From NCBI RefSeq assembly GCF_000266945.1, contig NC_018025.1, positions 2,604,001 through 2,668,000 of the forward strand: a DNA stretch of 64,000 bases, given 5' to 3'. The notes below the pieces were generated by a model. That model saw only the letters and a list, made by a program, of their open reading frames with translations, was not told where the DNA came from and made no database searches. The translations under genes and the position numbers were made by a program. Shown here piece after piece: positions 1 through 64,000 of this stretch. The stretch comes from Desulfomonile tiedjei DSM 6799 (GTDB lineage: Bacteria > Desulfobacterota > Desulfomonilia > Desulfomonilales > Desulfomonilaceae). Positions within the stretch are counted from its first letter, which is position 1; each line of letters opens with the position of its first letter.

Positions 1-250
1 TTACGAGCATTTTGGGGGGACTCCATCCCCGTCATCTGTATAATTTCTTGTAAAATTTTTTGCTGTGAAAGTCAAGACGCTGCTGTGAGCTGTTTACAGA
101 ATTTCCATGAATCTTCCTCATTATTGTCATCACAGATGCACAAACCGATGGTATGTTGAGCTCTGGGGGAGAAAGGCACTAGGCGGTTGTTTACGCCCTA
201 GATCGGTGAAGAGACAGAGTGTAATCGAACAACGAGCTGGGGACTAAGCC
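1..250. other. Upstream intergenic region
   Basis: No gene is recognisable. The last bases carry a GGGG-rich ribosome-binding stretch about 9 nt before the ATG at 251. The AT-rich stretch near 40-65 may hold the promoter, but no clear -35/-10 pair was found. Confidence 0.4.
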
Positions 251-1519
251 ATGAAGATACATACCCTTGTTCCAGGCATATTTCTTCTTCTCATAATTAC
301 CGGAAACATCCATGCGGCTAGCTTTGACTGTGAGAAAGCAACATCTGAAGCGGAGAAACTTATCTGCGCAGACCAGACACTCTCCAAAAGCGACGAGGAC
401 CTGGCAGCGTTATACGCCGAAACATTGAAACGAGCGGCAGATCCGTTGCTGCTGGAGAGGCAACAGCGAGCGTGGCTTAGCAACGTCCGTGACCAATGCA
501 TTGATCCGTCGATCCTTAAGGATGCATACGTGACACGGATAAAGCAGCTTTCATCGGTGCTCAGAACAATGTCACGTGGAACAGCCAAGACGATAAAGTC
601 CGACGCCGAAGCTTGTCAAGTTGTGGTAGATTTCGTTCTCGACAACCTTTCAGTGCCGCCTGAGGACTCTCAGCCAACGATGGAGGAGCTCGAACGTATC
701 TTCGGCAAAGATACACTGGGTACACTCTACGGTTGTAGCCCATCGTATTGGCGTCACGACTTCAACAACGACGGTACCCCCGACCATCTGATCATCTCGG
801 TTCAGGGAACCGCTCACGTGAGCGTTGGCTACGTGCTTTCAGGCAAGAAAGGGTCCGCCGTGCAAGAGGTTGGCGACTATGAATGTTACGACCTCTCGGT
901 TCTCAATGTGGGTACACGATATTATGTCCTCTCTCATCACGGCGGCCGGCTGGGCAAGCTTTGGCGACTCTCCAGAAGCGGGGAATTCATGCCAGTGTGC
1001 AAGTTTAGCCCACGAAAAGAGCCGATGGTCGAACTCGTTGCGGGAAAGGAAAACGGAGTTTGTTTGGAAGCCCGTCTGGGCCGTGTTCATCATGCCAGAT
1101 ATGGCCTGACGCACGGGCTTGGGCCTTTGCCCCTGGGAGCCCCAAACTTGTCAAAAGACCCGATAGAAGGGCTGGCTCTTGTGGATATCAATAACGACGG
1201 GACACCAGACAACGTGGTCCGTATTGACTTCTCACGTGTTGGAGGACGCGGTTGCAAAGGGAGAGACCTAGCGGTTACGGACGCAACCCGCACCAAGATC
1301 CCCGACACGAAACTGAATGAGATTCTGATTGATAGAGCTGAATGTGACTCAAATATGGATGTCTTCGTGTATGAGGGAATTGCATACGTGGATTTGCAGG
1401 ACGACTCCGGCAACCGTCAGATCTATCGAATTAGAGGCGAAAAGATCGAAACGATCTGCGAATTTAGTGGCCACCTCCTCTATGATGTGGTTGACGTTGT
1501 CGAGAAATCAGAGGAATGA
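251..1519 (+). CDS. Secreted LprI-N-domain protein with two DxNxDG loops
   Basis: A 422-residue protein with a clear Sec signal peptide (residues 1-22, ending in HA before ASF). Residues 23-105 match the lysozyme-inhibitor LprI N-terminal domain (DUF1311): a Cys near the start, a paired Cys in LICA, the LSKSDEDLAALYAE stretch and a late Cys in RDQC. The rest has two calcium-loop-like motifs, DFNNDGTPD at 170-178 and DINNDGTPD at 312-320, as in FG-GAP/VCBS-like repeats. It is probably periplasmic or surface located. Lysozyme inhibition is known for the domain family but not shown for this protein. It stands alone, followed by a 400-base region without an intact gene. Confidence 0.8.
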   Translation: MKIHTLVPGIFLLLIITGNIHAASFDCEKATSEAEKLICADQTLSKSDEDLAALYAETLKRAADPLLLERQQRAWLSNVRDQCIDPSILKDAYVTRIKQLSSVLRTMSRGTAKTIKSDAEACQVVVDFVLDNLSVPPEDSQPTMEELERIFGKDTLGTLYGCSPSYWRHDFNNDGTPDHLIISVQGTAHVSVGYVLSGKKGSAVQEVGDYECYDLSVLNVGTRYYVLSHHGGRLGKLWRLSRSGEFMPVCKFSPRKEPMVELVAGKENGVCLEARLGRVHHARYGLTHGLGPLPLGAPNLSKDPIEGLALVDINNDGTPDNVVRIDFSRVGGRGCKGRDLAVTDATRTKIPDTKLNEILIDRAECDSNMDVFVYEGIAYVDLQDDSGNRQIYRIRGEKIETICEFSGHLLYDVVDVVEKSEE

Positions 1520-1668
1520 AGGCGCTTCTTCTACTCATCGGGAACCTTATGCTATGGATCGGTATTTCTTCGTGTGTGAATCGAGAAATGGATAACTCGG
1601 ATAGGTAAATGCGGCACTAATCCTTTACATACTGGTTATGAGACTTCTGGAGCGGAATCCCATCCGAG

Positions 1669-1860
1669 TTATGTGCCTCTTGAAACTTCCGAAACTGGTT
1701 TCGGAAGTTTATCGTTCTTCAAGTCAGTCCTTTGTCCTTGCCGATTTCCCATCTCCCGTTCCAATGCTGCCGCTATTGCGACCCTCTCACTTTTAGTAAA
1801 ATCTTTCCGCATCTCGTTTTCGGCGTATTCACCCTCAAGGATGCTGAGGACAGGGGCCAT
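1669..1860 (-). pseudogene. Relic of a ParB-like partition protein
   Basis: The minus frame reads ILEGEYAENEMRKDFTKSE, then RVAIAAALEREMGNRQGQ and RTDL. This is the signature of plasmid/ICE ParB-type proteins (a gEyAEN-xRKDFT-SErvAIa...E-GNR-GqRTD motif). Only about 55 residues match. The upstream nuclease-like part and the downstream helix-turn-helix are both absent, and the reading frame ends at 1669. I read it as a truncated fragment left by deletion, a sign that plasmid-like DNA once lay here. No start codon with a ribosome-binding site fits. Confidence 0.6.
1683..1710. repeat. 13-bp perfect inverted repeat, 2-nt centre
   Basis: AAACTTCCGAAAC, then TG, then its exact reverse complement. 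It could form a 12-bp stem with a CTGG loop or act as a dimer operator. It lies at the end of the ParB relic and about 240 bp before the higB-like gene. No U-tract follows on either strand, so a terminator is not favoured. Confidence 0.7.
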
Positions 1861-1945
1861 ACTTGAAAGAGATTCTTTTAATAGGCAGAGTCCTCTTGAT
1901 TTTTCATTACCTATGACGTAAAGTGTTTTCAGGTATGGATAGGAA

Positions 1946-2281
1946 ATGGATATAGATTTCAAGTCTAAGAAATTGATGAAGATTTTCAACTCAGAGGAAC
2001 GTCTTCGCAAAGAATACGGTCCCGAGCAAGCGCGACTCATCCAAAGGCGGATGTGGATACTTCGCGCCGCACCAACGCTTGCAGATGTACCGACCGATAA
2101 GCCAGAGCGAAGACACCAACTGAAAGGGGACAGGAAAAATCAATTTGCCGTGGATTTGAAACAACCGTTTCGGCTTATTTTTGAGCCAAACCATAATCCT
2201 ATTCCGAGGTCAGAAGACGGTAATATCATCACCAGTAACGTCACTGCGATTACGATACTGGAAGTAAAGGACTATCACTGA
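1946..2281 (+). CDS. higB: HigB/RelE-type toxin
   Basis: A 111-residue protein of the HigB (RelE/ParE superfamily) host-killer family. The conserved parts visible are the N-terminal FNSEERLRKEYG, the QARLIQRRMWILRAAPTLAD helix pair, and the strands with KGDRKNQFAVDL, PFRLIFEP and the C-terminal ITILEVKDYH. Family members are ribosome-dependent mRNA interferases. The stop codon overlaps the ATG of the next gene by one base, so toxin and antitoxin are translationally coupled in toxin-first order, typical of hig loci. Part of the accessory left region. Confidence 0.88.
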   Translation: MDIDFKSKKLMKIFNSEERLRKEYGPEQARLIQRRMWILRAAPTLADVPTDKPERRHQLKGDRKNQFAVDLKQPFRLIFEPNHNPIPRSEDGNIITSNVTAITILEVKDYH

Positions 2282-3372
2282 TGATCACACAAACAGCCAA
2301 TAAATTTACTCCGGATTATGTCATATCACCTGGAGAAATTCTTGAGGAAACCCTCGAGGCGCGGGGGATCAAAAAGAAAGAATTCGCCGAACGATGCGGC
2401 CTCTCGGATAAGACTGTAAGTCTCATAATTCACGGGAAAGCTCCAGTTCTACCAGAAACAGCTATCCAGTTTGAGCGGGTGCTGGGGGTCTCCGCGGCAA
2501 TATGGAACAACCTTGAAGCCGCGTATCGTTTACACCATGCCAACAAAGCCGAACAAGATAAACTCAATACTCAGCGGCAATGGGCGAAACGTTTCCCTGT
2601 CAATGAGCTCGCCAAAAGAGGGTTTATAGAAAAGCCGGACGATGCAATTGATGCCGTCAGGAAGCTCTTGAATTTCTTCGCTGTCGCGTCAATAGAAATT
2701 TGGGAGAAGCGCTATGCTTCCATGCTTGTGGCATATAGGCATTCTCCGTCCTTCAAGAGCGCACCCGAAGCTGTAGCTACCTGGTTGAGAATAGGGGAAC
2801 TGGTGGCAGAAAGAATAGAAACTGCACCATATTCCAGAGATACCTTTCTTGCTGCCTTGAATCAGATAAGAAGTTTAACAAGCTCATCCGATTTTGAACA
2901 TAAAATGAAGACACTTTGCCAAGAAGCCGGCATAGCATTAGTTTTTGTGCCAGAATTTAAGAATACGCGTCTCAGTGGCGCAACACGTTGGCTCACAAAG
3001 GACAAAGCGCTGATCATCCTCAGTCTTCGCCACAAAAGAGATGATCATTTGTGGTTCAGTTTCTTTCACGAGTCTGCCCACATTTTGCACCACGGGAAAA
3101 AAGAGACATTTCTGGACGAGAAAGACACACCTGAAAGTGATCAAGAAAAAGAAGCGGATGCTTTTGCAGCGGACTTCTTGATACCTGCCAAGAGTTATCG
3201 TGATTTCATAAAGAATAAAATCTTTTCCGAAAAATCAATCAGGTTATTTGCTGAACAGCAAGGCATAGCACCTGGAATAATCGTTGGGAGACTCCAACGA
3301 GACAAACAGATTACATATGGTAGCCTCAATCATCTAAAAAGAGTCTTTGAATTCAAGACAGAAATTTCATAA
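2281..3372 (+). CDS. higA: HigA-type antitoxin fused to ImmA/IrrE metallopeptidase domain
   Basis: A 363-residue protein. Residues 16-80 are an XRE helix-turn-helix of HigA type (SPGEILEETLEARGIKKKEF, then a GLSDKTVSLIIHGKAPV recognition region). Residues 210-320 are an ImmA/IrrE zinc-peptidase domain with H263-E264-S-A-H267 and a downstream glutamate at 291 in EADAFAADFLIP. The long HigA-plus-peptidase form is known beside HigB toxins. It should repress its own promoter and neutralise HigB. The peptidase part may act on regulators, which is inferred from the family. Overlaps higB by one base. Confidence 0.88.
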   Translation: MITQTANKFTPDYVISPGEILEETLEARGIKKKEFAERCGLSDKTVSLIIHGKAPVLPETAIQFERVLGVSAAIWNNLEAAYRLHHANKAEQDKLNTQRQWAKRFPVNELAKRGFIEKPDDAIDAVRKLLNFFAVASIEIWEKRYASMLVAYRHSPSFKSAPEAVATWLRIGELVAERIETAPYSRDTFLAALNQIRSLTSSSDFEHKMKTLCQEAGIALVFVPEFKNTRLSGATRWLTKDKALIILSLRHKRDDHLWFSFFHESAHILHHGKKETFLDEKDTPESDQEKEADAFAADFLIPAKSYRDFIKNKIFSEKSIRLFAEQQGIAPGIIVGRLQRDKQITYGSLNHLKRVFEFKTEIS

Positions 3373-3394
3373 GAAAACTGAAAGGACCCTTCCC

Positions 3395-3586
3395 ATGAAC
3401 TTCGGCGGCCTCTCATGGAAACGCCTCTCCGGTTACTCTGCGGCCAAATCGCGACTATCCAGACAGATCGGTATCCCGTTCACCAGGTCTGGACGTCAAA
3501 GGAAATTCGGTGCCAAAATGGGCTGTATGACTTTGGCCATCCCTCTGACCGCTTTAGTGATATTAGCACTATGGTGGTCGTTCTGA
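3395..3586 (+). CDS. Small basic protein with C-terminal membrane segment
   Basis: A 63-residue protein whose start is supported by an AAAGGA site 8 nt upstream. The first 40 residues are strongly basic (GLSWKRLSGYSAAKSRLSRQ followed by IGIPFTRSGRQRKFG). The last 20 form one hydrophobic segment ending LALWWSF. I recall small conserved hypothetical proteins with a similar GxSWKR...SxxSRxIGIPxTxSGRQRK pattern, but cannot name a family. It lies 22 bp after the higA-like gene and may be co-transcribed. Function unknown. Confidence 0.6.
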   Translation: MNFGGLSWKRLSGYSAAKSRLSRQIGIPFTRSGRQRKFGAKMGCMTLAIPLTALVILALWWSF

Positions 3587-3604
3587 ATTACTGCATATCT
3601 TGAG

Positions 3605-4468
3605 ATGCGAAAAGTGACCGTAATAAAACAAATTACTCGAAAGCAGCATTATGTTCCAAGATTTTATTTGAAATCTTGGCTTATTCCAGGGTTGGATAAG
3701 GTGTGGACGTACGATCTCTACCACAATAAGATCAAAAATCTTAGTCCGTCATCCATTGTTTTTGAAAATTACTATTATGAGCACGATAGAGATTTTCCAG
3801 ACAACTCAATAGAAGACGTTTTGAAAAAAATGGAGGACAAGACCGCCCCAATTTTACAGGAAATGAATAGCATCGTTCAGCAGCACCCGAATTTTTCACA
3901 AGAAAAACAACTCACAAGAGCCTTACAGGATTTTCTTGTTGAAGAAAAACGGAAACAAATCAAAGAATTCGCTGCGTACCAATATCTGCGAATCCCAGGA
4001 GCAATGGAACGAAAGGCTTACGAGCTTATACCCGCAAAGATTCCAGATGAAGAGCTCAGAGAACAACTCAAACCCGCCAACTTCGTCACCACAGGATTTG
4101 ACTACGTTAGAAACAAGTTTTTTCAAAAATTGAGAATGCTGCTTTCCTGTTCATTCGATTATGAATTCTTAACATCTGACTGGCCCTGTTTTGATTTTAT
4201 GCATTCGCCTTATGCACCAGCACTAGGCGTTGATATAGGCAATTCACGAGGCGTTTTTCTCATATTTCCGCTTCTTCCAAGAGTTCTACTGACTCTCTTT
4301 TCACGTTCAATTTCCCCAGGTGTGTTGAGCCCACCTGAACCCATAGTAAGACCGATCTCAGCAGGAGAAGTCAGAAATACCAATACCCTGACAATTCAAC
4401 AAGCAAGACGATGGGTCATATACAACAAGAATGTAGATTTCGTTCTCAAGGTAGCAAGAAACAGCTGA
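3605..4468 (+). CDS. DUF4238 family protein
   Basis: A 287-residue protein that opens with the DUF4238 hallmark KQHYVPRFYLKSW. It then has an SPSSIVFENYYYEHD stretch, a long charged helical middle (residues 75-170), and FLTSDWPCFDF around residue 190, which corresponds to the FltSDnP motif of the family. The family is common in accessory DNA and its function is unknown; a role in defence is sometimes suspected but nothing here shows it. It follows the toxin-antitoxin genes in the same direction. Confidence 0.82.
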   Translation: MRKVTVIKQITRKQHYVPRFYLKSWLIPGLDKVWTYDLYHNKIKNLSPSSIVFENYYYEHDRDFPDNSIEDVLKKMEDKTAPILQEMNSIVQQHPNFSQEKQLTRALQDFLVEEKRKQIKEFAAYQYLRIPGAMERKAYELIPAKIPDEELREQLKPANFVTTGFDYVRNKFFQKLRMLLSCSFDYEFLTSDWPCFDFMHSPYAPALGVDIGNSRGVFLIFPLLPRVLLTLFSRSISPGVLSPPEPIVRPISAGEVRNTNTLTIQQARRWVIYNKNVDFVLKVARNS

Positions 4469-4541
4469 ACCAATATAATCACGTAAATCTGATAAACGAA
4501 AGCTGAACTCAGTCGAAAAGGATTACGGTTCCGTCAGAAAT

Positions 4542-4985
4542 TCACCGCTTCCACCCTCTAAACAACCGTCCCCCGCTTCGCTCAATCCACCAAATCACCT
4601 GCAGATTGATCGGAATACCGCCAAAATCACCGCAGTTTCGGAAATCCGTTCGTAACCCGTAACATTTCTTCTCGATTCCAGCGGCAAAGCCAATCTCACT
4701 AGTAACACCGGAATCGACTTCAAGACCGTCCAGGACGCAACGGATAATGTGGCATTCGCGGATCATATCTTCGTTTGCTCGGCCAATCCGCGCCGCTATA
4801 TCCCAGAACAGTTTCATGCGTGCCGGCCAATCATTAATCAGCTTTGCCTGCTCAATCTCATGATGAAAGACTTGCTCCCAGGGATCCAAAACGGAATGGC
4901 CGAGCTTGACCAGTCTTGTCTTGATTTTGTCTCGATAGCCGCGCCACTCAGGAGAAAAACCGAGAGGGGAGGCGAGATAAACTAT
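4542..4985 (-). CDS. Nucleoside 2-deoxyribosyltransferase-like protein, abnormal start codon
   Basis: The frame encodes the motifs of the nucleoside 2-deoxyribosyltransferase family: an N-terminal VYLASPLGFSPEWRGYRDKI, then CVLDGLEVDSGVTSEIGFAA and YGLRTDFRNCG near the end. The substrate-binding pocket and the LDG-xxVDSG motif are present. The conserved N-terminus is in frame up to 4985 but has no ATG, GTG or TTG. The codon at the expected start is ATA (4985-4983), with GGAG about 12 nt before it and an in-frame stop at 5012-5010. The first orthodox start is a TTG at 4889, which would remove about 30 conserved residues. Full frame is about 147 residues, the normal family size. Either an ATA start is used or the start codon has mutated. 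Confidence 0.7.
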   Translation of the reverse strand: MVYLASPLGFSPEWRGYRDKIKTRLVKLGHSVLDPWEQVFHHEIEQAKLINDWPARMKLFWDIAARIGRANEDMIRECHIIRCVLDGLEVDSGVTSEIGFAAGIEKKCYGLRTDFRNCGDFGGIPINLQVIWWIERSGGRLFRGWKR

Positions 4986-5065
4986 GGATACTGGTAACTC
5001 CGTCGCAGATTATGAAACCAACAAGACTCCTACCCCGGACGAGATCAAAATTCTCCTCGGTTTCT

Positions 5066-5641
5066 TCACTTTTGATCAATGCGGAATGCTTCAAACGTTA
5101 TGAGATAAAAGATATCGTCAACTTCGTCTGTTTCCTGTCTCCGGACTAAGCCTTGTTCTTCAAGCATACACAACAAAATATTGTTAAGCTGATCATCTAG
5201 GCCAGTAGCACCAGCAATTTGAGAGGACTTCAATGGCCCGCTGTTTAATGCGTCAAGAGCTTTGTTTGAAGCTGCCACAAATTCATCTACTGAATTATTG
5301 ATGTGATAAAGATTGATAGTGACTGGGTTGGGAACTTCTGTCTTAATTTCATTATGATCTAAAAAAGAGATGATACCTTTTGTAAGGTCGGATTTCAGAA
5401 ACTCGAATTGCTCAGTTTTTGCTCTTCGCACGGCCATCCCTGAGAAGAGCGTTCGTCGATCAATCTTGCTGATTCCCACGCACTTGGGAAGGATTGGCAC
5501 CGCTTTTATTACAAAATCATCTGCTTGTTTATCCATTGTCTGGCTTAAAAAGACACGAAAAAGCTCTTTGTTTTTTTCAATATCGGCAGGAGAAACTTCC
5601 TTCACTCGGACAGTCATCGAAATAATGGCAATTTTTTCCAT
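5066..5641 (-). CDS. Hypothetical protein, possible C-terminal winged helix
   Basis: A 191-residue protein. An AAAGGAG site lies 6-7 nt before the ATG, a strong start. It has no signal peptide or membrane segment. The N-terminal two thirds look like mixed alpha/beta. Residues 130-185 (ALNSGPLKSSQIAGATGLDD, then a QLNNILLCMLEEQGLVRRQ helix and a final strand) resemble a winged helix-turn-helix. Residues CVGISKIDRRTLFSGMAVRR are notable but unidentified. I do not recognise the family. The gene is monocistronic as far as can be seen. Confidence 0.65.
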   Translation of the reverse strand: MEKIAIISMTVRVKEVSPADIEKNKELFRVFLSQTMDKQADDFVIKAVPILPKCVGISKIDRRTLFSGMAVRRAKTEQFEFLKSDLTKGIISFLDHNEIKTEVPNPVTINLYHINNSVDEFVAASNKALDALNSGPLKSSQIAGATGLDDQLNNILLCMLEEQGLVRRQETDEVDDIFYLITFEAFRIDQK

Positions 5642-5800
5642 AGACGCTCCTTTCAGATAGTTCCAAATTGTTTTTTCAAAACCTAATCGCTTTTGACCTG
5701 GCCTGCGATAGCGAGACTTTCGACCTGACCAGGAGCGCAGGGCTAATGGTTAGAAGATCCCCAGGGCTAGGTTTCTTGCCTCTCCATTAGGGGGTTGCTG

Positions 5801-6868
5801 TTACCACTTTTGTTTGTCACCAATAGGATTGTAACCTCTAATGGCGTTTAGCTCCTTGATCGCCCCTTCCCATCGATTGCCTAATGTGAGGACATCTGAC
5901 TTCTCAGAAGGAGAAGCCTCAACAAGTGCCTCCAGATTGTACGATGGCAGTTTCTTGGCTTTAGAGAGGGCGATTGCAGCGGAGGCTTCAGTATCGATTC
6001 GCTTTACCGTCTCATGCATCGCTAGAGCAGCTAGCCACGGATCTGTGCTCGCTATAATCCGCACGATCATATGGTTATTTTTGAGTCGGCTGCCCTGGTA
6101 CTTAAGCCCTTCCACAGCGTCATACGAAAGATTTTTGCCAACGAGATTCTCTAAAGGAAGTGCCCCCGAATCTCTTTGACTAGGTCCAATCACTATCGCA
6201 TGGACGCCCGGCTTCTCAGTATAATATGCAGCTTTTTCCCCTTGTAAGAAGCGTACACCGAAACTCGCAAACGGAACAGTGTCAGCTCCCTCCTTAATCG
6301 CATTATCTATAACCTCGCTCCAGGAGTCTCCAAATACGGATGCAAATTCAACGTAGGGGTTCCCTGGCACAGGAATCTTTTTGCTGACAGCAATGATCGT
6401 CTGCAGGGTTTTTGAGAAGTCTGTTTTATCTCTCTTCTTGCTCAGCGAGAGGTCCACAATGATGCTGGTAACGAAATACTCGCTTCCACTTAATCGAAAC
6501 GTGTCTAGCAATGGAAGACTTTTGAGAGGAATCTCAATTTTTCCGTCATCGTATATGGAAACATCAAATTTATAAACGCGACTGATAGTTAATGATCCCG
6601 AAGTACGATCTTTCTTTTGAGAATTAATTGTCATGCGGGCAGTTACCGCTATTTCTTTGTCTCTTGTGATCCATCCATTCTCTTTGAACAAAACGGCTTT
6701 TTCAAGATAAATTGAGGCCGTATCGGTCTTGAGATTGAATGCCGACTGAGGTAGACCTTCATCGATTGGAAGAATAGTTGCTCCTCCCGAAAACTCTTCT
6801 GCATTAGCAAATGCGAAGACAAATGCTACAAGTGCTAAACAAATAAACCCGCCAAGCATGAGTCTCAT
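5801..6868 (-). CDS. Hypothetical secreted protein
   Basis: A 355-residue protein with a good signal peptide (MRLMLGGFICLALVAFVFAF then ANAEE) and an AGGGGG ribosome-binding site 6-7 nt before the ATG. The mature part is mostly beta-rich in the first half, with alternating hydrophobic strands such as GKIEIPLKSLPLLDTFRLSG. A helical second half contains PWLAALAMHETVKRIDTEAS. No catalytic motif or known domain is recognised. It stands alone, with about 450 bp of apparently non-coding DNA upstream. Confidence 0.65.
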   Translation of the reverse strand: MRLMLGGFICLALVAFVFAFANAEEFSGGATILPIDEGLPQSAFNLKTDTASIYLEKAVLFKENGWITRDKEIAVTARMTINSQKKDRTSGSLTISRVYKFDVSIYDDGKIEIPLKSLPLLDTFRLSGSEYFVTSIIVDLSLSKKRDKTDFSKTLQTIIAVSKKIPVPGNPYVEFASVFGDSWSEVIDNAIKEGADTVPFASFGVRFLQGEKAAYYTEKPGVHAIVIGPSQRDSGALPLENLVGKNLSYDAVEGLKYQGSRLKNNHMIVRIIASTDPWLAALAMHETVKRIDTEASAAIALSKAKKLPSYNLEALVEASPSEKSDVLTLGNRWEGAIKELNAIRGYNPIGDKQKW

Positions 6869-7320
6869 TCTGGTCCCCCTTCAGTATAAACAGTAAAAAG
6901 GAATCACTGTCGTGAATTACTCAAAGAATCAGACAAGCCTCGAAAAGCTCCCAAATACAGATGATGCTCTGCTACACGCAGGCGTACTTAAAGAACGCCG
7001 ACGAGACTCTCCTAACTATAGCATGCCTCTCTTGGCGATCTCACATCTTATAGTAGGTAACGAACCGATATCATGCCTGCTCATAGTGTAAGACGTACCC
7101 AAGATAACCGTCAATTAAATTCTGGTTCCAAAACAAGAAGATGCGAAAAACTGTAAATTGAAGACCATGCCGTCTATGCAATAATTGAGAGTATTTCGAG
7201 TATCGCCACAAAATCGCACCAAAAAATTCTCAGAAATTTGTCACCAATAATTAACCCTCGTATGTGACCGCAATCGGTCGAGAAAATCTGGTTCCAATAC
7301 CGGGGGGTAGGCGCGTCATC
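6869..7320. other. Intergenic, no recognisable gene
   Basis: AT-rich DNA upstream of the secreted-protein gene. It holds only short incoherent frames, and I see no repeat, RNA gene or strong promoter. Confidence 0.4.
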
Positions 7321-7509
7321 TCACACGCGCTCTGCCGTCTCCGAAAATTCCCGCGCCACCTCATACCATTCATCACTCTCGGGCTCGAGTCCCTCGAGTT
7401 TCCGGAAGAGCTCGCAGTTGAGAGAATCAAGCTGGCCTTGGGTGTATCCGTCTGAATTATCAGATCGAAATCCAATCAGGCGCACATAGTAATCATTCAA
7501 GCAGGCCAT
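7321..7509 (-). CDS. Small acidic protein of plasmid/phage type
   Basis: A 62-residue protein; the ATG at 7509 has GGAG 9 nt upstream. It contains YTQGQLDSLNCELFRKLEG followed by LEPESDEWYEVAREFSE. That pattern (YTQxQLDxLNxEL...DEWYExA) I recall from small hypothetical proteins of plasmids and phages. It is acidic and helical, with no known function. It lies between the host-like cargo of the left region and the broken integrase. GTG and ATG starts further upstream would add up to 7 residues. Confidence 0.5.
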   Translation of the reverse strand: MACLNDYYVRLIGFRSDNSDGYTQGQLDSLNCELFRKLEGLEPESDEWYEVAREFSETAERV

Positions 7510-7936
7510 ACGGGACAACTCCATTTCCACATTGGGTAATTCAACTCATTATATCATGAGGAAGCGAGCGTGTTCTCTTCCTAAATCCCACTCTTTTTCT
7601 ATCCTCAAACCCGTAACACTGTCTGTACATGCACCCGCAAAACTGACAATTCTTGTCACCGACTGTCCATTCTGTTTACGTTTGTCTCGCGCTAATTGTG
7701 CAGTATTCGAAACTAGTTGCGGTAAAGTGACAATAAGTGCCAATTCGTGTGCCGATAATTGTCATAAAGACGTACTAAGTGCGTAACACTGGAGAGAAAA
7801 AGCATTGAGTAACACACTAGAATGTGAATTTAACTAAAATAGATACACATATAGTCACAGTAACAACACAATGTCTGCACAATGTCGTGCGTATTGCTAC
7901 TTATTCAGGTAATAAGCGAACACATGAAAATCGAAA

Positions 7937-9024
7937 ATGGGGAGAAGGGAAGATTTGGGCGGAGACGAACTCAAACAAGAGCTCACCTTTCGAGATGCAT
8001 GTAAGATCTTCATAACGGGTCCCGGAATCCATGACAGTCCTGGACGATGGCGCCATGAGCTGTCACTGGCGAACATCGGAGCAAAGATTGGTGTGGACCG
8101 CCCGATAAAATCAATTTGGGTACCGGAGCTCGAGCAGTATCAGCATGATCGATTGACAGACAAAGTGAGTCCGGCAACGGTTAATAGGGAACTTACCACA
8201 CTATCCAAACTCTTTTCGGTTCTGATAAAGCATCGTCTCATTGATGCAAATCCAGTGCGATAACTGGACGGGCTATCAGTTCGTGATGGCGAACGTCAGG
8301 TCTACATCAGCTTTGGGGATGTGAAATTAATCATCAGCAAGACTCCAGAATGGTTTAGACCTTTGGCGCTGACAGCGTATTACACTGGAATGAGGCGCGG
8401 GGAAATCCTTGGACTCACGAGAAAACAAGTGAATCTTTCCAAGCGAATCATAGTGTTATCTCCCGAAACCACAAAAGAGGCTCATTGGAAACGAGTGCCA
8501 ATTCATAAGGAGTTGATTCCCATTTTAGAGGGCAGTCTGGAGAGGGGCACTCAAAAAGTAACAAGCCTTAGTAACAAGGTTTTTTGTTCTATGACAAAAA
8601 AGGATCTCGTCCACTCGAGCTCGAAACGTTCAAAAATGTTTGGCCACGTGCATGTGATGCTTTGGGGCTGAAAGAACCTTGGCCGCGATTCCATGATCTC
8701 AGACACACGTGGCGGACGAACGCACGCCGATCCGGAATGGATTTTCAAATAGCCGAGTCTATTCTTGGACATCAAAGCAAAGCACGATCAGTCAGCGATA
8801 GGTACGGCCGAATCGGTGACGAAGAACTAGTGAATGCCATAGATCAGATGACCTTCAACCATGGCGATACGGAAATTCTCGTTGCGAAAGATGTGGCGGG
8901 ACGTTCGTCAAAAAATAGTAACTCAGTAGTGACTGGAAAGCGGTCCAAAAACAAAAGGCCACATTATCATGTGACCGTGTTTCAACTATTTCAACCGGTT
9001 AGTGGTCGGGACGACTGGATTTGA
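7937..9024 (+). pseudogene. Degenerate tyrosine recombinase (int1) of element E1
   Basis: Three frames together encode a protein closely related to the intact integrase at 30476-31798. The first runs from FRDACKIFITGPG to DANPVR. An in-frame TAA at 8261-8263 stands where the relative has a serine codon. The frame then resumes through GMRRGEILGLTRKQV and KEAHWKRVPIHKEL. It shifts near 8575-8590 in a T-run, then continues with FHDLRHTWRTNARRSG and LGHQSKARSVSDRYG to the end. The N-terminal 100 residues of the relative are missing. All catalytic residues are still readable across the frames, so decay is recent. The final frame reads into the tRNA repeat and stops inside it. Confidence 0.88.
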
Positions 9025-9047
9025 ACCAGCGACCCCTGCATCCCGAA
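9003..9047 (-). repeat. attachment-site repeat 1 (tRNA-Pro 3' part)
   Basis: These 45 bases are identical to the 3' part of the tRNA-Pro gene at 31817-31861, from the CCA end through the anticodon loop. They then diverge. They mark the junction between E1 and E2. Confidence 0.92.
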
Positions 9048-9143
9048 GGCTTACAACCAGCTAATCCCAGAGCCGTCTTGCCGAGATTCCCCTGTAAAAT
9101 CAATAACCATTGAAGGCCATGGACGACCGTCACTGACCACCGA

Positions 9144-9175
9144 GGGGCCAAAAGGGGCCCAAAAAGTGCCAAAGG
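9144..9175. repeat. Probable integrase arm sites, left end of E2
   Basis: Contains GGGGCCAAAA, then GGGCCCAAAA, then GTGCCAAA in tandem, about 97 bp inside the left att repeat. A matching block lies in the end of int2 (20574-20596). Paired direct repeats flanking the core on both sides are typical of arm-type Int binding sites. Confidence 0.6.
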
Positions 9176-9239
9176 AATCTAGGTCCGGCTAGATTTCAAG
9201 TTCCATGCGTTTCAAATACAGATCAAGAAAAGTTGGCTG

Positions 9240-10103
9240 CTATTCTGGCATTCTTGACCAGCTCTTTGTTATGAGATTCTCAACTCTCCTGCACAACGAC
9301 ATTGCATTTTGGGCAACACCCTCATCCTCAAGAATATCTCCTGCCAATGCTAAATTGGCAGTCATCTGGGCAATGGAGTCCATTACTGCAGCATCAGCGT
9401 GATTAATGGCTGGGCCAAGCATAAATGTCCGTTGATCTGGATTGTCCTCCACAAGACCGCCCAAACATGCATGAAGACCATGCGTGAAAAGAGAATCAGC
9501 TTTGTAGTTTACTAGATAATATTCTTCACTGGCGTGCTCTCTACAGAGGCTGCGGACGCTGGTTCTTGCAAAATTTCGCTGGATCTCTTCGGCAATTAGT
9601 CCTCTGTCCTTCGCCAAATCTCCCAGAAGAGAATGAAAGTTTTTCCATTCTTCCAGATTTCTCGGCAGATTCAAGGCGTTGCCCCCTTTTGTATTCAGTC
9701 GTCCTAGTTCCGTCTCCATTGAAATTATTTCCTCTTGGACGCTATGAAGCATGTATCCTAAAGCTACTGCCACTGGATTAGAGCTCATGTTCAAGAGCAT
9801 CAGTCCTATTTCCATCACAGATCTCTTCAAATTCGGGACAACGTCAGCGTAACCAGAAAGGCTCAAAATCATACTTGACACAAAGAGGCGAAAAGACCTG
9901 ACGACCAGAATTGACACTACGTAATCTTGAGGTCGCTCGGAGGCATAGCTTGTGGGACGATCAACGACTTGCTGAACTATTAGATCAACTTCCGAAACAA
10001 AGTCTAGTAGTTGTTTGATCTGCGGCTCGATGGTCCTGGCTGTCTGGTTTATGCTCGACCTAAACCAATTCCAATCATATTTTTCCTCTTTGTCGAAGCC
10101 CAT
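9240..10103 (-). CDS. DUF5677-like hypothetical protein
   Basis: A 287-residue, mostly helical protein. The middle has VVRSFRLFVSSMILSLSGYA followed by PNLKRSVMEIGLMLLNM. A basic/aromatic residue, a small-residue-rich helix, and then an LxRSxxE-like segment recall the DUF5677 family of uncharacterised cytosolic proteins. A later EEYYLVNYKADSLFTHG segment fits the family's conserved Y-K-S-xH region. The assignment is tentative. It is the first gene inside the left end of E2, on the opposite strand to int2, so it is probably cargo. Some DUF5677 genes sit in defence islands, but no function can be stated. Confidence 0.5.
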   Translation of the reverse strand: MGFDKEEKYDWNWFRSSINQTARTIEPQIKQLLDFVSEVDLIVQQVVDRPTSYASERPQDYVVSILVVRSFRLFVSSMILSLSGYADVVPNLKRSVMEIGLMLLNMSSNPVAVALGYMLHSVQEEIISMETELGRLNTKGGNALNLPRNLEEWKNFHSLLGDLAKDRGLIAEEIQRNFARTSVRSLCREHASEEYYLVNYKADSLFTHGLHACLGGLVEDNPDQRTFMLGPAINHADAAVMDSIAQMTANLALAGDILEDEGVAQNAMSLCRRVENLITKSWSRMPE

Positions 10104-10229
10104 TACGGTACCTTTTTCTCGTTTATTCTTTGATGACTCGGATTACTTCGGCCTAAGTACGTCACTTTTTGGATGTACTCAATGTGTGGACACCCCTAAA
10201 AAAGTGTTAGCTTATGCAATTGGACTTCC

Positions 10230-11411
10230 TCAGGATATTTCCTCTCGATCAAGCAGAGCACAGATAGGACAAATTTTACTCCGAACCTGATGCATGACCC
10301 TGCGCTCCCATTCATGGCCTTCAGGGCAGATCCACCACACTTTCTTGTCGCTGCCGCCTTTCACATCGTGAGGAGTCAAACTTCCATTCTTAGTCGGGTG
10401 CCATTGCTTTGCTATTTGTGGGAACTTTACTGCCAAGTTGTTTAAGTCAGTCACTCTCGTTCCAAAGCAGTTGGGGCATCCCGCCCCTCCCGTACGTCTA
10501 CAAATAGGGGCTTTCCATTCGTGCTCCCTCTTACAAATCCACCACACTTTTCTTCCACTTTTTGGCGTAAAATCAAAAGGAGTGAGATTTTCATTCCTGG
10601 TCGGATGCCACTCCTTAGTCAATTCAGGATGACTTATTGCAAGATTGTGCTCTTCGGAAGGTAGTTTCCCAGCGCAATAGGGGCATCCGATTCCAGCTGC
10701 TCTGCTGGCGACCACAGCTTTCCATTCATGACCATGCTGGCATTGCCACCATACTTTCTTGTTCATGCCTGGGGTAACCATATCTGGACTGAGGTCCGTA
10801 TTTTTGGTGGGATGCCACTCCCTCGCCAATTCTGGAAACTTGACAGCGAGATTATATTCGGAACTCAGCTTCCCTCTATGCATTTGGCTGGGGTCTTTGC
10901 CAGCGCAATATGGGCAGCCAGTTCCCCTCGTCCTGTTATTAGGGCTTGCCTCCCACTCGTGACCGTTTTGGCAAATCCACCATAGCTTTCTATTGCTCTT
11001 CGGGGTCACCATCTGTGGATTCAAGGCACCATTTTTCGAGGGGTGCCACTGCTGAATAATCTCTGGAAACTTTGTCGCAAGATTATTCTCAGGCAGTGCT
11101 CTTTGGCCAGCGCAATAAGGACATCCACGCCCTTTGGTTCGGCTCCCAATCATGGCCTTCCACTCATGACCTTTTTCGCAGATCCACCATATTTTCAGGT
11201 TGCTTCCTGGCGTGACCATGCTTGGTTCCAAGTGACCATTATTAGAGGGATGCCATTGGTGAATTAGCTCCGGACATTTTGTGGCAAGATTATGGTCATT
11301 CGAAGCTTTCTGTCCAGCGCAGTACGGGCATCCAGCCCCTTTCAAACGATTCTGGATCATGGCCTTCCACTCATGACCTTTTTTCGCAGATCCACCAGAC
11401 TTTCTTCCCAC
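10230..11411 (-). CDS. C-terminal part of treble-clef-repeat protein (frameshifted from 11371-13002)
   Basis: This frame continues the upstream gene after a one-base shift. It holds the end of repeat 6 and repeats 7 to 11 of the roughly 65-residue zinc module WHPxKN...LTPxxVTPxSxxKxWWxC-xxGHEWxA...GCPYC (DUF4379 type). Each repeat has a CX-HEW-CPxC cysteine/histidine set for one zinc. The first residues before KKGHEWKAM are out of frame with the family and are not a natural start. No ribosome-binding site precedes them. I therefore treat it as the tail of one 920-residue protein. The last repeat ends ICPICALLDREEIS. Confidence 0.75.
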   Translation of the reverse strand: MGRKSGGSAKKGHEWKAMIQNRLKGAGCPYCAGQKASNDHNLATKCPELIHQWHPSNNGHLEPSMVTPGSNLKIWWICEKGHEWKAMIGSRTKGRGCPYCAGQRALPENNLATKFPEIIQQWHPSKNGALNPQMVTPKSNRKLWWICQNGHEWEASPNNRTRGTGCPYCAGKDPSQMHRGKLSSEYNLAVKFPELAREWHPTKNTDLSPDMVTPGMNKKVWWQCQHGHEWKAVVASRAAGIGCPYCAGKLPSEEHNLAISHPELTKEWHPTRNENLTPFDFTPKSGRKVWWICKREHEWKAPICRRTGGAGCPNCFGTRVTDLNNLAVKFPQIAKQWHPTKNGSLTPHDVKGGSDKKVWWICPEGHEWERRVMHQVRSKICPICALLDREEIS

Positions 11412-13002
11412 TATGTGGGGAAAACATTTCTGGGGTAAGAGGACTATTCTTGGTATAATGCCACTGTTTGGCGACCTCAGGAGTTTCCCCCAGCAGAGAC
11501 TTCTCCAGAGGCGGCCCTGGCAGATAAGAAACTATTCTCCTGAATTCTTTGGGATTAGCAAAGTCGTTTCGCCGCAAATAGTCGGCCACTTTATTTGTGT
11601 CCTGTTCATCCAAATTCAAAACTCTACTAAAGACACTAAGAAGGGATTTAACGACATCAACTTCTGGATCCCTCGTTTGTTTGTCTGACAACAGAATGTC
11701 ATTTTCAGATGATCGGGGGAGACCTTCTCCACGCACTCGGAATAATCGAATGCTCATTCCTTCGAGTTTCTCGTTCTTAAGCGCATCCTGTTCAGTTCTT
11801 TCCATATGCCAGAAGGCACCATCATACTCGACGGCTGCTCCGTACTTTGGAATGAAAATGTCGCACTCGATGCCATCAACACGGTGCCGCCACAGCACCT
11901 CGTGAAACAGGAATTTTAGTTCAGAAAAGAGTCGAATCTCGGGTAAGGACGTGTTGGGCTTACATTCAGGACAGTTTTGGCCTTTGGCCCTATTCGAGAC
12001 GCTGGATTCCCATTCGTGACCTCGACTGCATTGCCACCAAACCTTCTTGTTGCTGCGAGGGGTCACAAGACGAGGAGTCAATGCTCCATTCTTACTTGGA
12101 TGCCATTCTTTCGCCAAATCAGGTAATTTCAGGGCTAAGTTATGGTGCGAATGTGCCTGCTTCCCTATGCATTTGGCGCACTGCCTTCCTTTTGCCCTGT
12201 CACAAATAGAAGCTTTCCATTCGTGACCTTTTTGGCATTTCCACCAGACCACCTTTCCGCTTCCCGCAACAACCTGATCTGTTTTCAGCGTGCCATTCTT
12301 GGTAGGATGCCACTCAGCTGCTAATTTCGGATATAGGGTGGAGAGGTTGTTGGATATTGACACTCTTCTGTTGAGGCAAAATGGACAGTTTTCGCTATTT
12401 CTCCGCTGCGCAGGGCTGGCTTCCCATTCGTGGCCATGTCGGCACAGCCACCAATACTTCCTACTGCTAGCGGGGACAACATCAAACGGTGTGAGAATTC
12501 CATTTTTTGTGGGATGCCACTGTCTTGCTATTTTGGGATTGATCACTGCCAGATTGTATTCTGGTGACGCATGCCTGCCTAGGCAGTAGGGGCACCCGCT
12601 TCCCTTAACTCGATTACTGGGCGAAGCTTTCCATTCATGGCCTTTCTCACAAATCCACCAAATCAGCTTATTACTCTTCGGTCTCACCTGAAAAGGGGTC
12701 AATGAGCCGTTCTTTTGGGGGTGCCATTCTCGTGTGAGCATCGGAAATGTTGCACCCAAGCTCCTTTCTAGACTGACTTTTTGCCCTGCACAATAAGGAC
12801 AGCCCCTTCCGTTGGACCTCTTTGAGACAGTCGCTTCCCATTCATGTTGCTTTTCACAGATCCACCACACTTTCTGACCACTGCCATGTGTAACATCAGA
12901 TGGCTTCACGTCGCCGTTTTTTTGGGGGTGCCATTCATTAGCAAGATCGGGGTGGGTGACAGCAAGGCTGGGTTTGTCTGGCAACGTTTCTTGAGGGGAC
13001 AA
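11371..13002 (-). CDS. Treble-clef-repeat protein with embedded Vsr/DUF559-like nuclease domain
   Basis: A 543-residue reading frame. Residues 1-340 hold five DUF4379-type zinc modules (EWHPxKNG...VWWxC...GHEWxA...CPYC). Then comes a nuclease-like domain: PEIRLFSELKFLFHEVLWRH, GIECDIFIPKYGAAVEYDG, then AFWH...KN...SIRLFRVR. The E, D, E and K/R pattern resembles the PD-(D/E)XK core of very-short-patch-repair and DUF559 endonucleases. Repeat 6 starts after it and is cut at WWICEKRS by a stop. Other copies of the junction have five As in the coding strand, but here there are six (near 11382-11387), so the +1 insertion splits the gene. Large nucleases of this build are plausible defence or selfish-DNA proteins; this is inference. 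Confidence 0.8.
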   Translation of the reverse strand: MSPQETLPDKPSLAVTHPDLANEWHPQKNGDVKPSDVTHGSGQKVWWICEKQHEWEATVSKRSNGRGCPYCAGQKVSLERSLGATFPMLTREWHPQKNGSLTPFQVRPKSNKLIWWICEKGHEWKASPSNRVKGSGCPYCLGRHASPEYNLAVINPKIARQWHPTKNGILTPFDVVPASSRKYWWLCRHGHEWEASPAQRRNSENCPFCLNRRVSISNNLSTLYPKLAAEWHPTKNGTLKTDQVVAGSGKVVWWKCQKGHEWKASICDRAKGRQCAKCIGKQAHSHHNLALKLPDLAKEWHPSKNGALTPRLVTPRSNKKVWWQCSRGHEWESSVSNRAKGQNCPECKPNTSLPEIRLFSELKFLFHEVLWRHRVDGIECDIFIPKYGAAVEYDGAFWHMERTEQDALKNEKLEGMSIRLFRVRGEGLPRSSENDILLSDKQTRDPEVDVVKSLLSVFSRVLNLDEQDTNKVADYLRRNDFANPKEFRRIVSYLPGPPLEKSLLGETPEVAKQWHYTKNSPLTPEMFSPHSGKKVWWICEKRS

Positions 13003-13655
13003 ATTCCACGACCTCGAATTAGAATGAATTTAGAATTCGGTTTCTTGCCTTTCATGTAATATTGCTCTTGCTTGTCCAATCTTCAAGCAAAAAGTTCCTC
13101 GATAGAGCAGTCAATTTGGGTTCCAATTCACTTGCCTCTATAATCATTCGTGTTCCGCACGAACTTGCCGTACGTACGGCATCTTCTCCGAGGCATGCTC
13201 AAAAATTCCTAAACTGGTCAACAATAGCAATCTGCTGAGCGAGTCAGTTGTATATTAATGCAATCAAGTAATCCGCAACTGTTAACTGGACCAATTGTCT
13301 CGGCAATCAGGGCCTGATTTTTGTTTGGGTTCTCTCACATAATCTTTTCCAAGATGGATTTTCCTCATTTTTTCCAGGTTGATCATTAACAGGATTGGAC
13401 TCCCAAGATATTTTTTTTGCCTGTACCAGTTGACTAAACGGGATAGCAGACACAGATGTAAAAAGTCACCGTAAGGTGGCTGTTGGCCATCCACGCGGAG
13501 GTGTGCGTCCCTATACCCTGTGGCGGTGGGGTCCCTTGGGGGGCAGTGGAAATATAATACACCGTAACAAATTTGTTGTAACAGCCGTCTGGTCTGGCAA
13601 ATGCCCGCATCAGGCATAGGAAAGGAGTTATATTAAGCTGAAAGGAACGTGAGCC
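13003..13655. other. Intergenic with palindrome copy 1 and possible structured RNA
   Basis: No convincing gene. It contains the 16-bp palindrome at 13166-13181. A GC-rich stretch at about 13465-13560 has several short complementary segments (for example CACC-GTAA-GGTG) and might be a structured leader or small RNA. The gene at 13656 has an AAAGGAAC site 9 nt upstream. Confidence 0.35.
13166..13181. repeat. E2 palindrome, copy 1
   Basis: TGCCGTACGTACGGCA, a perfect 16-bp palindrome. It lies 164 bp upstream of the treble-clef-repeat gene (minus) and 475 bp upstream of the gene at 13656 (plus). Confidence 0.9.
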
Positions 13656-14417
13656 ATGGCAAAAAAAGCTAAAGAGTCAAACTCTGCGAAGACCAAAAAT
13701 AAGAGCACCGATGTATTGTCGGACGACCAGATCAAGAAAATAGTTGGCGAGATCAACAAGCTGGCTATAGATACAGTTGAACGTGGTCAAATGGATATTG
13801 GCGATTTGGTGCTTAGTAAGGTCTTTCAGGGAAGCTTGGATGAAGCGACTTCAAAAAGCCCATATAAGAACAAGACGATGAAGTCTATTATAGATCATGA
13901 CAATCTGCGGGTTAATCGCAGACGATTGGGTGAGTGGGTGAGAGCCGCTTTTCTACGCAAGCAACTCTTAGCGAAAGAAGTGGATTGCTCCAATCTGAGC
14001 TATTCACACTTTGCCGTTTTGTTGCAGGTTGAAAACGAAGCAACGCGGGTTAAATTGGCCAACAAGGCAAATAAAAAGAAAGCCTCGGCCCGTAAACTTG
14101 CTGACGAAGTAGGCAAGCTTCACCGCGTGGTGCATTCCGAAGAAGATGGCAAGGCCCTTCTGAGGCTTCTGGGTAATCCCGAGGCCCTGATGAAGGACGA
14201 GAAAGCCAAAAAGACCCTTGAGAATCAGGAGGATCTGGAAAAATTGCCATTTGATATCCGCATGCTCATTGCGAAGCGGGCGGAAGAGGTGGCCAAACAC
14301 ATGATTGATTCCATGAACCTTCTGAAGGTGGCCAAGAAGAATATCGCTCTCATCGAACTAAGAGAAACCGATGTCATAGACATCGAGGCAACGAATTTGG
14401 TGGCTGTAAAAGCGTAA
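13656..14417 (+). CDS. Possible ParB/KorB-like DNA-binding protein
   Basis: A 253-residue, highly charged, helical protein with a lysine-rich N-terminus. Residues 75-145 read LRVNRRRLGEWVRAAFLRKQ, then SNLSYSHFAVLLQVENEATR and ANKKKASARKLADEVGKLH. The SYSHxxxLLxVxxxxxRxxLAxKA...SxRxLxxEV layout resembles the helical DNA-binding part of ParB/KorB-type proteins and the N-terminal domain of YhcG. The match is weak. It is flanked on both sides by copies of the E2 palindrome (13166 and 14513), which makes it the best candidate for the palindrome-binding protein; that is inference. A hairpin follows at 14430. Confidence 0.5.
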   Translation: MAKKAKESNSAKTKNKSTDVLSDDQIKKIVGEINKLAIDTVERGQMDIGDLVLSKVFQGSLDEATSKSPYKNKTMKSIIDHDNLRVNRRRLGEWVRAAFLRKQLLAKEVDCSNLSYSHFAVLLQVENEATRVKLANKANKKKASARKLADEVGKLHRVVHSEEDGKALLRLLGNPEALMKDEKAKKTLENQEDLEKLPFDIRMLIAKRAEEVAKHMIDSMNLLKVAKKNIALIELRETDVIDIEATNLVAVKA

Positions 14418-14429
14418 TTTCAAATATCC

Positions 14430-14454
14430 GTGCCCTCGACCCTCCCGAGGGCAC
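14430..14454 (+). terminator. Hairpin after the ParB-like gene
   Basis: GTGCCCTCG pairs with CGAGGGCAC (9 bp, 7-nt loop), 12 bases after the stop codon. The following bases are GTTACAAG, so there is no strong U-tract. It may be a weak or Rho-assisted terminator. Confidence 0.5.
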
Positions 14455-14512
14455 GTTACAAGACAACCTCCCAAAGGCACCGAATAAACGACAATCAGAA
14501 GCAAACCGAAGA

Positions 14513-14528
14513 TGCCGTACGTACGGCA
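14513..14528. repeat. E2 palindrome, copy 2
   Basis: A perfect TGCCGTACGTACGGCA palindrome in the convergent gap between the ParB-like gene and the minus-strand recombination operon. Confidence 0.9.
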
Positions 14529-14577
14529 TGTTAAAAAAATAACTCTGATATGGACCGCTGTATACCATCGGAGTTTA

Positions 14578-14879
14578 TCATGGGTAGACTTTTGTGAGTC
14601 CCCTTGCTGAAGCTGATGCCGTTCGCATTAGCGTAATAGCATCTGAATAACGAAAAGATGTAGTATCCATGCGGATAATATCCTTAGCTTTCTTATCGGC
14701 CGTAATTAGAAGCGCTCCTGGAAATAGCAGAAAAGCAAGGCCCAGCCTTGATTCTTGTAAAGGGGGGTGGGCCCGCCTACAAAGACTCCCATCTGCGGAC
14801 GTTCGGACATGGCCGAAAAGGCTGGAATATAGGTGTCTGGGCGGGAAATAAAAGACCTTTCGGTCTTTAAGAATTGCAT
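14578..14879 (-). pseudogene. Possible small gene with frameshift
   Basis: Downstream of the Cas4-like gene two overlapping frames look coding in succession. One is MQFLKTERSFISRPDTYIPA to PLYKNQGWALLFCYFQ. The other is ALLITADKKAKDIIRMDTTS to ARGLTKVY. Joined near 14720-14750 they would give about 100 residues. There is no clear ribosome-binding site and I know no family. It may be the last gene of the recombination operon, broken by a frameshift, or a chance frame. Confidence 0.3.
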
Positions 14880-14898
14880 GTAATCGCATATCACATAA

Positions 14899-15660
14899 CT
14901 ACCATTCTCGGCAATGATCTGCCCATGCACATTGAGCACAATGCCAGTCGTCGCGGGGAAAGAATGCGTGCCGTTCAATAGCGGACCAGACCTGTTTGAC
15001 AAGCTTTACGAATCTGTCTCTTTCCAGATGAGTGCGGGTAGTCTCGTATCGCACCATCTCAGGGCTCTTGGTCTTTGTGAGCACATCCAGTCGCATCGTA
15101 AGGCTGTCAGGATCGAACCCCAGAGCTTCAGCTCCTAAAGAATAGGCCGTGAGCTGGAGATTGCTGTGGACATTATTGTCTCCCAGCTTTTTCGCTGCTG
15201 TCTTCAGGTCCGCGACCGTGATCATCCCATCTGGCGATTGCTCAATTAGGTCAATGTAGCCTTGAAATGGTGGCACGCCCTCAATGTTGAACTCAAAGAA
15301 CTCCTCCACGCCCAGCACCAAAGTATCTGGGCTGACATTCTCGTGAAACACGTCAATAAGTTGCTTTGCTTTCTGAAGCAGAGTTTTCTCATTATCGCCG
15401 TTGAAATACTTGATGTTTTCTGCATCTTGCCATGTTGCTCGATACACGTCATGCATCTGGTCAGGCTTCAGAGCTTCTCCTTCGAGGCGGGACTGATAAT
15501 AGGCACCTACCGCTTCATGTAAAGCGGAACCAAAGGCCAATGCAACGGATGTAAATGCCGGCGGGATGAGTTCCACGTATTGCAGTCTGTATTTCAATGG
15601 ACAGCTCAGATAGGTGTTGAGCTGGGAATATGAGAAGTGCGTAATAGGTCCTTCTGGCAT
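14899..15660 (-). CDS. Cas4/RecB-like PD-(D/E)XK nuclease with Fe-S cysteines
   Basis: A 253-residue protein; the ATG at 15660 has AAAGGAG 10 nt upstream. It has every mark of the Cas4/AddB-type exonuclease family: FSYSQLNTYLSCPLKYRL with C20, a GSALHEA helix with H48, GYIDLI with D137, VADLK with D151 and K153, and the QLTAY motif with Q169. A C-terminal C241-x2-C244-x5-C250 cluster completes a 4Fe-4S site with C20. It should resect DNA ends. It lies in an operon behind the annealing-like protein, suggesting a phage-Red-like exonuclease plus annealase pair. No CRISPR array or cas1 is present, so a CRISPR role is not indicated. Confidence 0.88.
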   Translation of the reverse strand: MPEGPITHFSYSQLNTYLSCPLKYRLQYVELIPPAFTSVALAFGSALHEAVGAYYQSRLEGEALKPDQMHDVYRATWQDAENIKYFNGDNEKTLLQKAKQLIDVFHENVSPDTLVLGVEEFFEFNIEGVPPFQGYIDLIEQSPDGMITVADLKTAAKKLGDNNVHSNLQLTAYSLGAEALGFDPDSLTMRLDVLTKTKSPEMVRYETTRTHLERDRFVKLVKQVWSAIERHAFFPRDDWHCAQCAWADHCREW

Positions 15661-15740
15661 CGCGCTATTCTCCTTTCTCGGGAACAAGACGCAGTTGTCC
15701 TGTTCCCCGTTAAATAGTGGATTTTTTGGTTGTGAGGTTA

Positions 15741-16439
15741 CTAGGCCGCGACTTCAATCTGGAGAGTCTGAATCAAGTTGGAAGCGTCTTGTCTGGTGAG
15801 TTCTTGGAATGAAGAGGCATTGAGCGGGCCGAGCAAAGAGGCAATGTCCTCGTCACTATATTGGGCCCGTTTCGTCAAAGCATGTAAAGCTCGAACTTGT
15901 GCAGAAGTCACAGTTCCTTTACCGCAATGTTGCGGTTTTGATCCGTTGTCGGGTCGATCAATAGCGTCACTTGACGCTTTTGTTCCTGTTTTGCTGTTTC
16001 CGTCACCCTGATCGAACACCTTTTCAGGCTTTTTGTTGATGGTTTGCTCTGCTTCGGGTTCTGCGGAAGCCACATGAGACACTTCCTCTGCTGAAGTGTA
16101 CTCTACTCCTATTCCTCCGAAGCGTAAGGCCCTTGCTATGGCCCTAGTTTCAGCCAATTCAACCAACGAATCCGAAAGTCTTGAGTCTCTTTGGCCTGAT
16201 GCAGTCCCAGTACCATTGAATTTTCCTTTCTGGCATTCCACGGTCGCTTTTACCACTACGAAGTCGCTATCCAGCTTCGCGATCTCAGTCTGGATGCTCA
16301 GGTGATCATTGTTTTCATGCAGAATACGCAAACGACCCGCGATAATCGGGAATACTCGGTTTTGCCATTCTTGGCCGACTTTAATTTTTCGGTTCACCAG
16401 CTCATCTTCTCTGAAAAGTCCATTTCCATTGTTGCTCAT
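15741..16439 (-). CDS. Rad52/ERF-like single-strand annealing candidate
   Basis: A 232-residue protein; the ATG at 16439 has AAAGGAG 8 nt upstream. Residues 15-120 form a beta-rich domain with VKATVECQKGKFNGTGTASG followed by SLVELAETRAIARALRFGG. That AETRAIARALR helix after a beta-sheet recalls annealing proteins of the Rad52/ERF class in mobile elements. A low-complexity acidic/serine linker follows (125-180). The end (VTSAQVRALHALTKRAQYSD to SFQELTRQDASNLIQTL) is a small helical module often found at the tail of such proteins. It is next to a Cas4-like exonuclease. The annealing function is inferred. Confidence 0.6.
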   Translation of the reverse strand: MSNNGNGLFREDELVNRKIKVGQEWQNRVFPIIAGRLRILHENNDHLSIQTEIAKLDSDFVVVKATVECQKGKFNGTGTASGQRDSRLSDSLVELAETRAIARALRFGGIGVEYTSAEEVSHVASAEPEAEQTINKKPEKVFDQGDGNSKTGTKASSDAIDRPDNGSKPQHCGKGTVTSAQVRALHALTKRAQYSDEDIASLLGPLNASSFQELTRQDASNLIQTLQIEVAA

Positions 16440-16452
16440 GTTGGAACTCCTT

Positions 16453-16548
16453 TCATGTGGTGTATTTCCATTTCTGAATAAGTTTAAGGATCTCCGCGGT
16501 CGCCTGGACGACAATTAAAGCGATTATGGCTATTTCAGATAGCTTCAT
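16453..16548 (-). CDS. 31-residue small hydrophobic protein
   Basis: Reads MKLSEIAIIALIVVQATAEI and then LKLIQKWKYTT. The GGAGG site lies 4-5 nt before the ATG. One hydrophobic helix with a basic tail suggests a single-pass membrane microprotein. Its end lies just before the ribosome-binding site of the annealing-like gene, so it is translated in the same operon. No family is known to me. Confidence 0.55.
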   Translation of the reverse strand: MKLSEIAIIALIVVQATAEILKLIQKWKYTT

Positions 16549-16556
16549 GCTGCCTC

Positions 16557-16721
16557 CTATTTTCGACCTCCTGCCAACGCTACCGCTCCTGCTCCTAAAC
16601 CGACTGCCACATCGTCGGCCCAGCCAACCACTGGAATCACATCTGGAACCAAGTCGATTGGGGAGATTATGTACAGCAAGGCCAGAATGAGGATGTATGT
16701 TACGAATCCGCTGTCTTTCAT
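16557..16721 (-). CDS. DUF1232 (YkvA-like) small membrane protein
   Basis: A 54-residue protein with AAGGAGG 9-10 nt before the ATG. It contains LALLYIISPIDLVPDVIPVV followed by GWADDVAV, the exact hallmark of DUF1232 (YxxSPIDLIPDxIPxxGxxDD). The segment is membrane-associated and ends in a small-residue-rich helix. DUF1232 proteins are widespread and their role is unknown. This one opens the minus-strand recombination operon of E2. Confidence 0.85.
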   Translation of the reverse strand: MKDSGFVTYILILALLYIISPIDLVPDVIPVVGWADDVAVGLGAGAVALAGGRK

Positions 16722-17195
16722 GAGCGTGTGCCTCCTTCTTGATCTTGATGGTCTATCCTTCTATGGATAAACCCTCTAACCCTTAAACAATTATGATTCT
16801 GATGGGATATTGATTGCGGACGCGGGTGAACGGGCAAATGTTGGCAATCTACCCATGCTGAACCATTACGTTCTCAAAAATTTCGCAGAGAATCGATTTG
16901 GCTAAGCCTAAGGACATGTGTCGTGTGAGATCGCTTGCGACAGGTCGGTACACATCGAGAATGTATCGACGCTAGAATAGCTGAAATCAGAGTAATCCTG
17001 CGTCAGTCCGACCATTACTAATGATAAACCTTATTCAAGACTTGATCTGCTCGAATTAATACAAAAAGCCTCCTTTGGCCTGACATGGCAAAACCTTTCA
17101 CGGATCATCATGACCGTGGGCGGTTCCAATGAATTAACTTCCCATCTGGAAATGGATAGAGGTCTACCTCTACACATAACTACAGGAGGACGATT
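16722..17195. other. Divergent intergenic region
   Basis: About 470 bp between the minus-strand recombination operon and the plus-strand MerR operon. It must hold both promoters, but no clear consensus pair was found. An AGGAGGA site precedes the ATG at 17196. Confidence 0.4.
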
Positions 17196-17438
17196 ATGAA
17201 ATATTACGGCATCAATGCTGTGGCACACGACCTGAAAGTGCACCCGTCGTCATTAAGGCGATGGGAGGAAAAGGCCCTGATTTTCCCAGATCGTTTGCAG
17301 ATGGGCAAATCTACCCTGCGGATCTACGACGAAGAAGCCCTGCAGGTTTTAAGACTCGCGAAAGAATTTATGGACGCGGGCATGAATGCTAAAGAAGCAT
17401 TTGAGAAAGCTAATAAGGAGGAACAATGCCATGTTTGA
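17196..17438 (+). CDS. MerR-type helix-turn-helix regulator
   Basis: An 80-residue protein with an AGGAGGAC site before the ATG. Residues 4-75 are a MerR-like winged helix: INAVAHDLKVHPSSLRRWEE, then KSTLRIYDEEALQVLRLAKE. There is no ligand-binding or long coiled-coil domain, so it is a minimal DNA-binding unit, of the kind that controls excision or replication in mobile elements. Its end overlaps the next gene by 8 bases. Confidence 0.8.
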   Translation: MKYYGINAVAHDLKVHPSSLRRWEEKALIFPDRLQMGKSTLRIYDEEALQVLRLAKEFMDAGMNAKEAFEKANKEEQCHV

Positions 17439-17664
17439 TAAAGATATGATCCGCCGAATGAACAACAACGATCTTGACGCAATAATTCGACTTCTGGAAT
17501 TGAATGAAGACCGTCTCCATGCTTGGCTCATAGAAGATGCCCCGACTGTGGTGCGAGACGATTTGGATGCGTCAGTGAACTATGTGAGAACATTGCGGGA
17601 AATAGTTAAGGCCGAGCGACCTGATTACGTGAGTCCCTATGAATCTGAATTGCCCATTCGATAG
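17431..17664 (+). CDS. Small hypothetical protein coupled to the MerR gene
   Basis: A 77-residue acidic helical protein (MIRRMNNNDLDAIIRLLELN, then DRLHAWLIEDAPTVVRDDLD). The ATG at 17431 has AAGGAGG about 10 nt upstream and lies inside the end of the MerR-type gene, so the two are translationally coupled. A longer frame starting at 17386 lacks such a site. Function unknown. Confidence 0.6.
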   Translation: MFDKDMIRRMNNNDLDAIIRLLELNEDRLHAWLIEDAPTVVRDDLDASVNYVRTLREIVKAERPDYVSPYESELPIR

Positions 17665-17695
17665 GGAAGACCTGTCTGGGTGCGTGGCTTCAACT

Positions 17696-17711
17696 CGCCG
17701 TACGTACGGCA
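17696..17711. repeat. E2 palindrome, copy 3 (one outer mismatch)
   Basis: CGCCGTACGTACGGCA; the inner 14 bp are a perfect palindrome. It lies between the MerR operon (stop at 17664) and the winged-helix gene at 18013, in an otherwise gene-free 350-bp gap. Confidence 0.88.
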
Positions 17712-18012
17712 TGTTTCCTGCCGTGGACCAAAACCGACAGGTGTCGGCATTGATTTTTAATTAAAATCGCAAACATCTTCAGACCTTATTTTTCAAATAA
17801 TTGATATTACGCCATTTCAGTTAGAGATGAATTTGTGGCCTAGTTAATATGTAGAGACGGAAAATCAATGTGAAAAATTTTTTTGCTGGGGGAATTTCAG
17901 AGAGGGTTCAGCTGAATTCATGATTATTACCCCCAGCACTTCATCACGGCGAAAAGGAAAAATTATTATTTTGGGCAAAAGGGGCCGAGCACACACGGCC
18001 CGAGGAGTAAAC

Positions 18013-18645
18013 ATGTTGAAAAAACCTATGACCATTGAAGAATGGAGAAAGGAGCGTTTGAAAAAGGCAAAACAGGAAAAGGGGTTCATACGCATTCCTA
18101 TGGAGCTATGGAACGGAGAAGCCTTCCATGCCCTGACCAAGGCAGAGAAATTGATTCTCTTAGAATGTCTGTCCCAACTACGGTACGCCCCCAAGAGCAA
18201 ACCGAAGCTAAATAAGATCCCCAAAGACCAGCTCTTCGAGAGTGGCCTTGGGGTGCTCTTAAACAAGGGCGAGTTCGGACTGCCTACAAAATATCTTCAG
18301 GAAAGAGGGTTTAAGGGCGAGGACACCATAGCACGGGCAAAGAAGAAACTGGTACAGGTCGGATTCATGGATGTGGTAACGCAGGGATCTTTTACCAAAG
18401 CTGGGAGATTCAGATACGCGGACAGGTGGCGGACTTATAATTCTGGGGCTCTCATTGCTGAGCAGGGAGAACCTTTCTATGATGTACCACTGCCGGGCTA
18501 CTGTCATTACCCAAATATTACTAAATACAACTTAGCAATTGCAAGCTCTAGATCTTTGCTAACTGATACTAAAGAAACTGATGACTCAGGTTATGTACAA
18601 CTAGATCTCTTTAATCAATACTCTAGTTGCTCTGCTAACTCATAA
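18013..18645 (+). CDS. Winged-helix replication-initiator-like protein
   Basis: A 210-residue protein; the ATG at 18013 has GAGGAG 6 nt upstream (frames from 17920 lack this). Residues 25-130 read GFIRIPMELWNGEAFHALTK, AEKLILLECLSQLRYAP and later GEDTIARAKKKLVQVGFMDV. This is the layout of phage/plasmid replisome-organiser winged helices (an FIRIPxxLWxxxAFxxLTxxEKLIL motif and a second wing with TIxxAxxxLxxxGF). It is the only replication-like gene in E2. A repeat cluster lies just downstream at 18700-18814, where an origin would be expected. The role is inferred. Confidence 0.6.
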   Translation: MLKKPMTIEEWRKERLKKAKQEKGFIRIPMELWNGEAFHALTKAEKLILLECLSQLRYAPKSKPKLNKIPKDQLFESGLGVLLNKGEFGLPTKYLQERGFKGEDTIARAKKKLVQVGFMDVVTQGSFTKAGRFRYADRWRTYNSGALIAEQGEPFYDVPLPGYCHYPNITKYNLAIASSRSLLTDTKETDDSGYVQLDLFNQYSSCSANS

Positions 18646-18699
18646 TATAGTTGATCATGTACCTACAAATAGGACTATTGATATGGTACATATATGAGA

Positions 18700-18814
18700 T
18701 GTGTGATAATCGAATAGGAAGGGTCTGTTACTGATGTGTGATAATCAAAGGAATATGAATAGTGGTTTTGCGATTATCAAAGGAATGTGGGTATACCCGC
18801 TGGGATTATCACAC
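18700..18814. repeat. GTGTGATAATC repeats
   Basis: TGTGTGATAATC at 18700-18711 and 18735-18746, and the reverse complement GATTATCACAC at 18804-18814. A partial copy GATTATCA lies at 18772-18779. AATCAAAGGAAT and ATCAAAGGAAT follow two of them. Such clustered repeats could be initiator-binding iterons or an operator. Confidence 0.7.
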
Positions 18815-19005
18815 TGGACTGCAACTTGTAGTTATAATTAAGACAGTTGAATCAGCAAGGCCTTACATACGAAACAATACCGACACAAAGAAATCAACCA
18901 TAAGGGGCTCAGAATCAATTCTGAGCGATTTTACATATCAGGGTACATACTGCCCTGCCCAAACAGAGAATTCGCGTCTGCGAGGTTCTCGTTAACCAAA
19001 CATAA

Positions 19006-19037
19006 GAAGGCCTCCGCACCCTCCGACGGGGGCCTTC
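19006..19037 (+). terminator. Hairpin before xis
   Basis: GAAGGCC pairs with GGCCTTC around an 18-nt segment that can pair further. It is followed by AAACAATTG, not a U-tract. It may be an attenuator or a weak terminator separating the repeat region from the xis-int pair. Confidence 0.4.
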
Positions 19038-19068
19038 AAACAATTGCTAACGGAGGAAGGAACCATGA

Positions 19069-19383
19069 ATGGAAAGAAAGGAGTTATTGACGGCTGAAGA
19101 AGCTGGAGCCTATTTGAATGTGTCAAAGGCCACCATTTTGAAATGGGCAAGAAAAGGCAAAATTGAAAGAGTAAAGATTTCGGCCAAGATCGTGTTATTT
19201 AGCAGAGAGGCCATAGATAATTTTTTGAGAGAGAAAACGGATAAGGTAGAATCAAAAACAACGAATCACCAACATGCCGTACGTACGGCAAGTTACCCTA
19301 AGGCGGTTCAGAAAGGAGGTGGTAAGAAAAGTTCAGGGGAATCTTGGCGAGACCTCAGACAGGAGGTTTCGTCATGGGATTGA
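19069..19383 (+). CDS. Excisionase-like MerR/HTH_17 DNA-binding protein (xis2)
   Basis: A 104-residue protein. Residues 6-60 read LLTAEEAGAYLNVSKATILK, then KGKIERVKISAKIVLFSREA and IDNFLRE: an excisionase-family winged helix. The tail is basic and low in complexity. Palindrome copy 4 lies inside its coding sequence (19275-19290). The stop overlaps the integrase start by 10 bases, so directionality factor and integrase are co-translated. An alternative ATG at 19065 is out of frame, so the ribosome-binding GGAGG lies about 12 nt from the true start. Confidence 0.75.
   Translation: MERKELLTAEEAGAYLNVSKATILKWARKGKIERVKISAKIVLFSREAIDNFLREKTDKVESKTTNHQHAVRTASYPKAVQKGGGKKSSGESWRDLRQEVSSWD
19275..19290. 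repeat. E2 palindrome, copy 4 (inside xis2)
   Basis: A perfect TGCCGTACGTACGGCA, within the codons for HAVRTA of the excisionase-like gene. The flanks AACA and AGTT extend the symmetry except for one base pair. Confidence 0.9.
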
Positions 19384-20645
19384 TGAAAATCGGCGATAAA
19401 TACTATGTTTCATTCAAGTGGAAGGGGCACCGCATAAGGACGGTATCCCCAGCCACGAACTCGACAGACGCAAAGAAGATAGAGAAAGCTGTGAAGACGG
19501 CATTTACCATTGGCTCTTTTGGCCATTTAGACCCTGACTGTCTTGATGTTGTCCTCAGGACGTATGAGAACAAGGGATGGGCTTTGCCCCCTGAACTTGC
19601 ACGCCCCGAGCCGACCGAGGAACTGACTTTGATTAGGGCCACGAGAGAATACCTGAAGGCTGACCCCAAACACAGGTCTGAGAGAAACCTCTATGCTATT
19701 GACCGCATCACTGAGCACTTTGGCGAGCAGTATCCGCTGAAGGACATGAAGGTTGCCCAGATCAGGAAATACCAGGTGGCTAGACAGAAGAAAGTGGAAA
19801 ACAGCACGATTAACAGAGAGGTTTCTGTGCTATCTGGGATCATGCGGAACCAGGTTGAACTCGGCCATCTGGAATTCAATCCTTGCTTAATGGCGAGGCG
19901 GCTGCCTGCCAATCAAAGGGACTCGTATCTATCCTGGAAGGACTTCAACTCGTTGTTAAAGCACTCCTGGTGGTTGCATGACGTTTTGGTCATGCTTTAC
20001 TACACGGGAATGCGATTCAATGAGGTGGTAAACCTACGATGGGAGATGTACAAACCCGAGAGGCGCATGCTGATATTGCCCCCTGATACTACGAAAGAGG
20101 GAAAAAACCCAAACAAGCTCAGGCTAAGGCCCAAACGTGTTCCTTTAAGGAAAGAGGTCGTCGAGCTTCTGGAATCTCTGCGTAGAAAGCGGGGCGGCAA
20201 TGTGGTCCAAGCCGTAGGAAAGATCTTCTCCTATACGGGCCGCTTCAAGAATAGCGAGAAGATGTATCACGGGATGGACATCGATCATTCCACGGTAAGG
20301 AAGTGCTGGGCACGTGCAATCAAATTGGCTGAAGTGCCTGGGCTCCAAATGCGGGACTTACGTCATACGTGGAAAACGAACGCGCAGAGATCGGGTATGG
20401 ACCCAACAGTTCGTAATCTGATCGTGGGGCATTCCACCGAGAGGTCAGTGGCCGACAGGTACATACGAGTTTCTGATGAAGAGCTTCTCAGAGCAGTGGA
20501 CAGTATGAGCTTCGATCATGGATGGACGGAGCTGGATCTCGTCGAGGATACCGAAGAGAAGCTCGATGAAAAAGGGGCCAAAAAAGTGCCAAAAGGTCAG
20601 TCAAAAAGAAAAATCAGAGTGCAGCGCTCCATTGCAACACTCTGA
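19374..20645 (+). CDS. Tyrosine recombinase (int2) of E2
   Basis: A 423-residue integrase. The ATG at 19374 follows an AGGAGG site; a longer TTG frame from 19344 is not needed. It has an N-terminal arm-binding-like part (1-75), a SAM-like core-binding domain (85-175) and a catalytic domain. Catalytic residues are R214 (TGMRFNE), K241, R330 (RDLRHTW), H353 (VGH) and the nucleophile Y363 (ADRY). The usual histidine of the HxxR box is an arginine here (R327). The gene ends 16 bp before att repeat 2, and its last codons contain the arm-type repeat. Overlaps xis2 by 10 bases. Confidence 0.93.
   Translation: MGLMKIGDKYYVSFKWKGHRIRTVSPATNSTDAKKIEKAVKTAFTIGSFGHLDPDCLDVVLRTYENKGWALPPELARPEPTEELTLIRATREYLKADPKHRSERNLYAIDRITEHFGEQYPLKDMKVAQIRKYQVARQKKVENSTINREVSVLSGIMRNQVELGHLEFNPCLMARRLPANQRDSYLSWKDFNSLLKHSWWLHDVLVMLYYTGMRFNEVVNLRWEMYKPERRMLILPPDTTKEGKNPNKLRLRPKRVPLRKEVVELLESLRRKRGGNVVQAVGKIFSYTGRFKNSEKMYHGMDIDHSTVRKCWARAIKLAEVPGLQMRDLRHTWKTNAQRSGMDPTVRNLIVGHSTERSVADRYIRVSDEELLRAVDSMSFDHGWTELDLVEDTEEKLDEKGAKKVPKGQSKRKIRVQRSIATL
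20574..20596. repeat. Probable integrase arm sites, right end of E2
   Basis: GGGGCCAAAA followed by AAGTGCCAAAAGG, inside the last codons of int2 and 65 bp before the att repeat. It matches the block at 9144-9175 at the other end. Confidence 0.6.
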
Positions 20646-20661
20646 TTTAATTTAGCTTTTC

Positions 20662-20710
20662 TGGTCGGGACGACTGGATTTGAACCAGCGACCCCTGCAT
20701 CCCGAATGCA
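20662..20710 (-). repeat. attachment-site repeat 2 (tRNA-Pro 3' part)
   Basis: These 49 bases are identical to 31817-31865 of the intact tRNA-Pro gene. This is the E2/E3 junction; the tRNA sequence is lost after the anticodon stem. Confidence 0.95.
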
Positions 20711-20845
20711 AATAACAGTAAAAACAGCACTTTAAGAGAATCGCTTCATCAGGCGCTTTTCCCTATGATTCCAAATAGCTGAATGTCTTTATTAAGACCC
20801 TTTGAACCTTTTTAATCCCTATTAATTCCCTTCATTTTCGAGCTT

Positions 20846-20865
20846 GGGAGTAATATGGGAGTAAC
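20846..20865. repeat. Probable integrase arm sites, left end of E3
   Basis: GGGAGTAATATGGGAGTAAC, two copies of GGGAGTAA 11 bp apart, 136 bp inside the left att. Identical to 31727-31746 at the right end. Confidence 0.7.
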
Positions 20866-20896
20866 GGTTTTTGAGCAAATAAAAATGCGGGTTTTA

Positions 20897-21415
20897 CTAC
20901 CAAGGCCAGAACTTCCCACCTTGATCATCAGCTTTAATCGTCTCCACAGGCGCGATGTCTACAGTATGCACGTCATGGTTAAAATTCCAGAATGAAGTGG
21001 ATTGTTGAGGCGAATCATCAGCTTTGGATAGGCTGACAGAATCGGTACCAAAGGCATTGTCGTACGATATGGGATCTGGCGCTAATGCGTCAATACGTTT
21101 TGACAGGCTGGCAATATCCGATTTGAGCTGGCCTATTGCTGGACTCGAAGAAGAGGATTGTCTACCATTGCGAGCATTCGCACTTTTCGCAAGCTGGCGA
21201 ACATTATCCCTTATCGTGTTAGCATCTTTGACTGCACCCTGTAATTTTTGCAAAACGCTATTAATACTCATGTTTTCTCCTGTATCAGCTTTAATTATCT
21301 GAAATGGTATTTGATTCGCACCTTTAGGCACGAGACTGATAAATTGCACGTCAATGTTCGTCAATTTGTTGACTGGCACCCATTTTTCTGACCATTCGAC
21401 AGTTTTAATCGCCAT
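20897..21415 (-). CDS. XkdF-like phage protein
   Basis: A 172-residue protein. Residues 20-45 read NIDVQFISLVPKGANQIPFQ and then IIKAD. That is the motif found near the start of phage XkdF-type proteins (VSLVxxGANxxPFxIxK). Residues 50-115 are helical and serine-rich, then the chain ends acidic with FWNFNHD and KFWPW. No other head, tail or portal gene is near, so it may be a leftover phage gene or a co-opted one. An AAGGTG site precedes the ATG. It lies 9 bp after the gene at 21425-22072 on the same strand. Confidence 0.5.
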   Translation of the reverse strand: MAIKTVEWSEKWVPVNKLTNIDVQFISLVPKGANQIPFQIIKADTGENMSINSVLQKLQGAVKDANTIRDNVRQLAKSANARNGRQSSSSSPAIGQLKSDIASLSKRIDALAPDPISYDNAFGTDSVSLSKADDSPQQSTSFWNFNHDVHTVDIAPVETIKADDQGGKFWPW

Positions 21416-21424
21416 TTCGACACC

Positions 21425-22072
21425 TTATCCAGCTTTGCGAAGCACTTTCTCAGAAATGGGGGTGAGATGGGTACGCGGGTCTCTACTCCCCAAAGGCGCG
21501 AGCAGGCATTCCCAGCGCAAGTCAAAGCCTGTCAGATTGGCGAAAAATCGCTCGTACAGCTTCACGACATAGCCCTTATGCTTCTCGCGTGCCGGTCTGT
21601 TCGTCTCAATGGATTTGACCAATTCAAGGGTGATTTCGATGAAATCAGGCTCCGGATTCGTTTTCAACCATTTCGACATGACGGCGAAACTAGACACAGA
21701 TTGCGACCAAATCTTGTAATCGTTGGGTGAGAGAGCAGCTTTCGCAAATGCAATTTGCGATTCCCGCCATGCTTTGCGCTGGTTAGACAAATCGGTCTTT
21801 GCAAACTGGCTCAATGCAGCCCTAAAATCCTCGATGCTCCACCCCTGTTCCTGTCTGATTTTCTGGAGTAAACAAATACCCCGATAATTGCGACCACGGT
21901 TGATATCCCGTGCATGCTGAACAGTGAAGCAGGTTCCCACAAGAGCCTGTAATTGCGGTGCTGGCATTGCGTCCATAAGCTCAACGCATTGACGGAAACC
22001 ACGATCTAAAAGGTGATATCGCACTTCGTAAATATCGTTAGAATATGCCTGAATCGAATTAGAGTTTTCCAT
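21425..22072 (-). CDS. Hypothetical helical protein
   Basis: A 215-residue, entirely helical, soluble protein without recognised domains (VRYHLLDRGFRQCVELMDAM, then NYRGICLLQKIRQEQGWSIE). I start it at the ATG at 22072, where AGGAAAGG lies about 11 nt upstream; a longer frame begins at 22105. It is in one block with the XkdF-like gene downstream and the small CopG-like gene upstream. Confidence 0.6.
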   Translation of the reverse strand: MENSNSIQAYSNDIYEVRYHLLDRGFRQCVELMDAMPAPQLQALVGTCFTVQHARDINRGRNYRGICLLQKIRQEQGWSIEDFRAALSQFAKTDLSNQRKAWRESQIAFAKAALSPNDYKIWSQSVSSFAVMSKWLKTNPEPDFIEITLELVKSIETNRPAREKHKGYVVKLYERFFANLTGFDLRWECLLAPLGSRDPRTHLTPISEKVLRKAG

Positions 22073-22136
22073 AATGTATGCCTTTCCTGAGATATCCGTA
22101 TTCAATTATACCAAAATGAGGTTGTGCTGGTTGTCT

Positions 22137-22349
22137 CTACCAATTACCGCGCGACCCGCGTCTATTCGCAATTGCTGGACGCACATTACTGTTATCACCC
22201 ATGCCTAACGCACGCGCTACCAGTTCGCGAGTGAGAGCAGAAATAGTCTTGCGCTGTTCGTTCGCCATATTAACCAATGCATCATGCATCGTTTGAGGCA
22301 ATTTGAACGTGACCGGGACCGTTATAGGCTGGCTCTCTGTTGCAATCAT
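22137..22349 (-). CDS. Small ribbon-helix-helix-like protein
   Basis: A 70-residue protein; the ATG at 22349 has AGGAG about 9 nt upstream (the longer frame to 22463 has none). The core ITVPVTFKLPQTMHDALVNM then ANEQRKTISALTRELVARAL fits a CopG/Arc-type strand-helix-helix fold. A basic tail follows. It is a probable repressor. It points away from the nonamer cluster at 22762-22942 and is one candidate for the protein that binds it. Confidence 0.6.
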   Translation of the reverse strand: MIATESQPITVPVTFKLPQTMHDALVNMANEQRKTISALTRELVARALGMGDNSNVRPAIANRRGSRGNW

Positions 22350-22761
22350 GGGGATTTCTCCTATCAACGTATCATTTAGCAGGAACTTCCTGCGCACTGT
22401 CTCAGCCTGAACTGTAGTATTTAGGCTGATTATCAATTGGTTGCTGCATGGTGACTGTAACAATTAACGAGCCATACAGGTGGAAAAGGTATACTTCACA
22501 AAGGAGCATACAGCAAGACATATTCGATGCAAGACGTGCACATAATCGCGGGCAAAATTTGCCGCGCATTGGCCTGAGATATCAACTACCCCGGTTCAGA
22601 CATCGCTTTTTCCGACGAAATGGTTCCAATGCTGGGGTGGTAGCTAACCTGCTGACATGACAGGCGGAACGCCAATCGTGCTACGCTGGGCGCAACGTGA
22701 GCGCTGGTTGATGCCTATCGACCTGGACGTGTGAGCGTATGACACTTCAAAGTCTCATACA

Positions 22762-22942
22762 TGCAAGACACTGAGCGCGCAGTGTATGACATTAATGGTG
22801 TCGTCTGTTATGGCTCATTTTACATGTCTTGCACGAGATGCGCGCTGTCATACAAGAGACTGATAGAAAAAGATGCAAGTGTCTTGCAAGTGTATTGCAT
22901 TTCTCTTGACAGGGTGGAATAAGTGTCATACACTGCAATACA
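22762..22942. repeat. Nonamer iteron cluster upstream of the serine recombinase
   Basis: Eight copies of TGTMWTRCA in either orientation: 22762 (TGCAAGACA), 22783 (TGTATGACA), 22825 and 22880 (TGTCTTGCA), 22846 and 22924 (TGTCATACA), 22891 (TGTATTGCA) and 22934 (TGCAATACA). A near copy lies at 22528. The last two overlap the promoter -10 of the gene at 22974. Confidence 0.8.
22906..22934 (+). promoter_or_regulatory. Promoter of the serine recombinase gene
   Basis: TTGACA at 22906-22911, a 17-bp spacer, then TACACT at 22929-22934. The nonamer at 22924-22932 covers the -10 and the next one begins at 22934, so binding there should repress the gene. Confidence 0.65.
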
Positions 22943-22973
22943 TAAGGGATGCACGTTGAAAGGGGTAGAGACA

Positions 22974-23657
22974 ATGAGAGCCATAGGATACGCAAGAGTG
23001 AGCAGCAGGGAACAGATTGACGGTACGAGCCTGGAATCTCAAGAGACTATGATTCGCCAGTATGCAGCACTGAAGGGTATGGAGCTGGTTGACGTGCTGG
23101 TTGACGCTGGCGTATCTGGTGGCAAGCCTCTCGCCTCAAGACCTGAAGGTGCACGTCTGGCTGAAATGGTGGGCTCTGGTGAGGTTCAGGCTGTCATTAT
23201 TTGCAAGCTGGACAGAGGTTTTAGAAGCGCCTCCGATTGCCTGAACAATGTTGAGGCATGGGAAAAAGACAGTGTGAGCTTGCATATCCTGAATCTTGGG
23301 GGACAGAGCATCGATACGAGCACTCCGACCGGAAAGTTTTTCATTACGATAATGGCCGGTGCAGCCGAACTCGAAAGGAATATGATAAACGAGCGCTGCA
23401 ATGAAGGAAGGAAAGCGAGAAAAGCAGAGGGAAAAAGGATTGGCGAACTCCCCTATGGTTATGACCTCGCAGACGATGGAAAGCTGGTCGAAAACGAGAC
23501 TGAGCAGAGAGCATTGACGATAATCAGAGACATGAAAAATGCTGGTAGCTCTCTGAGAACCATAGCGAATCATCTGAATGAGCATGGTTACACCCCCAAG
23601 AAATCGCCAGTATGGACTCATGGACACGTTCAAAGCGTTTTAAGACGTGCCGCATAA
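22974..23657 (+). CDS. Serine recombinase (resolvase/invertase family)
   Basis: A 227-residue protein started at the ATG at 22974 (AAAGGGG upstream). The N-terminal catalytic domain shows IGYARVSSREQ with the nucleophile serine at about residue 10, then SLESQETMIRQYAALKG, IICKLDRGFRS and a long AAELERNMINERCNEGRKA helix. A short Recombinase-type region and a C-terminal helix-turn-helix (SSLRTIANHLNEHGYTPKKS) follow. It probably resolves multimers or inverts DNA in E3; which one cannot be read from the sequence. Integration is explained by int3 instead. It sits behind the nonamer-controlled promoter. Confidence 0.9.
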   Translation: MRAIGYARVSSREQIDGTSLESQETMIRQYAALKGMELVDVLVDAGVSGGKPLASRPEGARLAEMVGSGEVQAVIICKLDRGFRSASDCLNNVEAWEKDSVSLHILNLGGQSIDTSTPTGKFFITIMAGAAELERNMINERCNEGRKARKAEGKRIGELPYGYDLADDGKLVENETEQRALTIIRDMKNAGSSLRTIANHLNEHGYTPKKSPVWTHGHVQSVLRRAA

Positions 23658-23722
23658 CAGATACGACCATAACGGACTTGGGGGAACTCCCCCCAGGTTC
23701 CCTATTATAAGGAAGGTACAAC

Positions 23723-24298
23723 ATGGAAAAATCGCAGATTATCGCAGAAATTATCAGGGTTGCTGGTGAGATTGGCTTCAATCGCAAAGATTGGCAGAAA
23801 TTCGTGGACACATTGAATAAACAGGAGATTACTACCACGACAGGCAAAGCGTGGAGCAAATCCAGTCTTGATATGTTTTGCAAAAGAGAGCACATCGAAT
23901 TTGCAATACAGCCAAACGCAGTGCAAGACACGCGACCTGATGAAATACAGTGTGCTCCACTGCAAGACAGCGAACCAATTGACGAACCTGCAAGACAAGA
24001 GAGTGCATCTGTCATACAGCTAAATGACCATGATGCAGGCGAACTGAACGAATTACTGACATGGTGGAAAGAAAATAAAGGAGTAATGATGCCTAAACCT
24101 ATTGATATCAGACCCTCATTCAAGAGGGGGTCTGTTCAAGAACAGAAAACTGTTACATTCCGATTCAACCAAGAGCTGCTGAATAGAGCGCGAGAGCTGG
24201 CTGTAAGCAAAAAATCTCTGACAGGTGGCACTCTGAATGGACTTGTCGAGGTCTTGCTATGGCAGGCGCTGGGGTCTCCTGACGACTTGATTGACTAA
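23723..24298 (+). CDS. DNA-binding protein with five nonamers inside its gene
   Basis: A 191-residue protein preceded by AAGGAAGG. The N-terminal 60 residues look helical (IAEIIRVAGEIGFNRKDWQK) with a segment like a recombinase-type specificity helix (TTTGKAWSKSSLDMFCKREH). The middle (70-115) is an acidic linker. The C-terminal 50 residues (KTVTFRFNQELLNRARELAV then SKKSLTGGTLNGLVEVLLWQ) fit a ribbon-helix-helix. Five TGTMWTRCA nonamers lie within the linker codons (23902-24018). It could be the autoregulatory binder of these sites, similar in concept to a partition or copy-control protein; this is inference. Confidence 0.6.
   Translation: MEKSQIIAEIIRVAGEIGFNRKDWQKFVDTLNKQEITTTTGKAWSKSSLDMFCKREHIEFAIQPNAVQDTRPDEIQCAPLQDSEPIDEPARQESASVIQLNDHDAGELNELLTWWKENKGVMMPKPIDIRPSFKRGSVQEQKTVTFRFNQELLNRARELAVSKKSLTGGTLNGLVEVLLWQALGSPDDLID
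23902..24018. repeat. Nonamer repeats within the coding sequence
   Basis: TGCAATACA at 23902, TGCAAGACA at 23922, 23961 and 23989, and TGTCATACA at 24010. The offsets are 20, 39, 28 and 21 bases. Same motif as upstream of the serine recombinase. Confidence 0.85.
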
Positions 24299-24305
24299 AA
24301 AAATA

Positions 24306-24332
24306 TTGACCTCTGGTTTGAACGCGTATACT
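24306..24332 (+). promoter_or_regulatory. Possible promoter before the XRE regulator
   Basis: TTGACC at 24306-24311 and TATACT at 24327-24332, with a short 15-bp spacer. It lies about 80 bp before the regulator gene. Confidence 0.4.
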
Positions 24333-24413
24333 CCTACCCCCCAAGGGGAAGGTTTACATGCTTTGGCATGTAATAAAAAGTGACTCTGGAAGGTACCTGC
24401 ACTTTTGGAGGGA

Positions 24414-24653
24414 ATGAAGGTTCCGTTGACTCGCTTAGAATGCCTCAGACGTTTGGCTGGTTTATCGCAGAAAGAATTAGCGCAAAAAATCAATTATGGC
24501 TCCACGACGCCAATTTCATTAGTGGAGCGCGAGCGTAAGACCTCGCAAAGAGTTGTTACTGGCAAGTTTAAGAAATTGTTAGAGCAGTTTTTCGATGTTC
24601 CTTTTCCCAAATTGGCTGAAAAACTCGATTTATCGAAACTCTTGACCCAATAG
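24414..24653 (+). CDS. XRE-family helix-turn-helix regulator
   Basis: A 79-residue protein with a Cro/CI-type helix-turn-helix (LTRLECLRRLAGLSQKELAQ, then STTPISLVERERKTSQR). A GGAGG lies only 2 nt before the ATG at 24414, which is too close. A TTG at 24423 is spaced better (11 nt) and would give MTRLECLRR, the usual XRE opening. The start is therefore uncertain by 3 codons. It is a likely repressor of the replication gene downstream. Confidence 0.75.
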   Translation: MKVPLTRLECLRRLAGLSQKELAQKINYGSTTPISLVERERKTSQRVVTGKFKKLLEQFFDVPFPKLAEKLDLSKLLTQ

Positions 24654-24932
24654 TTTTACTGTAATTCGTCGTATCTCTCCCCCTGTTTCCAGGCGTGTGT
24701 GACAAGCTACGTGCTGTGTATGACATGCCGGAAAAACTGAAACCCATCTGGTGAGGATGGGTTCCTGGAGAGATTCCGATGGAAAAAATGATGTGATGAC
24801 CATTTATTTATTCAAAAACTCCCCATTTATCAAGCATTTTTGTCGAATTCGACACGAAAAAAATCGCGTCAAGGTGTGTACGTACTGGTGCGACTTCAAT
24901 TCATTTTCAATTTTTTACCTGGAGGATTACCG
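24654..24932. promoter_or_regulatory. Leader region of the replication gene
   Basis: Contains a TGTATGACA nonamer at 24717-24725 and a hairpin AACCCATC/GATGGGTT at 24741-24763. After it comes a mini-ORF (ATG at 24779, MEKMM, stop) whose ribosome-binding site and start closely resemble those of the real gene at 24933. It may serve as a translational control leader. Confidence 0.5.
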
Positions 24933-27725
24933 ATGGAATCTGCTGGCGCTATTGTTACGACAGAAATTAAGAGGCTGGAATCTATTGTCTCGCCAGACGT
25001 GAGCTTGGTAAGTCAAAGCCACGCGAGAGACATAATTACAAATCACCACAATTACAGGTTCCCAGATATATTTGAGAAATACTTCCCTGACTGTTCAAAA
25101 AACCAGACGTGTCCAAAATGTGGGGTTGAGGGATACCAAATAAACGAGACTCAGGGGATTTGCGCCAATGAGGACTGTAAAGAGTCTTTAGACGTAATGG
25201 ACCTGAGAATGATGCGTCACAATCTAACTGAAAGAACCTGCACAAAGACTGACATTTACGCTCTGTACGCTGCTGAAATTGGTTTTTGTGTTGAGCGCAG
25301 ACCTTTGACCTTAGAGCAGCGAACCTACACAAAAGCTCTCCTGAGTTCAATTCTCAGGTATCTGAGGCTTGGCTGGTCACTCTTTTTATGCTGGTGGATT
25401 GTGCCAGAGGAAACAGAGAAGGGGATTCAATACGTCTGCGCATGCTCGAAATGGAAACGTAAAAGCGCGAATACGAAATGTAGTCAGGGAAAACATCCTT
25501 TAGGGAGTCTCTACCCAGAAGGGTTCAAGGACGCCACAAAATCGCGTGTGGAGCTGTTTCAGCACGTCTCTAAAAATCCGATGGCGAATCTCGCAGTGGC
25601 GACAGGTAGCGTCTCAGGAATTTGGGTGCTGGACGTGGATTTATCCAAAGGTGAAGCGATTGGCCAAGAGAGTCTTGATAAGCTCATTCAGCAATATGGG
25701 GAGCTTCCTGACACTGTTGAGGGTATTACTGGTTCAAGTGGACGCCATTTGCTGTTTAAGTGGCCAAAAGGCAAGGTTATCAAATGCAGCAGTAATCAGG
25801 TTGCTCCTAAGCTCGATGTCCGCGCGGAAGGTGGATACATCGTCACAGCTCCGTCACTTCATGAAAGTGGATCCGCGTACCGCTGGAAAGAAGGACACGC
25901 ACCAGGAGAAATCGAGATTGCAGAGGCTCCTAATTGGCTGATTGACCTTTGTGTTCAGGCTGGGGAGAAACAGGAACGTGAGAGCCAAAAGGAGCCAAAA
26001 CGCGAGAAGCAGAACCACGCTCATTCTTCACGTCATGACAGCGACCCCAGACTAGAAACATTAAAGAAGTTAGACCCTTATCGCGTGATAACTGCATGTG
26101 GAAAACAGGCGTATGGCAAGAAAACGAGCGTCCGCGATGAAAAAGACCCCAGCGTGCAAATTAATGACGATTGGTCCCCCCCTGCATTCTACGACCATGG
26201 GACCAAAGAAACTTTCGATATTATTGGTTTTGTGGAGCGCTCTCTAGGCCTCAGTTTTATTGAAGCGTGCAATTTTTTGTGTGACCTGGAAGGATTGCCG
26301 CGATTCCAATTTGGTTCAAAAGATTATCAGAGGAAGCAGGAAGGGAGTTTCTACAATGAAGGTGGAGTTAAGCGAGAGCCAAACAAGGTCCATATTTTCC
26401 CTGATTACGAGACAGCATGCCTATTCGCTGACGTTTGCAGCACTGCACTAATTGGTGGTTATGGCGCTGCAACAGGCAAAGAGAGGCTTCCAGGGAGTAT
26501 GGGGGACGATTCGCGCGAGGTGTTTATCTTCACTGACGCTGCCAATGATATCCAGGTTAAAGGCTCCCAGAAGCTCGCTAATGGTATTTGTCGATGTAAT
26601 AAAGAATTGAAACTAGTCGATTTGTCCCCTTTTTTGGGGGGTATCTCCCTGCAATCGTATTGCGCGAAACACGACCTTGACCACGTGAAGACCCTCTTGA
26701 GAGGCGTTTCCCAAAAAACAGAGCTTTTCGAGCCTCCGATTTTACAGACCAATACTGGCCACCTGATTCAAGTCAGTAATTATGCAGACCTTGCCAAAAA
26801 GGTCTTTCCAAAAATCAACTGGATAGTCCCCAGGATTATCATGGAAAGCAATCTCATCCTATTCGCAGCGCCACCTAAAGGTGGAAAGTCACTATTCTGC
26901 ACCAATGTTTCGCTTGCTGTTTCGTCTGGTGGCCTAGCGCTGGGAGAACTCCAGTGTATCCAAGGCAAAACGCTGTATTTGGCTCTGGAAGACTCTGAAC
27001 GTCGATTGCAGGCACGTCTGATAACTATGAATGAGGGTAAGCCTCTGCCTGCTGATGCCTTGTACACCCGCGACTGGCCAGCATTTCCAGAAGGAATTGA
27101 GATGCTTCAGCGTTGGCTGGACAAAAATCAGGATTGCAGGCTGGTCATAATCGACACAATTCAGAAATTGAAGCCTCTTTCTGACAAATCGCGAAGCGAA
27201 TATGCGAACGATTATGCTTTGCTTGGTCCGCTACACCGATTGGCACTGGATCGCAATTTGGCAATCATTGCAGTGCATCACACTCGAAAACAGCAGGCTG
27301 GCAACGATTCAGACCCTTTCGAGCGTCCTTTAGGCTCCCAAGCGCAGATGGGAGTATGCGACAGCACAATCATTCTTGAGCGCTCTTTTGGGACAAATGA
27401 GGGGACGCTATACATCAAAGGACGCGACATTGAGGAATCGACTTTTACCCTCGAATTCGACGCAGCAACGCTGAACTGGCGATATGTTGGGATTGCGTCA
27501 GACGTGAAGCTGTCCAAGGAATCGAAAGAAATTCTGGAAATATTGCGTAAGGCTAAAGGCGTGCCTCTGTCTGCAAGAGATTTCGCTGAAAAGCTCGATG
27601 TGAGCAGGCGTACAATCCAGAAACGCTTGGAGCGCTTGGTTGATAGGGAAGAGATTGTCAAAGCTGCTGGCCAGGAAGGAAAGTATCTGCTGTCGCCTGA
27701 CGAGAGATTCAAGTGTCCATTTTAA
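24933..27725 (+). CDS. Primase-polymerase/RecA-type helicase replication protein
   Basis: A 930-residue protein; the ATG at 24933 has GGAGG 7-8 nt upstream. Domain order: a zinc ribbon (C60, C63, C77, C82); a primase-polymerase domain (about 150-340) with D234 and D236 in VLDVDL, SSGRH with H272, and D295; a degenerate TOPRIM-like middle (480-600, FIFTDAANDI); a RecA-like RepA/DnaB-type ATPase with Walker A APPKGGKS (646-653), Walker B VIID (738-741) and VHHTRK; and a C-terminal winged helix (about 850-930). It should initiate and prime replication of E3 in circular form. The iteron region at 27745-27990 directly follows. Confidence 0.88.
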   Translation: MESAGAIVTTEIKRLESIVSPDVSLVSQSHARDIITNHHNYRFPDIFEKYFPDCSKNQTCPKCGVEGYQINETQGICANEDCKESLDVMDLRMMRHNLTERTCTKTDIYALYAAEIGFCVERRPLTLEQRTYTKALLSSILRYLRLGWSLFLCWWIVPEETEKGIQYVCACSKWKRKSANTKCSQGKHPLGSLYPEGFKDATKSRVELFQHVSKNPMANLAVATGSVSGIWVLDVDLSKGEAIGQESLDKLIQQYGELPDTVEGITGSSGRHLLFKWPKGKVIKCSSNQVAPKLDVRAEGGYIVTAPSLHESGSAYRWKEGHAPGEIEIAEAPNWLIDLCVQAGEKQERESQKEPKREKQNHAHSSRHDSDPRLETLKKLDPYRVITACGKQAYGKKTSVRDEKDPSVQINDDWSPPAFYDHGTKETFDIIGFVERSLGLSFIEACNFLCDLEGLPRFQFGSKDYQRKQEGSFYNEGGVKREPNKVHIFPDYETACLFADVCSTALIGGYGAATGKERLPGSMGDDSREVFIFTDAANDIQVKGSQKLANGICRCNKELKLVDLSPFLGGISLQSYCAKHDLDHVKTLLRGVSQKTELFEPPILQTNTGHLIQVSNYADLAKKVFPKINWIVPRIIMESNLILFAAPPKGGKSLFCTNVSLAVSSGGLALGELQCIQGKTLYLALEDSERRLQARLITMNEGKPLPADALYTRDWPAFPEGIEMLQRWLDKNQDCRLVIIDTIQKLKPLSDKSRSEYANDYALLGPLHRLALDRNLAIIAVHHTRKQQAGNDSDPFERPLGSQAQMGVCDSTIILERSFGTNEGTLYIKGRDIEESTFTLEFDAATLNWRYVGIASDVKLSKESKEILEILRKAKGVPLSARDFAEKLDVSRRTIQKRLERLVDREEIVKAAGQEGKYLLSPDERFKCPF

Positions 27726-27744
27726 TCAGAAATTCCTTAGATAC

Positions 27745-27990
27745 CTGTCGCCATGTCGCTATATATAGCAAAGTGTAATAATAATAATAATATAGAGGTA
27801 TATAAGTGACTACACCCCCCCCCTTCACCCCCTGTCGCTCCTGTCGCCACATGCATAATTACTGGCGACAGGGGCGACACCCAGCGACACCCCCCCCTGT
27901 CGCACAGAAGTAATGGATATGACAGGGGATATATACCATTGCGACAGTTTTACGTATATATGGCGACAATGAGTTTTTTCGACTGTCGCT
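27745..27990. repeat. GTCGC iteron array, candidate replication origin of E3
   Basis: About ten copies of CTGTCGC or its complement GCGACAG (sometimes with one change) lie here: 27745, 27753, 27832, 27841, 27864, 27872, 27882, 27897, 27941, 27961 and 27983. They surround an AT-rich tract at 27772-27805 (ATAATAATAATA and TATATA). Iterons plus an AT-rich segment beside a Rep gene are typical of plasmid origins. Confidence 0.65.
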
Positions 27991-28018
27991 ACGAACGAAC
28001 GAACGAGACGAACGAACG
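27991..28018. repeat. CGAA microsatellite
   Basis: Near-perfect tandem ACGA/CGAA units, about 28 bases, at the end of the iteron array. It may be a slippage tract. Confidence 0.75.
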
Positions 28019-28093
28019 CATTTCTGAAATTGGTTGACTGACGACAGCCTGAATTTCAGGCGAACGATAATTGATACATGGAGGAATTGTGCT

Positions 28094-28642
28094 ATGAAAG
28101 GCTTGATTGGCGAGGAGCAGACGTATGGACCCTGGAAACTCTCACGCGAGACAGTGGACCGCTGGCCATTGCTCGACAAATGCTACGCACAATCGATTAA
28201 CACCGACCTGTCCCGAGCAATCGAGACGGGATTTCTGGTTGATACGGTATCTGGACGGAGACGGTACCGGGATGGAATCCGGGGGATTGTTGCGCATGAG
28301 AGATATTATGGCTGGGCATGCTCCGTATTAATCCCGTTCGTATCTTTCGTCCCGAGACGGAAATTGACGTCCGTTCAAATCGATCTGTTACCATCGTGCC
28401 AAACATTTCCGGAAACGGTCCTGGACAAGCTCGAAACGCTTCTGATGCAGTATCGGGTACCGCGCGGTGATTACCTGATAGGACAGCGAGTGTCATTCGT
28501 GGACGCATTGCGATGCGATGCTGACGAGCTTGGCGCGCGGCTGGTCGAATTCGTGCAGGCCAATGCGAGATACAGAGAGCCTGAACGAACGGAATTTGAG
28601 CAAAGGCTGGGAGTTGTCAGGCCAGCACCATTTGCGTGCTAA
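28094..28642 (+). CDS. Hypothetical protein of E3
   Basis: A 182-residue protein; the ATG at 28094 has GGAGG 8-9 nt upstream (the longer frame from 28034 has no such site). It contains TYGPWKLSRETVDRWPLLDK and GFLVDTVSGRRRYRDGIRG, and in the second half RVSFVDALRCDADELGARLV. There is no signal peptide. I do not recognise the family. It follows the putative origin. Confidence 0.6.
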   Translation: MKGLIGEEQTYGPWKLSRETVDRWPLLDKCYAQSINTDLSRAIETGFLVDTVSGRRRYRDGIRGIVAHERYYGWACSVLIPFVSFVPRRKLTSVQIDLLPSCQTFPETVLDKLETLLMQYRVPRGDYLIGQRVSFVDALRCDADELGARLVEFVQANARYREPERTEFEQRLGVVRPAPFAC

Positions 28643-28653
28643 GAGTGCTCACG

Positions 28654-28753
28654 TTCAGCATAGTGAAGACTGGCATACCCCCACCCCCAGTAATCGAGGG
28701 TTGCGAGAGGTACGCGAGCGGGTGAGACAGTAACGCTAATTCACTATGCTGAA
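28654..28753. repeat. 14-bp inverted repeat flanking a GC-rich 72-bp segment
   Basis: TTCAGCATAGTGAA at 28654-28667 and its exact reverse complement TTCACTATGCTGAA at 28740-28753. The inside is GC-rich with further short repeats. It could be a structured RNA, a nick site or a recombination target. Confidence 0.65.
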
Positions 28754-28930
28754 TATCCTGACACATAACGAAAATAAAGGCTTAATCATTTCGAGCACTT
28801 GCGCGTCTTATAAAATCATGCGTGTGCAGGGAATAAATGATTGACTGGAGTCACTGCCATGATATGACAGGGGAAGGACACGTATACGTCAAGCATTTTA
28901 ATGATTTGGTTCATTTTGGAGGGATTGACG

Positions 28931-29713
28931 ATGATGAATTTGAGTGGTGCGAGACAGAGTAGTTTATTTGCTGAGGAAACGAGGGTTGAGCAGGTTGAGC
29001 AGGTTGTTACTGCGCGGAAGGTTGCCAGGAAGACGTTTAATCGACCTAACGAAAATATCGAATGGACTGCATACTCTTGGAATCCAGTGACAGGGTGTCG
29101 ATATAATTGCAGCTATTGCTATGCCAGAGGAATAGCGCATCGCTTCAATGGTGAGGCTGGATTTACGCCACAATTCCACGAGGACAGGTTGAACATGCCA
29201 TACGACACGCCAATTCCACGAGGTGATGAGGCTGGAACCAGAAACGTGTTCGTCTGTTCGATGGCAGATTTATTTGGAGACTGGGTACCATGCGAATGGA
29301 TTAACGCGATTTTGGACGTATGCAGGCGAACGCCACAAAGGACATACCTATTTCTGACGAAGAATCCCAAGGGGTATTTGGAGTTCAGCTTTCCGGAGAA
29401 CTCATGGTTAGGTACGACCATTGACAGGCAATCGAGGGTTGAGCAAGCAATTGAGGCATTCGGTCAATTGGAGCATGGCACGAAATTCGTCTCGTGCGAG
29501 CCCATGCTTGAGGAATTGAGTTTCGAGAGTTTTCCATTCCATTGGTGCATCATTGGTGGAATGTCTCGCACTGGTAAGCCACCTATGCAGCCAGAATGGA
29601 GCTGGGTTGAATCTCTGATGACGACTGCCAGGGAAGCAGGAGCCAAGATATATCACAAGCCAAATTTGATTGTGCCTGCTGGAAGCGAGAGGTTGAAAGA
29701 GTATCCGGTATAA
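28931..29713 (+). CDS. DUF5131 (phage Gp37/Gp68-type) protein with radical-SAM-like cysteines
   Basis: A 260-residue protein; the ATG at 28931 has GGAGG 9 nt upstream. It shows EWTAYSWNPVTGCRYNCSYC with C56, C60 and C63 (a CX3CX2C cluster), then VFVCSMADLFGDWVP, TYLFLTKNP and GGMSRTGKPPMQPEW. This is the DUF5131/Gp37-Gp68 family, frequent in phages and mobile elements. The cysteine spacing suggests an iron-sulfur enzyme of the radical-SAM superfamily. Its substrate is unknown. It is probably cargo. Confidence 0.85.
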   Translation: MMNLSGARQSSLFAEETRVEQVEQVVTARKVARKTFNRPNENIEWTAYSWNPVTGCRYNCSYCYARGIAHRFNGEAGFTPQFHEDRLNMPYDTPIPRGDEAGTRNVFVCSMADLFGDWVPCEWINAILDVCRRTPQRTYLFLTKNPKGYLEFSFPENSWLGTTIDRQSRVEQAIEAFGQLEHGTKFVSCEPMLEELSFESFPFHWCIIGGMSRTGKPPMQPEWSWVESLMTTAREAGAKIYHKPNLIVPAGSERLKEYPV

Positions 29714-30013
29714 AATTCTATTGACACGTTGCGAGAGTTTCGACTACTCAGTGGAGCAAATCGAATCGGTAAAGTTTTGAAAGCGAACAAATTGCATGCT
29801 GTCAGTTCCCAGAATTGGCAGAGAACGGGATTTCCCATAGTATTGACGTCAATTGATTGCGATGCGCGTAATTGGATATCCGGTCTGTGTAGCTTCCCTG
29901 CTGCACCCTATCGTCTCACGAGAAAGGCACGCGGCTTGACGCGCTGTCTTGAGGCAAGTCGCACCTGTTAAGGTGTCCCCTGCATCGCGACCAGGGATAA
30001 CGCGGAGGTGACC
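29714..30013. other. Intergenic region before xis3
   Basis: A 300-bp gap between DUF5131 and the excisionase gene. A TTGACA-like hexamer occurs near 29721, but no convincing -10 follows at standard distance. No gene is recognised. Confidence 0.4.
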
Positions 30014-30020
30014 ATGTATA

Positions 30021-30482
30021 GTGAATCACCTGGACAGAGAAGAGAGCGTAACAGAAGGACCATTTGAAGAAACTTTACAGCCAGTAAAGCAAGACTCCCC
30101 CATCCCTACCATTTTACGACCCCAGCAGGTTGCTGAACTCCTGCAAATGTCCACGAAGACCGTTCATGCGTTGTGTCGAGCTGGGAGATTGTCCTATTTC
30201 TGGATTAATGCCAAAGAGAGGCGTTTCACTGCTGACGATGTACACGCTTATTTAAGAGCGTGCCATGTGGAGTCGAGCGCTGTTCCTGCTGTTCGTGCTG
30301 GACGTGCGCGAGCTCAACAGAGGCGAATTGACGCGACCCCTGCGCAAGATCCTGTTGACACGTCCTGTCATAAACTCTTACCCTCTGACTCGAAAGGGGG
30401 TGACAGACAGGCGAGACGCAAGACGAATCATAGGGGAAACACTGATAGAGCGAGACTCAAAGAGGAGTTTCGTTCATGGTAA
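30021..30482 (+). CDS. Excisionase-like HTH protein (xis3)
   Basis: A 153-residue protein with a GTG start. Residues 30-85 (LRPQQVAELLQMSTKTVHAL, then AGRLSYFWINAKERRFTADD) form an excisionase/MerR-like helix-turn-helix. A long basic, low-complexity tail follows. The GGAGGTG site fits an ATG at 30014 better, which is out of frame and would give a 17-residue peptide, so initiation is uncertain. The stop overlaps int3 by 7 bases, the same arrangement as xis2-int2 in E2. Confidence 0.7.
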   Translation: MNHLDREESVTEGPFEETLQPVKQDSPIPTILRPQQVAELLQMSTKTVHALCRAGRLSYFWINAKERRFTADDVHAYLRACHVESSAVPAVRAGRARAQQRRIDATPAQDPVDTSCHKLLPSDSKGGDRQARRKTNHRGNTDRARLKEEFRSW

Positions 30483-31798
30483 TCATCAAAACGAGCAAAG
30501 GTCAGAGTGAGTACGCTCTTTTCTTCTATCCCTTCACAATACGACAGCTTGAAGGGATGGGATTAGAGGCGAAGAAAAAGAAAGTATTGTTGAGGCTTCC
30601 AGCATTAAAGTGTCCTTCTGCCAGAGGTGAGAAAGAGGCGAAGAGGATTGAAGCATTGATTTCCAATGCGTGCAAAAACTGGAATTTCAGTGAGCTGGAC
30701 AGCGCGAGTCGTGAAGCGTGCGGTACAATGTTCAGGTCATTGGGAATCGAAGTACCGGCATCTTTAGGGATTGGACCAGAGCCAAGGCGCGAGTTTACGT
30801 TGAAAGATGCAAGCAAGCTATTTCTGACAGATCCAGAAATAAGAGATTCGCCTGGACGCTGGAGACACGAGGCGTCATTACTGAACCTTGTACCAAGGCT
30901 TGGCGCGAATACCCCAGTGAAGTTGATTAAGGTGGCGCACCTGAAACAGTATCAGAACGATAGACTGCGCGAGCGTAAACAGGCTTCGACAATCAATCGT
31001 GAGCTGGCCACCTTATCGAAGCTGTTCAGGATTCTGGTCGAGAATGACGTGGTGGACGTAAACCCTGTTCGTTCATTAAAGGCACTGTCTACACGGTCAG
31101 GCGAGCGCCAAGTGTATCTATCGTTCGCAGATGTGCAGCTAATCGCCTCGCATTGTCCAAAATGGTATCAGGATCTTATTTGGACTGCGTATTACACAGG
31201 CGCGAGACGTGGCGAGCTTTTAGCACTGACTCGAAAACAGGTGGACTTGGCCAAGCGCATTATCGTGATTTCACCAATGGCGACAAAAGAGGCGCACTGG
31301 AAAAGAATTCCCATTCATCAAGATTTACTCCCCACCATTGAACCATTGGTCAGGTTTGCACCTGCTGACACTGACAACCTTTTTCTGCTGAGAGATAGCA
31401 AGGGAGCACGTCCTATTGGTCTTGAGACTTTCAAAAACTGCTGGGATCGTGCATTGACTGCATTGGAGAAGAGTGGAGAGTGGAAACATGCACGTCCACG
31501 ATTCCACGATTTACGTCATACGTGGCGAACCAATGCGCGAAGGTCTGGTATCGATTTCCAGATAGCGGAAACGATTTTAGGCCACCAAAATAAGGCTAGG
31601 AGCGTTTCTGACAGGTATGGACGCATCAGTGATAAAGAACTACTCGAAGCTATAGAGAAGCTCATAGTGGAAAATGGTGAAACTGAAGTCTTGTTAGCAC
31701 GCGAGATTACAGGCAAAAATGGTCATGGGAGTAATATGGGAGTAACAGTTGAGCATCAGGGAAAGAAAAAAGCCACCCAGTTGGGTGGCCTGTCTTAA
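30476..31798 (+). CDS. Tyrosine recombinase (int3) of E3
   Basis: A 440-residue integrase, intact. Residues 1-100 are a variable N-terminus, 105-195 the SAM-like core-binding domain and 215-400 the catalytic domain. Catalytic residues: R244 (TGARRGE), K271, H344 and R347 (HDLRHTW), H370 (LGH) and nucleophile Y381 (SDRY). It is closely related to the int1 pseudogene and more distantly to int2. The last codons contain the arm-type repeat. The gene ends 18 bp before the tRNA, so integrase and attachment site move together. Confidence 0.94.
   Translation: MVIIKTSKGQSEYALFFYPFTIRQLEGMGLEAKKKKVLLRLPALKCPSARGEKEAKRIEALISNACKNWNFSELDSASREACGTMFRSLGIEVPASLGIGPEPRREFTLKDASKLFLTDPEIRDSPGRWRHEASLLNLVPRLGANTPVKLIKVAHLKQYQNDRLRERKQASTINRELATLSKLFRILVENDVVDVNPVRSLKALSTRSGERQVYLSFADVQLIASHCPKWYQDLIWTAYYTGARRGELLALTRKQVDLAKRIIVISPMATKEAHWKRIPIHQDLLPTIEPLVRFAPADTDNLFLLRDSKGARPIGLETFKNCWDRALTALEKSGEWKHARPRFHDLRHTWRTNARRSGIDFQIAETILGHQNKARSVSDRYGRISDKELLEAIEKLIVENGETEVLLAREITGKNGHGSNMGVTVEHQGKKKATQLGGLS
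31727..31746. repeat. Probable integrase arm sites, right end of E3
   Basis: GGGAGTAATATGGGAGTAAC within the last codons of int3, 70 bp before the tRNA. Identical to 20846-20865. Confidence 0.7.
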
Positions 31799-31816
31799 TG
31801 ATTTCAAGTAGTTACA

Positions 31817-31893
31817 TGGTCGGGACGACTGGATTTGAACCAGCGACCCCTGCATCCCGAATGCAGTGCTCTACCAGGCTGAGCCACGTCCCG
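31817..31893 (-). tRNA. tRNA-Pro (anticodon CGG)
   Basis: A 77-nt gene with CCA encoded. The acceptor stem CGGGACG pairs with CGTCCCG. The anticodon stem CTGCA/TGCAG encloses the loop TTCGGGA, giving anticodon CGG. The T loop GGTTCAAATCC is standard. It is the integration target of E1-E3; the common core ATCCCGAA (31854-31861) lies over the anticodon loop. Confidence 0.97.
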
Positions 31894-31958
31894 ACTCCGC
31901 TAAACTACAGGCTTCTCGCGCTCCTGTCAAGTGCCTGCTGATTCTAAGATTGTCCCCG

Positions 31959-31993
31959 AGCTAACACCCAGCTAACAGGTTTCAAAACGAGGG
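31959..31993. repeat. AGCTAACA direct repeats, left end of E4
   Basis: AGCTAACACC followed by AGCTAACAGG and then TTTCAAAACGAGG, about 65 bp from the tRNA 5' end. Matches 34602-34633. Confidence 0.65.
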
Positions 31994-32342
31994 GGCTGCA
32001 GCGGAAATGGGACATGCGTTACCGTAGGAGGTCGAAGTATCACGAACAATCCGGACATTGTCCGATGCGCTCATGGAGTGGACATGACACTAGTCTTTGT
32101 AAGGATTGTTTTACTGAATGAGTGCCCTCATCTCGTGACCAAACCCTCCGCCCCGTGCTTCCGAACTGCGTGTCCACAACTTTGGATTTTCCTGCCAGGA
32201 ACTCGACGGCCAACCGATGGATTTTTATGATAGCAGATTTGCCGGAAAATAACGCCGAAAAAGACCGCCCCAGAATGTCCAGGGCTGATGGCCTATTCGG
32301 CCGCAAGCGCCGTTGGCAAGGTCTATGCGGGACATGGATCAA

Positions 32343-33368
32343 TCAATGGTCGCAGGGGACCCGCACGGCATTCAGGAGATCTGCCAATGATTGTAGTTCG
32401 GGCCAAGAAGGACACAACCGGCAAGAAGCAACATTAGACTGCCTCAGAGGGTAACTGACCCCACTGCCATCGCTTGCTGATTCCTCGATGAACAAATCCA
32501 TCTGCTGGCCAACATAGACGGGGCGCGCCGAATTGTTCGGGAATTTGTAAATGACTTGGAGCACGCTCGTGTCCACCCGCTCGGTACTTAATCCGGTGAG
32601 ATTACGCTTCGGCGTGATGTAGGGCTCGATGCGAACAAACTCCATCGGGATGGGGCGCTGTGTGTCGCCCTTGAGGTAGCCGACGGCGTTGCTGCTGGGT
32701 TTTACGCGTGGTGCGATCTGCTCATCCACGTCGGCCCGCACCTGCAGTTCGTCAATCGAACCGAGCAAAATCAGCGTGGTACTCACGCCAGGCATGGCGT
32801 ACTCACCCGCGCGCGTGTTGACTTGCAACACCGTCCCGGCGATGGGAGCTCGGACGGTCAGCCTGCTGATGAGCGACTCGGTTTGCTCAACAGTGGCGCA
32901 AGCGGACTCCACCCGCGCCTGTGCGATGGCGAACTCTTCACGACGCGTGTCGGCCTCGTCACGTGAAACCACATTGCTCGGCCGCAACGATTCCTTGACC
33001 TCGTACTGGCGGCGTGCCTTGGCGAGCTCGGCCTCTCGCACATGCAACTCGGCTCGTTGTGTCTTGAGTTGCGCCTGCAGTTCGCGGTCGTCCAACTGGA
33101 GTAACGGTGCGCCGGCCTCAACTCTGTCCCACACTTCTACGAACACGGTTTTCACCAGGGAAGACACAGGTACACCAATACTCGTGTTCTCACGCAAGGC
33201 TTCGACCATGCCTGCCGCTGCGATGACGTGCTCGGTCAGCTTTTGTACGGGCGCGACGGGCGGCTGCGGCATGGGCTCAACCGCCGTTGTTCTGTGAACC
33301 ATAAGAATGACTGCTACGATACCAACGACAGCGGCTAACAAGGAAGACTTGCGCAGGAGTATGCTCAC
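32343..33368 (-). CDS. HlyD-type membrane fusion protein
   Basis: A 341-residue protein with an N-terminal membrane anchor (LLAAVVGIVAVILMVHRTTA). A barrel-sandwich/lipoyl half follows, then a coiled-coil hairpin (ELQAQLKTQRAELHVREAEL, then LAKARRQYEVKESLR), then LTVRAPIAGTVLQVNTRAGE and a beta-barrel with VYVGQQMDLFIEE. After residue 300 the sequence no longer resembles the family and probably reads into foreign DNA. It is the periplasmic adaptor of a MacB-like export system. Its ATG overlaps the stop of the ATPase by 4 bases. The partner genes are broken, so the system is unlikely to work. Confidence 0.8.
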   Translation of the reverse strand: MSILLRKSSLLAAVVGIVAVILMVHRTTAVEPMPQPPVAPVQKLTEHVIAAAGMVEALRENTSIGVPVSSLVKTVFVEVWDRVEAGAPLLQLDDRELQAQLKTQRAELHVREAELAKARRQYEVKESLRPSNVVSRDEADTRREEFAIAQARVESACATVEQTESLISRLTVRAPIAGTVLQVNTRAGEYAMPGVSTTLILLGSIDELQVRADVDEQIAPRVKPSSNAVGYLKGDTQRPIPMEFVRIEPYITPKRNLTGLSTERVDTSVLQVIYKFPNNSARPVYVGQQMDLFIEESASDGSGVSYPLRQSNVASCRLCPSWPELQSLADLLNAVRVPCDH

Positions 33369-34116
33369 GAATCACCTCCTTGAAGTGTTTCAATGTTCGA
33401 GTAAGGCGCGACCCGCAAAATGCGTCCGTCTTCCATATGGGCGATGCGGTCGGCGTATTTGTATGTGCGCGGGTCGTGGGTGACGATGATGACAAGACGG
33501 TGGGCGTCACTCGCTGTTGCGCGAAGTATTTCCATGACCTGCCTGCCGGTTTCGGAGTCCAGAGCGGAAGTTGGCTCGTCGCAGACAAGCAGCGACGGCT
33601 CGTGTACCAAAGCGCGAGCGATGGCAACACGCTGCTGCTGTCCGCCGGAAAGACGTGACGGACGCTCGTTCGCCTTTTCATGGAGGCCGACGCGAGAGAG
33701 CATTTCCACGGAGCGAGTCATGGCTTTACCGGATGACACGCCCTGAATGCGGAGCGGGACGGCGACATTCTCCACGACGGTGAGCGTGGGCAGCAGATTG
33801 AACTGTTGGAAAATGAAGCCGACATGACGTGCACGAAATTGTGTGATGCGGGACGGCGACAACTGATGCAGATGGTGGCCGAACAAGGTCACTTCGCCCG
33901 AGTCCGCGTTCAGAGTGCCGCACAGCACGGAGAGTAGCGTCGTCTTACCACAGCCCGAAGGTCCAACGACAAGAGCATTTCGCCCATGTACGCGGTGAAT
34001 TCGACGTGCTTAAGCACCGGCGTGACCTGCTCGCCGTTCCGGAACGATTTGTTCACAGCGGACAGATGCACGGCGGCCTTCAGGTCAGTTGTTTGTGCAC
34101 TCGTGCTCATGCTCAT
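33365..34116 (-). pseudogene. MacB/LolD-type ABC ATPase, frameshifted
   Basis: Two frames make one ATPase. The first (from the ATG at 34116) gives HLSAVNKSFRNGEQVTPVLK and EFTAYMGEMLLS. The second gives GPSGCGKTTLLSVLCGTLN (Walker A), the LSGGQQQRVAIARAL signature and LLVCDEPTSALD (Walker B). One G is missing near 33970 (TTGTCGTTGGACC where TTGGTCGTTGGACC is expected), which breaks the gene just before the P-loop. The start overlaps the permease stop by 4 bases and the end overlaps the adaptor gene by 4, so this was a tight operon. Confidence 0.88.
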
Positions 34117-34257
34117 CCTCGGAACACGATAGCTGGTTCAATACGAGACACGCGCCAGACGCTGAGGATCGCCACTCCCGTGCAAATCAGCGTAATCGCT
34201 ATGAAGACAATCACGGGGATCTGCCAGAGGAGCAGCAAGGGCGCGCGACCTTCCGGC
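34113..34257 (-). pseudogene. 3' fragment of an FtsX/MacB-type permease
   Basis: The last 47 codons of an ABC permease: a hydrophobic segment (LLLLWQIPVIVFIAITLICT), then VSRIEPAIVFRG before the stop, typical of FtsX-like permease ends (…PAxVxR). Homology stops near 34257. The rest of the gene is missing. Confidence 0.7.
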
Positions 34258-34720
34258 AAGACCTTTCGGCCTTCTCCGCTGCGCACCCACTCATCCCGCG
34301 CGTCGACCTTCTCGCCACAGAGGCGCAGAGGCTGTTGAACTTCAAAGTGGAGGCCGATGCACTCCGACGCGATCTGCGCTCATGGCCGGTCGCTTCTCGA
34401 TTCGCTTCAGAACGTATGCAGTCCCGATAGGCGGCTAGCTGGATGGTCTGACCTCATCGGAGGTTACCATTGCGGAGTTGTTATCGAGGCAAGGCTACGC
34501 GACGTGGGATATGGGGGAAGTGGCATCTGGGAAGTGCCGAGGATCGATTTCCAACCAACAAAAATAGAGAGTTGGCATGGATGTTGTCCATCGGAAAAAC
34601 CAGCTAACACAGCTAACAGAATTTGAAACGAGGAGTGATCAAACGAAACCGAATGAGACGAAACGTCGTGAAATTATTGAAGGTGAGTCGCAATTAAGTG
34701 CTATAAGAAGGCCCGACACC
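34258..34720. other. Junction DNA of E4
   Basis: No intact gene. A short plus-strand stretch (34258-34430) keeps a coding-like look (HPLIPRVDLLATEAQRLLNF) and may be a fragment of another gene. The rest holds the AGCTAACA repeats at 34602-34633. Confidence 0.4.
34602..34633. repeat. AGCTAACA direct repeats, right end of E4
   Basis: AGCTAACAC directly followed by AGCTAACAG, then a short tail ending GAAACGAGG. Same order and orientation as at 31959-31993, and about 90 bp from the tRNA fragment. Confidence 0.65.
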
Positions 34721-34760
34721 AATCCCGAATGCAGTGCTCTACCGGCTAAGCCACGTCCCG
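34721..34760 (-). pseudogene. tRNA-Pro 5' half
   Basis: Reading on the minus strand, CGGGACGTGGC starts the acceptor and D arm and the copy runs through GCACTGCATTCGGGATT. It is nearly identical to the 5' half of the tRNA at 31817-31893 (a C/T change and a missing T in the D loop). After the anticodon loop the tRNA sequence stops. It is a detached half left by an integration event. Confidence 0.88.
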
Positions 34761-34879
34761 GCCGCGTAGAGATCGGCCAAATGGGATGTATTGTCAAGGA
34801 GAGGTCAGATGACCATCCCCGTTTCCTCGATTCAGGAAAATTCTAGCTATGCGTTCTCCGCCGCCCCCAAAAACATGCG

Positions 34880-35509
34880 CTAAGGACGCGTAATCACCAG
34901 CCCGCTCAGCAATTCATCGAAATCCGGCTGAAATTCTTCAAGAAGATTTTGAGCCGTATAGGTAATGAGCTGAATACAACCAGCTTTTCCGGTCCAATAT
35001 ATTCCGTAGTATGCAAAAGGAATTCCTTGAATCGAGCCGAGCATTTTCATCTTGAGGAAATTTTGTCCATTCACTCTGACATTTTGTTCGTCAGTTACCT
35101 CAAGGTCCTGGGCCACCTTCTTTCCATTATCAATCGCTATCTTCCGGAGGGTCTCTATCGGCACGGAAATCCTCTCAGCAATAACCATCGCTTGGCCTTC
35201 TTTGGAGGAATTCACGAGTTGATATTCAGCCACAGGATGCCGTGAATTCGGATTCAACGTCCATTTTTCAGGGTTGTACCAGAGTTCGTAGAAACCGGCT
35301 TTCCCTTTAAGAATGCTTGTGGCATTCTTCGTTTTTCTCAATTCCGTACCAGCCGATGATGACTCCTTGTCGGAAGCATACTTCCACGTTCCGTCAGAAT
35401 TCAGGATGACTTTTCGACCTTCGTCGGTGGTGGCAGTCATCGCGTTAGCACAGACAACGCCGGCAGCGAACAGAACTAACATCATCTTGACTATCGAAAA
35501 ATAGCGCAT
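34880..35509 (-). CDS. Hypothetical secreted protein
   Basis: A 209-residue protein with a signal peptide (MRYFSIVKMMLVLFAAGVVC, then ANAM). Near the start is DEGRKVILNSDGTWKYA, a motif seen in many small secreted bacterial proteins. The rest (70-209) is a mixed alpha/beta domain with FYELWYNPEKWTL, QNFLKMKMLGSIQGIPFAYY and a final LLSGLVITRP, reminiscent of PsbP/DUF1795-like folds; this is uncertain. It is the first gene right of the island array. Confidence 0.65.
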   Translation of the reverse strand: MRYFSIVKMMLVLFAAGVVCANAMTATTDEGRKVILNSDGTWKYASDKESSSAGTELRKTKNATSILKGKAGFYELWYNPEKWTLNPNSRHPVAEYQLVNSSKEGQAMVIAERISVPIETLRKIAIDNGKKVAQDLEVTDEQNVRVNGQNFLKMKMLGSIQGIPFAYYGIYWTGKAGCIQLITYTAQNLLEEFQPDFDELLSGLVITRP

Positions 35510-35970
35510 GGTTCCAGCCCCTCTGTAATTAGTCAGAACTGCAGATCTGTCTTCCCGATACTGTCAGACATCAGTTCTCATTGCAGAATTGTCATACGTG
35601 AGCATCCAGCCCCACTGTAGTTATTAGCTATTCCTTTCCCGTTTTCAAGCTCATTCTCAAAGAAAATGCAGTTTCGACATCGTAACGCCTTACATTTGAA
35701 CCGGACACTGTGGCTTGTCAGTTACGAAAGTGCAGAATGGCCTTTCCGAACCGAGCATGTGAATATCTTGAGATTCATCACGCTTTGACAAAAGAAAGAG
35801 GGTAAGGATACCTCCAGCCTCCCGGACTATGAGAAGAAAAGCGAATCAGCACAAGAACAGAACCTTGTGCTAGGATTTTGTAAGGGAGTCGAGACTCCTT
35901 GACTCGCCATCGGCACATTGATTAGGGTCACGTTCGGTAGAGCAATCAACAGGAAAGGGGAATAGTCGTT
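35510..35970. other. Divergent intergenic region
   Basis: A 460-bp gap between the secreted-protein gene (minus) and the HMA-like gene (plus). No gene or clear repeat seen. An AGGAAAGGGG stretch precedes the ATG at 35971. Confidence 0.4.
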
Positions 35971-36333
35971 ATGGAGTCTGTCAACATACCGGAAGAGGCT
36001 CAAGATGTGATAGAGCGTCTCCTCAAATTGGCGCATCTGATCGAGATGAGCGATCACACTGCCGGGAAAATTGTGACGACGACTTCTTTTTCAAATCTTC
36101 CCAAAGTCATGTCAATCCTCCAGGACGTTGATATCGATAAAGGATTGAGGCTCATCCCAGGCCTAAAGGGATATAGGATCAGCGTCTGGTCGAGAACTGC
36201 AACGATCAGCTATGACCCTGCCATTTTACTGCCCCGTTTTTGGGAACAGTTCTTTCAAATTAGAAGAAATCCTTCCATGGAGAAGAATGTTCGAGAGAAC
36301 TTCCGGGCGCTCTTTGTAAATCGATCCTGCTGA
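35971..36333 (+). CDS. Small HMA-like domain protein
   Basis: A 120-residue soluble protein. The region LRLIPGLKGYRISVWSRTAT followed by ISYDPAILLPRFWEQFF resembles heavy-metal-associated (HMA_2-like) domains, in which a strand ending in YDP precedes the last helix. The CxxC metal motif is absent, so metal binding is unlikely. It has an N-terminal helical extension. AGGAAAGGGG precedes the ATG. It is a single gene with unknown role. Confidence 0.5.
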   Translation: MESVNIPEEAQDVIERLLKLAHLIEMSDHTAGKIVTTTSFSNLPKVMSILQDVDIDKGLRLIPGLKGYRISVWSRTATISYDPAILLPRFWEQFFQIRRNPSMEKNVRENFRALFVNRSC

Positions 36334-36407
36334 AAATTCGGATAGTCCAATCAGTGCCGAGCACAGGCCGTCTGCCGATAGGTAGAGATCGTCCGTCCTC
36401 CAAAAAA

Positions 36408-36440
36408 GAGAGTGGCAGAAGAAAGTGCTCTGCCACTCTC
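36408..36440 (-). terminator. Rho-independent terminator (minus strand)
   Basis: A 12-bp perfect stem, GAGAGTGGCAGA and TCTGCCACTCTC, with a 9-nt loop. On the minus strand it is followed by TTTTTT (36407-36402). It would stop transcripts coming from the methyltransferase gene on the right. Confidence 0.85.
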
Positions 36441-37055
36441 GAATTCGAGGCCGCATGGACAGAAAACCCTGATCCGTGCACCGAAACTCGAAGCGTTTAC
36501 TGCGTGTTGGAATTGGTTATGTATTGGGTAGAAATAAATTCAGGTGAGGCGACACTGTAATAATTAAAAGATTCGATATGCGAAATCGTAGCAATTTCTG
36601 TGGTGAATCAATTTTACAATTCGGGGGTCTGTACCAATAACCCTCTGTATCAATATCCTCCCCTTGGTCTTTTCGCCGAGACCCTCACCCCATTGAACTG
36701 CGTCGCCCCACTAGTTTCTTTACACTAAGCAAACACAATGCCAACATTAAGATAACCTATGGTTACAGTAGTTTATGTAAATATGAATGGTTTCATCCTG
36801 TGGGTGTGGGCGAAAAACAACCGTAATCCCCATTCCCTGTTTTTCGGCTTAGAAACCTATCTTGATGTTAATTCATTAAGAATAGTCGATTTTTTGTTCT
36901 GTCTGTTTACTGATTGTTGTGTGGGAAAAAAACCCGAAGTGCGAAATTGACCGGGCAAAAAAGACTTGTGAAACAGCCAATTACATGAGTTGACACAACA
37001 CCGGCCTGTTAGTTCCAAGGTTTTCAAGACTTTGACCATAATTCGTTTTGTTGAA
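36441..37055. other. Intergenic, no gene seen
   Basis: AT-rich 600-bp gap between the terminator and the methyltransferase stop. Only short incoherent frames are present. It is probably the 3' untranslated trailer. Confidence 0.4.
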
Positions 37056-37667
37056 TCAGCGATTCCGAGTGGCTGAAAGCAGATATCCAAGTTCATCGTC
37101 CCGGAGCATGTCGATGCTCATCCCCGCAGCTCGGAAAAGATTGCGCATTTCCGTTTCTGCCGGGAGCATATCATGCAACACCGATACATCGGCTTTGCGG
37201 TGAAGATCGTTGATACCGGCCGAATTCATGAAGTGAAAGACAATGAATCTTCCTCCTTTCTTCAGAGCGGTTGCAAGACACCGAAGCGCAGCGGGTTTGT
37301 CATCAAAATGGGGGAATACATTGTGACAGAGCACAATGTCATAGTCCTCCGGAGCAAACGGATATGCTTCAACAGGTTCCAGGAGGAGCAACACATTTTC
37401 TCGTGTGCGCATGCGTCGCAGAGCTGCTTCTCTCATTTCCCGGCTGATCTCGAATCCGAGAACCATGCCCGTCGGTCCGACAGCTTGGGCGAGAATGGCA
37501 GTCAGTCTCCCTGTACCGCAACCCGGTTCAATGACGCGGTGTCCCCGACGGAGGTCTGCATACGCCAGCATTCGGTTTATTTTTGCAATCTCTTCCGCCC
37601 CATAGTCCGAGGCAGCCCAGGCTTCATTCACCTGGGAATCAAAGAATTCCGCTTTTGCTCTGTTCAT
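37056..37667 (-). CDS. SAM-dependent methyltransferase
   Basis: A 203-residue class I methyltransferase; the ATG at 37667 has GAGGAGAG 8 nt upstream. Motif I is VIEPGCGTGRLTAILAQAVG (residues 45-64), followed by VLGFEISREMREAALRRM and the DIVLCHNVFPHF acidic/aromatic motif. It lacks the family-specific parts of UbiE or CobL-like enzymes, so the substrate is not clear. It lies 30 bp behind the porin gene on the same strand and may share its transcript. Confidence 0.82.
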   Translation of the reverse strand: MNRAKAEFFDSQVNEAWAASDYGAEEIAKINRMLAYADLRRGHRVIEPGCGTGRLTAILAQAVGPTGMVLGFEISREMREAALRRMRTRENVLLLLEPVEAYPFAPEDYDIVLCHNVFPHFDDKPAALRCLATALKKGGRFIVFHFMNSAGINDLHRKADVSVLHDMLPAETEMRNLFRAAGMSIDMLRDDELGYLLSATRNR

Positions 37668-37696
37668 GAGAAAACTCTCCTCAAAGATGCTATGCT

Positions 37697-39400
37697 CTAA
37701 AAATCCACTGTCAGGGAGACACATCCCCCAAGAATGGGGTCTATAGTACGGTCGGGATTTGTGCCGAAAGGATAAGCAGGGGTAGAGTCCGTCTGAGTGT
37801 CCCATCCGGGAATGCTTCTGTCAATCGAAGCATATTTGAACCATTTTCCCGGCTGCCAATAAGATATCAGTCCTCCCAGCGTATAGCGTTCCAGCAGCTT
37901 CCAATCAAAACCGGTCGTGACTTCCCAGCCCAGGGCTGTATCGGGAATATTTGGCGCGTTCCTGTGCTGTTTATAGGTAAGGACAGGAGTCCATGTTACT
38001 GTATCTACGAGCGTCCCGGCGGCATTCACGGTTCTCACTGCTGTGGCTGTCTGATTGGGTCTCAAGTATCCCCACCCGTAGCCGTGGGACGACCGTTCAG
38101 CCCAGAGAAAAGAGCTGAAAACATTCAAGTTGGCCGCAACCGAATAATCTACTCGAGAAGCAAGCACCCAGGCTGCATTGATATAGCCGTCTCCATTCAC
38201 GTTAAATGCATTCACACCGGAACCGTAGGCATAACCGAGCAAATAGCTGTAAGGACGAAACACGTCATATGCTCCTTGACCTGCACCCTGGGTGTACGGT
38301 TGCTTGTTTATCAGTGCGCCTCCGCGCCGATCCGGGCCGGGCATAAAAGCATAGAGGAAACTCACCTTCGTCGGACCTGCCATGATTCCTGTTTCGGCCA
38401 TGTATCTCCACGATTCCTTATATCTTGGGCCCGGAAGTGCCGTCACAAGGGTGTCGATGATTTCATTATAGTAGGCCAACTCGGTATTAAAAAAGAAGCG
38501 TCCGTTATTGTATTTAAGATAGAACGTGCCCAGATTCAGCAGTACGTCATATGGATAAAAGGTGTTGCGGGTAGCCGCTCCCGTGGGAGGAACCGTGACT
38601 ATCAACCCCTGTGATTCCTTGCCCGCATGCCATCGCATGCCGGCCCAGAAGATTCCTATATCGACGGGACCATTCTGATAGTTCGCAAAGACCCGCACTG
38701 AAAGCTGTCTCAGATTGTTTTTATCGAGAATGTTGAAGAAATTGTACCGGGAGTTCAGTTCATAATCAGGCTGCAAGAGCCACTGAGGTCTTAGAGCCAA
38801 GCTGAGACGGAGCGGACCGTAAGGCGCTATCAGGGCGAGCCCTTCAGTCGTATTATTGCTGTACCCATTGAATTGAAGACCTGTTCCAAAAGCTTCCGGC
38901 CTCTTACCGACCGCGATTTGACCGAGAGGCGTCTGCGCGACTACCCACCACATGGTCCATTGCCCATCGGAGGTTGCCACATTAGTGCCTGGCTTGGTAT
39001 TAGTCAAATAATCGGAATTGTTGGGGTCGCCGTACGCACCAAGGCGGTACTTGCCTCTGAAGCGTATAGCTTTGGTAACGGTGAATTGGGGCCACAGTTC
39101 AAGATTCTGATAAGCCTTAACAGCGTCGGATCCAGCAGCAAAGTCGTTTCCTTGCCGTCCGATCTGCCGACCGACCCAGGCATTGACTGCAGTATAATCC
39201 CCAGCAGATAGACCTCCAACGCCGACACTTCTATCTACATTGAACTGGCCGAAGAATCCCTGGTTTCCCTGCTGACCGTAGTATTCATACACATAGTTGA
39301 ACCCGCCGTCCATGGAGAATTCCCAGGCCGAAGCCGGAGAGGAAACGAACGACACGAGGACGATACAAATGAGAACAATGGAAGACCGTACGAAAGGCAT
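37697..39400 (-). CDS. Outer-membrane porin-like beta-barrel protein
   Basis: A 567-residue protein with a signal peptide (MPFVRSSIVLICIVLVSFVS then SPASAWEF). It is rich in alternating aromatic/polar beta strands (FTVTKAIRFRGKYRLGAYGD, then WRYMAETGIMAGPTKVSFLY). The C-terminal residue is phenylalanine (CVSLTVDF), as required for BAM insertion. It resembles large porins of sulfate-reducing and syntrophic deltaproteobacteria. No substrate is evident. Confidence 0.8.
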   Translation of the reverse strand: MPFVRSSIVLICIVLVSFVSSPASAWEFSMDGGFNYVYEYYGQQGNQGFFGQFNVDRSVGVGGLSAGDYTAVNAWVGRQIGRQGNDFAAGSDAVKAYQNLELWPQFTVTKAIRFRGKYRLGAYGDPNNSDYLTNTKPGTNVATSDGQWTMWWVVAQTPLGQIAVGKRPEAFGTGLQFNGYSNNTTEGLALIAPYGPLRLSLALRPQWLLQPDYELNSRYNFFNILDKNNLRQLSVRVFANYQNGPVDIGIFWAGMRWHAGKESQGLIVTVPPTGAATRNTFYPYDVLLNLGTFYLKYNNGRFFFNTELAYYNEIIDTLVTALPGPRYKESWRYMAETGIMAGPTKVSFLYAFMPGPDRRGGALINKQPYTQGAGQGAYDVFRPYSYLLGYAYGSGVNAFNVNGDGYINAAWVLASRVDYSVAANLNVFSSFLWAERSSHGYGWGYLRPNQTATAVRTVNAAGTLVDTVTWTPVLTYKQHRNAPNIPDTALGWEVTTGFDWKLLERYTLGGLISYWQPGKWFKYASIDRSIPGWDTQTDSTPAYPFGTNPDRTIDPILGGCVSLTVDF

Positions 39401-39700
39401 ACCTCACCCTCCCTCCAAATTGCCAAATCCTGCTGCGGTTCTGACAAAGTGCACCGCCATGGATGGCTACAAAAAATTAAATCATGACATAGAATGCTAC
39501 GGCAGAAGAATACGTAGCACTATCAAAAATGTCAAGTGTTTTCCATCCGGAAATGTGCTGATTATGTCAGGGATGTCATCCTTGAGCTGCAGGCGATCCG
39601 ATCGGGCAATGCGCCATTGATGGCCAAACCGGTTTGTAACATATATAACAACCTTGTTTATTGATTTTTGGTTAGTCCCAGTTAAGACGGGCACAATGTC

Positions 39701-39729
39701 TTGACAGAGAATAGTTGCTCCACTATGAT
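39701..39729 (+). promoter_or_regulatory. Sigma-70 promoter of the cytochrome gene
   Basis: TTGACA at 39701-39706, a 17-bp spacer, then TATGAT at 39724-39729. It lies 125 bp before the GTG start of the diheme cytochrome. Consensus quality is high. Confidence 0.75.
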
Positions 39730-39853
39730 CAGAAATAGGAAGTATTCCTAACAACTGCTATGCAGTGCTTGCATAGGAGCTCATCTTCCGAAATCCTGGA
39801 AGAGAGGGCATTAGTAACTAACCCGACAAACAATTGGAAAAGGAGGTACTTTA

Positions 39854-41254
39854 GTGAAATTCGTACGACCCAAGTTAATCTTTGTTATGGCCTGCTGCAT
39901 GATTGTGGCTCTTGCTGGATTGATCTATGCTGAATCCAAGAAGGTCCCAAGCAGTTATTCTCCGGTTGTCATCACTGAGCCCTTTGATTCGATTATGACT
40001 CGGATGAAGGCAGCCAAACCTGAAATCGAGAAGAAACATACCGACCTGCTCAGTTCTCGTTACGATCTCAGCAATAAGCCGGCCCAGGGCGTTACTATGT
40101 CCCGGGGGAAGGCAATACAGGAAGGCGTGCGAGTCAAGCTTCCTCAGGGCGGCGTTACATGGGAGCAGCTCGCTGCCATGACACCCGAGCAGATTAAAGA
40201 AAAGAATGTATGGCCTGAAGGCTTCTATCCGCTTCCTCATCCGAATCATCCTGAAGGCGGCATGGTCTTCCCGAAGACGCACATAGAGGAAATCAAGAAA
40301 CAGGAGCAAAGAGACCTCACGCGCTTCGACCTGGATTTCGACCTGCCGGACCACGTTTTGCCGGAATCTCCTGCTGCAATCTTTTTGACAACAAGACCGG
40401 ACCTTGGGGACGTTTCCAAGGGTAAACTGGTGACCATCGACAATTACTTCGAGCTATTTAACGGAATTCTTAACCCCAAACAGCTTGAGGGTCTCAGACT
40501 TCTTGTTACTCCATTTCCTCAGCAGCAGTTCAACCAGACGGACGATCGTCGTTCCGAAAAGCCTTCTCGTGGAGTCACCTGTTTTGATTGTCACGCAAAC
40601 GGGCATACGAACGGGGCTACTCACCTGGTGGGTGACATTCGACCCCAGGAATTTCGCCATCGACTCGACACTCCTACACTGCGAGGAGTCAACATTCAGC
40701 GTTTGTTCGGTTCTCAACGCGCCCTGAAGAGTGTCGAGGATTTCACTGAATTCGAACAGCGTGCGGCCTATTTCGACGGCGATCCTGTCATAGCAACCAA
40801 GAAAGGCGTCAACGTTCTGGAGCGGGGCAGTCAGGTGCATTTCATGGCTGAATTCCAGGAGCTTCTTGACTTTCCACCTGCCCCCAAGTTGGATATCTAT
40901 GGGAAACTCGATCCCCAAAAGGCATCCGAGCTCGAACTAAAGGGTCAGGAAGTGTTTTTCGGAAAAGCCAAATGCGCAGTGTGTCATCCTGCCCCTTACT
41001 ATACGGATAACCTCATGCACAATCTGAAAGCCGAGCGATTCTTCAAACCGAAAATGATAAACGGAAGAATGGCTTCCGCTGACGGACCGATCAAGACCTT
41101 TCCCCTCAGAGGCATCAAAGAGTCGCCTCCGTATCTTCATGACGGCAGGTTGATCACACTTGAAGACACAGTAGAATTTTTCAACCTCATTCAGGGTCTC
41201 AACTTGAATGCAGACGAGAAAAAGGCTCTCGTTGCCTTCATGAGGGCGCTGTAA
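39854..41254 (+). CDS. Diheme c-type cytochrome, cytochrome-c-peroxidase/MauG-like
   Basis: A 466-residue exported protein with a GTG start and AAGGAGG 7 nt upstream. A signal peptide runs to residue 26 (LIYAES). Two heme-binding CxxCH motifs are seen: C243-F-D-C-H247 and C374-A-V-C-H378. The C-terminal half has SPPYLHDGRLITLEDTVEFF followed by LNLNADEKKALVAFMRAL, the end motif of the diheme peroxidase/MauG family. It is probably a periplasmic electron-transfer or peroxidase-like protein. The redox regulator at 41422 follows, so a peroxide response is plausible. Confidence 0.88.
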   Translation: MKFVRPKLIFVMACCMIVALAGLIYAESKKVPSSYSPVVITEPFDSIMTRMKAAKPEIEKKHTDLLSSRYDLSNKPAQGVTMSRGKAIQEGVRVKLPQGGVTWEQLAAMTPEQIKEKNVWPEGFYPLPHPNHPEGGMVFPKTHIEEIKKQEQRDLTRFDLDFDLPDHVLPESPAAIFLTTRPDLGDVSKGKLVTIDNYFELFNGILNPKQLEGLRLLVTPFPQQQFNQTDDRRSEKPSRGVTCFDCHANGHTNGATHLVGDIRPQEFRHRLDTPTLRGVNIQRLFGSQRALKSVEDFTEFEQRAAYFDGDPVIATKKGVNVLERGSQVHFMAEFQELLDFPPAPKLDIYGKLDPQKASELELKGQEVFFGKAKCAVCHPAPYYTDNLMHNLKAERFFKPKMINGRMASADGPIKTFPLRGIKESPPYLHDGRLITLEDTVEFFNLIQGLNLNADEKKALVAFMRAL

Positions 41255-41304
41255 ACCCATAAACGTTCGGCAGGATCGGTGCCAACCTGCTGTCACAGCC
41301 CATC

Positions 41305-41339
41305 ATCCTTCAGAGGTCGTTTGAACACCTCTGAAGGAT
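41305..41339 (+). terminator. Terminator-like hairpin after the cytochrome
   Basis: A 13-bp stem, ATCCTTCAGAGGT and ACCTCTGAAGGAT, with a 9-nt loop. The tail CTTCATTTCG is only weakly U-rich. It lies 50 bp after the cytochrome stop. Confidence 0.7.
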
Positions 41340-41421
41340 CTTCATTTCGAACTGCCGGGGAACCAGGAACTTTTCGCGAATTGAGGCTACAGAACGTGAA
41401 GTACTTACAAGGATTTCTTCA

Positions 41422-41907
41422 GTGAAACAGTCCAGAAATCAAAAAATTGAGATGTTTCGCACTGTTTGTAAAGAGCACGCTATCAAAGTTACGCCTCAGC
41501 GCCTTGAGATTTTCCTTGAAGTTATTTCTGCCAACGATCATCCCTCGGCTGAAGAGATATTCAGACGTGTACAAAAAAGACTGCCTACTGTTTCACTCGA
41601 TACGGTGTACAGAACGCTCAGCACGTTTGATGAGCAAGGATTGATCGCCAAAGTTCATTTTCTTGATGACAAAACGCGGTTTGACCCGAATACTCAGCAA
41701 CATCATCACATGAGCTGTATCAAATGCGGCAGTATTACGGATTTCGTATGGCCGGAAATTGACGCGATGTCCCTCCCTTCCGAAGTAGAGGGATGGGGTA
41801 AAGTGAGCGACCGACACGTGCTCGTTCGTGGAGTATGCTCACGCTGTGCGGATAAAATCGATCGCGGAGACGGCAAAGATGCTGATACCAGTCCCAACGA
41901 TTCATAA
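41422..41907 (+). CDS. Fur-family regulator, PerR-like
   Basis: A 161-residue Fur-family repressor with a GTG start. The winged helix reads HAIKVTPQRLEIFLEVISAN and DTVYRTLSTFDEQGLIAKV. Metal sites: the H94-H95-H96 run, C99/C102 (CIKC) and C139/C142 (CSRC) forming the structural zinc. The layout (a D preceding the HHH run, two CxxC pairs) is that of PerR-type peroxide sensors. It is a good candidate to control the cytochrome upstream and the iron importer at 45131. An acidic tail follows the second CxxC. Confidence 0.85.
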   Translation: MKQSRNQKIEMFRTVCKEHAIKVTPQRLEIFLEVISANDHPSAEEIFRRVQKRLPTVSLDTVYRTLSTFDEQGLIAKVHFLDDKTRFDPNTQQHHHMSCIKCGSITDFVWPEIDAMSLPSEVEGWGKVSDRHVLVRGVCSRCADKIDRGDGKDADTSPNDS

Positions 41908-42246
41908 ATTGCGTACAGATATTGTTGATTAGACAGATATTGTTGCTCCATTATTGCCGGCCTGCAAGCCGATTACAAAAAAGGACGGTCATTTCAGGTA
42001 AGTAGTTTTCTTCAATATTCCTTAGTCTTATACGAATTGTCCGAAAGAGTGCCGATTGACAAAAGCATTGGTAGGTGCCGGCCTCCATGTCGGCGGATGT
42101 TCAAAATAATCAATTGTGTCAATAGAATAGACCGAAAGAGACACCGACCGTGCTTATATCTTGACTTCGAGTGTGAGACGAGCATCAGAATTTTAAACAA
42201 TTACTCTAACGCACATGAGTTCACTACAATCTGAAGTTGTTCTGAA
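41908..42246. other. Intergenic with REP-like repeat
   Basis: A 340-bp gap. It holds a repeat GGTAGGTGCCGGCCTCCATG at about 42069-42088, also found at 54340 and 58977-59058. No gene recognised. Confidence 0.5.
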
Positions 42247-42258
42247 ATGGAGGTTTCC

Positions 42259-43554
42259 ATGGAAATACTCTCCGAGAAGCGGGGCCTTGAGGACATGCTT
42301 TCTTTCAGCCTGATGGAGGCTCTCATTGGGCGTAGATCGAGAAGATTTTTCAGAGGAGCGGAAATTCCCGATGGGGTATTTGCATACAAATCTCGTCATG
42401 AACCCTTTCCTCTCTCCGAATTGGAAAAGCTCCTTGTGTTGGCTGCATGCGGGGGCAATACCGGGTGGAACTACATGATTTACCGGGCGGAGCACTATGC
42501 GCCGTTTCTTTCCAATTATGCCGGAGCAGCGGGAGGCCGCACGTTTCCATCCTCGGCCGGATTTCACACCAGCACGACGTTCTTTACTGATGATGAAGGT
42601 GTTTATGTCCTGGATCTACGAGATGCCCCTGCATGTGCAGAACCTGACGAGAGCGGACAAGTCAGTCTGGTGACAGTCCTGGATTTTCTCAAACAACATA
42701 TCAGAAAGCTCCAGGATGGACGGCTCGGCATTCCCCCTGAGGTTCCTTATACCGAACCTCACAATACGTGGGTTGTCAATCGCCCGGGATCGTTTCTCGT
42801 AATACCGGTCGCGGATCTTGCGCAGCATGTTCTCCTCAATATCTGCTACATGCTGCAAAACGGTGTGGTCCTGACAGATGATATTAATAAACGCTCAATA
42901 CCCGGAATCGAGAAATTCGGCCATATGGTGGATGTAAACAATACTTGGCCGTTGACTTTTGTCGAACAATGGTCGTTGGGAGAAGTCTCTGTAGAAGTGT
43001 CATTGAGCTGCTACGCCGGGGCCTTGATGTTGCAGGCAATGGGGCTCGGCGGCTGGATGTTCAACGGCATCGATCCTTTCAGCGTGCTTGGTGCCAGCGG
43101 CGATCCTGCTGTCCCGGGGCTGCGATTCCGTTATGACGAGAACGAAAACTGGCCGTACCCGAATCCCACGGGTCTCGAAGGCGTGATGGAAGGATTCTGT
43201 CCACCGCATTATAGTTCCATGCGTGAAGCGGTGGAAGCAGTGTGCCGGCGAAAGTTCGGTCCCGGAGGCCCTTTCAACCCAGATACTCCGGGAATTTGGA
43301 AGGACAGCCGCAAAGTTCGTTCCGCGGCTCAAGTGCATAATGAAGAATTCAAAGAATGTGTTGCACTACAGGCTCAATACATATTCGACACATTCGGCAA
43401 ATTCCCCGGGACAGTGCCGTCCATGTTTCTGATCACCGTGCTTCAGGCACACCATCTCGATCTTGAATTTTACGATAAATTCTACAAATCCGGAGCATAC
43501 CTGAGAACCCACGCAGCCCACATGGAACAATGGCATTCGGAGCCTCAGGACTAA
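42259..43554 (+). CDS. Nitroreductase-fold-like protein
   Basis: A 431-residue protein; the ATG at 42259 has GGAGG 6 nt upstream. The opening FSLMEALIGRRSRRFFRGAE matches the FMN-binding RRSxRxF motif of nitroreductases, and LEKLLVLAACGGNTGW resembles the second conserved helix. At residues 250-290 a GLGGWMFNGIDPFSVLG motif lies where nitroreductases bind FMN. The chain is longer than the 200-residue family norm, with extra C-terminal helices. I infer a divergent flavoprotein; the substrate is unknown. It lies beside FmdE-family and flavin-reductase genes (opposite strand). Confidence 0.55.
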   Translation: MEILSEKRGLEDMLSFSLMEALIGRRSRRFFRGAEIPDGVFAYKSRHEPFPLSELEKLLVLAACGGNTGWNYMIYRAEHYAPFLSNYAGAAGGRTFPSSAGFHTSTTFFTDDEGVYVLDLRDAPACAEPDESGQVSLVTVLDFLKQHIRKLQDGRLGIPPEVPYTEPHNTWVVNRPGSFLVIPVADLAQHVLLNICYMLQNGVVLTDDINKRSIPGIEKFGHMVDVNNTWPLTFVEQWSLGEVSVEVSLSCYAGALMLQAMGLGGWMFNGIDPFSVLGASGDPAVPGLRFRYDENENWPYPNPTGLEGVMEGFCPPHYSSMREAVEAVCRRKFGPGGPFNPDTPGIWKDSRKVRSAAQVHNEEFKECVALQAQYIFDTFGKFPGTVPSMFLITVLQAHHLDLEFYDKFYKSGAYLRTHAAHMEQWHSEPQD

Positions 43555-43573
43555 TTAGCCGGCGATTCTGCTA

Positions 43574-44176
43574 TCACATGGCTCCTGAACAGGTCTTACA
43601 CACAAGAACCCCGTCCTTCTGCTCCAGCCTTGATTGCATGGTCGGTTCCTGGCATTGGGCGCAGGATACGGACGGCTCGATAGTCGCTTTTGGAGGCAGT
43701 TCAACGGTGACGGATTCGATAGTGAACAGTTCCATCGGATCTCTTTCCAGAATGGCGAGGCTCCTTTGCTCGTGCAGGCTTCGAAACTCGGAGCGTTCCT
43801 GTTCGGTTGCCGTGTCCGTCCTTATTTTCTGAATAAGCTCCATGTGTCTTTCATTCGGCTGAAATGCGCCTGCACGAAGCGCCACTCTCACGCCATTTCC
43901 CGAGAGACGGCTGACGAGAGAAAACACGTTCTTGCCGTAATCCTTATAGATGAAGTTTCCCTTGCCAAAGGTGCACCCCGTGATGACCTGAACCGCATCG
44001 GCACTGCAGGCGTTGGTCTCGACGATTGCTACCAGTTCCTCATCCTCAGAGCGATTTTGTTTGAGCCATTCCATTCCGGCTGTAGCCGCTTTGAAACCGA
44101 TAGCCAAACCTGGGCATACATGACCGTGAAAATCAACTGCTTTTTTCCAGGCATCGCTTGACTGAGCTTTATTCAT
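43574..44176 (-). CDS. FmdE-family (formylmethanofuran dehydrogenase subunit E-like) protein
   Basis: A 200-residue protein; the ATG at 44176 has AAGGAGG 8-9 nt upstream. It opens with AVDFHGHVCPGLAIGFKAAT (H17, H19, C21), then VETNACSADAVQVITGCTFG (C57, C68) and GKGNFIYKDYGK. The C-terminus carries a CxxC...CxxC zinc ribbon (SCAQC and CKTC). This is the FmdE family, whose members bind metals and often accompany molybdenum or tungsten enzymes. The enzyme partner here is unknown. It is in one strand block with the flavin reductase upstream. Confidence 0.88.
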   Translation of the reverse strand: MNKAQSSDAWKKAVDFHGHVCPGLAIGFKAATAGMEWLKQNRSEDEELVAIVETNACSADAVQVITGCTFGKGNFIYKDYGKNVFSLVSRLSGNGVRVALRAGAFQPNERHMELIQKIRTDTATEQERSEFRSLHEQRSLAILERDPMELFTIESVTVELPPKATIEPSVSCAQCQEPTMQSRLEQKDGVLVCKTCSGAM

Positions 44177-44240
44177 GAGAATTGACCTCCTTTTGTGCAA
44201 TCAGGTTAATTGTAATACTCTCCATCGGTAAATCCAGTAT

Positions 44241-44849
44241 TCAGCAATCGTATTTCTTGGCCAGCGGGTCGTTGCCATCCTCAAACATGGCAGAAAACGG
44301 CTCGAAATGGTTTATCTCATGCACAGTACAAAAATTCATGCCTTTTCGCAAACTCGTCATCATGAGAGGCTGTGCTTTGGATAAATCGAGAGTCCCGTCA
44401 GGTGTGAGAACATCGTCACAAATCTCCAACCTGACCACTTGTCCCACTATGAGAACATAATGCGTTTCTTCATACAGTGTGACAAGCTTACATTCCATCC
44501 AGGCATAGCAACCCGCGATACCGGGAGCCTTAATCAGCTCCGATTTTTTCTCGTCCAATCCTGAAAAAGCGAACTCGTCGGCTTCCGGCGGTATGGGCTT
44601 TGCCGTGGGAATCACCTTATTCGCAAGCTGAATGCCCGGCAAGTTGATAACAAATTCTCCGGTATCTCGAATGTTCCGGAGGGTGTCGCGTTTATGGGCG
44701 GATGCGGCGCAAATGAGGTCGAGTGGGCGCAAGATCGGCATTATGCAAGACCATGGCGCAATATTCCTGATCCCGTCGACGCTCACCGTCGAGATGAACG
44801 TGATGGGAAGGGACATAACTCCCTCTCTGAGAAAGGGTTTCAGAATCAT
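44241..44849 (-). CDS. Flavin reductase-like, FMN-binding split-barrel protein
   Basis: A 202-residue protein of the flavoredoxin/flavin-reductase domain family. The motif FISTVSVDGIRNIAPWSCIM is followed by LDLICAASAHKRDTLRNIRD, TGEFVINLP, and later GCYAWMECKLVTLYEETHYV with IVGQVVRLEI. Such proteins bind FMN and transfer electrons, as flavoredoxins of sulfate reducers do. It reads toward the FmdE-like gene, separated by 65 bp. Confidence 0.87.
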   Translation of the reverse strand: MILKPFLREGVMSLPITFISTVSVDGIRNIAPWSCIMPILRPLDLICAASAHKRDTLRNIRDTGEFVINLPGIQLANKVIPTAKPIPPEADEFAFSGLDEKKSELIKAPGIAGCYAWMECKLVTLYEETHYVLIVGQVVRLEICDDVLTPDGTLDLSKAQPLMMTSLRKGMNFCTVHEINHFEPFSAMFEDGNDPLAKKYDC

Positions 44850-44951
44850 TGGTTTCTCCTCTGCAACTCATATGAACAGACGGCTATTCTTCGTCTCCGG
44901 AAATCGCCTTATGATTCGACGCGAGTCCCCATCGGACGACATCATGAATGC

Positions 44952-44986
44952 TTGACATCGTGGCACAGTTATTGATAATGATAGCA
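44952..44986 (+). promoter_or_regulatory. Promoter and Fur-box-like site of the iron importer
   Basis: TTGACA at 44952-44957 with GATAAT at 44974-44979 (16 bp) or TAATGA two bases later. The same bases form ATTGATAATGATAGCA (44971-44986), which resembles the Fur box GATAATGATAATC. It is placed to repress the importer at 45131 under iron sufficiency, and possibly the divergent flavin reductase. Confidence 0.6.
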
Positions 44987-45130
44987 CAGAAAGGGCTGCG
45001 GTTGTCAAGACGTGCTACTGATCGGCCTCTTCGGATGAATGCATGTGTGCACCGCTGACAGCACATTCCAAGCGGTTCCAGGATATATGCCCGATCTTCC
45101 CATGTCGCAGAACGGATAGGTACAGTCTGC

Positions 45131-46225
45131 ATGGAGCGCTCCTCTGTCATTCAAGCATATACGGATTTGATCAGAAGGAAGATGCTGCTTTTCGTAATCT
45201 TCTCTTGCGCGGTTGTTGGGCTCGGGTGTTATGCACTGGCTCGAGGTTCGTTCGATATCTCTCCTTTGAGGGTGATTGCGACAGTATTCGGTCAAGGCGA
45301 GGGATCGACCGGAGTCGTTATCTGGAACATCAGAATGCCGCGCATTATTGCTGCAATAGTTGCCGGATGGTGCCTGGGGTTGTCCGGTGCGGTCATGCAG
45401 TGTCTACTGAAGAATCCGCTCGCGTCCCCATTCACTCTCGGAATTAGCCAGGGGGCAGCTTTTGGAGCTGCTTTTGCCATTGTAGTTCTGGGAGCGGGAG
45501 GCGCTGAGGTGGCCGTCGGCCATTCCAGCACTGTCCAAACTACCAGTGCCGCGGGACCTATGACGATAAAGAATATCTACTCGGTGACCTTTTGTGCTTT
45601 CATCGGGGCTCTCATCGGAACTCTCGTCATCTTGGCGCTGGCACGGTTGAAGAAGATGGCTGCAGAATCCATTATTCTGGCGGGGGTTGCCCTTTCATCC
45701 TTGTTCGTGTCGGGAACCATCCTCGTTCAGTATTTTGCAACAGAAGTCGAAATAGCGTCGGTCGTCTTTTGGACTTTCGGAGATGTAAGTCGATCGAACT
45801 GGCGTGAAATAGGTTTCATGACAGCTTCTGCAGTTGTGGTCACGTTCTATTTCGGTCTGAGATTTTGGGACCTGAATGCTCTCTCGGCCGGGGAAGACGT
45901 TGCACGCAGCTTGGGTGTGAATGTTGATAGGTTTCGTCTTATCGGCATGTTTCTTACGGCTCTCATAGCCTCACTGGTGACTGCTTTTCTGGGTGTCATT
46001 GCATTTCTGGGACTGTTAGCGCCTCATATCGGCAGACGTCTCGTTGGCGGAGATCATAGATATCTTATTCCTCATAGCTGCATAATCGGATCGCTCCTGC
46101 TTCTGCTCGCCGATACGATAAGTCGCATTCTGGTAGGCTCCGGCACGTTGCCAGTCGGGGTCCTCACGTCCTTTATGGGAGCGCCATTATTTCTCTATCT
46201 TCTGATGAGGGGGTATTCCCGGTGA
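45131..46225 (+). CDS. FecCD/BtuC-family ABC importer permease
   Basis: A 364-residue, highly hydrophobic protein with about ten membrane segments. Family marks are WNIRMPRIIAAIVAGWCLGL, SGAVMQCLLKNPLASPFTLG and FLGLLAPHIGRRLVGGDHR (the cytoplasmic EAA-like loop). It imports iron chelates, hemin or corrinoids; the Fur-box-like site upstream favours iron. It forms an operon with the ATPase and binding protein, the ATPase start overlapping by 4 bases. Confidence 0.92.
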   Translation: MERSSVIQAYTDLIRRKMLLFVIFSCAVVGLGCYALARGSFDISPLRVIATVFGQGEGSTGVVIWNIRMPRIIAAIVAGWCLGLSGAVMQCLLKNPLASPFTLGISQGAAFGAAFAIVVLGAGGAEVAVGHSSTVQTTSAAGPMTIKNIYSVTFCAFIGALIGTLVILALARLKKMAAESIILAGVALSSLFVSGTILVQYFATEVEIASVVFWTFGDVSRSNWREIGFMTASAVVVTFYFGLRFWDLNALSAGEDVARSLGVNVDRFRLIGMFLTALIASLVTAFLGVIAFLGLLAPHIGRRLVGGDHRYLIPHSCIIGSLLLLLADTISRILVGSGTLPVGVLTSFMGAPLFLYLLMRGYSR

Positions 46226-47010
46226 TTCTGTCGGTTAACGATGTAAGCTTTCGATATAACAGTCATCCCGTGCTTCAGGATGTCAGGTTCGAGTTGTCCG
46301 AAGGTCAAATACTTGGTGTATTGGGTGTCAACGGTGCAGGTAAATCCACCTTGCTAAAATGCATAAACAAAGTGTTGCGGCCGCAATGCGGCTCGGTACT
46401 CTTGGAAGGCAAGGATTTGTCTGCTCTTACGGGTGAAGCGGTTGCACGGCGGATCGGATACGTGCCTCAACGCTTCAGTGAAGACCGGATCACGGTCTTT
46501 GACATGGTCCTCCTTGGCCGCAAGCCTCATATCAAGTGGGCTGCAACTGAAAGAGACATGCAGGTCGTGGAAAGAGTGCTCACGTTGATGAAGCTCGGGG
46601 AACATGCATTGCGGCCCGTTTCCACACTCAGCGGGGGCGAAGCGCAGAAAGTTGTCATCGCCAGAGCGCTCGCACAGGAACCGAAGGTGCTTCTCTTGGA
46701 CGAACCTACGAGCAGCCTGGATCTCAAGAATCAACTGGACGTCATGAATCTGATCGCCGATGTAGTGAGGACCGAAGGGATTTCCGTTGTTATGGCGATT
46801 CACGATCTCAATCTCACTCTGAGATTTGCAGACCTGTTTCTCATCTTGAAGAAGGGATCGGTGCACGCAATGGGAACCACGGATTCCATGACACCGGAAG
46901 TGATAGAGGAAGTGTACGGCGTGCATAGCATCTTGAGAATGGTCGAGGGGTATCCGGTTGTCATTCCGGTCCACTGCTGCAGAGGCGGGGCCGAAGGAGC
47001 GTGTTCATGA
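46222..47010 (+). CDS. FecE/BtuD-family ABC importer ATPase
   Basis: A 262-residue ATPase with a GTG start. Walker A is GVNGAGKST (35-43), the signature LSGGEAQKVVIARAL (about 135) and Walker B VLLLDEPTSSLD. H and Q loops are intact. The permease overlaps it by 4 bases and its own stop overlaps the binding-protein start by 4 bases. The C-terminal tail (VHCCRGGAEGACS) has several cysteines beyond the usual end of the family. Confidence 0.93.
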   Translation: MILSVNDVSFRYNSHPVLQDVRFELSEGQILGVLGVNGAGKSTLLKCINKVLRPQCGSVLLEGKDLSALTGEAVARRIGYVPQRFSEDRITVFDMVLLGRKPHIKWAATERDMQVVERVLTLMKLGEHALRPVSTLSGGEAQKVVIARALAQEPKVLLLDEPTSSLDLKNQLDVMNLIADVVRTEGISVVMAIHDLNLTLRFADLFLILKKGSVHAMGTTDSMTPEVIEEVYGVHSILRMVEGYPVVIPVHCCRGGAEGACS

Positions 47011-48092
47011 AGAGACTTTCTTTCGTGCTGTTTGGTGCTTTTCTCGGGTTGCTTCTCGTTCAAGGAGCAGTTTATGCGGAAAGAGTTACCGTATGCGACA
47101 TGGGAAAACGGACTGTTGAAATATCGTCAAGCGCGCAGAGGATTATCTGTCTGAGTCCTGGAACCCTGAGACAGATTGTGTATCTCGGTGCATCCGATCG
47201 AGTGGTTGGAGTCGAAGAATTCGAGAAGACGCGTCCCTCCGGCAGACCATACATTCTAGCACATCCCGAGCTGACGAAGTTGCCGACTATCGGTCCCGGC
47301 GGTCCTGGGAGTATCAACAAGGAACCGGACCTGGAAGCGGTCCTCTCCGTTCGTCCGGATGTGATCTTTATTTCCTATATGGAGCCGTCCAATGCGGATG
47401 CACTGCAAAAGAAGCTGGGCATTCCGGTAGTTATTCTCTCCCACGGCAGGTTCGCCTCCTTCGACGCACTCATGTACGATTCGCTGAGGGTTGCGGGAAA
47501 AGTCCTTAACGCGGAACAGCAAGCAGAAAAGGTGATCTCGTACATTGAAAACGCAAGGAAGGATCTTCAATCCCGCACCGAAGGAATTGCCGAAAATCAG
47601 AAACCCACGGTTTACATAGGAGCCCTTGGATACAAAGGGATTCAGGGGATTGAGAGCACAGACCCAAGCTACACCCCTTTGGACTGGGTCCGAGCAAAAA
47701 ACCTTGCCAAAACGGTTTCACAAAAGGACCATTTGTTTACGGATAAGGAGAAACTTCTCTCGTGGAATCCAGATATCATTTTCATCGATGCTGGTGGCCT
47801 GTCACTGGTGAAACAGGATTTTCAGAAAAAACCGGAATTTTATAAAGAGCTGAGAGCATTTCGCGAAAACAAGGTGTTCGTGGTCTATCCGTTCAACTAT
47901 TATGTTACGAACATCAGCACAGCCGTTGCCGATGCGTACGCCATAGGAAAGATTTTGTACCCCGACCGTTTTGCAGATGTTGATATTCAAGCGAAATCCG
48001 ATGAGATTTACGGATTTCTGTACGGGAAGCCCCTTTACAAAGCCATGGAAGAATCCTACGGACCTCTTGGAAGCTTACTGCAATTGAACTAG
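47007..48092 (+). CDS. Periplasmic iron/B12-type binding protein
   Basis: A 361-residue exported protein with a signal peptide (FVLFGAFLGLLLVQGAVYAE). It has the two-lobe TroA/BtuF-like fold: RIICLSPGTLRQIVYLGASD, PDLEAVLSVRPDVIFISYME and, near the middle, VYIGALGYKGIQGIEST. The late motif LLSWNPDIIFIDAGGLSL is typical of the Fe3+-chelate group (PeriBP_2). It completes the importer operon. It delivers the ligand to the permease; the ligand itself is not identifiable. Confidence 0.9.
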   Translation: MKRLSFVLFGAFLGLLLVQGAVYAERVTVCDMGKRTVEISSSAQRIICLSPGTLRQIVYLGASDRVVGVEEFEKTRPSGRPYILAHPELTKLPTIGPGGPGSINKEPDLEAVLSVRPDVIFISYMEPSNADALQKKLGIPVVILSHGRFASFDALMYDSLRVAGKVLNAEQQAEKVISYIENARKDLQSRTEGIAENQKPTVYIGALGYKGIQGIESTDPSYTPLDWVRAKNLAKTVSQKDHLFTDKEKLLSWNPDIIFIDAGGLSLVKQDFQKKPEFYKELRAFRENKVFVVYPFNYYVTNISTAVADAYAIGKILYPDRFADVDIQAKSDEIYGFLYGKPLYKAMEESYGPLGSLLQLN

Positions 48093-48388
48093 AATTCATC
48101 ATCAGCGGAAACAGCGGAGTGAAACACGCGGAACGAGAGAATTAATGCTCCATGGGAACTTTTTCACATTTGCGAGCGTCAATAACGTTGAACTGAGTTG
48201 AAAGTCATCTGTTTCCGGTGCCAATATCATGCGGACAAAACATTATTGACCTTAATTGATATGTAACCAGCAACAAGAAATTATGGTAACGCTGCACATT
48301 TGAAACCTTTACGGCGATCAGGCATCAATTTAGTAAAGTAAGGTAAGTTCATCATCCCAACGGAATCTGCAGGAAGGGGGGAGCTGGA
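48093..48388. other. Intergenic, no gene seen
   Basis: A 296-bp gap after the importer operon. No clear hairpin with a U-tract. An AGGAAGGGGGG ribosome-binding stretch lies before the ATG at 48389. Confidence 0.4.
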
Positions 48389-48961
48389 ATGCCGGAACTC
48401 AGCGAAAATCAATACGGACAATCTCAAGAGAAAGTCTTTGGAGAAGTCGGGCGAAACTGGATATGGCTTCTGGCGCTTGGAATACTGTTCGTTATCCTTG
48501 GGTTCATCGGACTGGGAATGACTTTTGCCGTTACTCTGGCGAGTGTTCTCTTTTTTGGTGTTCTCCTGCTGATTGGCTCTGGCGCACAGTTCGTAGAGGC
48601 AGTCAAATGTAAGGGGTGGAAAAGCCTGTTGTTGCATGTGCTCATTGCATTCCTCTATCTGATCGCAGGGATCGGCGCGATTGTGGCTCCGTTGGGAGCC
48701 TCAGTAATGCTCACCCTCATGATTGCAGGGGCGCTGATCTTTATAGGATTGTCTCGTGCAATCATGGCATTTCAAATGCGAAAATTCGGCTCCTGGCTAT
48801 GGCTGCTTCTCGGGGGAATCATCTCTGTGGTCCTTGGAGGGCTCATACTGGCCAATTGGCCGGTGTCCGGATTATGGATAATCGGACTTTTTGTTTCAAT
48901 AGAGTTGATTGTGAACGGTTGGTCGTACATCTTTGTTGCTCTCGCAGCCAGGAATGCATAG
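48389..48961 (+). CDS. HdeD-family (DUF308) membrane protein
   Basis: A 190-residue protein with six predicted membrane helices in three hairpins, for example WIWLLALGILFVILGFIGLG and SWLWLLLGGIISVVLGGLIL. The repeated GIxxxxxGxxxL helical pattern and the N-terminal RNWIWLLALGIL are typical of HdeD/DUF308. HdeD is linked to acid stress in Escherichia coli, but the function here is not known. A strong GGGGGGAG ribosome-binding site. Confidence 0.85.
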   Translation: MPELSENQYGQSQEKVFGEVGRNWIWLLALGILFVILGFIGLGMTFAVTLASVLFFGVLLLIGSGAQFVEAVKCKGWKSLLLHVLIAFLYLIAGIGAIVAPLGASVMLTLMIAGALIFIGLSRAIMAFQMRKFGSWLWLLLGGIISVVLGGLILANWPVSGLWIIGLFVSIELIVNGWSYIFVALAARNA

Positions 48962-49335
48962 GGAATGCTCCTCTAACGAGTTTGCAGATAGGGCATGAAT
49001 AAACGTCTTCCTTCGTCAGGCGATTCACTCGCACGAAGAGCTGTGCGCCTGCAACTGCGTGATCCTTTTTTCATACGCTTCATTTGAATCTACAAATAGC
49101 AGAATCGTAACCAAATCCTTATAATGTTTAGTATAATGCCACTTGACGGTCGGTCGCTAAGGGGTGAATGAAATCTTAGAACCATATCGATCTCGAATAT
49201 CGGCTTCACCTATCACAGATACGTCAATAATCGCCTGATCTCTCGGCCCGAATAAGCCATGGAGTGCACGAGAATCGAACACATTTTTCGGTGTAGTGCG
49301 GGCATGGAGTCCGTTCATGCGTATGGAGAGAATGA
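48962..49335. promoter_or_regulatory. Intergenic upstream of btaA
   Basis: Two -10-like TATAAT boxes occur at 49120-49125 and 49132-49137, about 200 bp before the start, with no convincing -35. No gene is seen. Confidence 0.35.
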
Positions 49336-50532
49336 ATGCAGGTTAATGCTCTTTCGGAGAAGCTGTTCGGGCTCATTCACGGGAACAGCCTAGTGTACAA
49401 TACGTGCTGGGAAGATCCGCGAATAGATCGTATGGCGTTGGATTTGACTCCACAGGATCGGGTTATGGTCATTACATCCGCAGGCTGTAATGCTCTCGAT
49501 TATGCGCTGAAGAATCCGGATCGTATCTATGCTGTGGACATGAACCCCAGACAAAATTTCTTGCTGCAGTTCAAGATCGCAGGGATTCGATCCCTGGACT
49601 TTGAAAACTTTTTCTCGCTTTTTGGCAACGGGTACTCGCCTCAATCGACCGAAATGTATCGCGATGCTATGCGCAGACATCTCTCTCCGGATGCCCGGAG
49701 ATTCTGGGACAGAAAGATTTCGTACTTTTCGGGGAAGAGTTGGAGATCGTCTTTTTATTTTCGCGGTTCTGCCGGATTAGTCGCAAAAACGGCGAATTAT
49801 TACATCGATTATGTCGCAAAGGCCCGCAATCATATCGAAGATATTTTGGAGGCACCTTCTTTAGAGGTACAGCAGCGGATCTATGAAGACCATCTTAAAA
49901 GGAAGTTCTTCTCTCCTTTCGTCCGTCAACTAGTCAAAACCAATCTAGTGTTGTATCCCGTGGGTGTTCCCGCTGCACAAAAAGATCTTTTGAACAGGAC
50001 ATACTCCGGAGGAGTGGAAAAACTGCTCACCGATTGCCTGGATTACGTGTTTTCAAGGCTTCCGCTTTCCGACAATTACTTTTGGCAGGTCTATCTGAAC
50101 GGGAAATATTCGAAATCTTGCTGTCCGGAGTACCTGAGACCTGAGAACTTCAATCGTCTCAAAGAAGGACTTGTTGACAAGATTGAGTGGTTTAACGGGT
50201 CGGTATCCGATTTCCTCTCCCAACATGACGGCTCCATTTCGCGTTTCGTTCTTCTGGATCATATGGATTGGCTGGCGGCAAATTATCGCGAAGAGCTGTA
50301 CAGAGAGTGGCAATGGTTAGTGCGGCGTGCGAGCTCGCCTGCTCGCGTTATCTGGAGAAGTGCTGCGACCGGAATCAACTTCGTCAATCCTCTCGAAGTT
50401 CAAATACGTGGCAAAAGTGTGCTTCTGAAAGAACTCCTCTCGTACCAGACCGAACGAGCCGCAACCCTTCATCAGCAGGACCGGGTCCACATGTACAGCA
50501 GTTTCTTTATTGCAGATTTGCCGGAAATGTGA
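49336..50532 (+). CDS. btaA: BtaA-like S-adenosylmethionine:diacylglycerol 3-amino-3-carboxypropyltransferase
   Basis: A 398-residue protein of the DUF3419/BtaA family. Motifs visible: LVYNTCWEDPRIDRMALDL, ITSAGCNALDYAL and YAVDMNPRQNFLLQFKIAGI (a SAM-binding fold), then SGKSWRSSFYFRGSAGLVAK. It transfers the aminocarboxypropyl group of SAM to diacylglycerol, the first step of the betaine lipid DGTS. The next gene encodes a methyltransferase of BtaB type 47 bp downstream. The full family length is present, so function is likely. The start at 49336 is the first ATG and has AGAGAA upstream. Confidence 0.88.
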   Translation: MQVNALSEKLFGLIHGNSLVYNTCWEDPRIDRMALDLTPQDRVMVITSAGCNALDYALKNPDRIYAVDMNPRQNFLLQFKIAGIRSLDFENFFSLFGNGYSPQSTEMYRDAMRRHLSPDARRFWDRKISYFSGKSWRSSFYFRGSAGLVAKTANYYIDYVAKARNHIEDILEAPSLEVQQRIYEDHLKRKFFSPFVRQLVKTNLVLYPVGVPAAQKDLLNRTYSGGVEKLLTDCLDYVFSRLPLSDNYFWQVYLNGKYSKSCCPEYLRPENFNRLKEGLVDKIEWFNGSVSDFLSQHDGSISRFVLLDHMDWLAANYREELYREWQWLVRRASSPARVIWRSAATGINFVNPLEVQIRGKSVLLKELLSYQTERAATLHQQDRVHMYSSFFIADLPEM

Positions 50533-50579
50533 AGGCGGCTCAAACGGCCCTCGAGAAATCGGATCTGTGGAGAAGATGA

Positions 50580-51347
50580 ATGGGCGCAGAAAACGGAATT
50601 ACAAGAATGAAGAACATGTTGCAGGATTTGGAGACGCTCTATCATCTCGTATTTAAACGTATGTATGGAAAGACCCTTCAGGAGCGGCTTAACAGTTTCT
50701 ATAGAGGGCAGGAGTCTCACTATGACAGTTTTCGCGAACGCCTCCTTTCGGGTAGGGCGGATCTCTTCAATCTTGTTACCTTGAAACCGGGAAGCATCTG
50801 GGTGGACATGGGCGGAGGAACTGGGGCAAGCTTCGAAGCCTTGGGCACGAAGATGACCATGCTGAAGAAGGCATACGTCGTGGATTTGTGCGAACCTCTT
50901 CTTGAAATGGCACAACAGAGAAAAAAGCGTAACGGATGGGATAATATGGAGATAATCCATGCAGATGCTTTGAGCTTTATACTGCCCGGAAATGAACAAG
51001 CGGATGTGCTCTCGTTTACGTATTCTCTTACCATGATCCCGGAATGGTATGCGGCAATCGATAGAGCAGCAGCTATGCTGAAACCGGGTGGATGTTGCGC
51101 TGCTTGCGACTTCTTCATCGGAAACCCGTTCCGTATTACTGAAAAGCAGAACCCTCACAATTGGACAACGCGCTTATTCTGGCGGGTTTGGTTTGAAACG
51201 GACGGCGTATTCCCCAGTACCGACCATGTCCCTTACCTGAGCCGCCGGTTCGAAGTGCAATACTACCGCCAGGATCGGGCCAAACTGCCATATCTTCCTC
51301 TTGCCTCCGCTCCTTACTACCTGTTCGTCGGGATAAAACCCGAATAG
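50580..51347 (+). CDS. btaB: BtaB-like SAM-dependent methyltransferase
   Basis: A 255-residue class I methyltransferase. Motif I: IWVDMGGGTGASFEALGTKM, then YVVDLCEPLLEMAQQRKKRN and FTYSLTMIPEWYAAIDRAAA. In the BtaA-BtaB pathway it N-trimethylates diacylglyceryl-homoserine to DGTS. It is 47 bp after btaA on the same strand. The start has an alternative out-of-frame ATG at 50576. No third gene of the pathway is needed. Confidence 0.85.
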   Translation: MGAENGITRMKNMLQDLETLYHLVFKRMYGKTLQERLNSFYRGQESHYDSFRERLLSGRADLFNLVTLKPGSIWVDMGGGTGASFEALGTKMTMLKKAYVVDLCEPLLEMAQQRKKRNGWDNMEIIHADALSFILPGNEQADVLSFTYSLTMIPEWYAAIDRAAAMLKPGGCCAACDFFIGNPFRITEKQNPHNWTTRLFWRVWFETDGVFPSTDHVPYLSRRFEVQYYRQDRAKLPYLPLASAPYYLFVGIKPE

Positions 51348-51509
51348 ATTTTCCTCGGATCCGCTTTGCACGAGCCTAAACTGCCAAAGGGCGGCAGGAT
51401 TTCAGAACCATTGCAGAAATGGCTTTTGGGCTCTCGTCTTGACTCGGCCTGCACGCACATCTATCCTGAAACATAGGAGCAGAACCGAAAGAGAGGAGGG
51501 GGATTTTTC

Positions 51510-52430
51510 ATGTACAAAGTTATGACAAGTTTGTGCATAACGCTTCTTCTTGCAGGCCTTGTCTGTGCCGCGGAACCCGGTAATCCCACAAAAAACGATC
51601 AGGAAATCCGTAAAGCCGTGGAAGAATACGTGCAGGCGTACAATCAGGGCGATGCTACGACTTTGGCATCACATTGGAGCCGAAAAGGTGAATTCGTCTC
51701 AGCTTCCGGGGAACGCCTCAAAGGAAGGGACAAAATAAAACCGGCACTGGAAAAATTTCTCCAGGACAACAAGGGTATCCAATTAAAAGTGGCACTCTAC
51801 GATGTGGAATTTAAATCTTCGGATCGCTCGGTCGCAAAAGGTATTGCGCTGGTTCAGAGGCAAGGAGACGAGCCCGAGGAAACTCACTTCACAGCCGCTT
51901 TCGTCAAAGAAGATGGCAATTGGAAACTCTCGAGCGTTGATGAAGAAGAGTCTTCCGTCCCCTTTGCCACCATTGCTCAATTAGGGCAACTCGAATGGCT
52001 ACTGGGGGACTGGGTAGACAAAGATGAAGACGCCACGGTCGAAACATCTTTCAGGTGGGCCAAGAACTATGGATTCATCAACGGAACCTTTCGGGTCATC
52101 GTCGATGGCAGATTGGATGTAGAGGGAACTCAGGTGATCGGATGGGACCCCGAAGCCAAGACAATTCGTTCCTGGGTCTTTGATTCAAACGGCGGTTTTG
52201 CTGAAGGAACCTGGAGCGGTAGTGAAAATCGATGGACGGTTAAACTGAAGAGCATACTCCCGGACGGTCGAAAAGCCTCTTCCGTCAACGTGTACTCGTA
52301 CGTCGATCCGGGCTCGTTTACTTGGCAGTCAATAGGACGGGAAGTAAACGGTGAGCCGTTGCCGAATATCAACCCGGTGACCGTGGTCCGCAAAGAGGTT
52401 CGTTCAGCGGTCTCAGGAGCAACGAGGTGA
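51510..52430 (+). CDS. Secreted SnoaL-like (SgcJ/EcaC) domain protein
   Basis: A 306-residue exported protein with a signal peptide (LCITLLLAGLVCA). Residues 28-150 form a SnoaL-like/NTF2 fold: EIRKAVEEYVQAYNQGDATT, then LASHWSRKGEFVSASGERLK and FTAAFVKEDGNWKLSSVDE. The second half (160-300) is a DUF1579-like beta-barrel (LEWLLGDWVDKDEDATVETS). Enzyme activity cannot be told. An AGAGAGGAGGG site precedes the ATG. It is 10 bp before the next gene and co-transcribed. Confidence 0.75.
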   Translation: MYKVMTSLCITLLLAGLVCAAEPGNPTKNDQEIRKAVEEYVQAYNQGDATTLASHWSRKGEFVSASGERLKGRDKIKPALEKFLQDNKGIQLKVALYDVEFKSSDRSVAKGIALVQRQGDEPEETHFTAAFVKEDGNWKLSSVDEEESSVPFATIAQLGQLEWLLGDWVDKDEDATVETSFRWAKNYGFINGTFRVIVDGRLDVEGTQVIGWDPEAKTIRSWVFDSNGGFAEGTWSGSENRWTVKLKSILPDGRKASSVNVYSYVDPGSFTWQSIGREVNGEPLPNINPVTVVRKEVRSAVSGATR

Positions 52431-52440
52431 GGGAAAGATC

Positions 52441-53928
52441 ATGAAAAAATCAGTCATCGTTAGTATTCCGATTCTGCTTCTTTTCTGTGGTTACCTCTTC
52501 CTTGAAGACGCCTATTCTCGTGGCGGTCGCGGTGGCGGTTTCGGCGGTGGCGGTTTCGGCGGCGGCCGTGGTGGGGGATACAGTGGCGGATACAGGGGAG
52601 GGGGAGCTTCCTACCGAAGTCCCTCCATGAGCTCTCACTCGAGACCCTCTGTTTCCCGTTCCAGACCTTCCAGCCAGGTATCGAGACCGCAGCGATCTTC
52701 AGGACAACAAAGACAGGTAGCCCAACGCCCTTCCACACCAGCAACCAGACCTTCACCCGGAAAGGGAAGAGTAGACGGAAGACCTGGCCCGAGTGCATCG
52801 GCAAGGCCAAGCCAATCCCAGGTCCAGCAATTTCTGAATCTTCCGCAACAACCCCGCAGTGGTTTGTCCGATATGGGGAAAGTTGGGATAGGTGCTGCTG
52901 CCGGCGCACTTGGATATGCCGGCGCCCAGCAGTTGTTGGGAGGGGATCGTCCTGGAGCCGGCGACCGTCCAGGCGCTGGCGATCGAATGGCTGGAACCCT
53001 TCCCGCAGAGAGACCCGGCATGGGACAGCGACCGGGAATAGGTGACCGACCGGGCATAGGCGACCGACCCGGTATAGGCGATAGACCTGGACCAGGTGAG
53101 AGGCCCGGTATAGGCGATAGGCCCGGAGCAGGCGAGAGACCGGGTATAGGAGAGAGACCGGGTGCCGGCGATCGACCCAGTGCAGGCGACCGACCAAGGC
53201 CGGGAGAGAGGCCATCCCAACTGCCTTCACATCCCCATGCAGATCAGATAAGAGAGAACTTCCAGAATCGGCATGACAATATGTTCACTCCGCAGTGGTG
53301 GAAAGATCATCCACACCTGGCACACGCCTATTGGGATCACAACAGACATCCCTGGAATTACTGGTGGAGAGCCGCGACCTGGGCTGCGGTAGGAGCAGCG
53401 GTGTACGGTTCTGCCGGTGGTTACAGTGGCGAGCCGGTGTACTATGACTATGGCGAAAATATCTACTATGAAGGCGATCAAGTGTATGTCGGAGGGCAAC
53501 CCGTTGCCACTGCCGAACAGTATTATCAGCAGGCCAGCGATATAGCGGCTTCAGCTCCTGCAGAACCGCAGGCCGATGCTGACTGGCTTCCGTTGGGAGT
53601 ATTCGCTTTGACAAAGGAGGGAGCTTCCGATTCAAACATGGTGTTGCAGCTTGCGGTCAACAAAGAAGGCGTGATAACCGGAACCTATTACAATACCACT
53701 ACGAACACCACAAGACCCATCAAAGGAATGGTTGACAAGAAAACCCAGCGTGCCGCGTGGACCTTTGCTGATGGAAAGAACACCGACATCATAATGGAAA
53801 CGGGGCTTTACAATCTTACTCAAGATCAGACCGAAGCTCTCATGCATTTCGGTAAAGACAATACGCAGCAATGGATGATGGTGCGACTCAATCAACCAAC
53901 TGCAGAATCGGCGAAAAAGACAGAATAG
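52441..53928 (+). CDS. Exported repeat protein with GDRPGIG units
   Basis: A 495-residue protein. A signal peptide (VSIPILLLFCGYLFL) is followed by a glycine/arginine-rich region (GGFGGGGFGGG) and a serine/proline-rich stretch. A hydrophobic glycine segment with VGIGAAAGALGYAGAQQLLG comes next. Then come about a dozen tandem GDRPGIG/GERPGAG units (residues 170-265), a tyrosine-rich part (VYYDYGENIYYEGDQVYVGG) and a beta-sheet C-terminus. It looks like the surface or wall-type proteins once called mu-protocadherin-like. Repeats make the copy number prone to change. Confidence 0.7.
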   Translation: MKKSVIVSIPILLLFCGYLFLEDAYSRGGRGGGFGGGGFGGGRGGGYSGGYRGGGASYRSPSMSSHSRPSVSRSRPSSQVSRPQRSSGQQRQVAQRPSTPATRPSPGKGRVDGRPGPSASARPSQSQVQQFLNLPQQPRSGLSDMGKVGIGAAAGALGYAGAQQLLGGDRPGAGDRPGAGDRMAGTLPAERPGMGQRPGIGDRPGIGDRPGIGDRPGPGERPGIGDRPGAGERPGIGERPGAGDRPSAGDRPRPGERPSQLPSHPHADQIRENFQNRHDNMFTPQWWKDHPHLAHAYWDHNRHPWNYWWRAATWAAVGAAVYGSAGGYSGEPVYYDYGENIYYEGDQVYVGGQPVATAEQYYQQASDIAASAPAEPQADADWLPLGVFALTKEGASDSNMVLQLAVNKEGVITGTYYNTTTNTTRPIKGMVDKKTQRAAWTFADGKNTDIIMETGLYNLTQDQTEALMHFGKDNTQQWMMVRLNQPTAESAKKTE

Positions 53929-53966
53929 TGATAGGCTTGTTGTAGGACGTTTGTGCAAACGGACCC

Positions 53967-53998
53967 GGGGAATCTCCGCCAAGAAGATTCCCCTTTTT
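53967..53998 (+). terminator. Rho-independent terminator
   Basis: GGGGAATCT and AGATTCCCC (9 bp, 9-nt loop) followed by TTTTT. It is 38 bp after the repeat-protein stop and ends the SnoaL-repeat-protein operon. Confidence 0.88.
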
Positions 53999-54091
53999 CT
54001 TTTCTGTTTATCGTCAGTGCCAAAAACTCTGTCGTTTATCCCGCGTGTGAATTACAGGATATTGGTAGGGACCGGTGTTCTGTCCCGAGAC

Positions 54092-54291
54092 TGTCTCAAA
54101 AGTCGAAATTCATACCAAATCGTGGCACGAATTCTCAGCATCTTCACGCTTGATTGTAGGGGCGCCCCTCGTGGGTGCCCGGTAGTGACCGGCCTCCGTG
54201 CCGGTCATTGCGGGAGGGCAGGCACGAGACCTGCCCCTACAAGGATGATGAATCGTGGCACGATTTTTGTGCATTCGAGAATTTTGAGACA
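54092..54291. mobile_element. MITE-like 200-bp repeat unit
   Basis: Begins TGTCTCAAAA and ends TTTTGAGACA, a 10-bp perfect terminal inverted repeat. Inside are two copies of AATCGTGGCACGA (54118 and 54251) and a REP-like GC-rich core. No coding capacity. No target duplication recognised. Confidence 0.6.
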
Positions 54292-54339
54292 CTTTTTCTC
54301 TGCCGGTATATCATGGCGATATCATTTATGAATATTGAA

Positions 54340-54373
54340 GATGTGCCGGCACGGAGGCCGGCACCCACCAATG
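54340..54373. repeat. REP-like palindromic repeat
   Basis: GTGCCGGCACGGAGGCCGGC, palindromic and GC-rich, then CACCCACCAATG. Related copies at 42069, 54184, 58977 and 59029. Confidence 0.65.
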
Positions 54374-54446
54374 TTCTTTTTCTGAATCAGACATTAGTTC
54401 TGGCACTTACGATAATTGGATTCCCATTGCCTAAAAATTCATACGA

Positions 54447-57400
54447 TCAGCCTTGGGGTGGTTGGTACTCGTTCTTCCGGCGACCTTGCATCAGGACATA
54501 AAGCGCGGGAGTAAAGAAAACTCCGAGGATTGTCACCCCCAACATTCCGGCGAACACCACCGTTCCCACCGAAACCCGGCTCACGGCACCTGCTCCCGAT
54601 GCTGAAACAAGAGGTAATACTCCCAGAATGAATGCAAATGATGTCATGAGAATAGGGCGAAACCGCAGCTTCGATGCTTCGACCACCGCTTCGTACAATC
54701 CCTTTCCTTTTGCCCTGGTATCTCGTGCAAACTCCACGATGAGGATAGCGTTCTTGGCCGACAACCCGACAAGAAGCACAAGTCCGACCTGAGTGTACAA
54801 ATTGTTGTCAAGTCCTGCGATCAGGAGGCCGATTGCCGAACCCAATACCGCCAAAGGCACAATGAGAACAACAGCAAGCGGATCGGTCCAACTCTCGTAT
54901 AGTGCCGCGAGGACCAAGATAACGACAAATATCGCGACCAGGAAAACTATAGAGCCTTTTCCTGCAGACTTCTTTTCCTCGAAAGCCATATTCGTCCATT
55001 CGAATGACATTCCCGGTGGAAGGACTTTTTTCGCGAGCTGTTCCATAGTATCGAGAGCTTGTCCCGAGCTGAATCCGGGAGCCGGAGAGCCCATGACTTT
55101 TGAAGTGGGGAACAGGTTGTAACGGTCGACACGCATGGGACCGACCTCATAGCGTGCGCTGACCAGCGTTCCCAATGGAATCATCTTGCCTTCACTGCTT
55201 CTGACGTACAATTGGGAAATGTCCTCGGGATTCCTTCGGAATGCGCTCTCAGCTTGAGCCCTCACTTGCCAGGTTCGGCTGAATTTAGTGAAATCATTAA
55301 CATATGCCGATCCCAGGTAGGTTTGAAGAGTGTCAAACACGCTCTCGAGCGGCACTTTCAAAGCGAGTGCTTTCGTTCGATCAATGTCCAAGTATACCGC
55401 AGGATAGGTCGCTCGGAACGTAGCCACGACCGATGTAAGATCGGGTTGACTGTTGGCCGAGCGGGCCAATTCATTACCTGCCTCTTGCAGAGCTGGGAAC
55501 CCGAGGTTCGCTTTATCCAGCAGTTGCATCTCGAAGCCGCCACCAGTTCCCAAGCCGATCACTGGAGGAAGCGTGAAGGGAAAAATGGTACCCTCAGGGA
55601 TTTTCTGGAATTGAGCGTAAAGCTCTTTCATTATGACGTCTCTCGAGCGGCCTTTCGCAAGACGTTCTTCCCACGGCTTTAACGGAACAAAAAACGTGGC
55701 AAGATTCGACCTTGCCGAGTCGATCATCGAATACCCGATCAGCGCTCCCCAACTTTCCACGCCATCTGTCCGGTCAAGAACCTTGCCTACCGCTTGTGCG
55801 GTTTCGTACGTCCGATTCAGGGTAGCTCCATCCGGCATCTGAACATTCACGAGCACCAGTCCGTCATCTTCCAACGGGAGAAATCCGCCGGGAATCTTCT
55901 GAAATGCAAGCACTCCGATAACGACCAGTCCGACGAACAGGATCATGGCTATCCCGATCCGTCTGATTGCAGCAGATACGACACGGGTGTACCAGTTGGT
56001 CGTTCGGTCAAAAACCGTGTTAAAGCCTCGGAAGAAGAAATTCTTCGATCCATGCCCCGGTTTCAGGATCAATGCGCACATGGCCGGGCTCATGGTCAAT
56101 GCATTCAGCGCACTGAAAAACGTAGAGATGGCAATAGTAAGAGAAAATTGGCGAAACAGTTGCCCGGTGATCCCTCCCATGAAAGCCGGAGGCACGAAAA
56201 CCGCCATGAGAACCAGTGTGGTGCCGATAATCGCACCGGTGACTTCTTCCATGGACCGAATGGCAGCTTCCTTGGGGTTCATGCCGTGCTCTGCCATGTT
56301 GCGTTCGACGTTCTCCACCACCACGATTGCATCATCCACGACAATGCCTATGGCAAGCACCAATCCGAAGAGCGTCACCATGTTGATGGAAAATCCCATG
56401 AAAGGCATTACCGCGAAAGTACCTATGAGCGATACGGGAATAGCAATGAGCGGTATCAGAGTCGCCCGCCAGTTTTGCAGAAAAACGAACACCACTATGA
56501 CAACGAGAAGAAACGCTTCAAACAATGTCTTGATTACTTCGTGAATCGAAGCATCTATAAAGTCTGAAATCTTATAGATCACACGGTACTCAAGCCCTTG
56601 CGGGAAAGTCTTCTTGAGTTCATCCATCGCTTTGGTCAAATTCTCGGTAACTTCGATAGCATTGGAACCTGGAGATTGATACACGATCAGAGTGGCTGCA
56701 GGCTGGCCGTTGAACAACGACTGGAAATCGTAAGCTTTGCCGCCCAGATCGACCCGCGCGACATCCTTGACTCGAATGGCCCGAGTGCCTTCGCCGGTTT
56801 TAATAATGATATCAGAAAATTGCTCAACATCGGTGAGCCGTCCCAGGGTGTTCACGTTGATCTGGTAGGCTTGATCCTTGGGAACCGGAGGCTGTCCCAA
56901 CTGGCCGGAAGCAACCTGCACATTCTGCTGCCGCAAGGCTTTTACTACATCATCCACCGTTATGCCTCGTGCACGCAGTTTATCCGGGTCCAGCCAGATA
57001 CGCATGGAATAATCCTTGGTAGGGAACGTCGAAATGTCCCCCACGCCTCGTATTCTCGAAAGGACGTCTTTTACGTTAATGGTGAGATAATTTGTGATGA
57101 AGAGATCGTCGTATCGGCCTTCCGGAGAATAGAAAGAAATGACTGCCACAAGTGCGCTGGACACTTTCTTGGTCGTGACTCCTTGCCGTTGAACTTCTTC
57201 CGGTAATTGCGAGAGAGCTGCCGATACACGGTTCTGTGTGAGAACCGTATTCATATCGATATCCGTTCCTAACTCGAAGGTTACGTTCAGCGTGTACGAG
57301 CCGTCAGCGGAGCTCTGGCTCGACATATAAAGCATGTTCTCAACGCCGTTCACCTGTTGCTCGATAGGGGCTGCGACCGTCTCTGCGATTACTTGCGGGT

Positions 57401-57560
57401 CCGCTCCAGGGTAGTAAGCTTTTACTTGTACTACCGGAGGTACGATTTCCGGATACTGCGCAATTGGAAGTGACAAAATGGCAACTGCACCGGCGAATAC
57501 GATGACGATCGAGATGACTGAGGCGAATATGGGTCTTTCAATAAAAAAACGACTGAACAT
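54447..57560 (-). CDS. RND-family (HAE1) efflux pump inner-membrane protein
   Basis: A 1037-residue AcrB/MexB-type transporter. It begins SRFFIERPIFASVISIVIVF and has twelve membrane helices with two large periplasmic loops. The proton-relay aspartates are in VLAIGIVVDDAIVVVENVER and the lysine in LLVGLSAKNAILIVEFARDT. It exports lipophilic drugs or solvents in exchange for protons. The adaptor gene lies directly upstream (12 bp). No outer-membrane channel gene is in the window. Confidence 0.95.
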   Translation of the reverse strand: MFSRFFIERPIFASVISIVIVFAGAVAILSLPIAQYPEIVPPVVQVKAYYPGADPQVIAETVAAPIEQQVNGVENMLYMSSQSSADGSYTLNVTFELGTDIDMNTVLTQNRVSAALSQLPEEVQRQGVTTKKVSSALVAVISFYSPEGRYDDLFITNYLTINVKDVLSRIRGVGDISTFPTKDYSMRIWLDPDKLRARGITVDDVVKALRQQNVQVASGQLGQPPVPKDQAYQINVNTLGRLTDVEQFSDIIIKTGEGTRAIRVKDVARVDLGGKAYDFQSLFNGQPAATLIVYQSPGSNAIEVTENLTKAMDELKKTFPQGLEYRVIYKISDFIDASIHEVIKTLFEAFLLVVIVVFVFLQNWRATLIPLIAIPVSLIGTFAVMPFMGFSINMVTLFGLVLAIGIVVDDAIVVVENVERNMAEHGMNPKEAAIRSMEEVTGAIIGTTLVLMAVFVPPAFMGGITGQLFRQFSLTIAISTFFSALNALTMSPAMCALILKPGHGSKNFFFRGFNTVFDRTTNWYTRVVSAAIRRIGIAMILFVGLVVIGVLAFQKIPGGFLPLEDDGLVLVNVQMPDGATLNRTYETAQAVGKVLDRTDGVESWGALIGYSMIDSARSNLATFFVPLKPWEERLAKGRSRDVIMKELYAQFQKIPEGTIFPFTLPPVIGLGTGGGFEMQLLDKANLGFPALQEAGNELARSANSQPDLTSVVATFRATYPAVYLDIDRTKALALKVPLESVFDTLQTYLGSAYVNDFTKFSRTWQVRAQAESAFRRNPEDISQLYVRSSEGKMIPLGTLVSARYEVGPMRVDRYNLFPTSKVMGSPAPGFSSGQALDTMEQLAKKVLPPGMSFEWTNMAFEEKKSAGKGSIVFLVAIFVVILVLAALYESWTDPLAVVLIVPLAVLGSAIGLLIAGLDNNLYTQVGLVLLVGLSAKNAILIVEFARDTRAKGKGLYEAVVEASKLRFRPILMTSFAFILGVLPLVSASGAGAVSRVSVGTVVFAGMLGVTILGVFFTPALYVLMQGRRKNEYQPPQG

Positions 57561-57572
57561 GATGAGCCTCGA

Positions 57573-58751
57573 TTACTTTCCGGAAGACGGAGCCGCTTTG
57601 CCGGTCTCCTGGGATGGGGCTGAAATCGAGGACTCCTTGGGAGCTACCTTCAAACCGGGTCGTGCCCTCTGGATGGCATTCACGACCACCCAGTCGTCTT
57701 TTGTGAGCCCTTCCTGGATGACTCGAAGAGTGCCTTCCAATTGTCCCGTCTTGACGGGCCGCAATTCCACTACGTTGTCCTTGTTCACCAGGAGAACGTA
57801 CCTTCCACCCTGGCCGATGCCAACCGCAGTTTCAGGTACAAGGACTGCATCCTTCTTCTCGATCGGAACACGGATTCGACCGAACAGACCGCTGACAAGC
57901 AGGCCTTTGTCGTTCGCAAAGATAGCTCGTACCCGCAGAGTGCCCGTGCTCGGATCGACCCGCGGGTCAACAAAATCTATTCGGCCCTCGTGGGGATATC
58001 CGGTCTCATCCGCAAGCTGAAGATAGGCAGGTGCTCTATTTCTGTCCGATTCTGCTTCTCTCTCAATATTGGGAAACTTGCGAATCAGCATGAGAATGTC
58101 CCGCTCGCTGACATCAAAGTAGACATATACCGAGCTGTCGTTCACTATTTCAGTGAGAAGGGTCTTGTCTTTTGCTCCGACAAGATTTCCTATATCCACC
58201 ATGTTACGACTGACACGTCCATCAATGGGAGCGGTTAATTGCGTGTACGCGAGATCGAGTTTGGCTTTTTCGAGGTCAGCTTTTGCGATTCCCACCTGAG
58301 CCAGAGCGACCGATTCGTCTGCATTCTGGATGTCGTACTGAAGCTGGCTGATGGAGGCCGAGGCGAGCAGTTGTTGAGCACGCTTGAGATTTGCCTGTTT
58401 CAGTTGGAGGTCGGCTTCTTTACCCTTCAGGGCAGCCTGAGCCTGATCGACCTGGGCCTGGAAGGGGCGCGGATCTATGACAAAAAGCAGATCGCCTTTT
58501 TTTACTCGAGCCCCGGATTCAAAATGAATGCTCTGCAGCCATCCCTCAACTCTGGCTCTGACCTCGACAAATTCCAATGCGGCAGTGGTTCCCGTAAACT
58601 CAAGAAACTGGGTGACTTCCTTCTTGAGCGGTTTACTTACGTAGACCTCAGGCAAAGAAGGCGTCGCAACTTGCGGTTTTTCGCTGCAGCCTACAATGCT
58701 CAAAGAAATGAAAGCGATGAGGATTAGAACTCCCGGCAATCTCATGGTCAT
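57573..58751 (-). CDS. RND efflux membrane fusion lipoprotein
   Basis: A 392-residue AcrA/MexA-type adaptor. The lipobox SIVGC puts the lipid-attached cysteine near residue 22. The order is a hairpin coiled coil (VDQAQAALKGKEADLQLKQA), a lipoyl domain with AYTQLTAPIDGRVSRNMVD and beta-barrel domains with VLVPETAVGIG. It links the RND pump to an outer-membrane channel. The 12-bp spacing to the pump gene makes them one operon. Confidence 0.93.
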   Translation of the reverse strand: MTMRLPGVLILIAFISLSIVGCSEKPQVATPSLPEVYVSKPLKKEVTQFLEFTGTTAALEFVEVRARVEGWLQSIHFESGARVKKGDLLFVIDPRPFQAQVDQAQAALKGKEADLQLKQANLKRAQQLLASASISQLQYDIQNADESVALAQVGIAKADLEKAKLDLAYTQLTAPIDGRVSRNMVDIGNLVGAKDKTLLTEIVNDSSVYVYFDVSERDILMLIRKFPNIEREAESDRNRAPAYLQLADETGYPHEGRIDFVDPRVDPSTGTLRVRAIFANDKGLLVSGLFGRIRVPIEKKDAVLVPETAVGIGQGGRYVLLVNKDNVVELRPVKTGQLEGTLRVIQEGLTKDDWVVVNAIQRARPGLKVAPKESSISAPSQETGKAAPSSGK

Positions 58752-58976
58752 GAACCAGTCTCCTGATTGTGTTGAGGATAATATATGAACTATAGGACTG
58801 TTACAGCTCTGGGGTCAACAAAAAGACTTATTCGAGACCGCGGGAGGCTGGAGGTATCCTTCGCTCCGGACGACGCAAAGCCGTCTAATCACTGCGCTCA
58901 GGACACCACAGCCTTCGCTATCTATAACTGATGACATAATTTCTGACCTTTTGAACACTTTGTGCTTTGAATGAAC

Positions 58977-59058
58977 GGTAGGGGCCGGCGTCTCTGCCGG
59001 CCCGACCTGGTCGACTTGACATGAAAAATGTGCCGGCACGGAGGCACGGCACCTACCA
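58977..59058. repeat. Pair of REP-like repeats
   Basis: GGTAGGGGCCGGCGTCTCTG (58978-58997) and, inverted, GTGCCGGCACGGAGGCACGG (59033-59052), then CACCTACCAATT. They are members of the dispersed family at 42069, 54184 and 54340. Situated in a 450-bp gap between the efflux operon and the next gene. Confidence 0.65.
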
Positions 59059-59205
59059 ATTGCCGAGAAGTGCTTTTCGCAATTGGACACTGTTTATCAT
59101 TTCCTACCAGTGTGCATAGCGAGGAAATTGTACTACTGTGAAAGACTGAAATAAAGAACGATTGTGCTGGAACCGGCAGCTTGGTAAAGCCATGTACGGC
59201 AAGAG

Positions 59206-59700
59206 CTAAATGACGTTTCCGTTTCGGATTTCCAATTTCTGTCTTTTTCCAAATCCGACTTCATTATCAACAAAGAAGACGTAGTCCGGCCGAAATACAT
59301 ACAGAGCAATTTTTGCCATCTTACCCGCGAGACCGTCAGCAATCAGTCCGGGTCGAGAAATGAAATCCTTGACGAAAGGATACCGGAGTAAATAGGTCGT
59401 CAATGCACGGGTCTTTGCGGTAACACCTGTGATTGGCTCGACGAGGCCCTCCAATTGCAGCCCTTTGATTTCCTTCCAGCCCTTGTAATCTCCGTGAATT
59501 GTTGCCGCTGCCCTGGGATTTTCTGCGAGGAATGTTGCATGTCGGGATTGGGGAGAAGAGAAGAATATGAGATCGAACCCATCTCGTGCATAATAAACAG
59601 CAGCCACCCATGGTTGTCCTTCGCTGCAGCATGCCAGAGACATAGTGGTGTATGAGTCCATGAACTGGAGCACGGTTTTTTCCAGATCTTGATTAGTCAT
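59206..59700 (-). CDS. Pyridoxamine 5'-phosphate oxidase-like (flavin split barrel) protein
   Basis: A 164-residue protein of the PNPOx-like family. The motifs are SLACCSEGQPWVAAVYYARD, DLIFFSSPQSRHATFLAENP and AAATIHGDYKGWKEIKGLQL, the FMN/heme-binding split-barrel strands. The ATG at 59700 lies inside the end of the upstream gene by 8 bases, so they are coupled. The cofactor and substrate are unknown. Confidence 0.85.
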   Translation of the reverse strand: MTNQDLEKTVLQFMDSYTTMSLACCSEGQPWVAAVYYARDGFDLIFFSSPQSRHATFLAENPRAAATIHGDYKGWKEIKGLQLEGLVEPITGVTAKTRALTTYLLRYPFVKDFISRPGLIADGLAGKMAKIALYVFRPDYVFFVDNEVGFGKRQKLEIRNGNVI

Positions 59701-60022
59701 GCACCTGCTCATCATTGGAAAGGCTGCCTCGCCCGTCTAAGCGCAAGTAGTACTTTTCGGTTGTCGTCTTTCCCACCACTCCTTCACTCAGCATAAATTC
59801 GATGGCTTTGGCATGATAGTTTCTCATTCCGATGCGCAGCGGATTGTGCCGGGCGTACGGTAACTCCACTGCGCTGACGGGATCGAGGGCCCTATGCTTT
59901 TGCAGATCTCGAATTATGTAGCCAGTGGCACGTTTGATCCGGTACGCTACGATGTACCGGGTGAGGACAAATACACCAGCCAATCCAAAAAGACCGAGAG
60001 CGATTTGCAGGTATTCAGGCAT
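59693..60022 (-). CDS. Small membrane-anchored hypothetical protein
   Basis: A 109-residue protein with one N-terminal membrane helix (IALGLFGLAGVFVLTRYIVA). A soluble cytosolic tail (residues 30-109) contains KHRALDPVSAVELPYARHNP and KAIEFMLSEGVVGKTTTEKY, which resembles a small winged-helix segment. It overlaps the downstream PNPOx-like gene by 8 bases. Family not known. Confidence 0.6.
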   Translation of the reverse strand: MPEYLQIALGLFGLAGVFVLTRYIVAYRIKRATGYIIRDLQKHRALDPVSAVELPYARHNPLRIGMRNYHAKAIEFMLSEGVVGKTTTEKYYLRLDGRGSLSNDEQVHD

Positions 60023-60046
60023 ACTTTTTCAATTCATGTCGTTGAC

Positions 60047-60877
60047 TTACACGCGAAAAGTGAGGTCGGTAACTTTTAATTCGTTCACCACTTGCGTGAC
60101 TCCGGAGTATTCCGCAGCAATCTTTTCCACCCTGGCCCGGTCAGCCTTTTCGCGTATGCGTCCGGATATCCGAATTACGCCCCCGGGTTCGGCGCTGATC
60201 TCAACGTTACCAGCTACTGCAGAAGTGAGCTTCCTTCGCACGAGGGCTTCAATTCTTTTTGCCAGAGCCATATTCTTCAGGGTTTCCACAAGCTGGTCGC
60301 CATCTGGCCGTTTATCCATTTTGCCGATTGCATGCACGATTACGTCCGCAGCATTTTCTGCAGTGTAATGATCGGTATTGATAAGCAGATTGTACAGCAT
60401 TAAGTCTGTAGGATCCTTATCAAAAACCGTTTTGATCAGGGTGATTCGTTCTGCATCGTACTTGTCTACGTAATATTCTGCTTCTTCCAAGGGAATTCCG
60501 AGTTTTTGCATAATGCGCTGAACGCGATTGACGCGAGAGGCAATAACACCCACACAAAACACACCGGGAAGATCGTGAAGCACGATCTGGGCTCCCCGAC
60601 CGACCATTACGACGTTTCCCCTGCCGGCCTGCTCGTAGGTGAGTGCTTCGAAAAGGCTTTTATGGGAAGGTCTGTCAAAAAAGAGACGCTCGAAGAAGCC
60701 AGGGCCGTGTTCTGTCTCGTACAAAGTGCACGCTTCGCGGTATTCGAGATCGCAGCTCATGGCCAGCTCATGCAAACCAGTGCGTCCGACAAATTCCAGC
60801 CCCATTTTCTCCGCTACTTTGGACGCAATATCGTCTCCATACGAGCCGACGAGCCGTGATACGGTTATGATATTCAT
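60047..60877 (-). CDS. Cytidylate kinase-like protein fused to a BON domain
   Basis: A 276-residue protein; the ATG at 60877 has AAGGGGAG before it (a longer frame to 61003 has no such site). Residues 1-190 are a cytidylate-kinase-like P-loop domain (ITVSRLVGSYGDDIASKVAE, then NVVMVGRGAQIVLHDLPGVF). Residues 225-275 are a BON-type domain (SAEPGGVIRISGRIREKADR, then ITQVVNELKV-like end GVTQVVNELKV). The Walker-A is atypical, as usual in this family. It lies just downstream of the TRAP transporter operon, a common neighbour in deltaproteobacteria. Confidence 0.83.
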   Translation of the reverse strand: MNIITVSRLVGSYGDDIASKVAEKMGLEFVGRTGLHELAMSCDLEYREACTLYETEHGPGFFERLFFDRPSHKSLFEALTYEQAGRGNVVMVGRGAQIVLHDLPGVFCVGVIASRVNRVQRIMQKLGIPLEEAEYYVDKYDAERITLIKTVFDKDPTDLMLYNLLINTDHYTAENAADVIVHAIGKMDKRPDGDQLVETLKNMALAKRIEALVRRKLTSAVAGNVEISAEPGGVIRISGRIREKADRARVEKIAAEYSGVTQVVNELKVTDLTFRV

Positions 60878-60918
60878 GTAGACTCCCCTTGGATTTGGAG
60901 CATTGCCCAATCGGTTGC

Positions 60919-62250
60919 TTATTCCCCGAAAAGGGCGGTTGGAAGATACATTATCAAAGGCTGATACATAACGCACGCAATCAATCCAATCCATTGCAGA
61001 CAAATAAATGGAATCACACCCTTGTAGATGAGGCCCATGGTCATTTCAGGCGGGGCAATGCCTCTCAAGTAAAACAGCGAATACCCGAATGGTGGCGTAA
61101 GAAAAGCCATCTGAAGATTCACGCAGATGAGAGTGCCGAACCACAGTGGATCGAACCCGAGTTCTTGAGCAACCGGCGTAAACACCGGAATTACAATGAG
61201 CAAAATCCCTAGCCAGTCAATGAACATGCCGAGAAAAAATACGATACCCATCATGATAAAGAGAACCACATAGGGGCTTACCTGAAGGCCTAATAATACA
61301 CTCGAAACCGCATCACCGCCCCCAAGACCCATGAAGATCGACTGAAACGCGTTTCCTCCGAGAAACAGAACCATGACCATACAGGTGATCTTCATCGTGG
61401 CTGTTGCGGAATCCACAATTGCAGCCCATGTAAGGCGTCGATAGGCAAGGGCCAAAAGCATTGCCCCAATCGCACCAAGACCTGCAGCCTCCGTTGTGGT
61501 CGCTATTCCGGCCACGATACTTCCGAGGACCATGAAAATCAGAAACAGAGGCGGAATCAAGGAAGTGAATACCATCCCAAGCTTTTGCTTTGCTGATTGC
61601 GTTCGCTCTTCTTTGGGAAGCGGAGGCCCCATCTTAGGGTTAAGACCGCAGCGAACAGCCACATAGATGATGTAGAGAGAAGATAACGTCAATCCGGGTA
61701 ACATTGCGGCAGCGAACAGCTTACCCACGGATATGTTCGTTAGTCCGCCGTACACCACCAGCATGATACTGGGAGGAATAAGAATTCCCAGAGTACCACC
61801 AGCGCAGATGCATCCGGCGGTCATGGGGATGTCATAGCCCCGCTTCAACAGATTCGGTGCAGCAAGAAGCCCGATGGCAACTTCCGTCGCGCCTACCACG
61901 CCCGTTGATGCCGCGAACACAGTACAAACAAGGATTACGGCAATTCCGAGTCCTCCTCGTACAGGCCCCCACAGGACGTGCATGGTATGAAAGAGCTTTT
62001 CCGCCACCCCGGAAGCATCCAGCATCTGGGCCATAAAGATAAAGAGAGGGACAGCGACGAGAACGTACTCCTCCATGACTCCATACGTTTTATTGGCAAA
62101 TATACCGAAAATCTGATCCGGAGAACCTCCCCACCCAAGAAGTCCGAACAGGACCGCCACCGCACCCAGTGAAAAAGCCAGGGGATGTCCCATGAACAGC
62201 ACCACGAAAAGGGTCCCGAACATGGCGACGGCAACGAATTCAGGGCTCAT
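60919..62250 (-). CDS. dctM: TRAP transporter large membrane subunit
   Basis: A 443-residue, highly hydrophobic protein (about 12 membrane helices) of the DctM family. Family marks are GHPLAFSLGAVAVLFGLLG, ASTGVVGATEVAIGLLAAPN and FIDWLGILLIVIPVFTPVAQ. It takes up carboxylates with sodium. Its ATG overlaps the DctQ stop by 4 bases. It is the third gene of the dctPQM operon. Confidence 0.95.
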   Translation of the reverse strand: MSPEFVAVAMFGTLFVVLFMGHPLAFSLGAVAVLFGLLGWGGSPDQIFGIFANKTYGVMEEYVLVAVPLFIFMAQMLDASGVAEKLFHTMHVLWGPVRGGLGIAVILVCTVFAASTGVVGATEVAIGLLAAPNLLKRGYDIPMTAGCICAGGTLGILIPPSIMLVVYGGLTNISVGKLFAAAMLPGLTLSSLYIIYVAVRCGLNPKMGPPLPKEERTQSAKQKLGMVFTSLIPPLFLIFMVLGSIVAGIATTTEAAGLGAIGAMLLALAYRRLTWAAIVDSATATMKITCMVMVLFLGGNAFQSIFMGLGGGDAVSSVLLGLQVSPYVVLFIMMGIVFFLGMFIDWLGILLIVIPVFTPVAQELGFDPLWFGTLICVNLQMAFLTPPFGYSLFYLRGIAPPEMTMGLIYKGVIPFICLQWIGLIACVMYQPLIMYLPTALFGE

Positions 62251-62747
62251 ATCTCTTCCCCTTTCAGCCTATAGATATCTCGCACGAAGTTGGCCGCTCC
62301 TTGAAGGAAAAGTAACAGGAGCCCGACGGGCATAACTGTCTTGTACAGGTAGAGCGGAGGTTTCCATGCACTCCAGCTATGTTCCCAGCTTGCCCATGAA
62401 TGTGCGGCGTACGATACGGCAGCGTAAGAAAGGCCGCCAACAAAAGGAACGAATAATAGCCAGAATGTGATGACTGACAGCCAAATTTGAACTTTTTCCG
62501 GAAGCTTCTGGGACAAAATGTCTATTCGGACGTGACGATCATGGAGGTGCGTATAAGCCGCACCGAGCATGAAGTGAGCTCCGTAAAGCCAAACCGTGAC
62601 TTCAAAAGCCCAGACGGTAGGAGAATGAAATATTTTCCTGGCTATAACTTCGTACACCACCACGAAGACAAGCGGCAAGATGAGCAAGGCCATGTTCTTA
62701 CCAAAGAATTCGTTGAACACGTCCACAGCGCGGACGAACTTCTTCAT
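62247..62747 (-). CDS. dctQ: TRAP transporter small membrane subunit
   Basis: A 166-residue DctQ-type protein with four membrane helices (LLILPLVFVVVYEVIARKIF, then VTVWLYGAHFMLGAAYTHLH with DRHVRIDILSQKLP). The WxF...VRIDxxxxxLP motif is characteristic. It links the large subunit to DctP. Translationally coupled to dctM. Confidence 0.93.
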   Translation of the reverse strand: MKKFVRAVDVFNEFFGKNMALLILPLVFVVVYEVIARKIFHSPTVWAFEVTVWLYGAHFMLGAAYTHLHDRHVRIDILSQKLPEKVQIWLSVITFWLLFVPFVGGLSYAAVSYAAHSWASWEHSWSAWKPPLYLYKTVMPVGLLLLFLQGAANFVRDIYRLKGEEI

Positions 62748-62784
62748 CGCGGTTCCCCTTCTAAAAATCTCGATGAGGTTGTGG

Positions 62785-62810
62785 CCCCGGAGAGGTCAAG
62801 CTCTCCGGGG
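62785..62810 (-). terminator. Hairpin between dctP and dctQ
   Basis: CCCCGGAGAG and CTCTCCGGGG, a 10-bp stem with a 6-nt loop. It lies 33 bp downstream of the dctP stop. There is no U-tract, so it is more likely an attenuator or an RNA-stabilising element that raises dctP mRNA over dctQM. Confidence 0.65.
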
Positions 62811-62842
62811 GAGGGATGCTCCAGGGTCAACAGACGAATCGC

Positions 62843-64000
62843 CTACTGGTAGAGTTGCCCCTTGATGAGCTGCTCGTGCGGCCACGGCGCTATGCCGCCT
62901 CGCATTTTGCGCCAGGGGGCAAAGTCTTTTTTGAACTGCTCTTGCGAATCCAGGACTTTCTTCACATCGGGACTCTTGGCACCCAGGTCATCGAGGTACT
63001 TCTTACTGACCCTGGCGAATTCGATGATGGTGGCATCGTCCATCTGAACGTATTCCACTTTCTTGCCCATTTGCTCGATTGCCCCGATATTGAGGTTTTC
63101 GATCCAGGCCGTGGACCAGAGTTGCGTCTCTTTCGCACAGATCTCAACGATAGCTTTCAGATCGTCCGGGAGTTCGTCCCATTTCTTCTTGTTTATGAAG
63201 ATATCTGTCTGACAGCTCGGCTGATGCACACCCGGCTCGATCACGAATTTTGTGATCTCGTGGTACCCTTGTGGAAGATTGATTGCCGGGCTACTGAATT
63301 CGCATCCGTCAATGACGCCTCTTTCCAATGCCAGGTAGATTTCCGGGCCCGGAAGCGGTGTCACGTTGGCGCCGAGCAGGTTCAGGATATCCTGGTACCA
63401 CCCCACCGTCCTTACCTTCATCCCCTTGAAGTCTTCCATCTTCGTGGCCTTTTTATTTGAGTGAATACCAAGTTCCTGACCGGAATTGCCACAGAAGAAC
63501 CCAACCATGTTGAAGGGTGCATAGAGGTCGTTCAACATCTTTGCTCCGCCGCGCTCGTAGTACCAAATGTTGTATCCCTCTACATCAAGACCGAACGGAA
63601 CGGAGGCAAATGCCACAAAGGCCTCGTTCTTCCCTTTCCAGTAACCGGGCCAGGCATGGCCCATGTCGAGAGTGCCCTTTGACACGGCATCGAAGGTCTC
63701 CATTGCGGGTACGATCGCACCGGTCTGGAAGACCTTGATATCAAGCCGACCGCCGCTTGCAGCTCGTACGCTGTCAGCGAAATGAATCAGGAAATCGTGG
63801 AAGATCAGACCTCCCCAGGGGTCACTCGCACGCCAGGTAAACTTCTTGTCAGATGTGGTCCATCTCTTCCCTTTCCATTCTTTGGCTCTCTGATCTTCGC
63901 CGAATTTCTCGATTTTTTTCGCAGGTTTTTCCTGAGCAAACGAGTTGCTTGCCGTGATGCCAAAAGCGAACGCAGTCACGAGCACTAATAACGCCAAAGC
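62843..64000 (-). CDS. dctP: TRAP transporter periplasmic binding protein (partial at window edge)
   Basis: At least 385 residues of a DctP-type solute-binding protein. Signal peptide VLVTAFAFGITASNSFAQE is near the edge, and the first codons lie outside the window. The motifs are KVFQTGAIVPAMETFDAVSK, GTLDMGHAWPGYW, MKVRTVGWYQDILNLLGANV and ALERGVIDGCEFSSPAINLP (with the substrate-binding arginine in the KVRTVG region). It binds a carboxylic acid for the DctQM membrane pair; the exact ligand is unknown. Confidence 0.93.
   Translation of the reverse strand, partial: ALALLVLVTAFAFGITASNSFAQEKPAKKIEKFGEDQRAKEWKGKRWTTSDKKFTWRASDPWGGLIFHDFLIHFADSVRAASGGRLDIKVFQTGAIVPAMETFDAVSKGTLDMGHAWPGYWKGKNEAFVAFASVPFGLDVEGYNIWYYERGGAKMLNDLYAPFNMVGFFCGNSGQELGIHSNKKATKMEDFKGMKVRTVGWYQDILNLLGANVTPLPGPEIYLALERGVIDGCEFSSPAINLPQGYHEITKFVIEPGVHQPSCQTDIFINKKKWDELPDDLKAIVEICAKETQLWSTAWIENLNIGAIEQMGKKVEYVQMDDATIIEFARVSKKYLDDLGAKSPDVKKVLDSQEQFKKDFAPWRKMRGGIAPWPHEQLIKGQLYQ

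Follow-up and report, generated by a model that had tools for sequence, protein, structure and literature searches.

A probable two-sided pile of mobile elements at the tRNA-Pro(CGG) gene of Desulfomonile tiedjei DSM 6799

Tycheposons are tRNA-carrying elements with which whole tRNA genes move along, whereas the members of the system described here carry half a tRNA gene each. Parallels are found among tDNA islands. In the Islander collection, 3760 of the 3919 islands come with 3' fragments of their tRNA genes and 159 with 5' fragments; tandems of at least two islands number 125, and only four comprise at least three (PMC4383910). Tandem accretion and the integrase-less elements termed CIMEs have also been reviewed (PMC5704250). 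In Dehalococcoides, many islands lie in tandem at a single RNA gene, ssrA, some of them without an integration module (PMC3146451). The opposite polarity, in which an element carries the 5' half of its target, is represented by archaeal pTN3 and the 5'-type islands of Islander, and cases in bacteria where such an element brings the promoter as well are described as rare (PMC8371274).

Neither tandem islands nor 5'-type islands are new in themselves; occupancy of one tRNA gene on both sides, with one family of arm sites in both polarities, is unusual, and a narrow literature search returned no description of elements flanking one tRNA gene on both sides. As in Islander, the members reported here combine a tRNA gene, a displaced fragment and an integrase of their own, belong to the anticodon-loop crossover class and form tandem arrays identifiable by that rule; here, however, the arrays consist of two bounded elements and a remnant at tRNA-Pro and of four bounded elements plus one at tRNA-Val, and fragments flanking one tRNA on both sides are not described in the available part of that source (PMC4383910). 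The resemblance to ICE/IME/CIME accretion lies in the stacking of one target, the decay of older members and the presence of integrase-less members with both att sites (X and M1 below), but in our case the scanned ORFs of E2 and E3 contain no conjugation or mobilisation family, and the target is occupied by members on its 5' side too (PMC5704250). The Dehalococcoides islands use the serine recombinase DsiB at ssrA, whereas we find tyrosine integrases at several tRNA genes (PMC3146451). Compared with pTN3 and with the Islander 5'-type islands, our locus differs in that related arms occur on both 5'- and 3'-side elements and that a 3' stack occupies the same tRNA as the 5'-side element (PMC8371274, PMC4383910).

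The analysis concerns a 64-kb window (2,604,001-2,668,000) of the 6.50-Mb chromosome, within which all coordinates below are counted; the assembly also includes a 26.9-kb contig. Reading directly from the sequence the cores, the arm sites and how these are spaced, the displaced pieces of the tRNA and the relatives located at further tRNA genes, we propose a two-sided pile, to which we assign a probability of about 0.87: three elements (E1, E2 and E3) would have entered serially on the 3' side of tRNA-Pro, and a fourth, X, in mirror image on its 5' side. E1, E2 and E3 would be separate elements belonging to one group of tyrosine integrases, each integrase recognising its own tandem arm sites within both ends of its element. 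Recombination between the element circle and the chromosome would take place in the anticodon loop (ATCCCGAA, the presumed crossover point), so that at each insertion the element-borne 3' half rebuilds the tRNA and the earlier 3' half is shoved leftward. E1 would have been first in and would then have decayed, losing its left end, with E2 and E3 remaining intact. X would have recombined in the same loop in mirror fashion, bringing a tRNA 5' half with its promoter and shifting the older ones rightward.

The single tRNA found in the window is tRNA-Pro(CGG), on the minus strand at 31817-31893 (ARAGORN, with Rfam in agreement), and it is the sole complete copy. A genome-wide search confirmed the preliminary description in that the 3' part of this gene occurs at three places with its first 45 bases identical: the core TGGTCGGGACGACTGGATTTGAACCAGCGACCCCTGCATCCCGAA lies at 9003-9047, 20662-20706 and 31817-31861, and in the middle copy identity runs over 49 bases, to 20710. 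It spans the 3' end of the tRNA, from the encoded CCA end to the anticodon loop. The first two copies are thus displaced 3' halves on the minus strand, one of 45 bp at 9003-9047, forming the right end of E1 and the left end of E2, and one of 49 bp at 20662-20710, forming the right end of E2 and the left end of E3; the 3' half of the intact gene is the proximal core of E3. Since tRNA fragments are common in genomes, these repeats might be suspected of being chance matches or paralogous fragments, a view to which we give almost no credit. With up to three mismatches allowed, the core has exactly three matches in the 6.5-Mb genome and a backwards control sequence has none, which excludes a chance origin of the copies; moreover, every copy adjoins an integrase at a fixed spacing. 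As had also been reported, a tyrosine-integrase gene directly precedes each core, int1 being broken and int2 and int3 intact with a PF00589 domain, and no copy exists elsewhere in the genome away from an integrase.

E1 is the least complete member. Its integrase gene int1 (7824-9024, plus strand) is interrupted by three stops, one TAG and two TAA, and survives as ORF pieces at 7937-8263, 8321-8671 and 8584-9024. Right arm sites are present at 8916-8934 (TAGTAACTCAGTAGTGACT, plus strand), and neither a left arm partner nor a fourth core was found in the 40 kb upstream. Of the two ends expected of a tDNA island, the left one is therefore absent, core and arm alike, and E1 is a truncated remnant. 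Three cores delimit two elements, and with the left end of E1 gone, only E2 and E3 are bounded; of the three stacked elements originally proposed, these two stand as such. The broken integrase and the missing left end support E1 as the probable oldest member.

E2 (9048-20661, 11.6 kb) and E3 (20707-31816, 11.1 kb) lie with their genes on the plus strand. E2 encodes DUF5677 and DUF4379 proteins, a PD-(D/E)XK exonuclease, a DnaD-like protein, an excisionase-like HTH_17 protein (19069-19383, family scan) and the 433-aa integrase Int2 (19344-20645); no virion-structure or conjugation family was found among its scanned ORFs. E3 carries, according to the family scan, a resolvase-type serine recombinase (22923-23657), a Prim-Pol/AAA_25 replication protein (24840-27725) and a DUF5131 protein (28901-29713), followed by an HTH protein that, read from the sequence, is probably excisionase-like (30021-30482) and by the 440-aa integrase Int3 (30476-31798). 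The best match of the E3 primase among viral contigs was a weak one, at 23%.

Arm sites were sought by comparing the inner flanks of each core pair, and their significance was evaluated against 2000 shuffles, none of which reached the observed arm-pair score for E2, E3 or X. In E2, the left pair lies at 9150-9173 (AAAAGGGGCCCAAAAAGTGCCAAA) and the right pair at 20570-20593 (AAAAGGGGCCAAAAAAGTGCCAAA), within the 3' end of int2; the repeat shared by both ends, AAAAGGGGCC(C/A)AAAAAGTGCCAAA, extends over 24 bp with one mismatch. In E3, identical 21-bp pairs (TGGGAGTAATATGGGAGTAAC) occur on the left at 20845-20865 and on the right at 31726-31746, the latter within the 3' end of int3. All four are on the plus strand, and the repeats are element-specific, the E2 and E3 sequences differing from each other. 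They are tandem pairs with units of about 10 nt, as would be expected of integrase arm sites. The same organisation recurs across this genome, where we delimited nine bounded elements: E2 and E3 at tRNA-Pro, four at tRNA-Val and one each at tRNA-Asp, tRNA-Ala and tRNA-Glu. In most of the nine, the arm pairs are positioned at about +100 to +126 relative to the far core and -92 to -69 relative to the near one, and their sequence differs in most of them. Arm-like pairs are also present at integrase-adjacent cores in relatives.

E2 and E3 have the features of tDNA islands: an intact tRNA and a displaced fragment in the same orientation and on the correct side, their own tyrosine integrase inside, and matching arm-type sites inside both ends. 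The scanned ORFs of E2 and E3 included neither the relaxase or type IV secretion genes expected of an ICE nor the terminase, capsid or tail genes expected of a prophage; the lone phage-like match in this set is a weak one of 34 residues to a head protease. The Prim-Pol/AAA protein and the excisionase-like genes would fit a phage satellite.

Comparison with relatives bears on whether these elements travel separately. In G001, a sister genome of the same genus, an E2-type integrase (86% amino acid identity to Int2) with identical right arms lies directly at tRNA-Pro; E2-like genes are collinear on a contig separate from that tRNA gene, and no E3 DNA was found in G001. Within D. tiedjei, the tRNA-Val stack comprises five integrases and five cores across 109 kb (the four bounded elements plus one). 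Int2 has a 75% identical counterpart among these integrases, in an element that bears the arm sequence of E2; the Int1 pieces match another, intact one at 80-88% identity, and there the element carries E1-type arms. The body of E3 recurs at tRNA-Glu in blocks of 76-82% nucleotide identity, next to an integrase 41% identical at the amino acid level. From these relatives in G001, at tRNA-Val and at tRNA-Glu, it follows that elements come and go singly and that one integrase group uses several tRNA genes. A tree of 17 integrases shows no clustering by target tRNA, with six changes for Pro against a mean of 5.8 after shuffling.

These data weigh against E2 and E3, and maybe E1, having arrived and moving as one composite whose internal cores are old scars. 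Composite movement of tandem elements through accretion and cis-mobilisation is documented (PMC5704250), and the identity of all cores makes end-to-end excision possible in principle. We nevertheless judge a composite to be highly improbable: in G001 the integrase lies directly at tRNA-Pro, the E2-like genes occupy a different contig and no DNA of E3 was found, the E3 body stands alone at tRNA-Glu, and a matched arm pair is specific to each element. No relative carrying the whole 9-32 kb block as one unit was found. The serial, independent entry at one tRNA put forward in the preliminary description is thus strongly supported by the arm pairs and by the relatives at tRNA-Pro of G001, tRNA-Val and tRNA-Glu. 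Its further idea that each element took over the complete gene does not hold, as each supplies the 3' half only.

The order of entry is less firmly fixed. E2 or E3 might have been inserted at a junction core and not at the tRNA gene, and the 20662 core, which retains almost the whole anticodon stem-loop (CTGCATCCCGAATGCA), could have served as a target. We consider this doubtful, given that the 9003 core has no second half-site after ATCCCGAA and would be a poor target, that int1 decay and the absent left end fit E1 as the oldest, and that the E2-type integrase of G001 sits at the tRNA without E3. For serial entry at the tRNA gene itself, integrase decay had been taken to agree with the order; it does point to E1 as the oldest, and it is position together with the one sister genome that suggests E2 before E3. 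Among related genomes, occupancy of the site by an E2-type integrase without E3 is seen in G001; no clean empty tRNA-Pro site was found, the tRNA-Pro loci of the relatives differing on both sides. Second matches in G019 and G023 were discarded as displaced halves, those in G019 being a different tRNA, tRNA-Pro(GGG), and those in G023 contig-end copies. No circular form or empty site of these elements was seen; some of them may still be mobile.

The 5' side of the gene holds a fourth element. X (31862-34721, 2.9 kb, plus strand) lies between the present 5' half of tRNA-Pro and a displaced former one at 34722-34760 (minus strand), which starts from the anticodon loop and was recovered by sequence search with a 22-bp exact run and 95% identity across 40 bp (whole-genome E value 2.5e-10). 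The earlier reading of the locus had overlooked both this displaced half and X. X contains MacA-like and decayed MacB-like efflux genes and no integrase gene, and its GC content is 57% versus 46-47% in E1-E3. Together with its promoter, the former 5' half spans 34722-34798. The -35 box TTGACA of the displaced promoter (34792-34797) and that of the present one, inside X (31925-31930), are both on the minus strand, each 31 nt distant from the 5' end of the tRNA.

Alignment of the ends of X revealed an arm-site pair beside the tRNA at 31959-31978 (AGCTAACACCCAGCTAACAG) and another at the far end at 34602-34619 (AGCTAACACAGCTAACAG), both on the plus strand. They lie at 66-85 bp and at 103-120 bp from the tRNA halves, in mirror image of the layout on the 3' side. 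X thus resembles a CIME-like tDNA island of the 5' type: a 5' fragment in the orientation of the intact tRNA lies displaced upstream of it, and both att ends are retained, arm pairs at each, without an integrase. A search for the X arm pair in 18 genomes gave five places, against one control match: both ends of X, one place at tRNA-Ala in this genome, one in G004 and one in G001. The tRNA-Ala place has its X-type arm 103 bp from a displaced tRNA-Ala 3' core, and that of G004 likewise adjoins a tRNA-Ala 3' core. The G001 place is 84% identical to the far end of X over 79 bp and then continues into a displaced tRNA-Ala 5' half with its promoter; the intact tRNA-Ala of G001, the expected other end of this X-like element, is absent from the assembled contigs. 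The element on the 3' side of tRNA-Ala in D. tiedjei, M1, is 2.9 kb long and integrase-less, with AbiE genes, and its ends align with those of X in mirror orientation. X, M1 and the places in G001 and G004 therefore put one arm family on both sides of tRNA genes. No integrase with the exact arms of X was found among the integrase flanks compared in this genome; the nearest X-arm match adjoining an integrase, TGTTAACTGGGTGTTAACT in G009, agrees at 17 of 19 positions, and a G009-like integrase may have moved X.

X could also have a different origin, with a local duplication, or homologous recombination involving foreign DNA, having produced the 5' half at 34722. X encodes no integrase and has MacAB-like remnants aboard, and a 5' half offers homology for recombination. 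Such an origin nonetheless appears rather unlikely to us, for the displaced half begins at the anticodon loop, the arm pairs at 66-85 and 103-120 bp from the cores mirror the other elements, and the same arm family stands at a tRNA-Ala 5' half in G001 and at tRNA-Ala 3' halves here and in G004.

With X as an integrated element, tRNA-Pro(CGG) is a hybrid: E3 contributed its 3' half, X its 5' half along with the promoter. Mobile DNA apparently supplied all three parts of the working gene, and those from X are probably non-native as well. Ungapped comparison over 41 nt gives the present promoter 80% and 78% identity with its counterparts in two other genera (G004 and G009) and 29% with that of G001, from the same genus, whereas the displaced promoter shares 51% with the latter. 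These values fit a horizontal arrival of the present promoter together with X, and the promoter of X may accordingly be of foreign origin. The tRNA-Pro loci of G004 and G009 yielded no displaced 5' halves, and that of G004 has one arm-like motif.

On balance, we lean towards a single att architecture serving both polarities, in which a nearly symmetric anticodon stem-loop would let elements with related arms insert on the 3' or the 5' side; at tRNA-Pro, both halves and the promoter would have been replaced, leaving no native part and handing expression to an element. On one chromosome, five tRNA genes here harbour nine bounded elements whose att layout is nearly constant, and the arm pair of each is legible in the DNA itself. 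The system makes it testable how integrases switch target tRNA and polarity, and whether promoter takeover by mobile elements occurs at a host tRNA gene that exists in a single copy. Integrase-less elements, which are lost to island finders that demand an integrase, can moreover be recognised from displaced 5' fragments and arm pairs. Finally, the tRNA-Pro gene has become separated from tyrS, its usual neighbour, which lies 2 Mb away in D. tiedjei, yet is close by in four relatives.

The tRNA-Pro(CGG) stack of the window is not the largest in this genome, being exceeded on the 6.50-Mb chromosome (C1) by a stack at tRNA-Val(CAC), in which five integrases and five identical cores of 48-49 bp, the cores being copies of the tRNA 3' part, follow one after another (C1:3961523-4070341; loci L096-L101). 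Four bounded elements of 23.6, 21.9, 44.8 and 18.2 kb each possess their own arm pair, the tandem repeat inside both element ends that contains putative integrase arm sites, and one further element is present without a far core. A further stack, at tRNA-Asp, has two integrases and two cores but only a single bounded element, of 16.9 kb (C1:5903002-5921400; L103, L104). The tRNA-Ala(CGC) stack (C1:2728541-2749800; L124, L105) combines an 18-kb element carrying an integrase with the adjoining M1, a 2.9-kb element that lacks an integrase and carries AbiEi/AbiEii-type genes; another partial core lies about 1 kb further out.

A tRNA-Glu element (C1:6025287-6036477; L102) has the body of E3, one of the three elements stacked at tRNA-Pro, with nucleotide blocks 76-82% identical. 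This body is paired with an integrase and arms that differ from those of E3, an integration-module swap. Two more tRNA-Glu cores, 0.7 kb apart, occur at the far end of the element.

In the integrase group of int2 (window 19344-20645; L029, L099 and L100), all four members have RDLR at the position of the usual HxxR catalytic motif, and therefore Arg in place of His; this subgroup is apparently intact. The nuclease region of E2 is also found, at 68-74% identity, on C2 (L094, L095), a separate plasmid-like contig of 26.9 kb that encodes ParA, BrxC/D-like ATPases and a helicase, AbiEii, a family A DNA polymerase and an integrase.

Other genera likewise have multiple tRNA-Pro cores, namely in G006, with two cores accompanied by integrases (L033, L034), and in G004, where the two cores are just 1.1 kb apart (G004:C48:65149 and 66283; L024). 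In the same-genus sister genome G001 (contig C506; L119, L120), a displaced tRNA-Ala 5' half is adjoined by an end resembling that of X, the integrase-less element on the 5' side of tRNA-Pro (window 31862-34721). On the element side of this end lie two SIR2-domain genes, which PADLOC matches as ThsA-like, and one gene with a GAF domain; these may be cargo for defence.

Elsewhere in the window, DUF4379 zinc-finger repeats fill two overlapping ORFs at 10230-13002, possibly a single gene split by a frameshift, and an HTH/IrrE-peptidase protein matching PADLOC PD-Lambda-2_B adjoins a HigB-like toxin at 1946-3372.

Follow-up and report, generated by a model that had tools for sequence, protein, structure and literature searches.

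The window, a 64-kb stretch of DNA from Desulfomonile tiedjei DSM 6799, is located in a contig of 6,500,104 bases. The genome totals 6,527,027 bases (2 contigs), and relatives identified by name are two Desulfomonile metagenome assemblies and one Deltaproteobacterium. It contains tandem integrative elements at a tRNA-Pro(CGG) gene (31817-31893), delimited by repeats of about 45 bp (9003-9047, 20662-20706 and 31817-31861). Only the last of these repeats lies inside a detected tRNA gene, and a scan with Rfam revealed nothing besides this tRNA. One of the elements, termed E3, carries a small serine recombinase gene followed by a gene for a partner protein, as well as replication, excisionase-like and integrase genes (Table 1). 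A further gene of E3 (28901-29713) resembles radical SAM mobile pair protein A (TIGR04471, 6e-23, under its cut-off). In the neighbouring element the palindrome GCCGTACGTACGGCA occurs four times (13158, 14505, 17688 and 19267), once within a small gene (19069-19383) before the integrase. By their sequence, these palindromes are possibly a family of gene-embedded sites similar to the one described below for E3. A 207-bp tandem repeat was found at 10948-11361, and a 25-bp motif recurs six times in 10320-12874.

Table 1. Genes and sequence features of element E3 (positions in the window; the strand of single nonamers is given in brackets)
Feature	Position	Strand	Remarks
Element E3 between attachment repeats	20662-31861		repeats begin at 20662 and 31817
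Putative crossover site (site I)	22736-22761		CGTATGACACTT-CA-AAGTCTCATACA; 10 of 12 arm positions pair
Accessory nonamers	22762-22854		22762 (-), 22783 (-), 22825 (+), 22846 (+); starts 21, 42 and 21 bp apart
Direct nonamer pair	22880-22899	+	11 bp apart
Sigma-70-type promoter of the recombinase gene	22906-22934	+	TTGACA, spacer 17, TACACT
Inward-facing nonamer pair over the -10	22924-22942		likely operator for autoregulation, predicted from sequence
Small serine recombinase	22974-23657	+	227 aa; resolvase domain and Recombinase-type HTH (Pfam)
Partner protein	23723-24298	+	191 aa; N-terminal recombinase-like HTH, disordered linker, C-terminal helical domain (candidate ribbon-helix-helix)
In-gene array	23902-24018		23902, 23922, 23961, 23989 (-), 24010 (+), weak 23941; codons 60.7-99.3, predicted disordered linker
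Nonamers before the replication gene	24696-24725	-	weak 24696, strong 24717; 21 bp apart
PrimPol and AAA_25 replication protein	24933-27725	+	PF09250 2.5e-38, PF13481 4.7e-27; ATG start picked by eye
Excisionase-like gene	30021-30482		
Tyrosine integrase	30476-31798	+	

The original prediction listed fourteen copies of the nonamer TGTMWTRCA in E3. All of them were recovered at their coordinates within 2 kb (22762-24725), with the predicted split into eight copies at 22762-22942, five at 23902-24018 and one at 24717. One further copy in the window lies beyond E3 (37272). The 15 copies compare with a mean of 3.5 in shuffled sequence, and at least 15 were reached in none of 100 shuffles. Across the genome, 261 matches were counted on both strands (6,527,027 bases, 2 contigs) versus 219 for a reversed-pattern control. 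The nonamer is thus near its background frequency and hardly enriched in the host DNA; at the genome-wide rate about 0.08 copies would be expected in 22762-24725, and therefore the 14 observed are not due to chance. A matrix scan added weaker copies that were absent from the original prediction (22736, 22753, 23874, 23941 and 24696) and gave no match in the 684 bp of the serine recombinase gene.

Judged by its domain content, the E3 recombinase is an ordinary small serine recombinase. Like the small serine resolvases/invertases, it combines the resolvase catalytic domain, including its Ser and Arg residues, with an HTH at the C-terminus (PF00239 5.7e-36 and PF07508 7.6e-05, for the longer reading frame). 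Its relatives are 67, 61 and 55% identical. S10, R8, R81 and R84, the serine and arginines of the catalytic domain, are invariant across four members of the subfamily. Beyond the family, the subfamily was detected at 1e-60 in one of 395 genomes of the phylum, namely that of the window itself. The promoter of the gene is present as claimed, with nonamers 22924 and 22934 lying over it. The other upstream nonamers are likewise located between the start codon and a 26-bp palindrome, some of them 21 or 10-11 bp apart.

The two arms of this palindrome are the weak nonamers 22736 and 22753 (TGTCATACG and TCTCATACA, degenerate copies with one mismatch each). The palindrome was absent from the original prediction. 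Since its arms are nonamers, the word is tied to the recombinase. With arms of 12 positions around a central dinucleotide, it has the sequence of a palindromic crossover site as expected for a res site. It occurs a single time in the 6.5 Mb genome, with up to 3 mismatches allowed, and no second crossover site was found in E3. This fits resolution rather than inversion: a DNA invertase switch of the Hin type has two inverted crossover sites. As a crossover palindrome made of the same word lies at the outer edge of the array and its core is conserved in relatives, 22736-22942 is most likely a res site that includes an operator at the recombinase promoter.

The palindrome was spotted by side-by-side reading of upstream regions. 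Its core ACTTNNAAGT (ACTT-NN-AAGT) was chosen by eye, so that all statistics on this core are post hoc. It precedes the recombinase gene in all four intact members of the subfamily, E3, L017 (same genome), L019 (another genome of the family) and L036, and is missing from L022, in which the recombinase is frameshifted (4 of 5 subfamily loci positive). Among 24 more distant loci it was found in one; the background is 6 in 258,921 bases or 0.012 per 500 bp. The 26-bp palindromes of the four members begin 152-238 bp before the start codon. They read CTGGACACACTT-CT-AAGTGAGTCCGG in L017 (10 of 12 arm positions pair), CTGGACCCACTT-CT-AAGTGTGTACAT in L019 (9 of 12) and CGGGAAACACTT-GA-AAGTGATTCCCA in L036 (10 of 12). 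In a motif-free test, the best 12+2+12 palindrome was reached by 1, 0, 5 and 1 of 100 shuffles in the four members; 10 of 29 loci, these four included, gave at most 5 of 100.

Strong 26-bp palindromes with a different core (CTTCGNNCGAAG) were observed before plasmid recombinases of Solidesulfovibrio and Marinitoga (L063:3899-3924 and L064:2820-2845). From their sequence, they are likely crossover sites of another subtype.

The partner cannot simply be classed as a ribbon-helix-helix protein. Over residues 1-60 it resembles the serine recombinase HTH, with weak scores in E3 (PF20552 0.02, PF07508 0.049) and better ones in the homologous partners (PF07508 4.4e-04 in L017 and 3.3e-05 in L019). 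The L019 partner exceeds the Pfam cut-off for PF07508 (24.5 vs 21.1 bits) and matches the HTH of its own recombinase (37% over 35 aa, E 1e-04). Among phages, residues 10-72 of the E3 partner matched two Vibrio phage serine recombinases, in the HTH part only. In the structural model, a well-ordered three-helix domain (residues 1-60; helices 3-17, 21-33 and 46-55) is followed by disorder (61-100) and, near the C-terminus, by two helices (150-162 and 171-183). The recombinase model ends in three helices (175-189, 194-203 and 216-226) in the same order and with similar loops. For the C-terminal domain of the partner, no Pfam RHH match was obtained in 9 members, and Foldseek gave no match at E ≤0.001 and none in support of a ribbon-helix-helix fold. 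No relatives of the partner were found in plasmids, and 0 loci in viral contigs. The pair of recombinase and HTH-bearing partner was detected three times (E3, L017 and L019). In L036 and L022 the recombinase is followed by a partner without a recombinase-like HTH. Adjacent short paralogue pairs of the C-terminal domain, also without HTH, occur at L018:9386-10189 and L021:985-1861; no serine recombinase of the same type is present among the nearby listed ORFs.

Within the partner gene, five nonamers were found versus 0.30 under synonymous codon permutation, and at least five occurred in 0 of 10,000 permutations. For this test, the word set was restricted to the three exact forms present among the eight upstream copies. 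As the in-gene nonamers lie in two reading frames, they do not reflect a protein repeat. The mean pLDDT over the codons concerned is 45-51. An ungapped match of upstream region and partner gene (L017 0/200, L019 13/200, E3 30/200, L036 71 and L022 76) proved too blunt for nine-base words, and shared 7-mers were therefore used instead. More 7-mers are common to the partner gene and the upstream region (300 bp) than under synonymous permutation in E3 (0/1000), L017 (7/1000) and L019 (3/1000). No excess was seen in L036 (257/1000) and L022 (633/1000), where the partner lacks the HTH, or in the recombinase genes (E3 215, L017 135, L019 77 and L036 298 of 1000). The excess in L017 is restricted to k=7 (59/1000 at k=6, 104/1000 at k=8), and the controls were less clean when the upstream region was shuffled instead of the gene (L017 recombinase gene 3/300 at k=7). 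As a second line of evidence, L017 carries a 23-bp unit both upstream and within the partner gene (20/23 identical, 0/200).

The array word differs between the members. When 8-mers were counted de novo in the upstream regions of 17 recombinases, 0/40 was reached only in E3 and the plasmid pOSCIL6304.01, with 21/40 in L017 and 36/40 in L019. The arrays of L017 and L019 are thus based on words in common with the partner gene and not on upstream counts. The L017 upstream region alone contains no significant 5-mer (best-word p 0.19). In these two loci the palindrome arms are of the GGAC type and the array word is of the TTCCC type, so that E3 is the basis for linking the recombinase to the array. 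A promoter match lies 26-55 bp before the start codon in L019, followed by an inverted pair (by eye); the scan of L017 found no promoter, and an inverted pair seen by eye precedes its start codon. Over these few loci, the in-gene array follows the HTH-bearing partner (3/3 vs 0/2) and the palindrome follows the intact recombinase (4/4). It is chiefly because of this dissociation that we propose the partner as the reader of the array.

Direct spacing of 11 bp is seen in E3, L019, Oscillatoria, Gluconobacter and within the L017 partner gene. As a family-wide rule it was considered from 11 pairs versus 1.8 expected in 17 loci (0/200), a set that included the loci which had suggested it. The rule was dropped after 12 held-out plasmid relatives gave 3 versus 2.1 (164/500); some of the L017 pairs are not the array word.

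The plasmid recombinases of pOSCIL6304.01, Gluconobacter and Picosynechococcus are 33-44% identical to that of E3, and a small gene that abuts or overlaps often comes directly after them. Clear arrays are present in pOSCIL6304.01 (TGTCTAGYR, upstream of the recombinase) and Gluconobacter. In contrast to E3, no recombinase-type HTH was recognized by eye in five translated next genes, that of pOSCIL6304.01 among them, and 11 of 12 next genes share no clear word excess with the upstream region. The exception is L072 (6/1000). The case of pOSCIL6304.01 indicates that an array needs no such partner.

We consider it fairly probable that the nonamers belong, as words bound by protein, to a site-specific recombination module of the resolvase type on the integrative element E3, in which the partner reads the array as accessory and autoregulatory protein and the recombinase cuts at 22748/22749. 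The serine recombinase would cut and rejoin the DNA at this point within the palindrome. The words at 22762-22942 would serve as accessory sites and as operator over the promoter, forming a res site of about 207 bp together with the palindrome. With its recombinase-type DNA-binding domain and a C-terminal domain that is probably dimer-forming, the partner would read the array, repress the recombinase promoter and help to order the synapse; the nonamer pair at the promoter would give feedback. In a dimeric element, the recombinase dimers on both copies of site I would be brought together with the accessory array, filled by the partner and perhaps also by the recombinase, and the product would be two monomers. 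The task is thus likely to be the resolution of dimers of the excised or replicating element.

The second array, written into the codons of the partner's own disordered linker, may be a remote accessory or enhancer-like element for the partner, a feedback site, or both. The Fis-bound recombinational enhancer is located inside hin. The in-gene array could act as a distant accessory element comparable to the Fis-bound enhancer of the Hin system (PMC3798978), or in feedback on the operon. More tentatively, and as a possibility rather than a probability, we propose a recombination system with an accessory array encoded in the codons for a disordered linker and read by the product of that same gene, a recombinase-type DNA-binding domain standing on its own. 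From element to element the word would change jointly in promoter and gene, so that protein and coded site would co-evolve.

The original prediction suggested that one DNA-binding protein, perhaps the partner as a ribbon-helix-helix protein, controls resolvase, itself and replication. This agrees in outline with the single word family shared by the recombinase promoter, the partner gene and the leader of the replication gene, and the reader is likely to be a DNA-binding protein from the same gene pair. Within the partner, however, the array is more likely read by the recombinase-like HTH at the N-terminus than by the ribbon-helix-helix-like C-terminus.

It seems unlikely that the recombinase alone reads all nonamers. 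In that case the partner would be no more than a relic or would regulate other targets, and the in-gene copies would be decoys or additional sites for the recombinase. Against this, L036 with its HTH-less partner has site I but no in-gene array, and the array words of L017 and L019 differ from their site I arms. In favour of this alternative are the nonameric arms of site I in E3, the 11 of 12 positions at which 22921-22932 (minus strand) is identical to a site I half-site, and the array of pOSCIL6304.01 without a recombinase-HTH partner. Rather doubtful, too, is pure transcriptional autoregulation, in which the partner would act as repressor at numerous operators, both upstream and within the gene encoding it, and the palindrome would be one more of them. 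The inward pair over the -10 and the nonamer pair before the replication gene would suit such a repressor, but the palindrome has the size of the Hin site (26 bp hix; PMC3798978), and its core is kept in members whose array words differ. Very improbable are iterons or handcuffing sites at a replication origin, as considered in the original prediction: the spacing of about 20-21 bp in the partner gene and in the pairs and the replication gene downstream would be in line with them, but just one strong and one weak copy precede the PrimPol gene and no other, iteron-like repeat family is found there. Least credible is the partition centromere, bound by the ribbon-helix-helix protein of 22137-22349 (weak RHH_1 match, E 0.18), since despite clustered phased sites no ParA or ParM type NTPase gene is present among the E3 proteins scanned (a subset of the ORFs), and the divergent gene upstream in L017 encodes, by eye, a coiled-coil-like protein instead of one of the ribbon-helix-helix kind.

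The favoured resolvase-type module can be compared with known systems. In Sin site II the half-sites are arranged head-to-tail and Tn3 res has three dimer sites, according to PMC2428073 and PMC9943657. Like Sin/resH and Tn3/gamma-delta res as presented there, the E3 recombinase is encoded beside its own putative site, which combines a palindromic crossover site with putative accessory sites, some of them head-to-tail in E3 and Sin site II. However, the proposed E3 site is about 207 bp long versus 86 or 114 bp, and in E3 a recombinase-type DNA-binding domain is found on a further, separate protein whose gene contains array words. With the Hin system (PMC3798978), it shares the 26 bp of the crossover site (hix) and, on the E3 side as a proposal, a remote accessory element for another DNA-binding protein, which is Fis in the case of Hin. 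The proposed accessory protein of E3 is not Fis and bears a DNA-binding domain of the recombinase's type, and inversion is unlikely because the E3 genome has one crossover site. Our literature search revealed no account of a separate partner with a recombinase-type DNA-binding domain and array words in its gene.

If the proposed module is correct, a binding-site array would be kept inside a coding gene, at the codons for a disordered protein linker, and the accessory factor would be made of a DNA-binding domain of the kind found in the recombinase itself. E3 and its relatives would then be a small testable model for recombinase specificity changing together with its sites, and a resolution module would be added to the replicating integrative elements of Desulfomonile-like bacteria.
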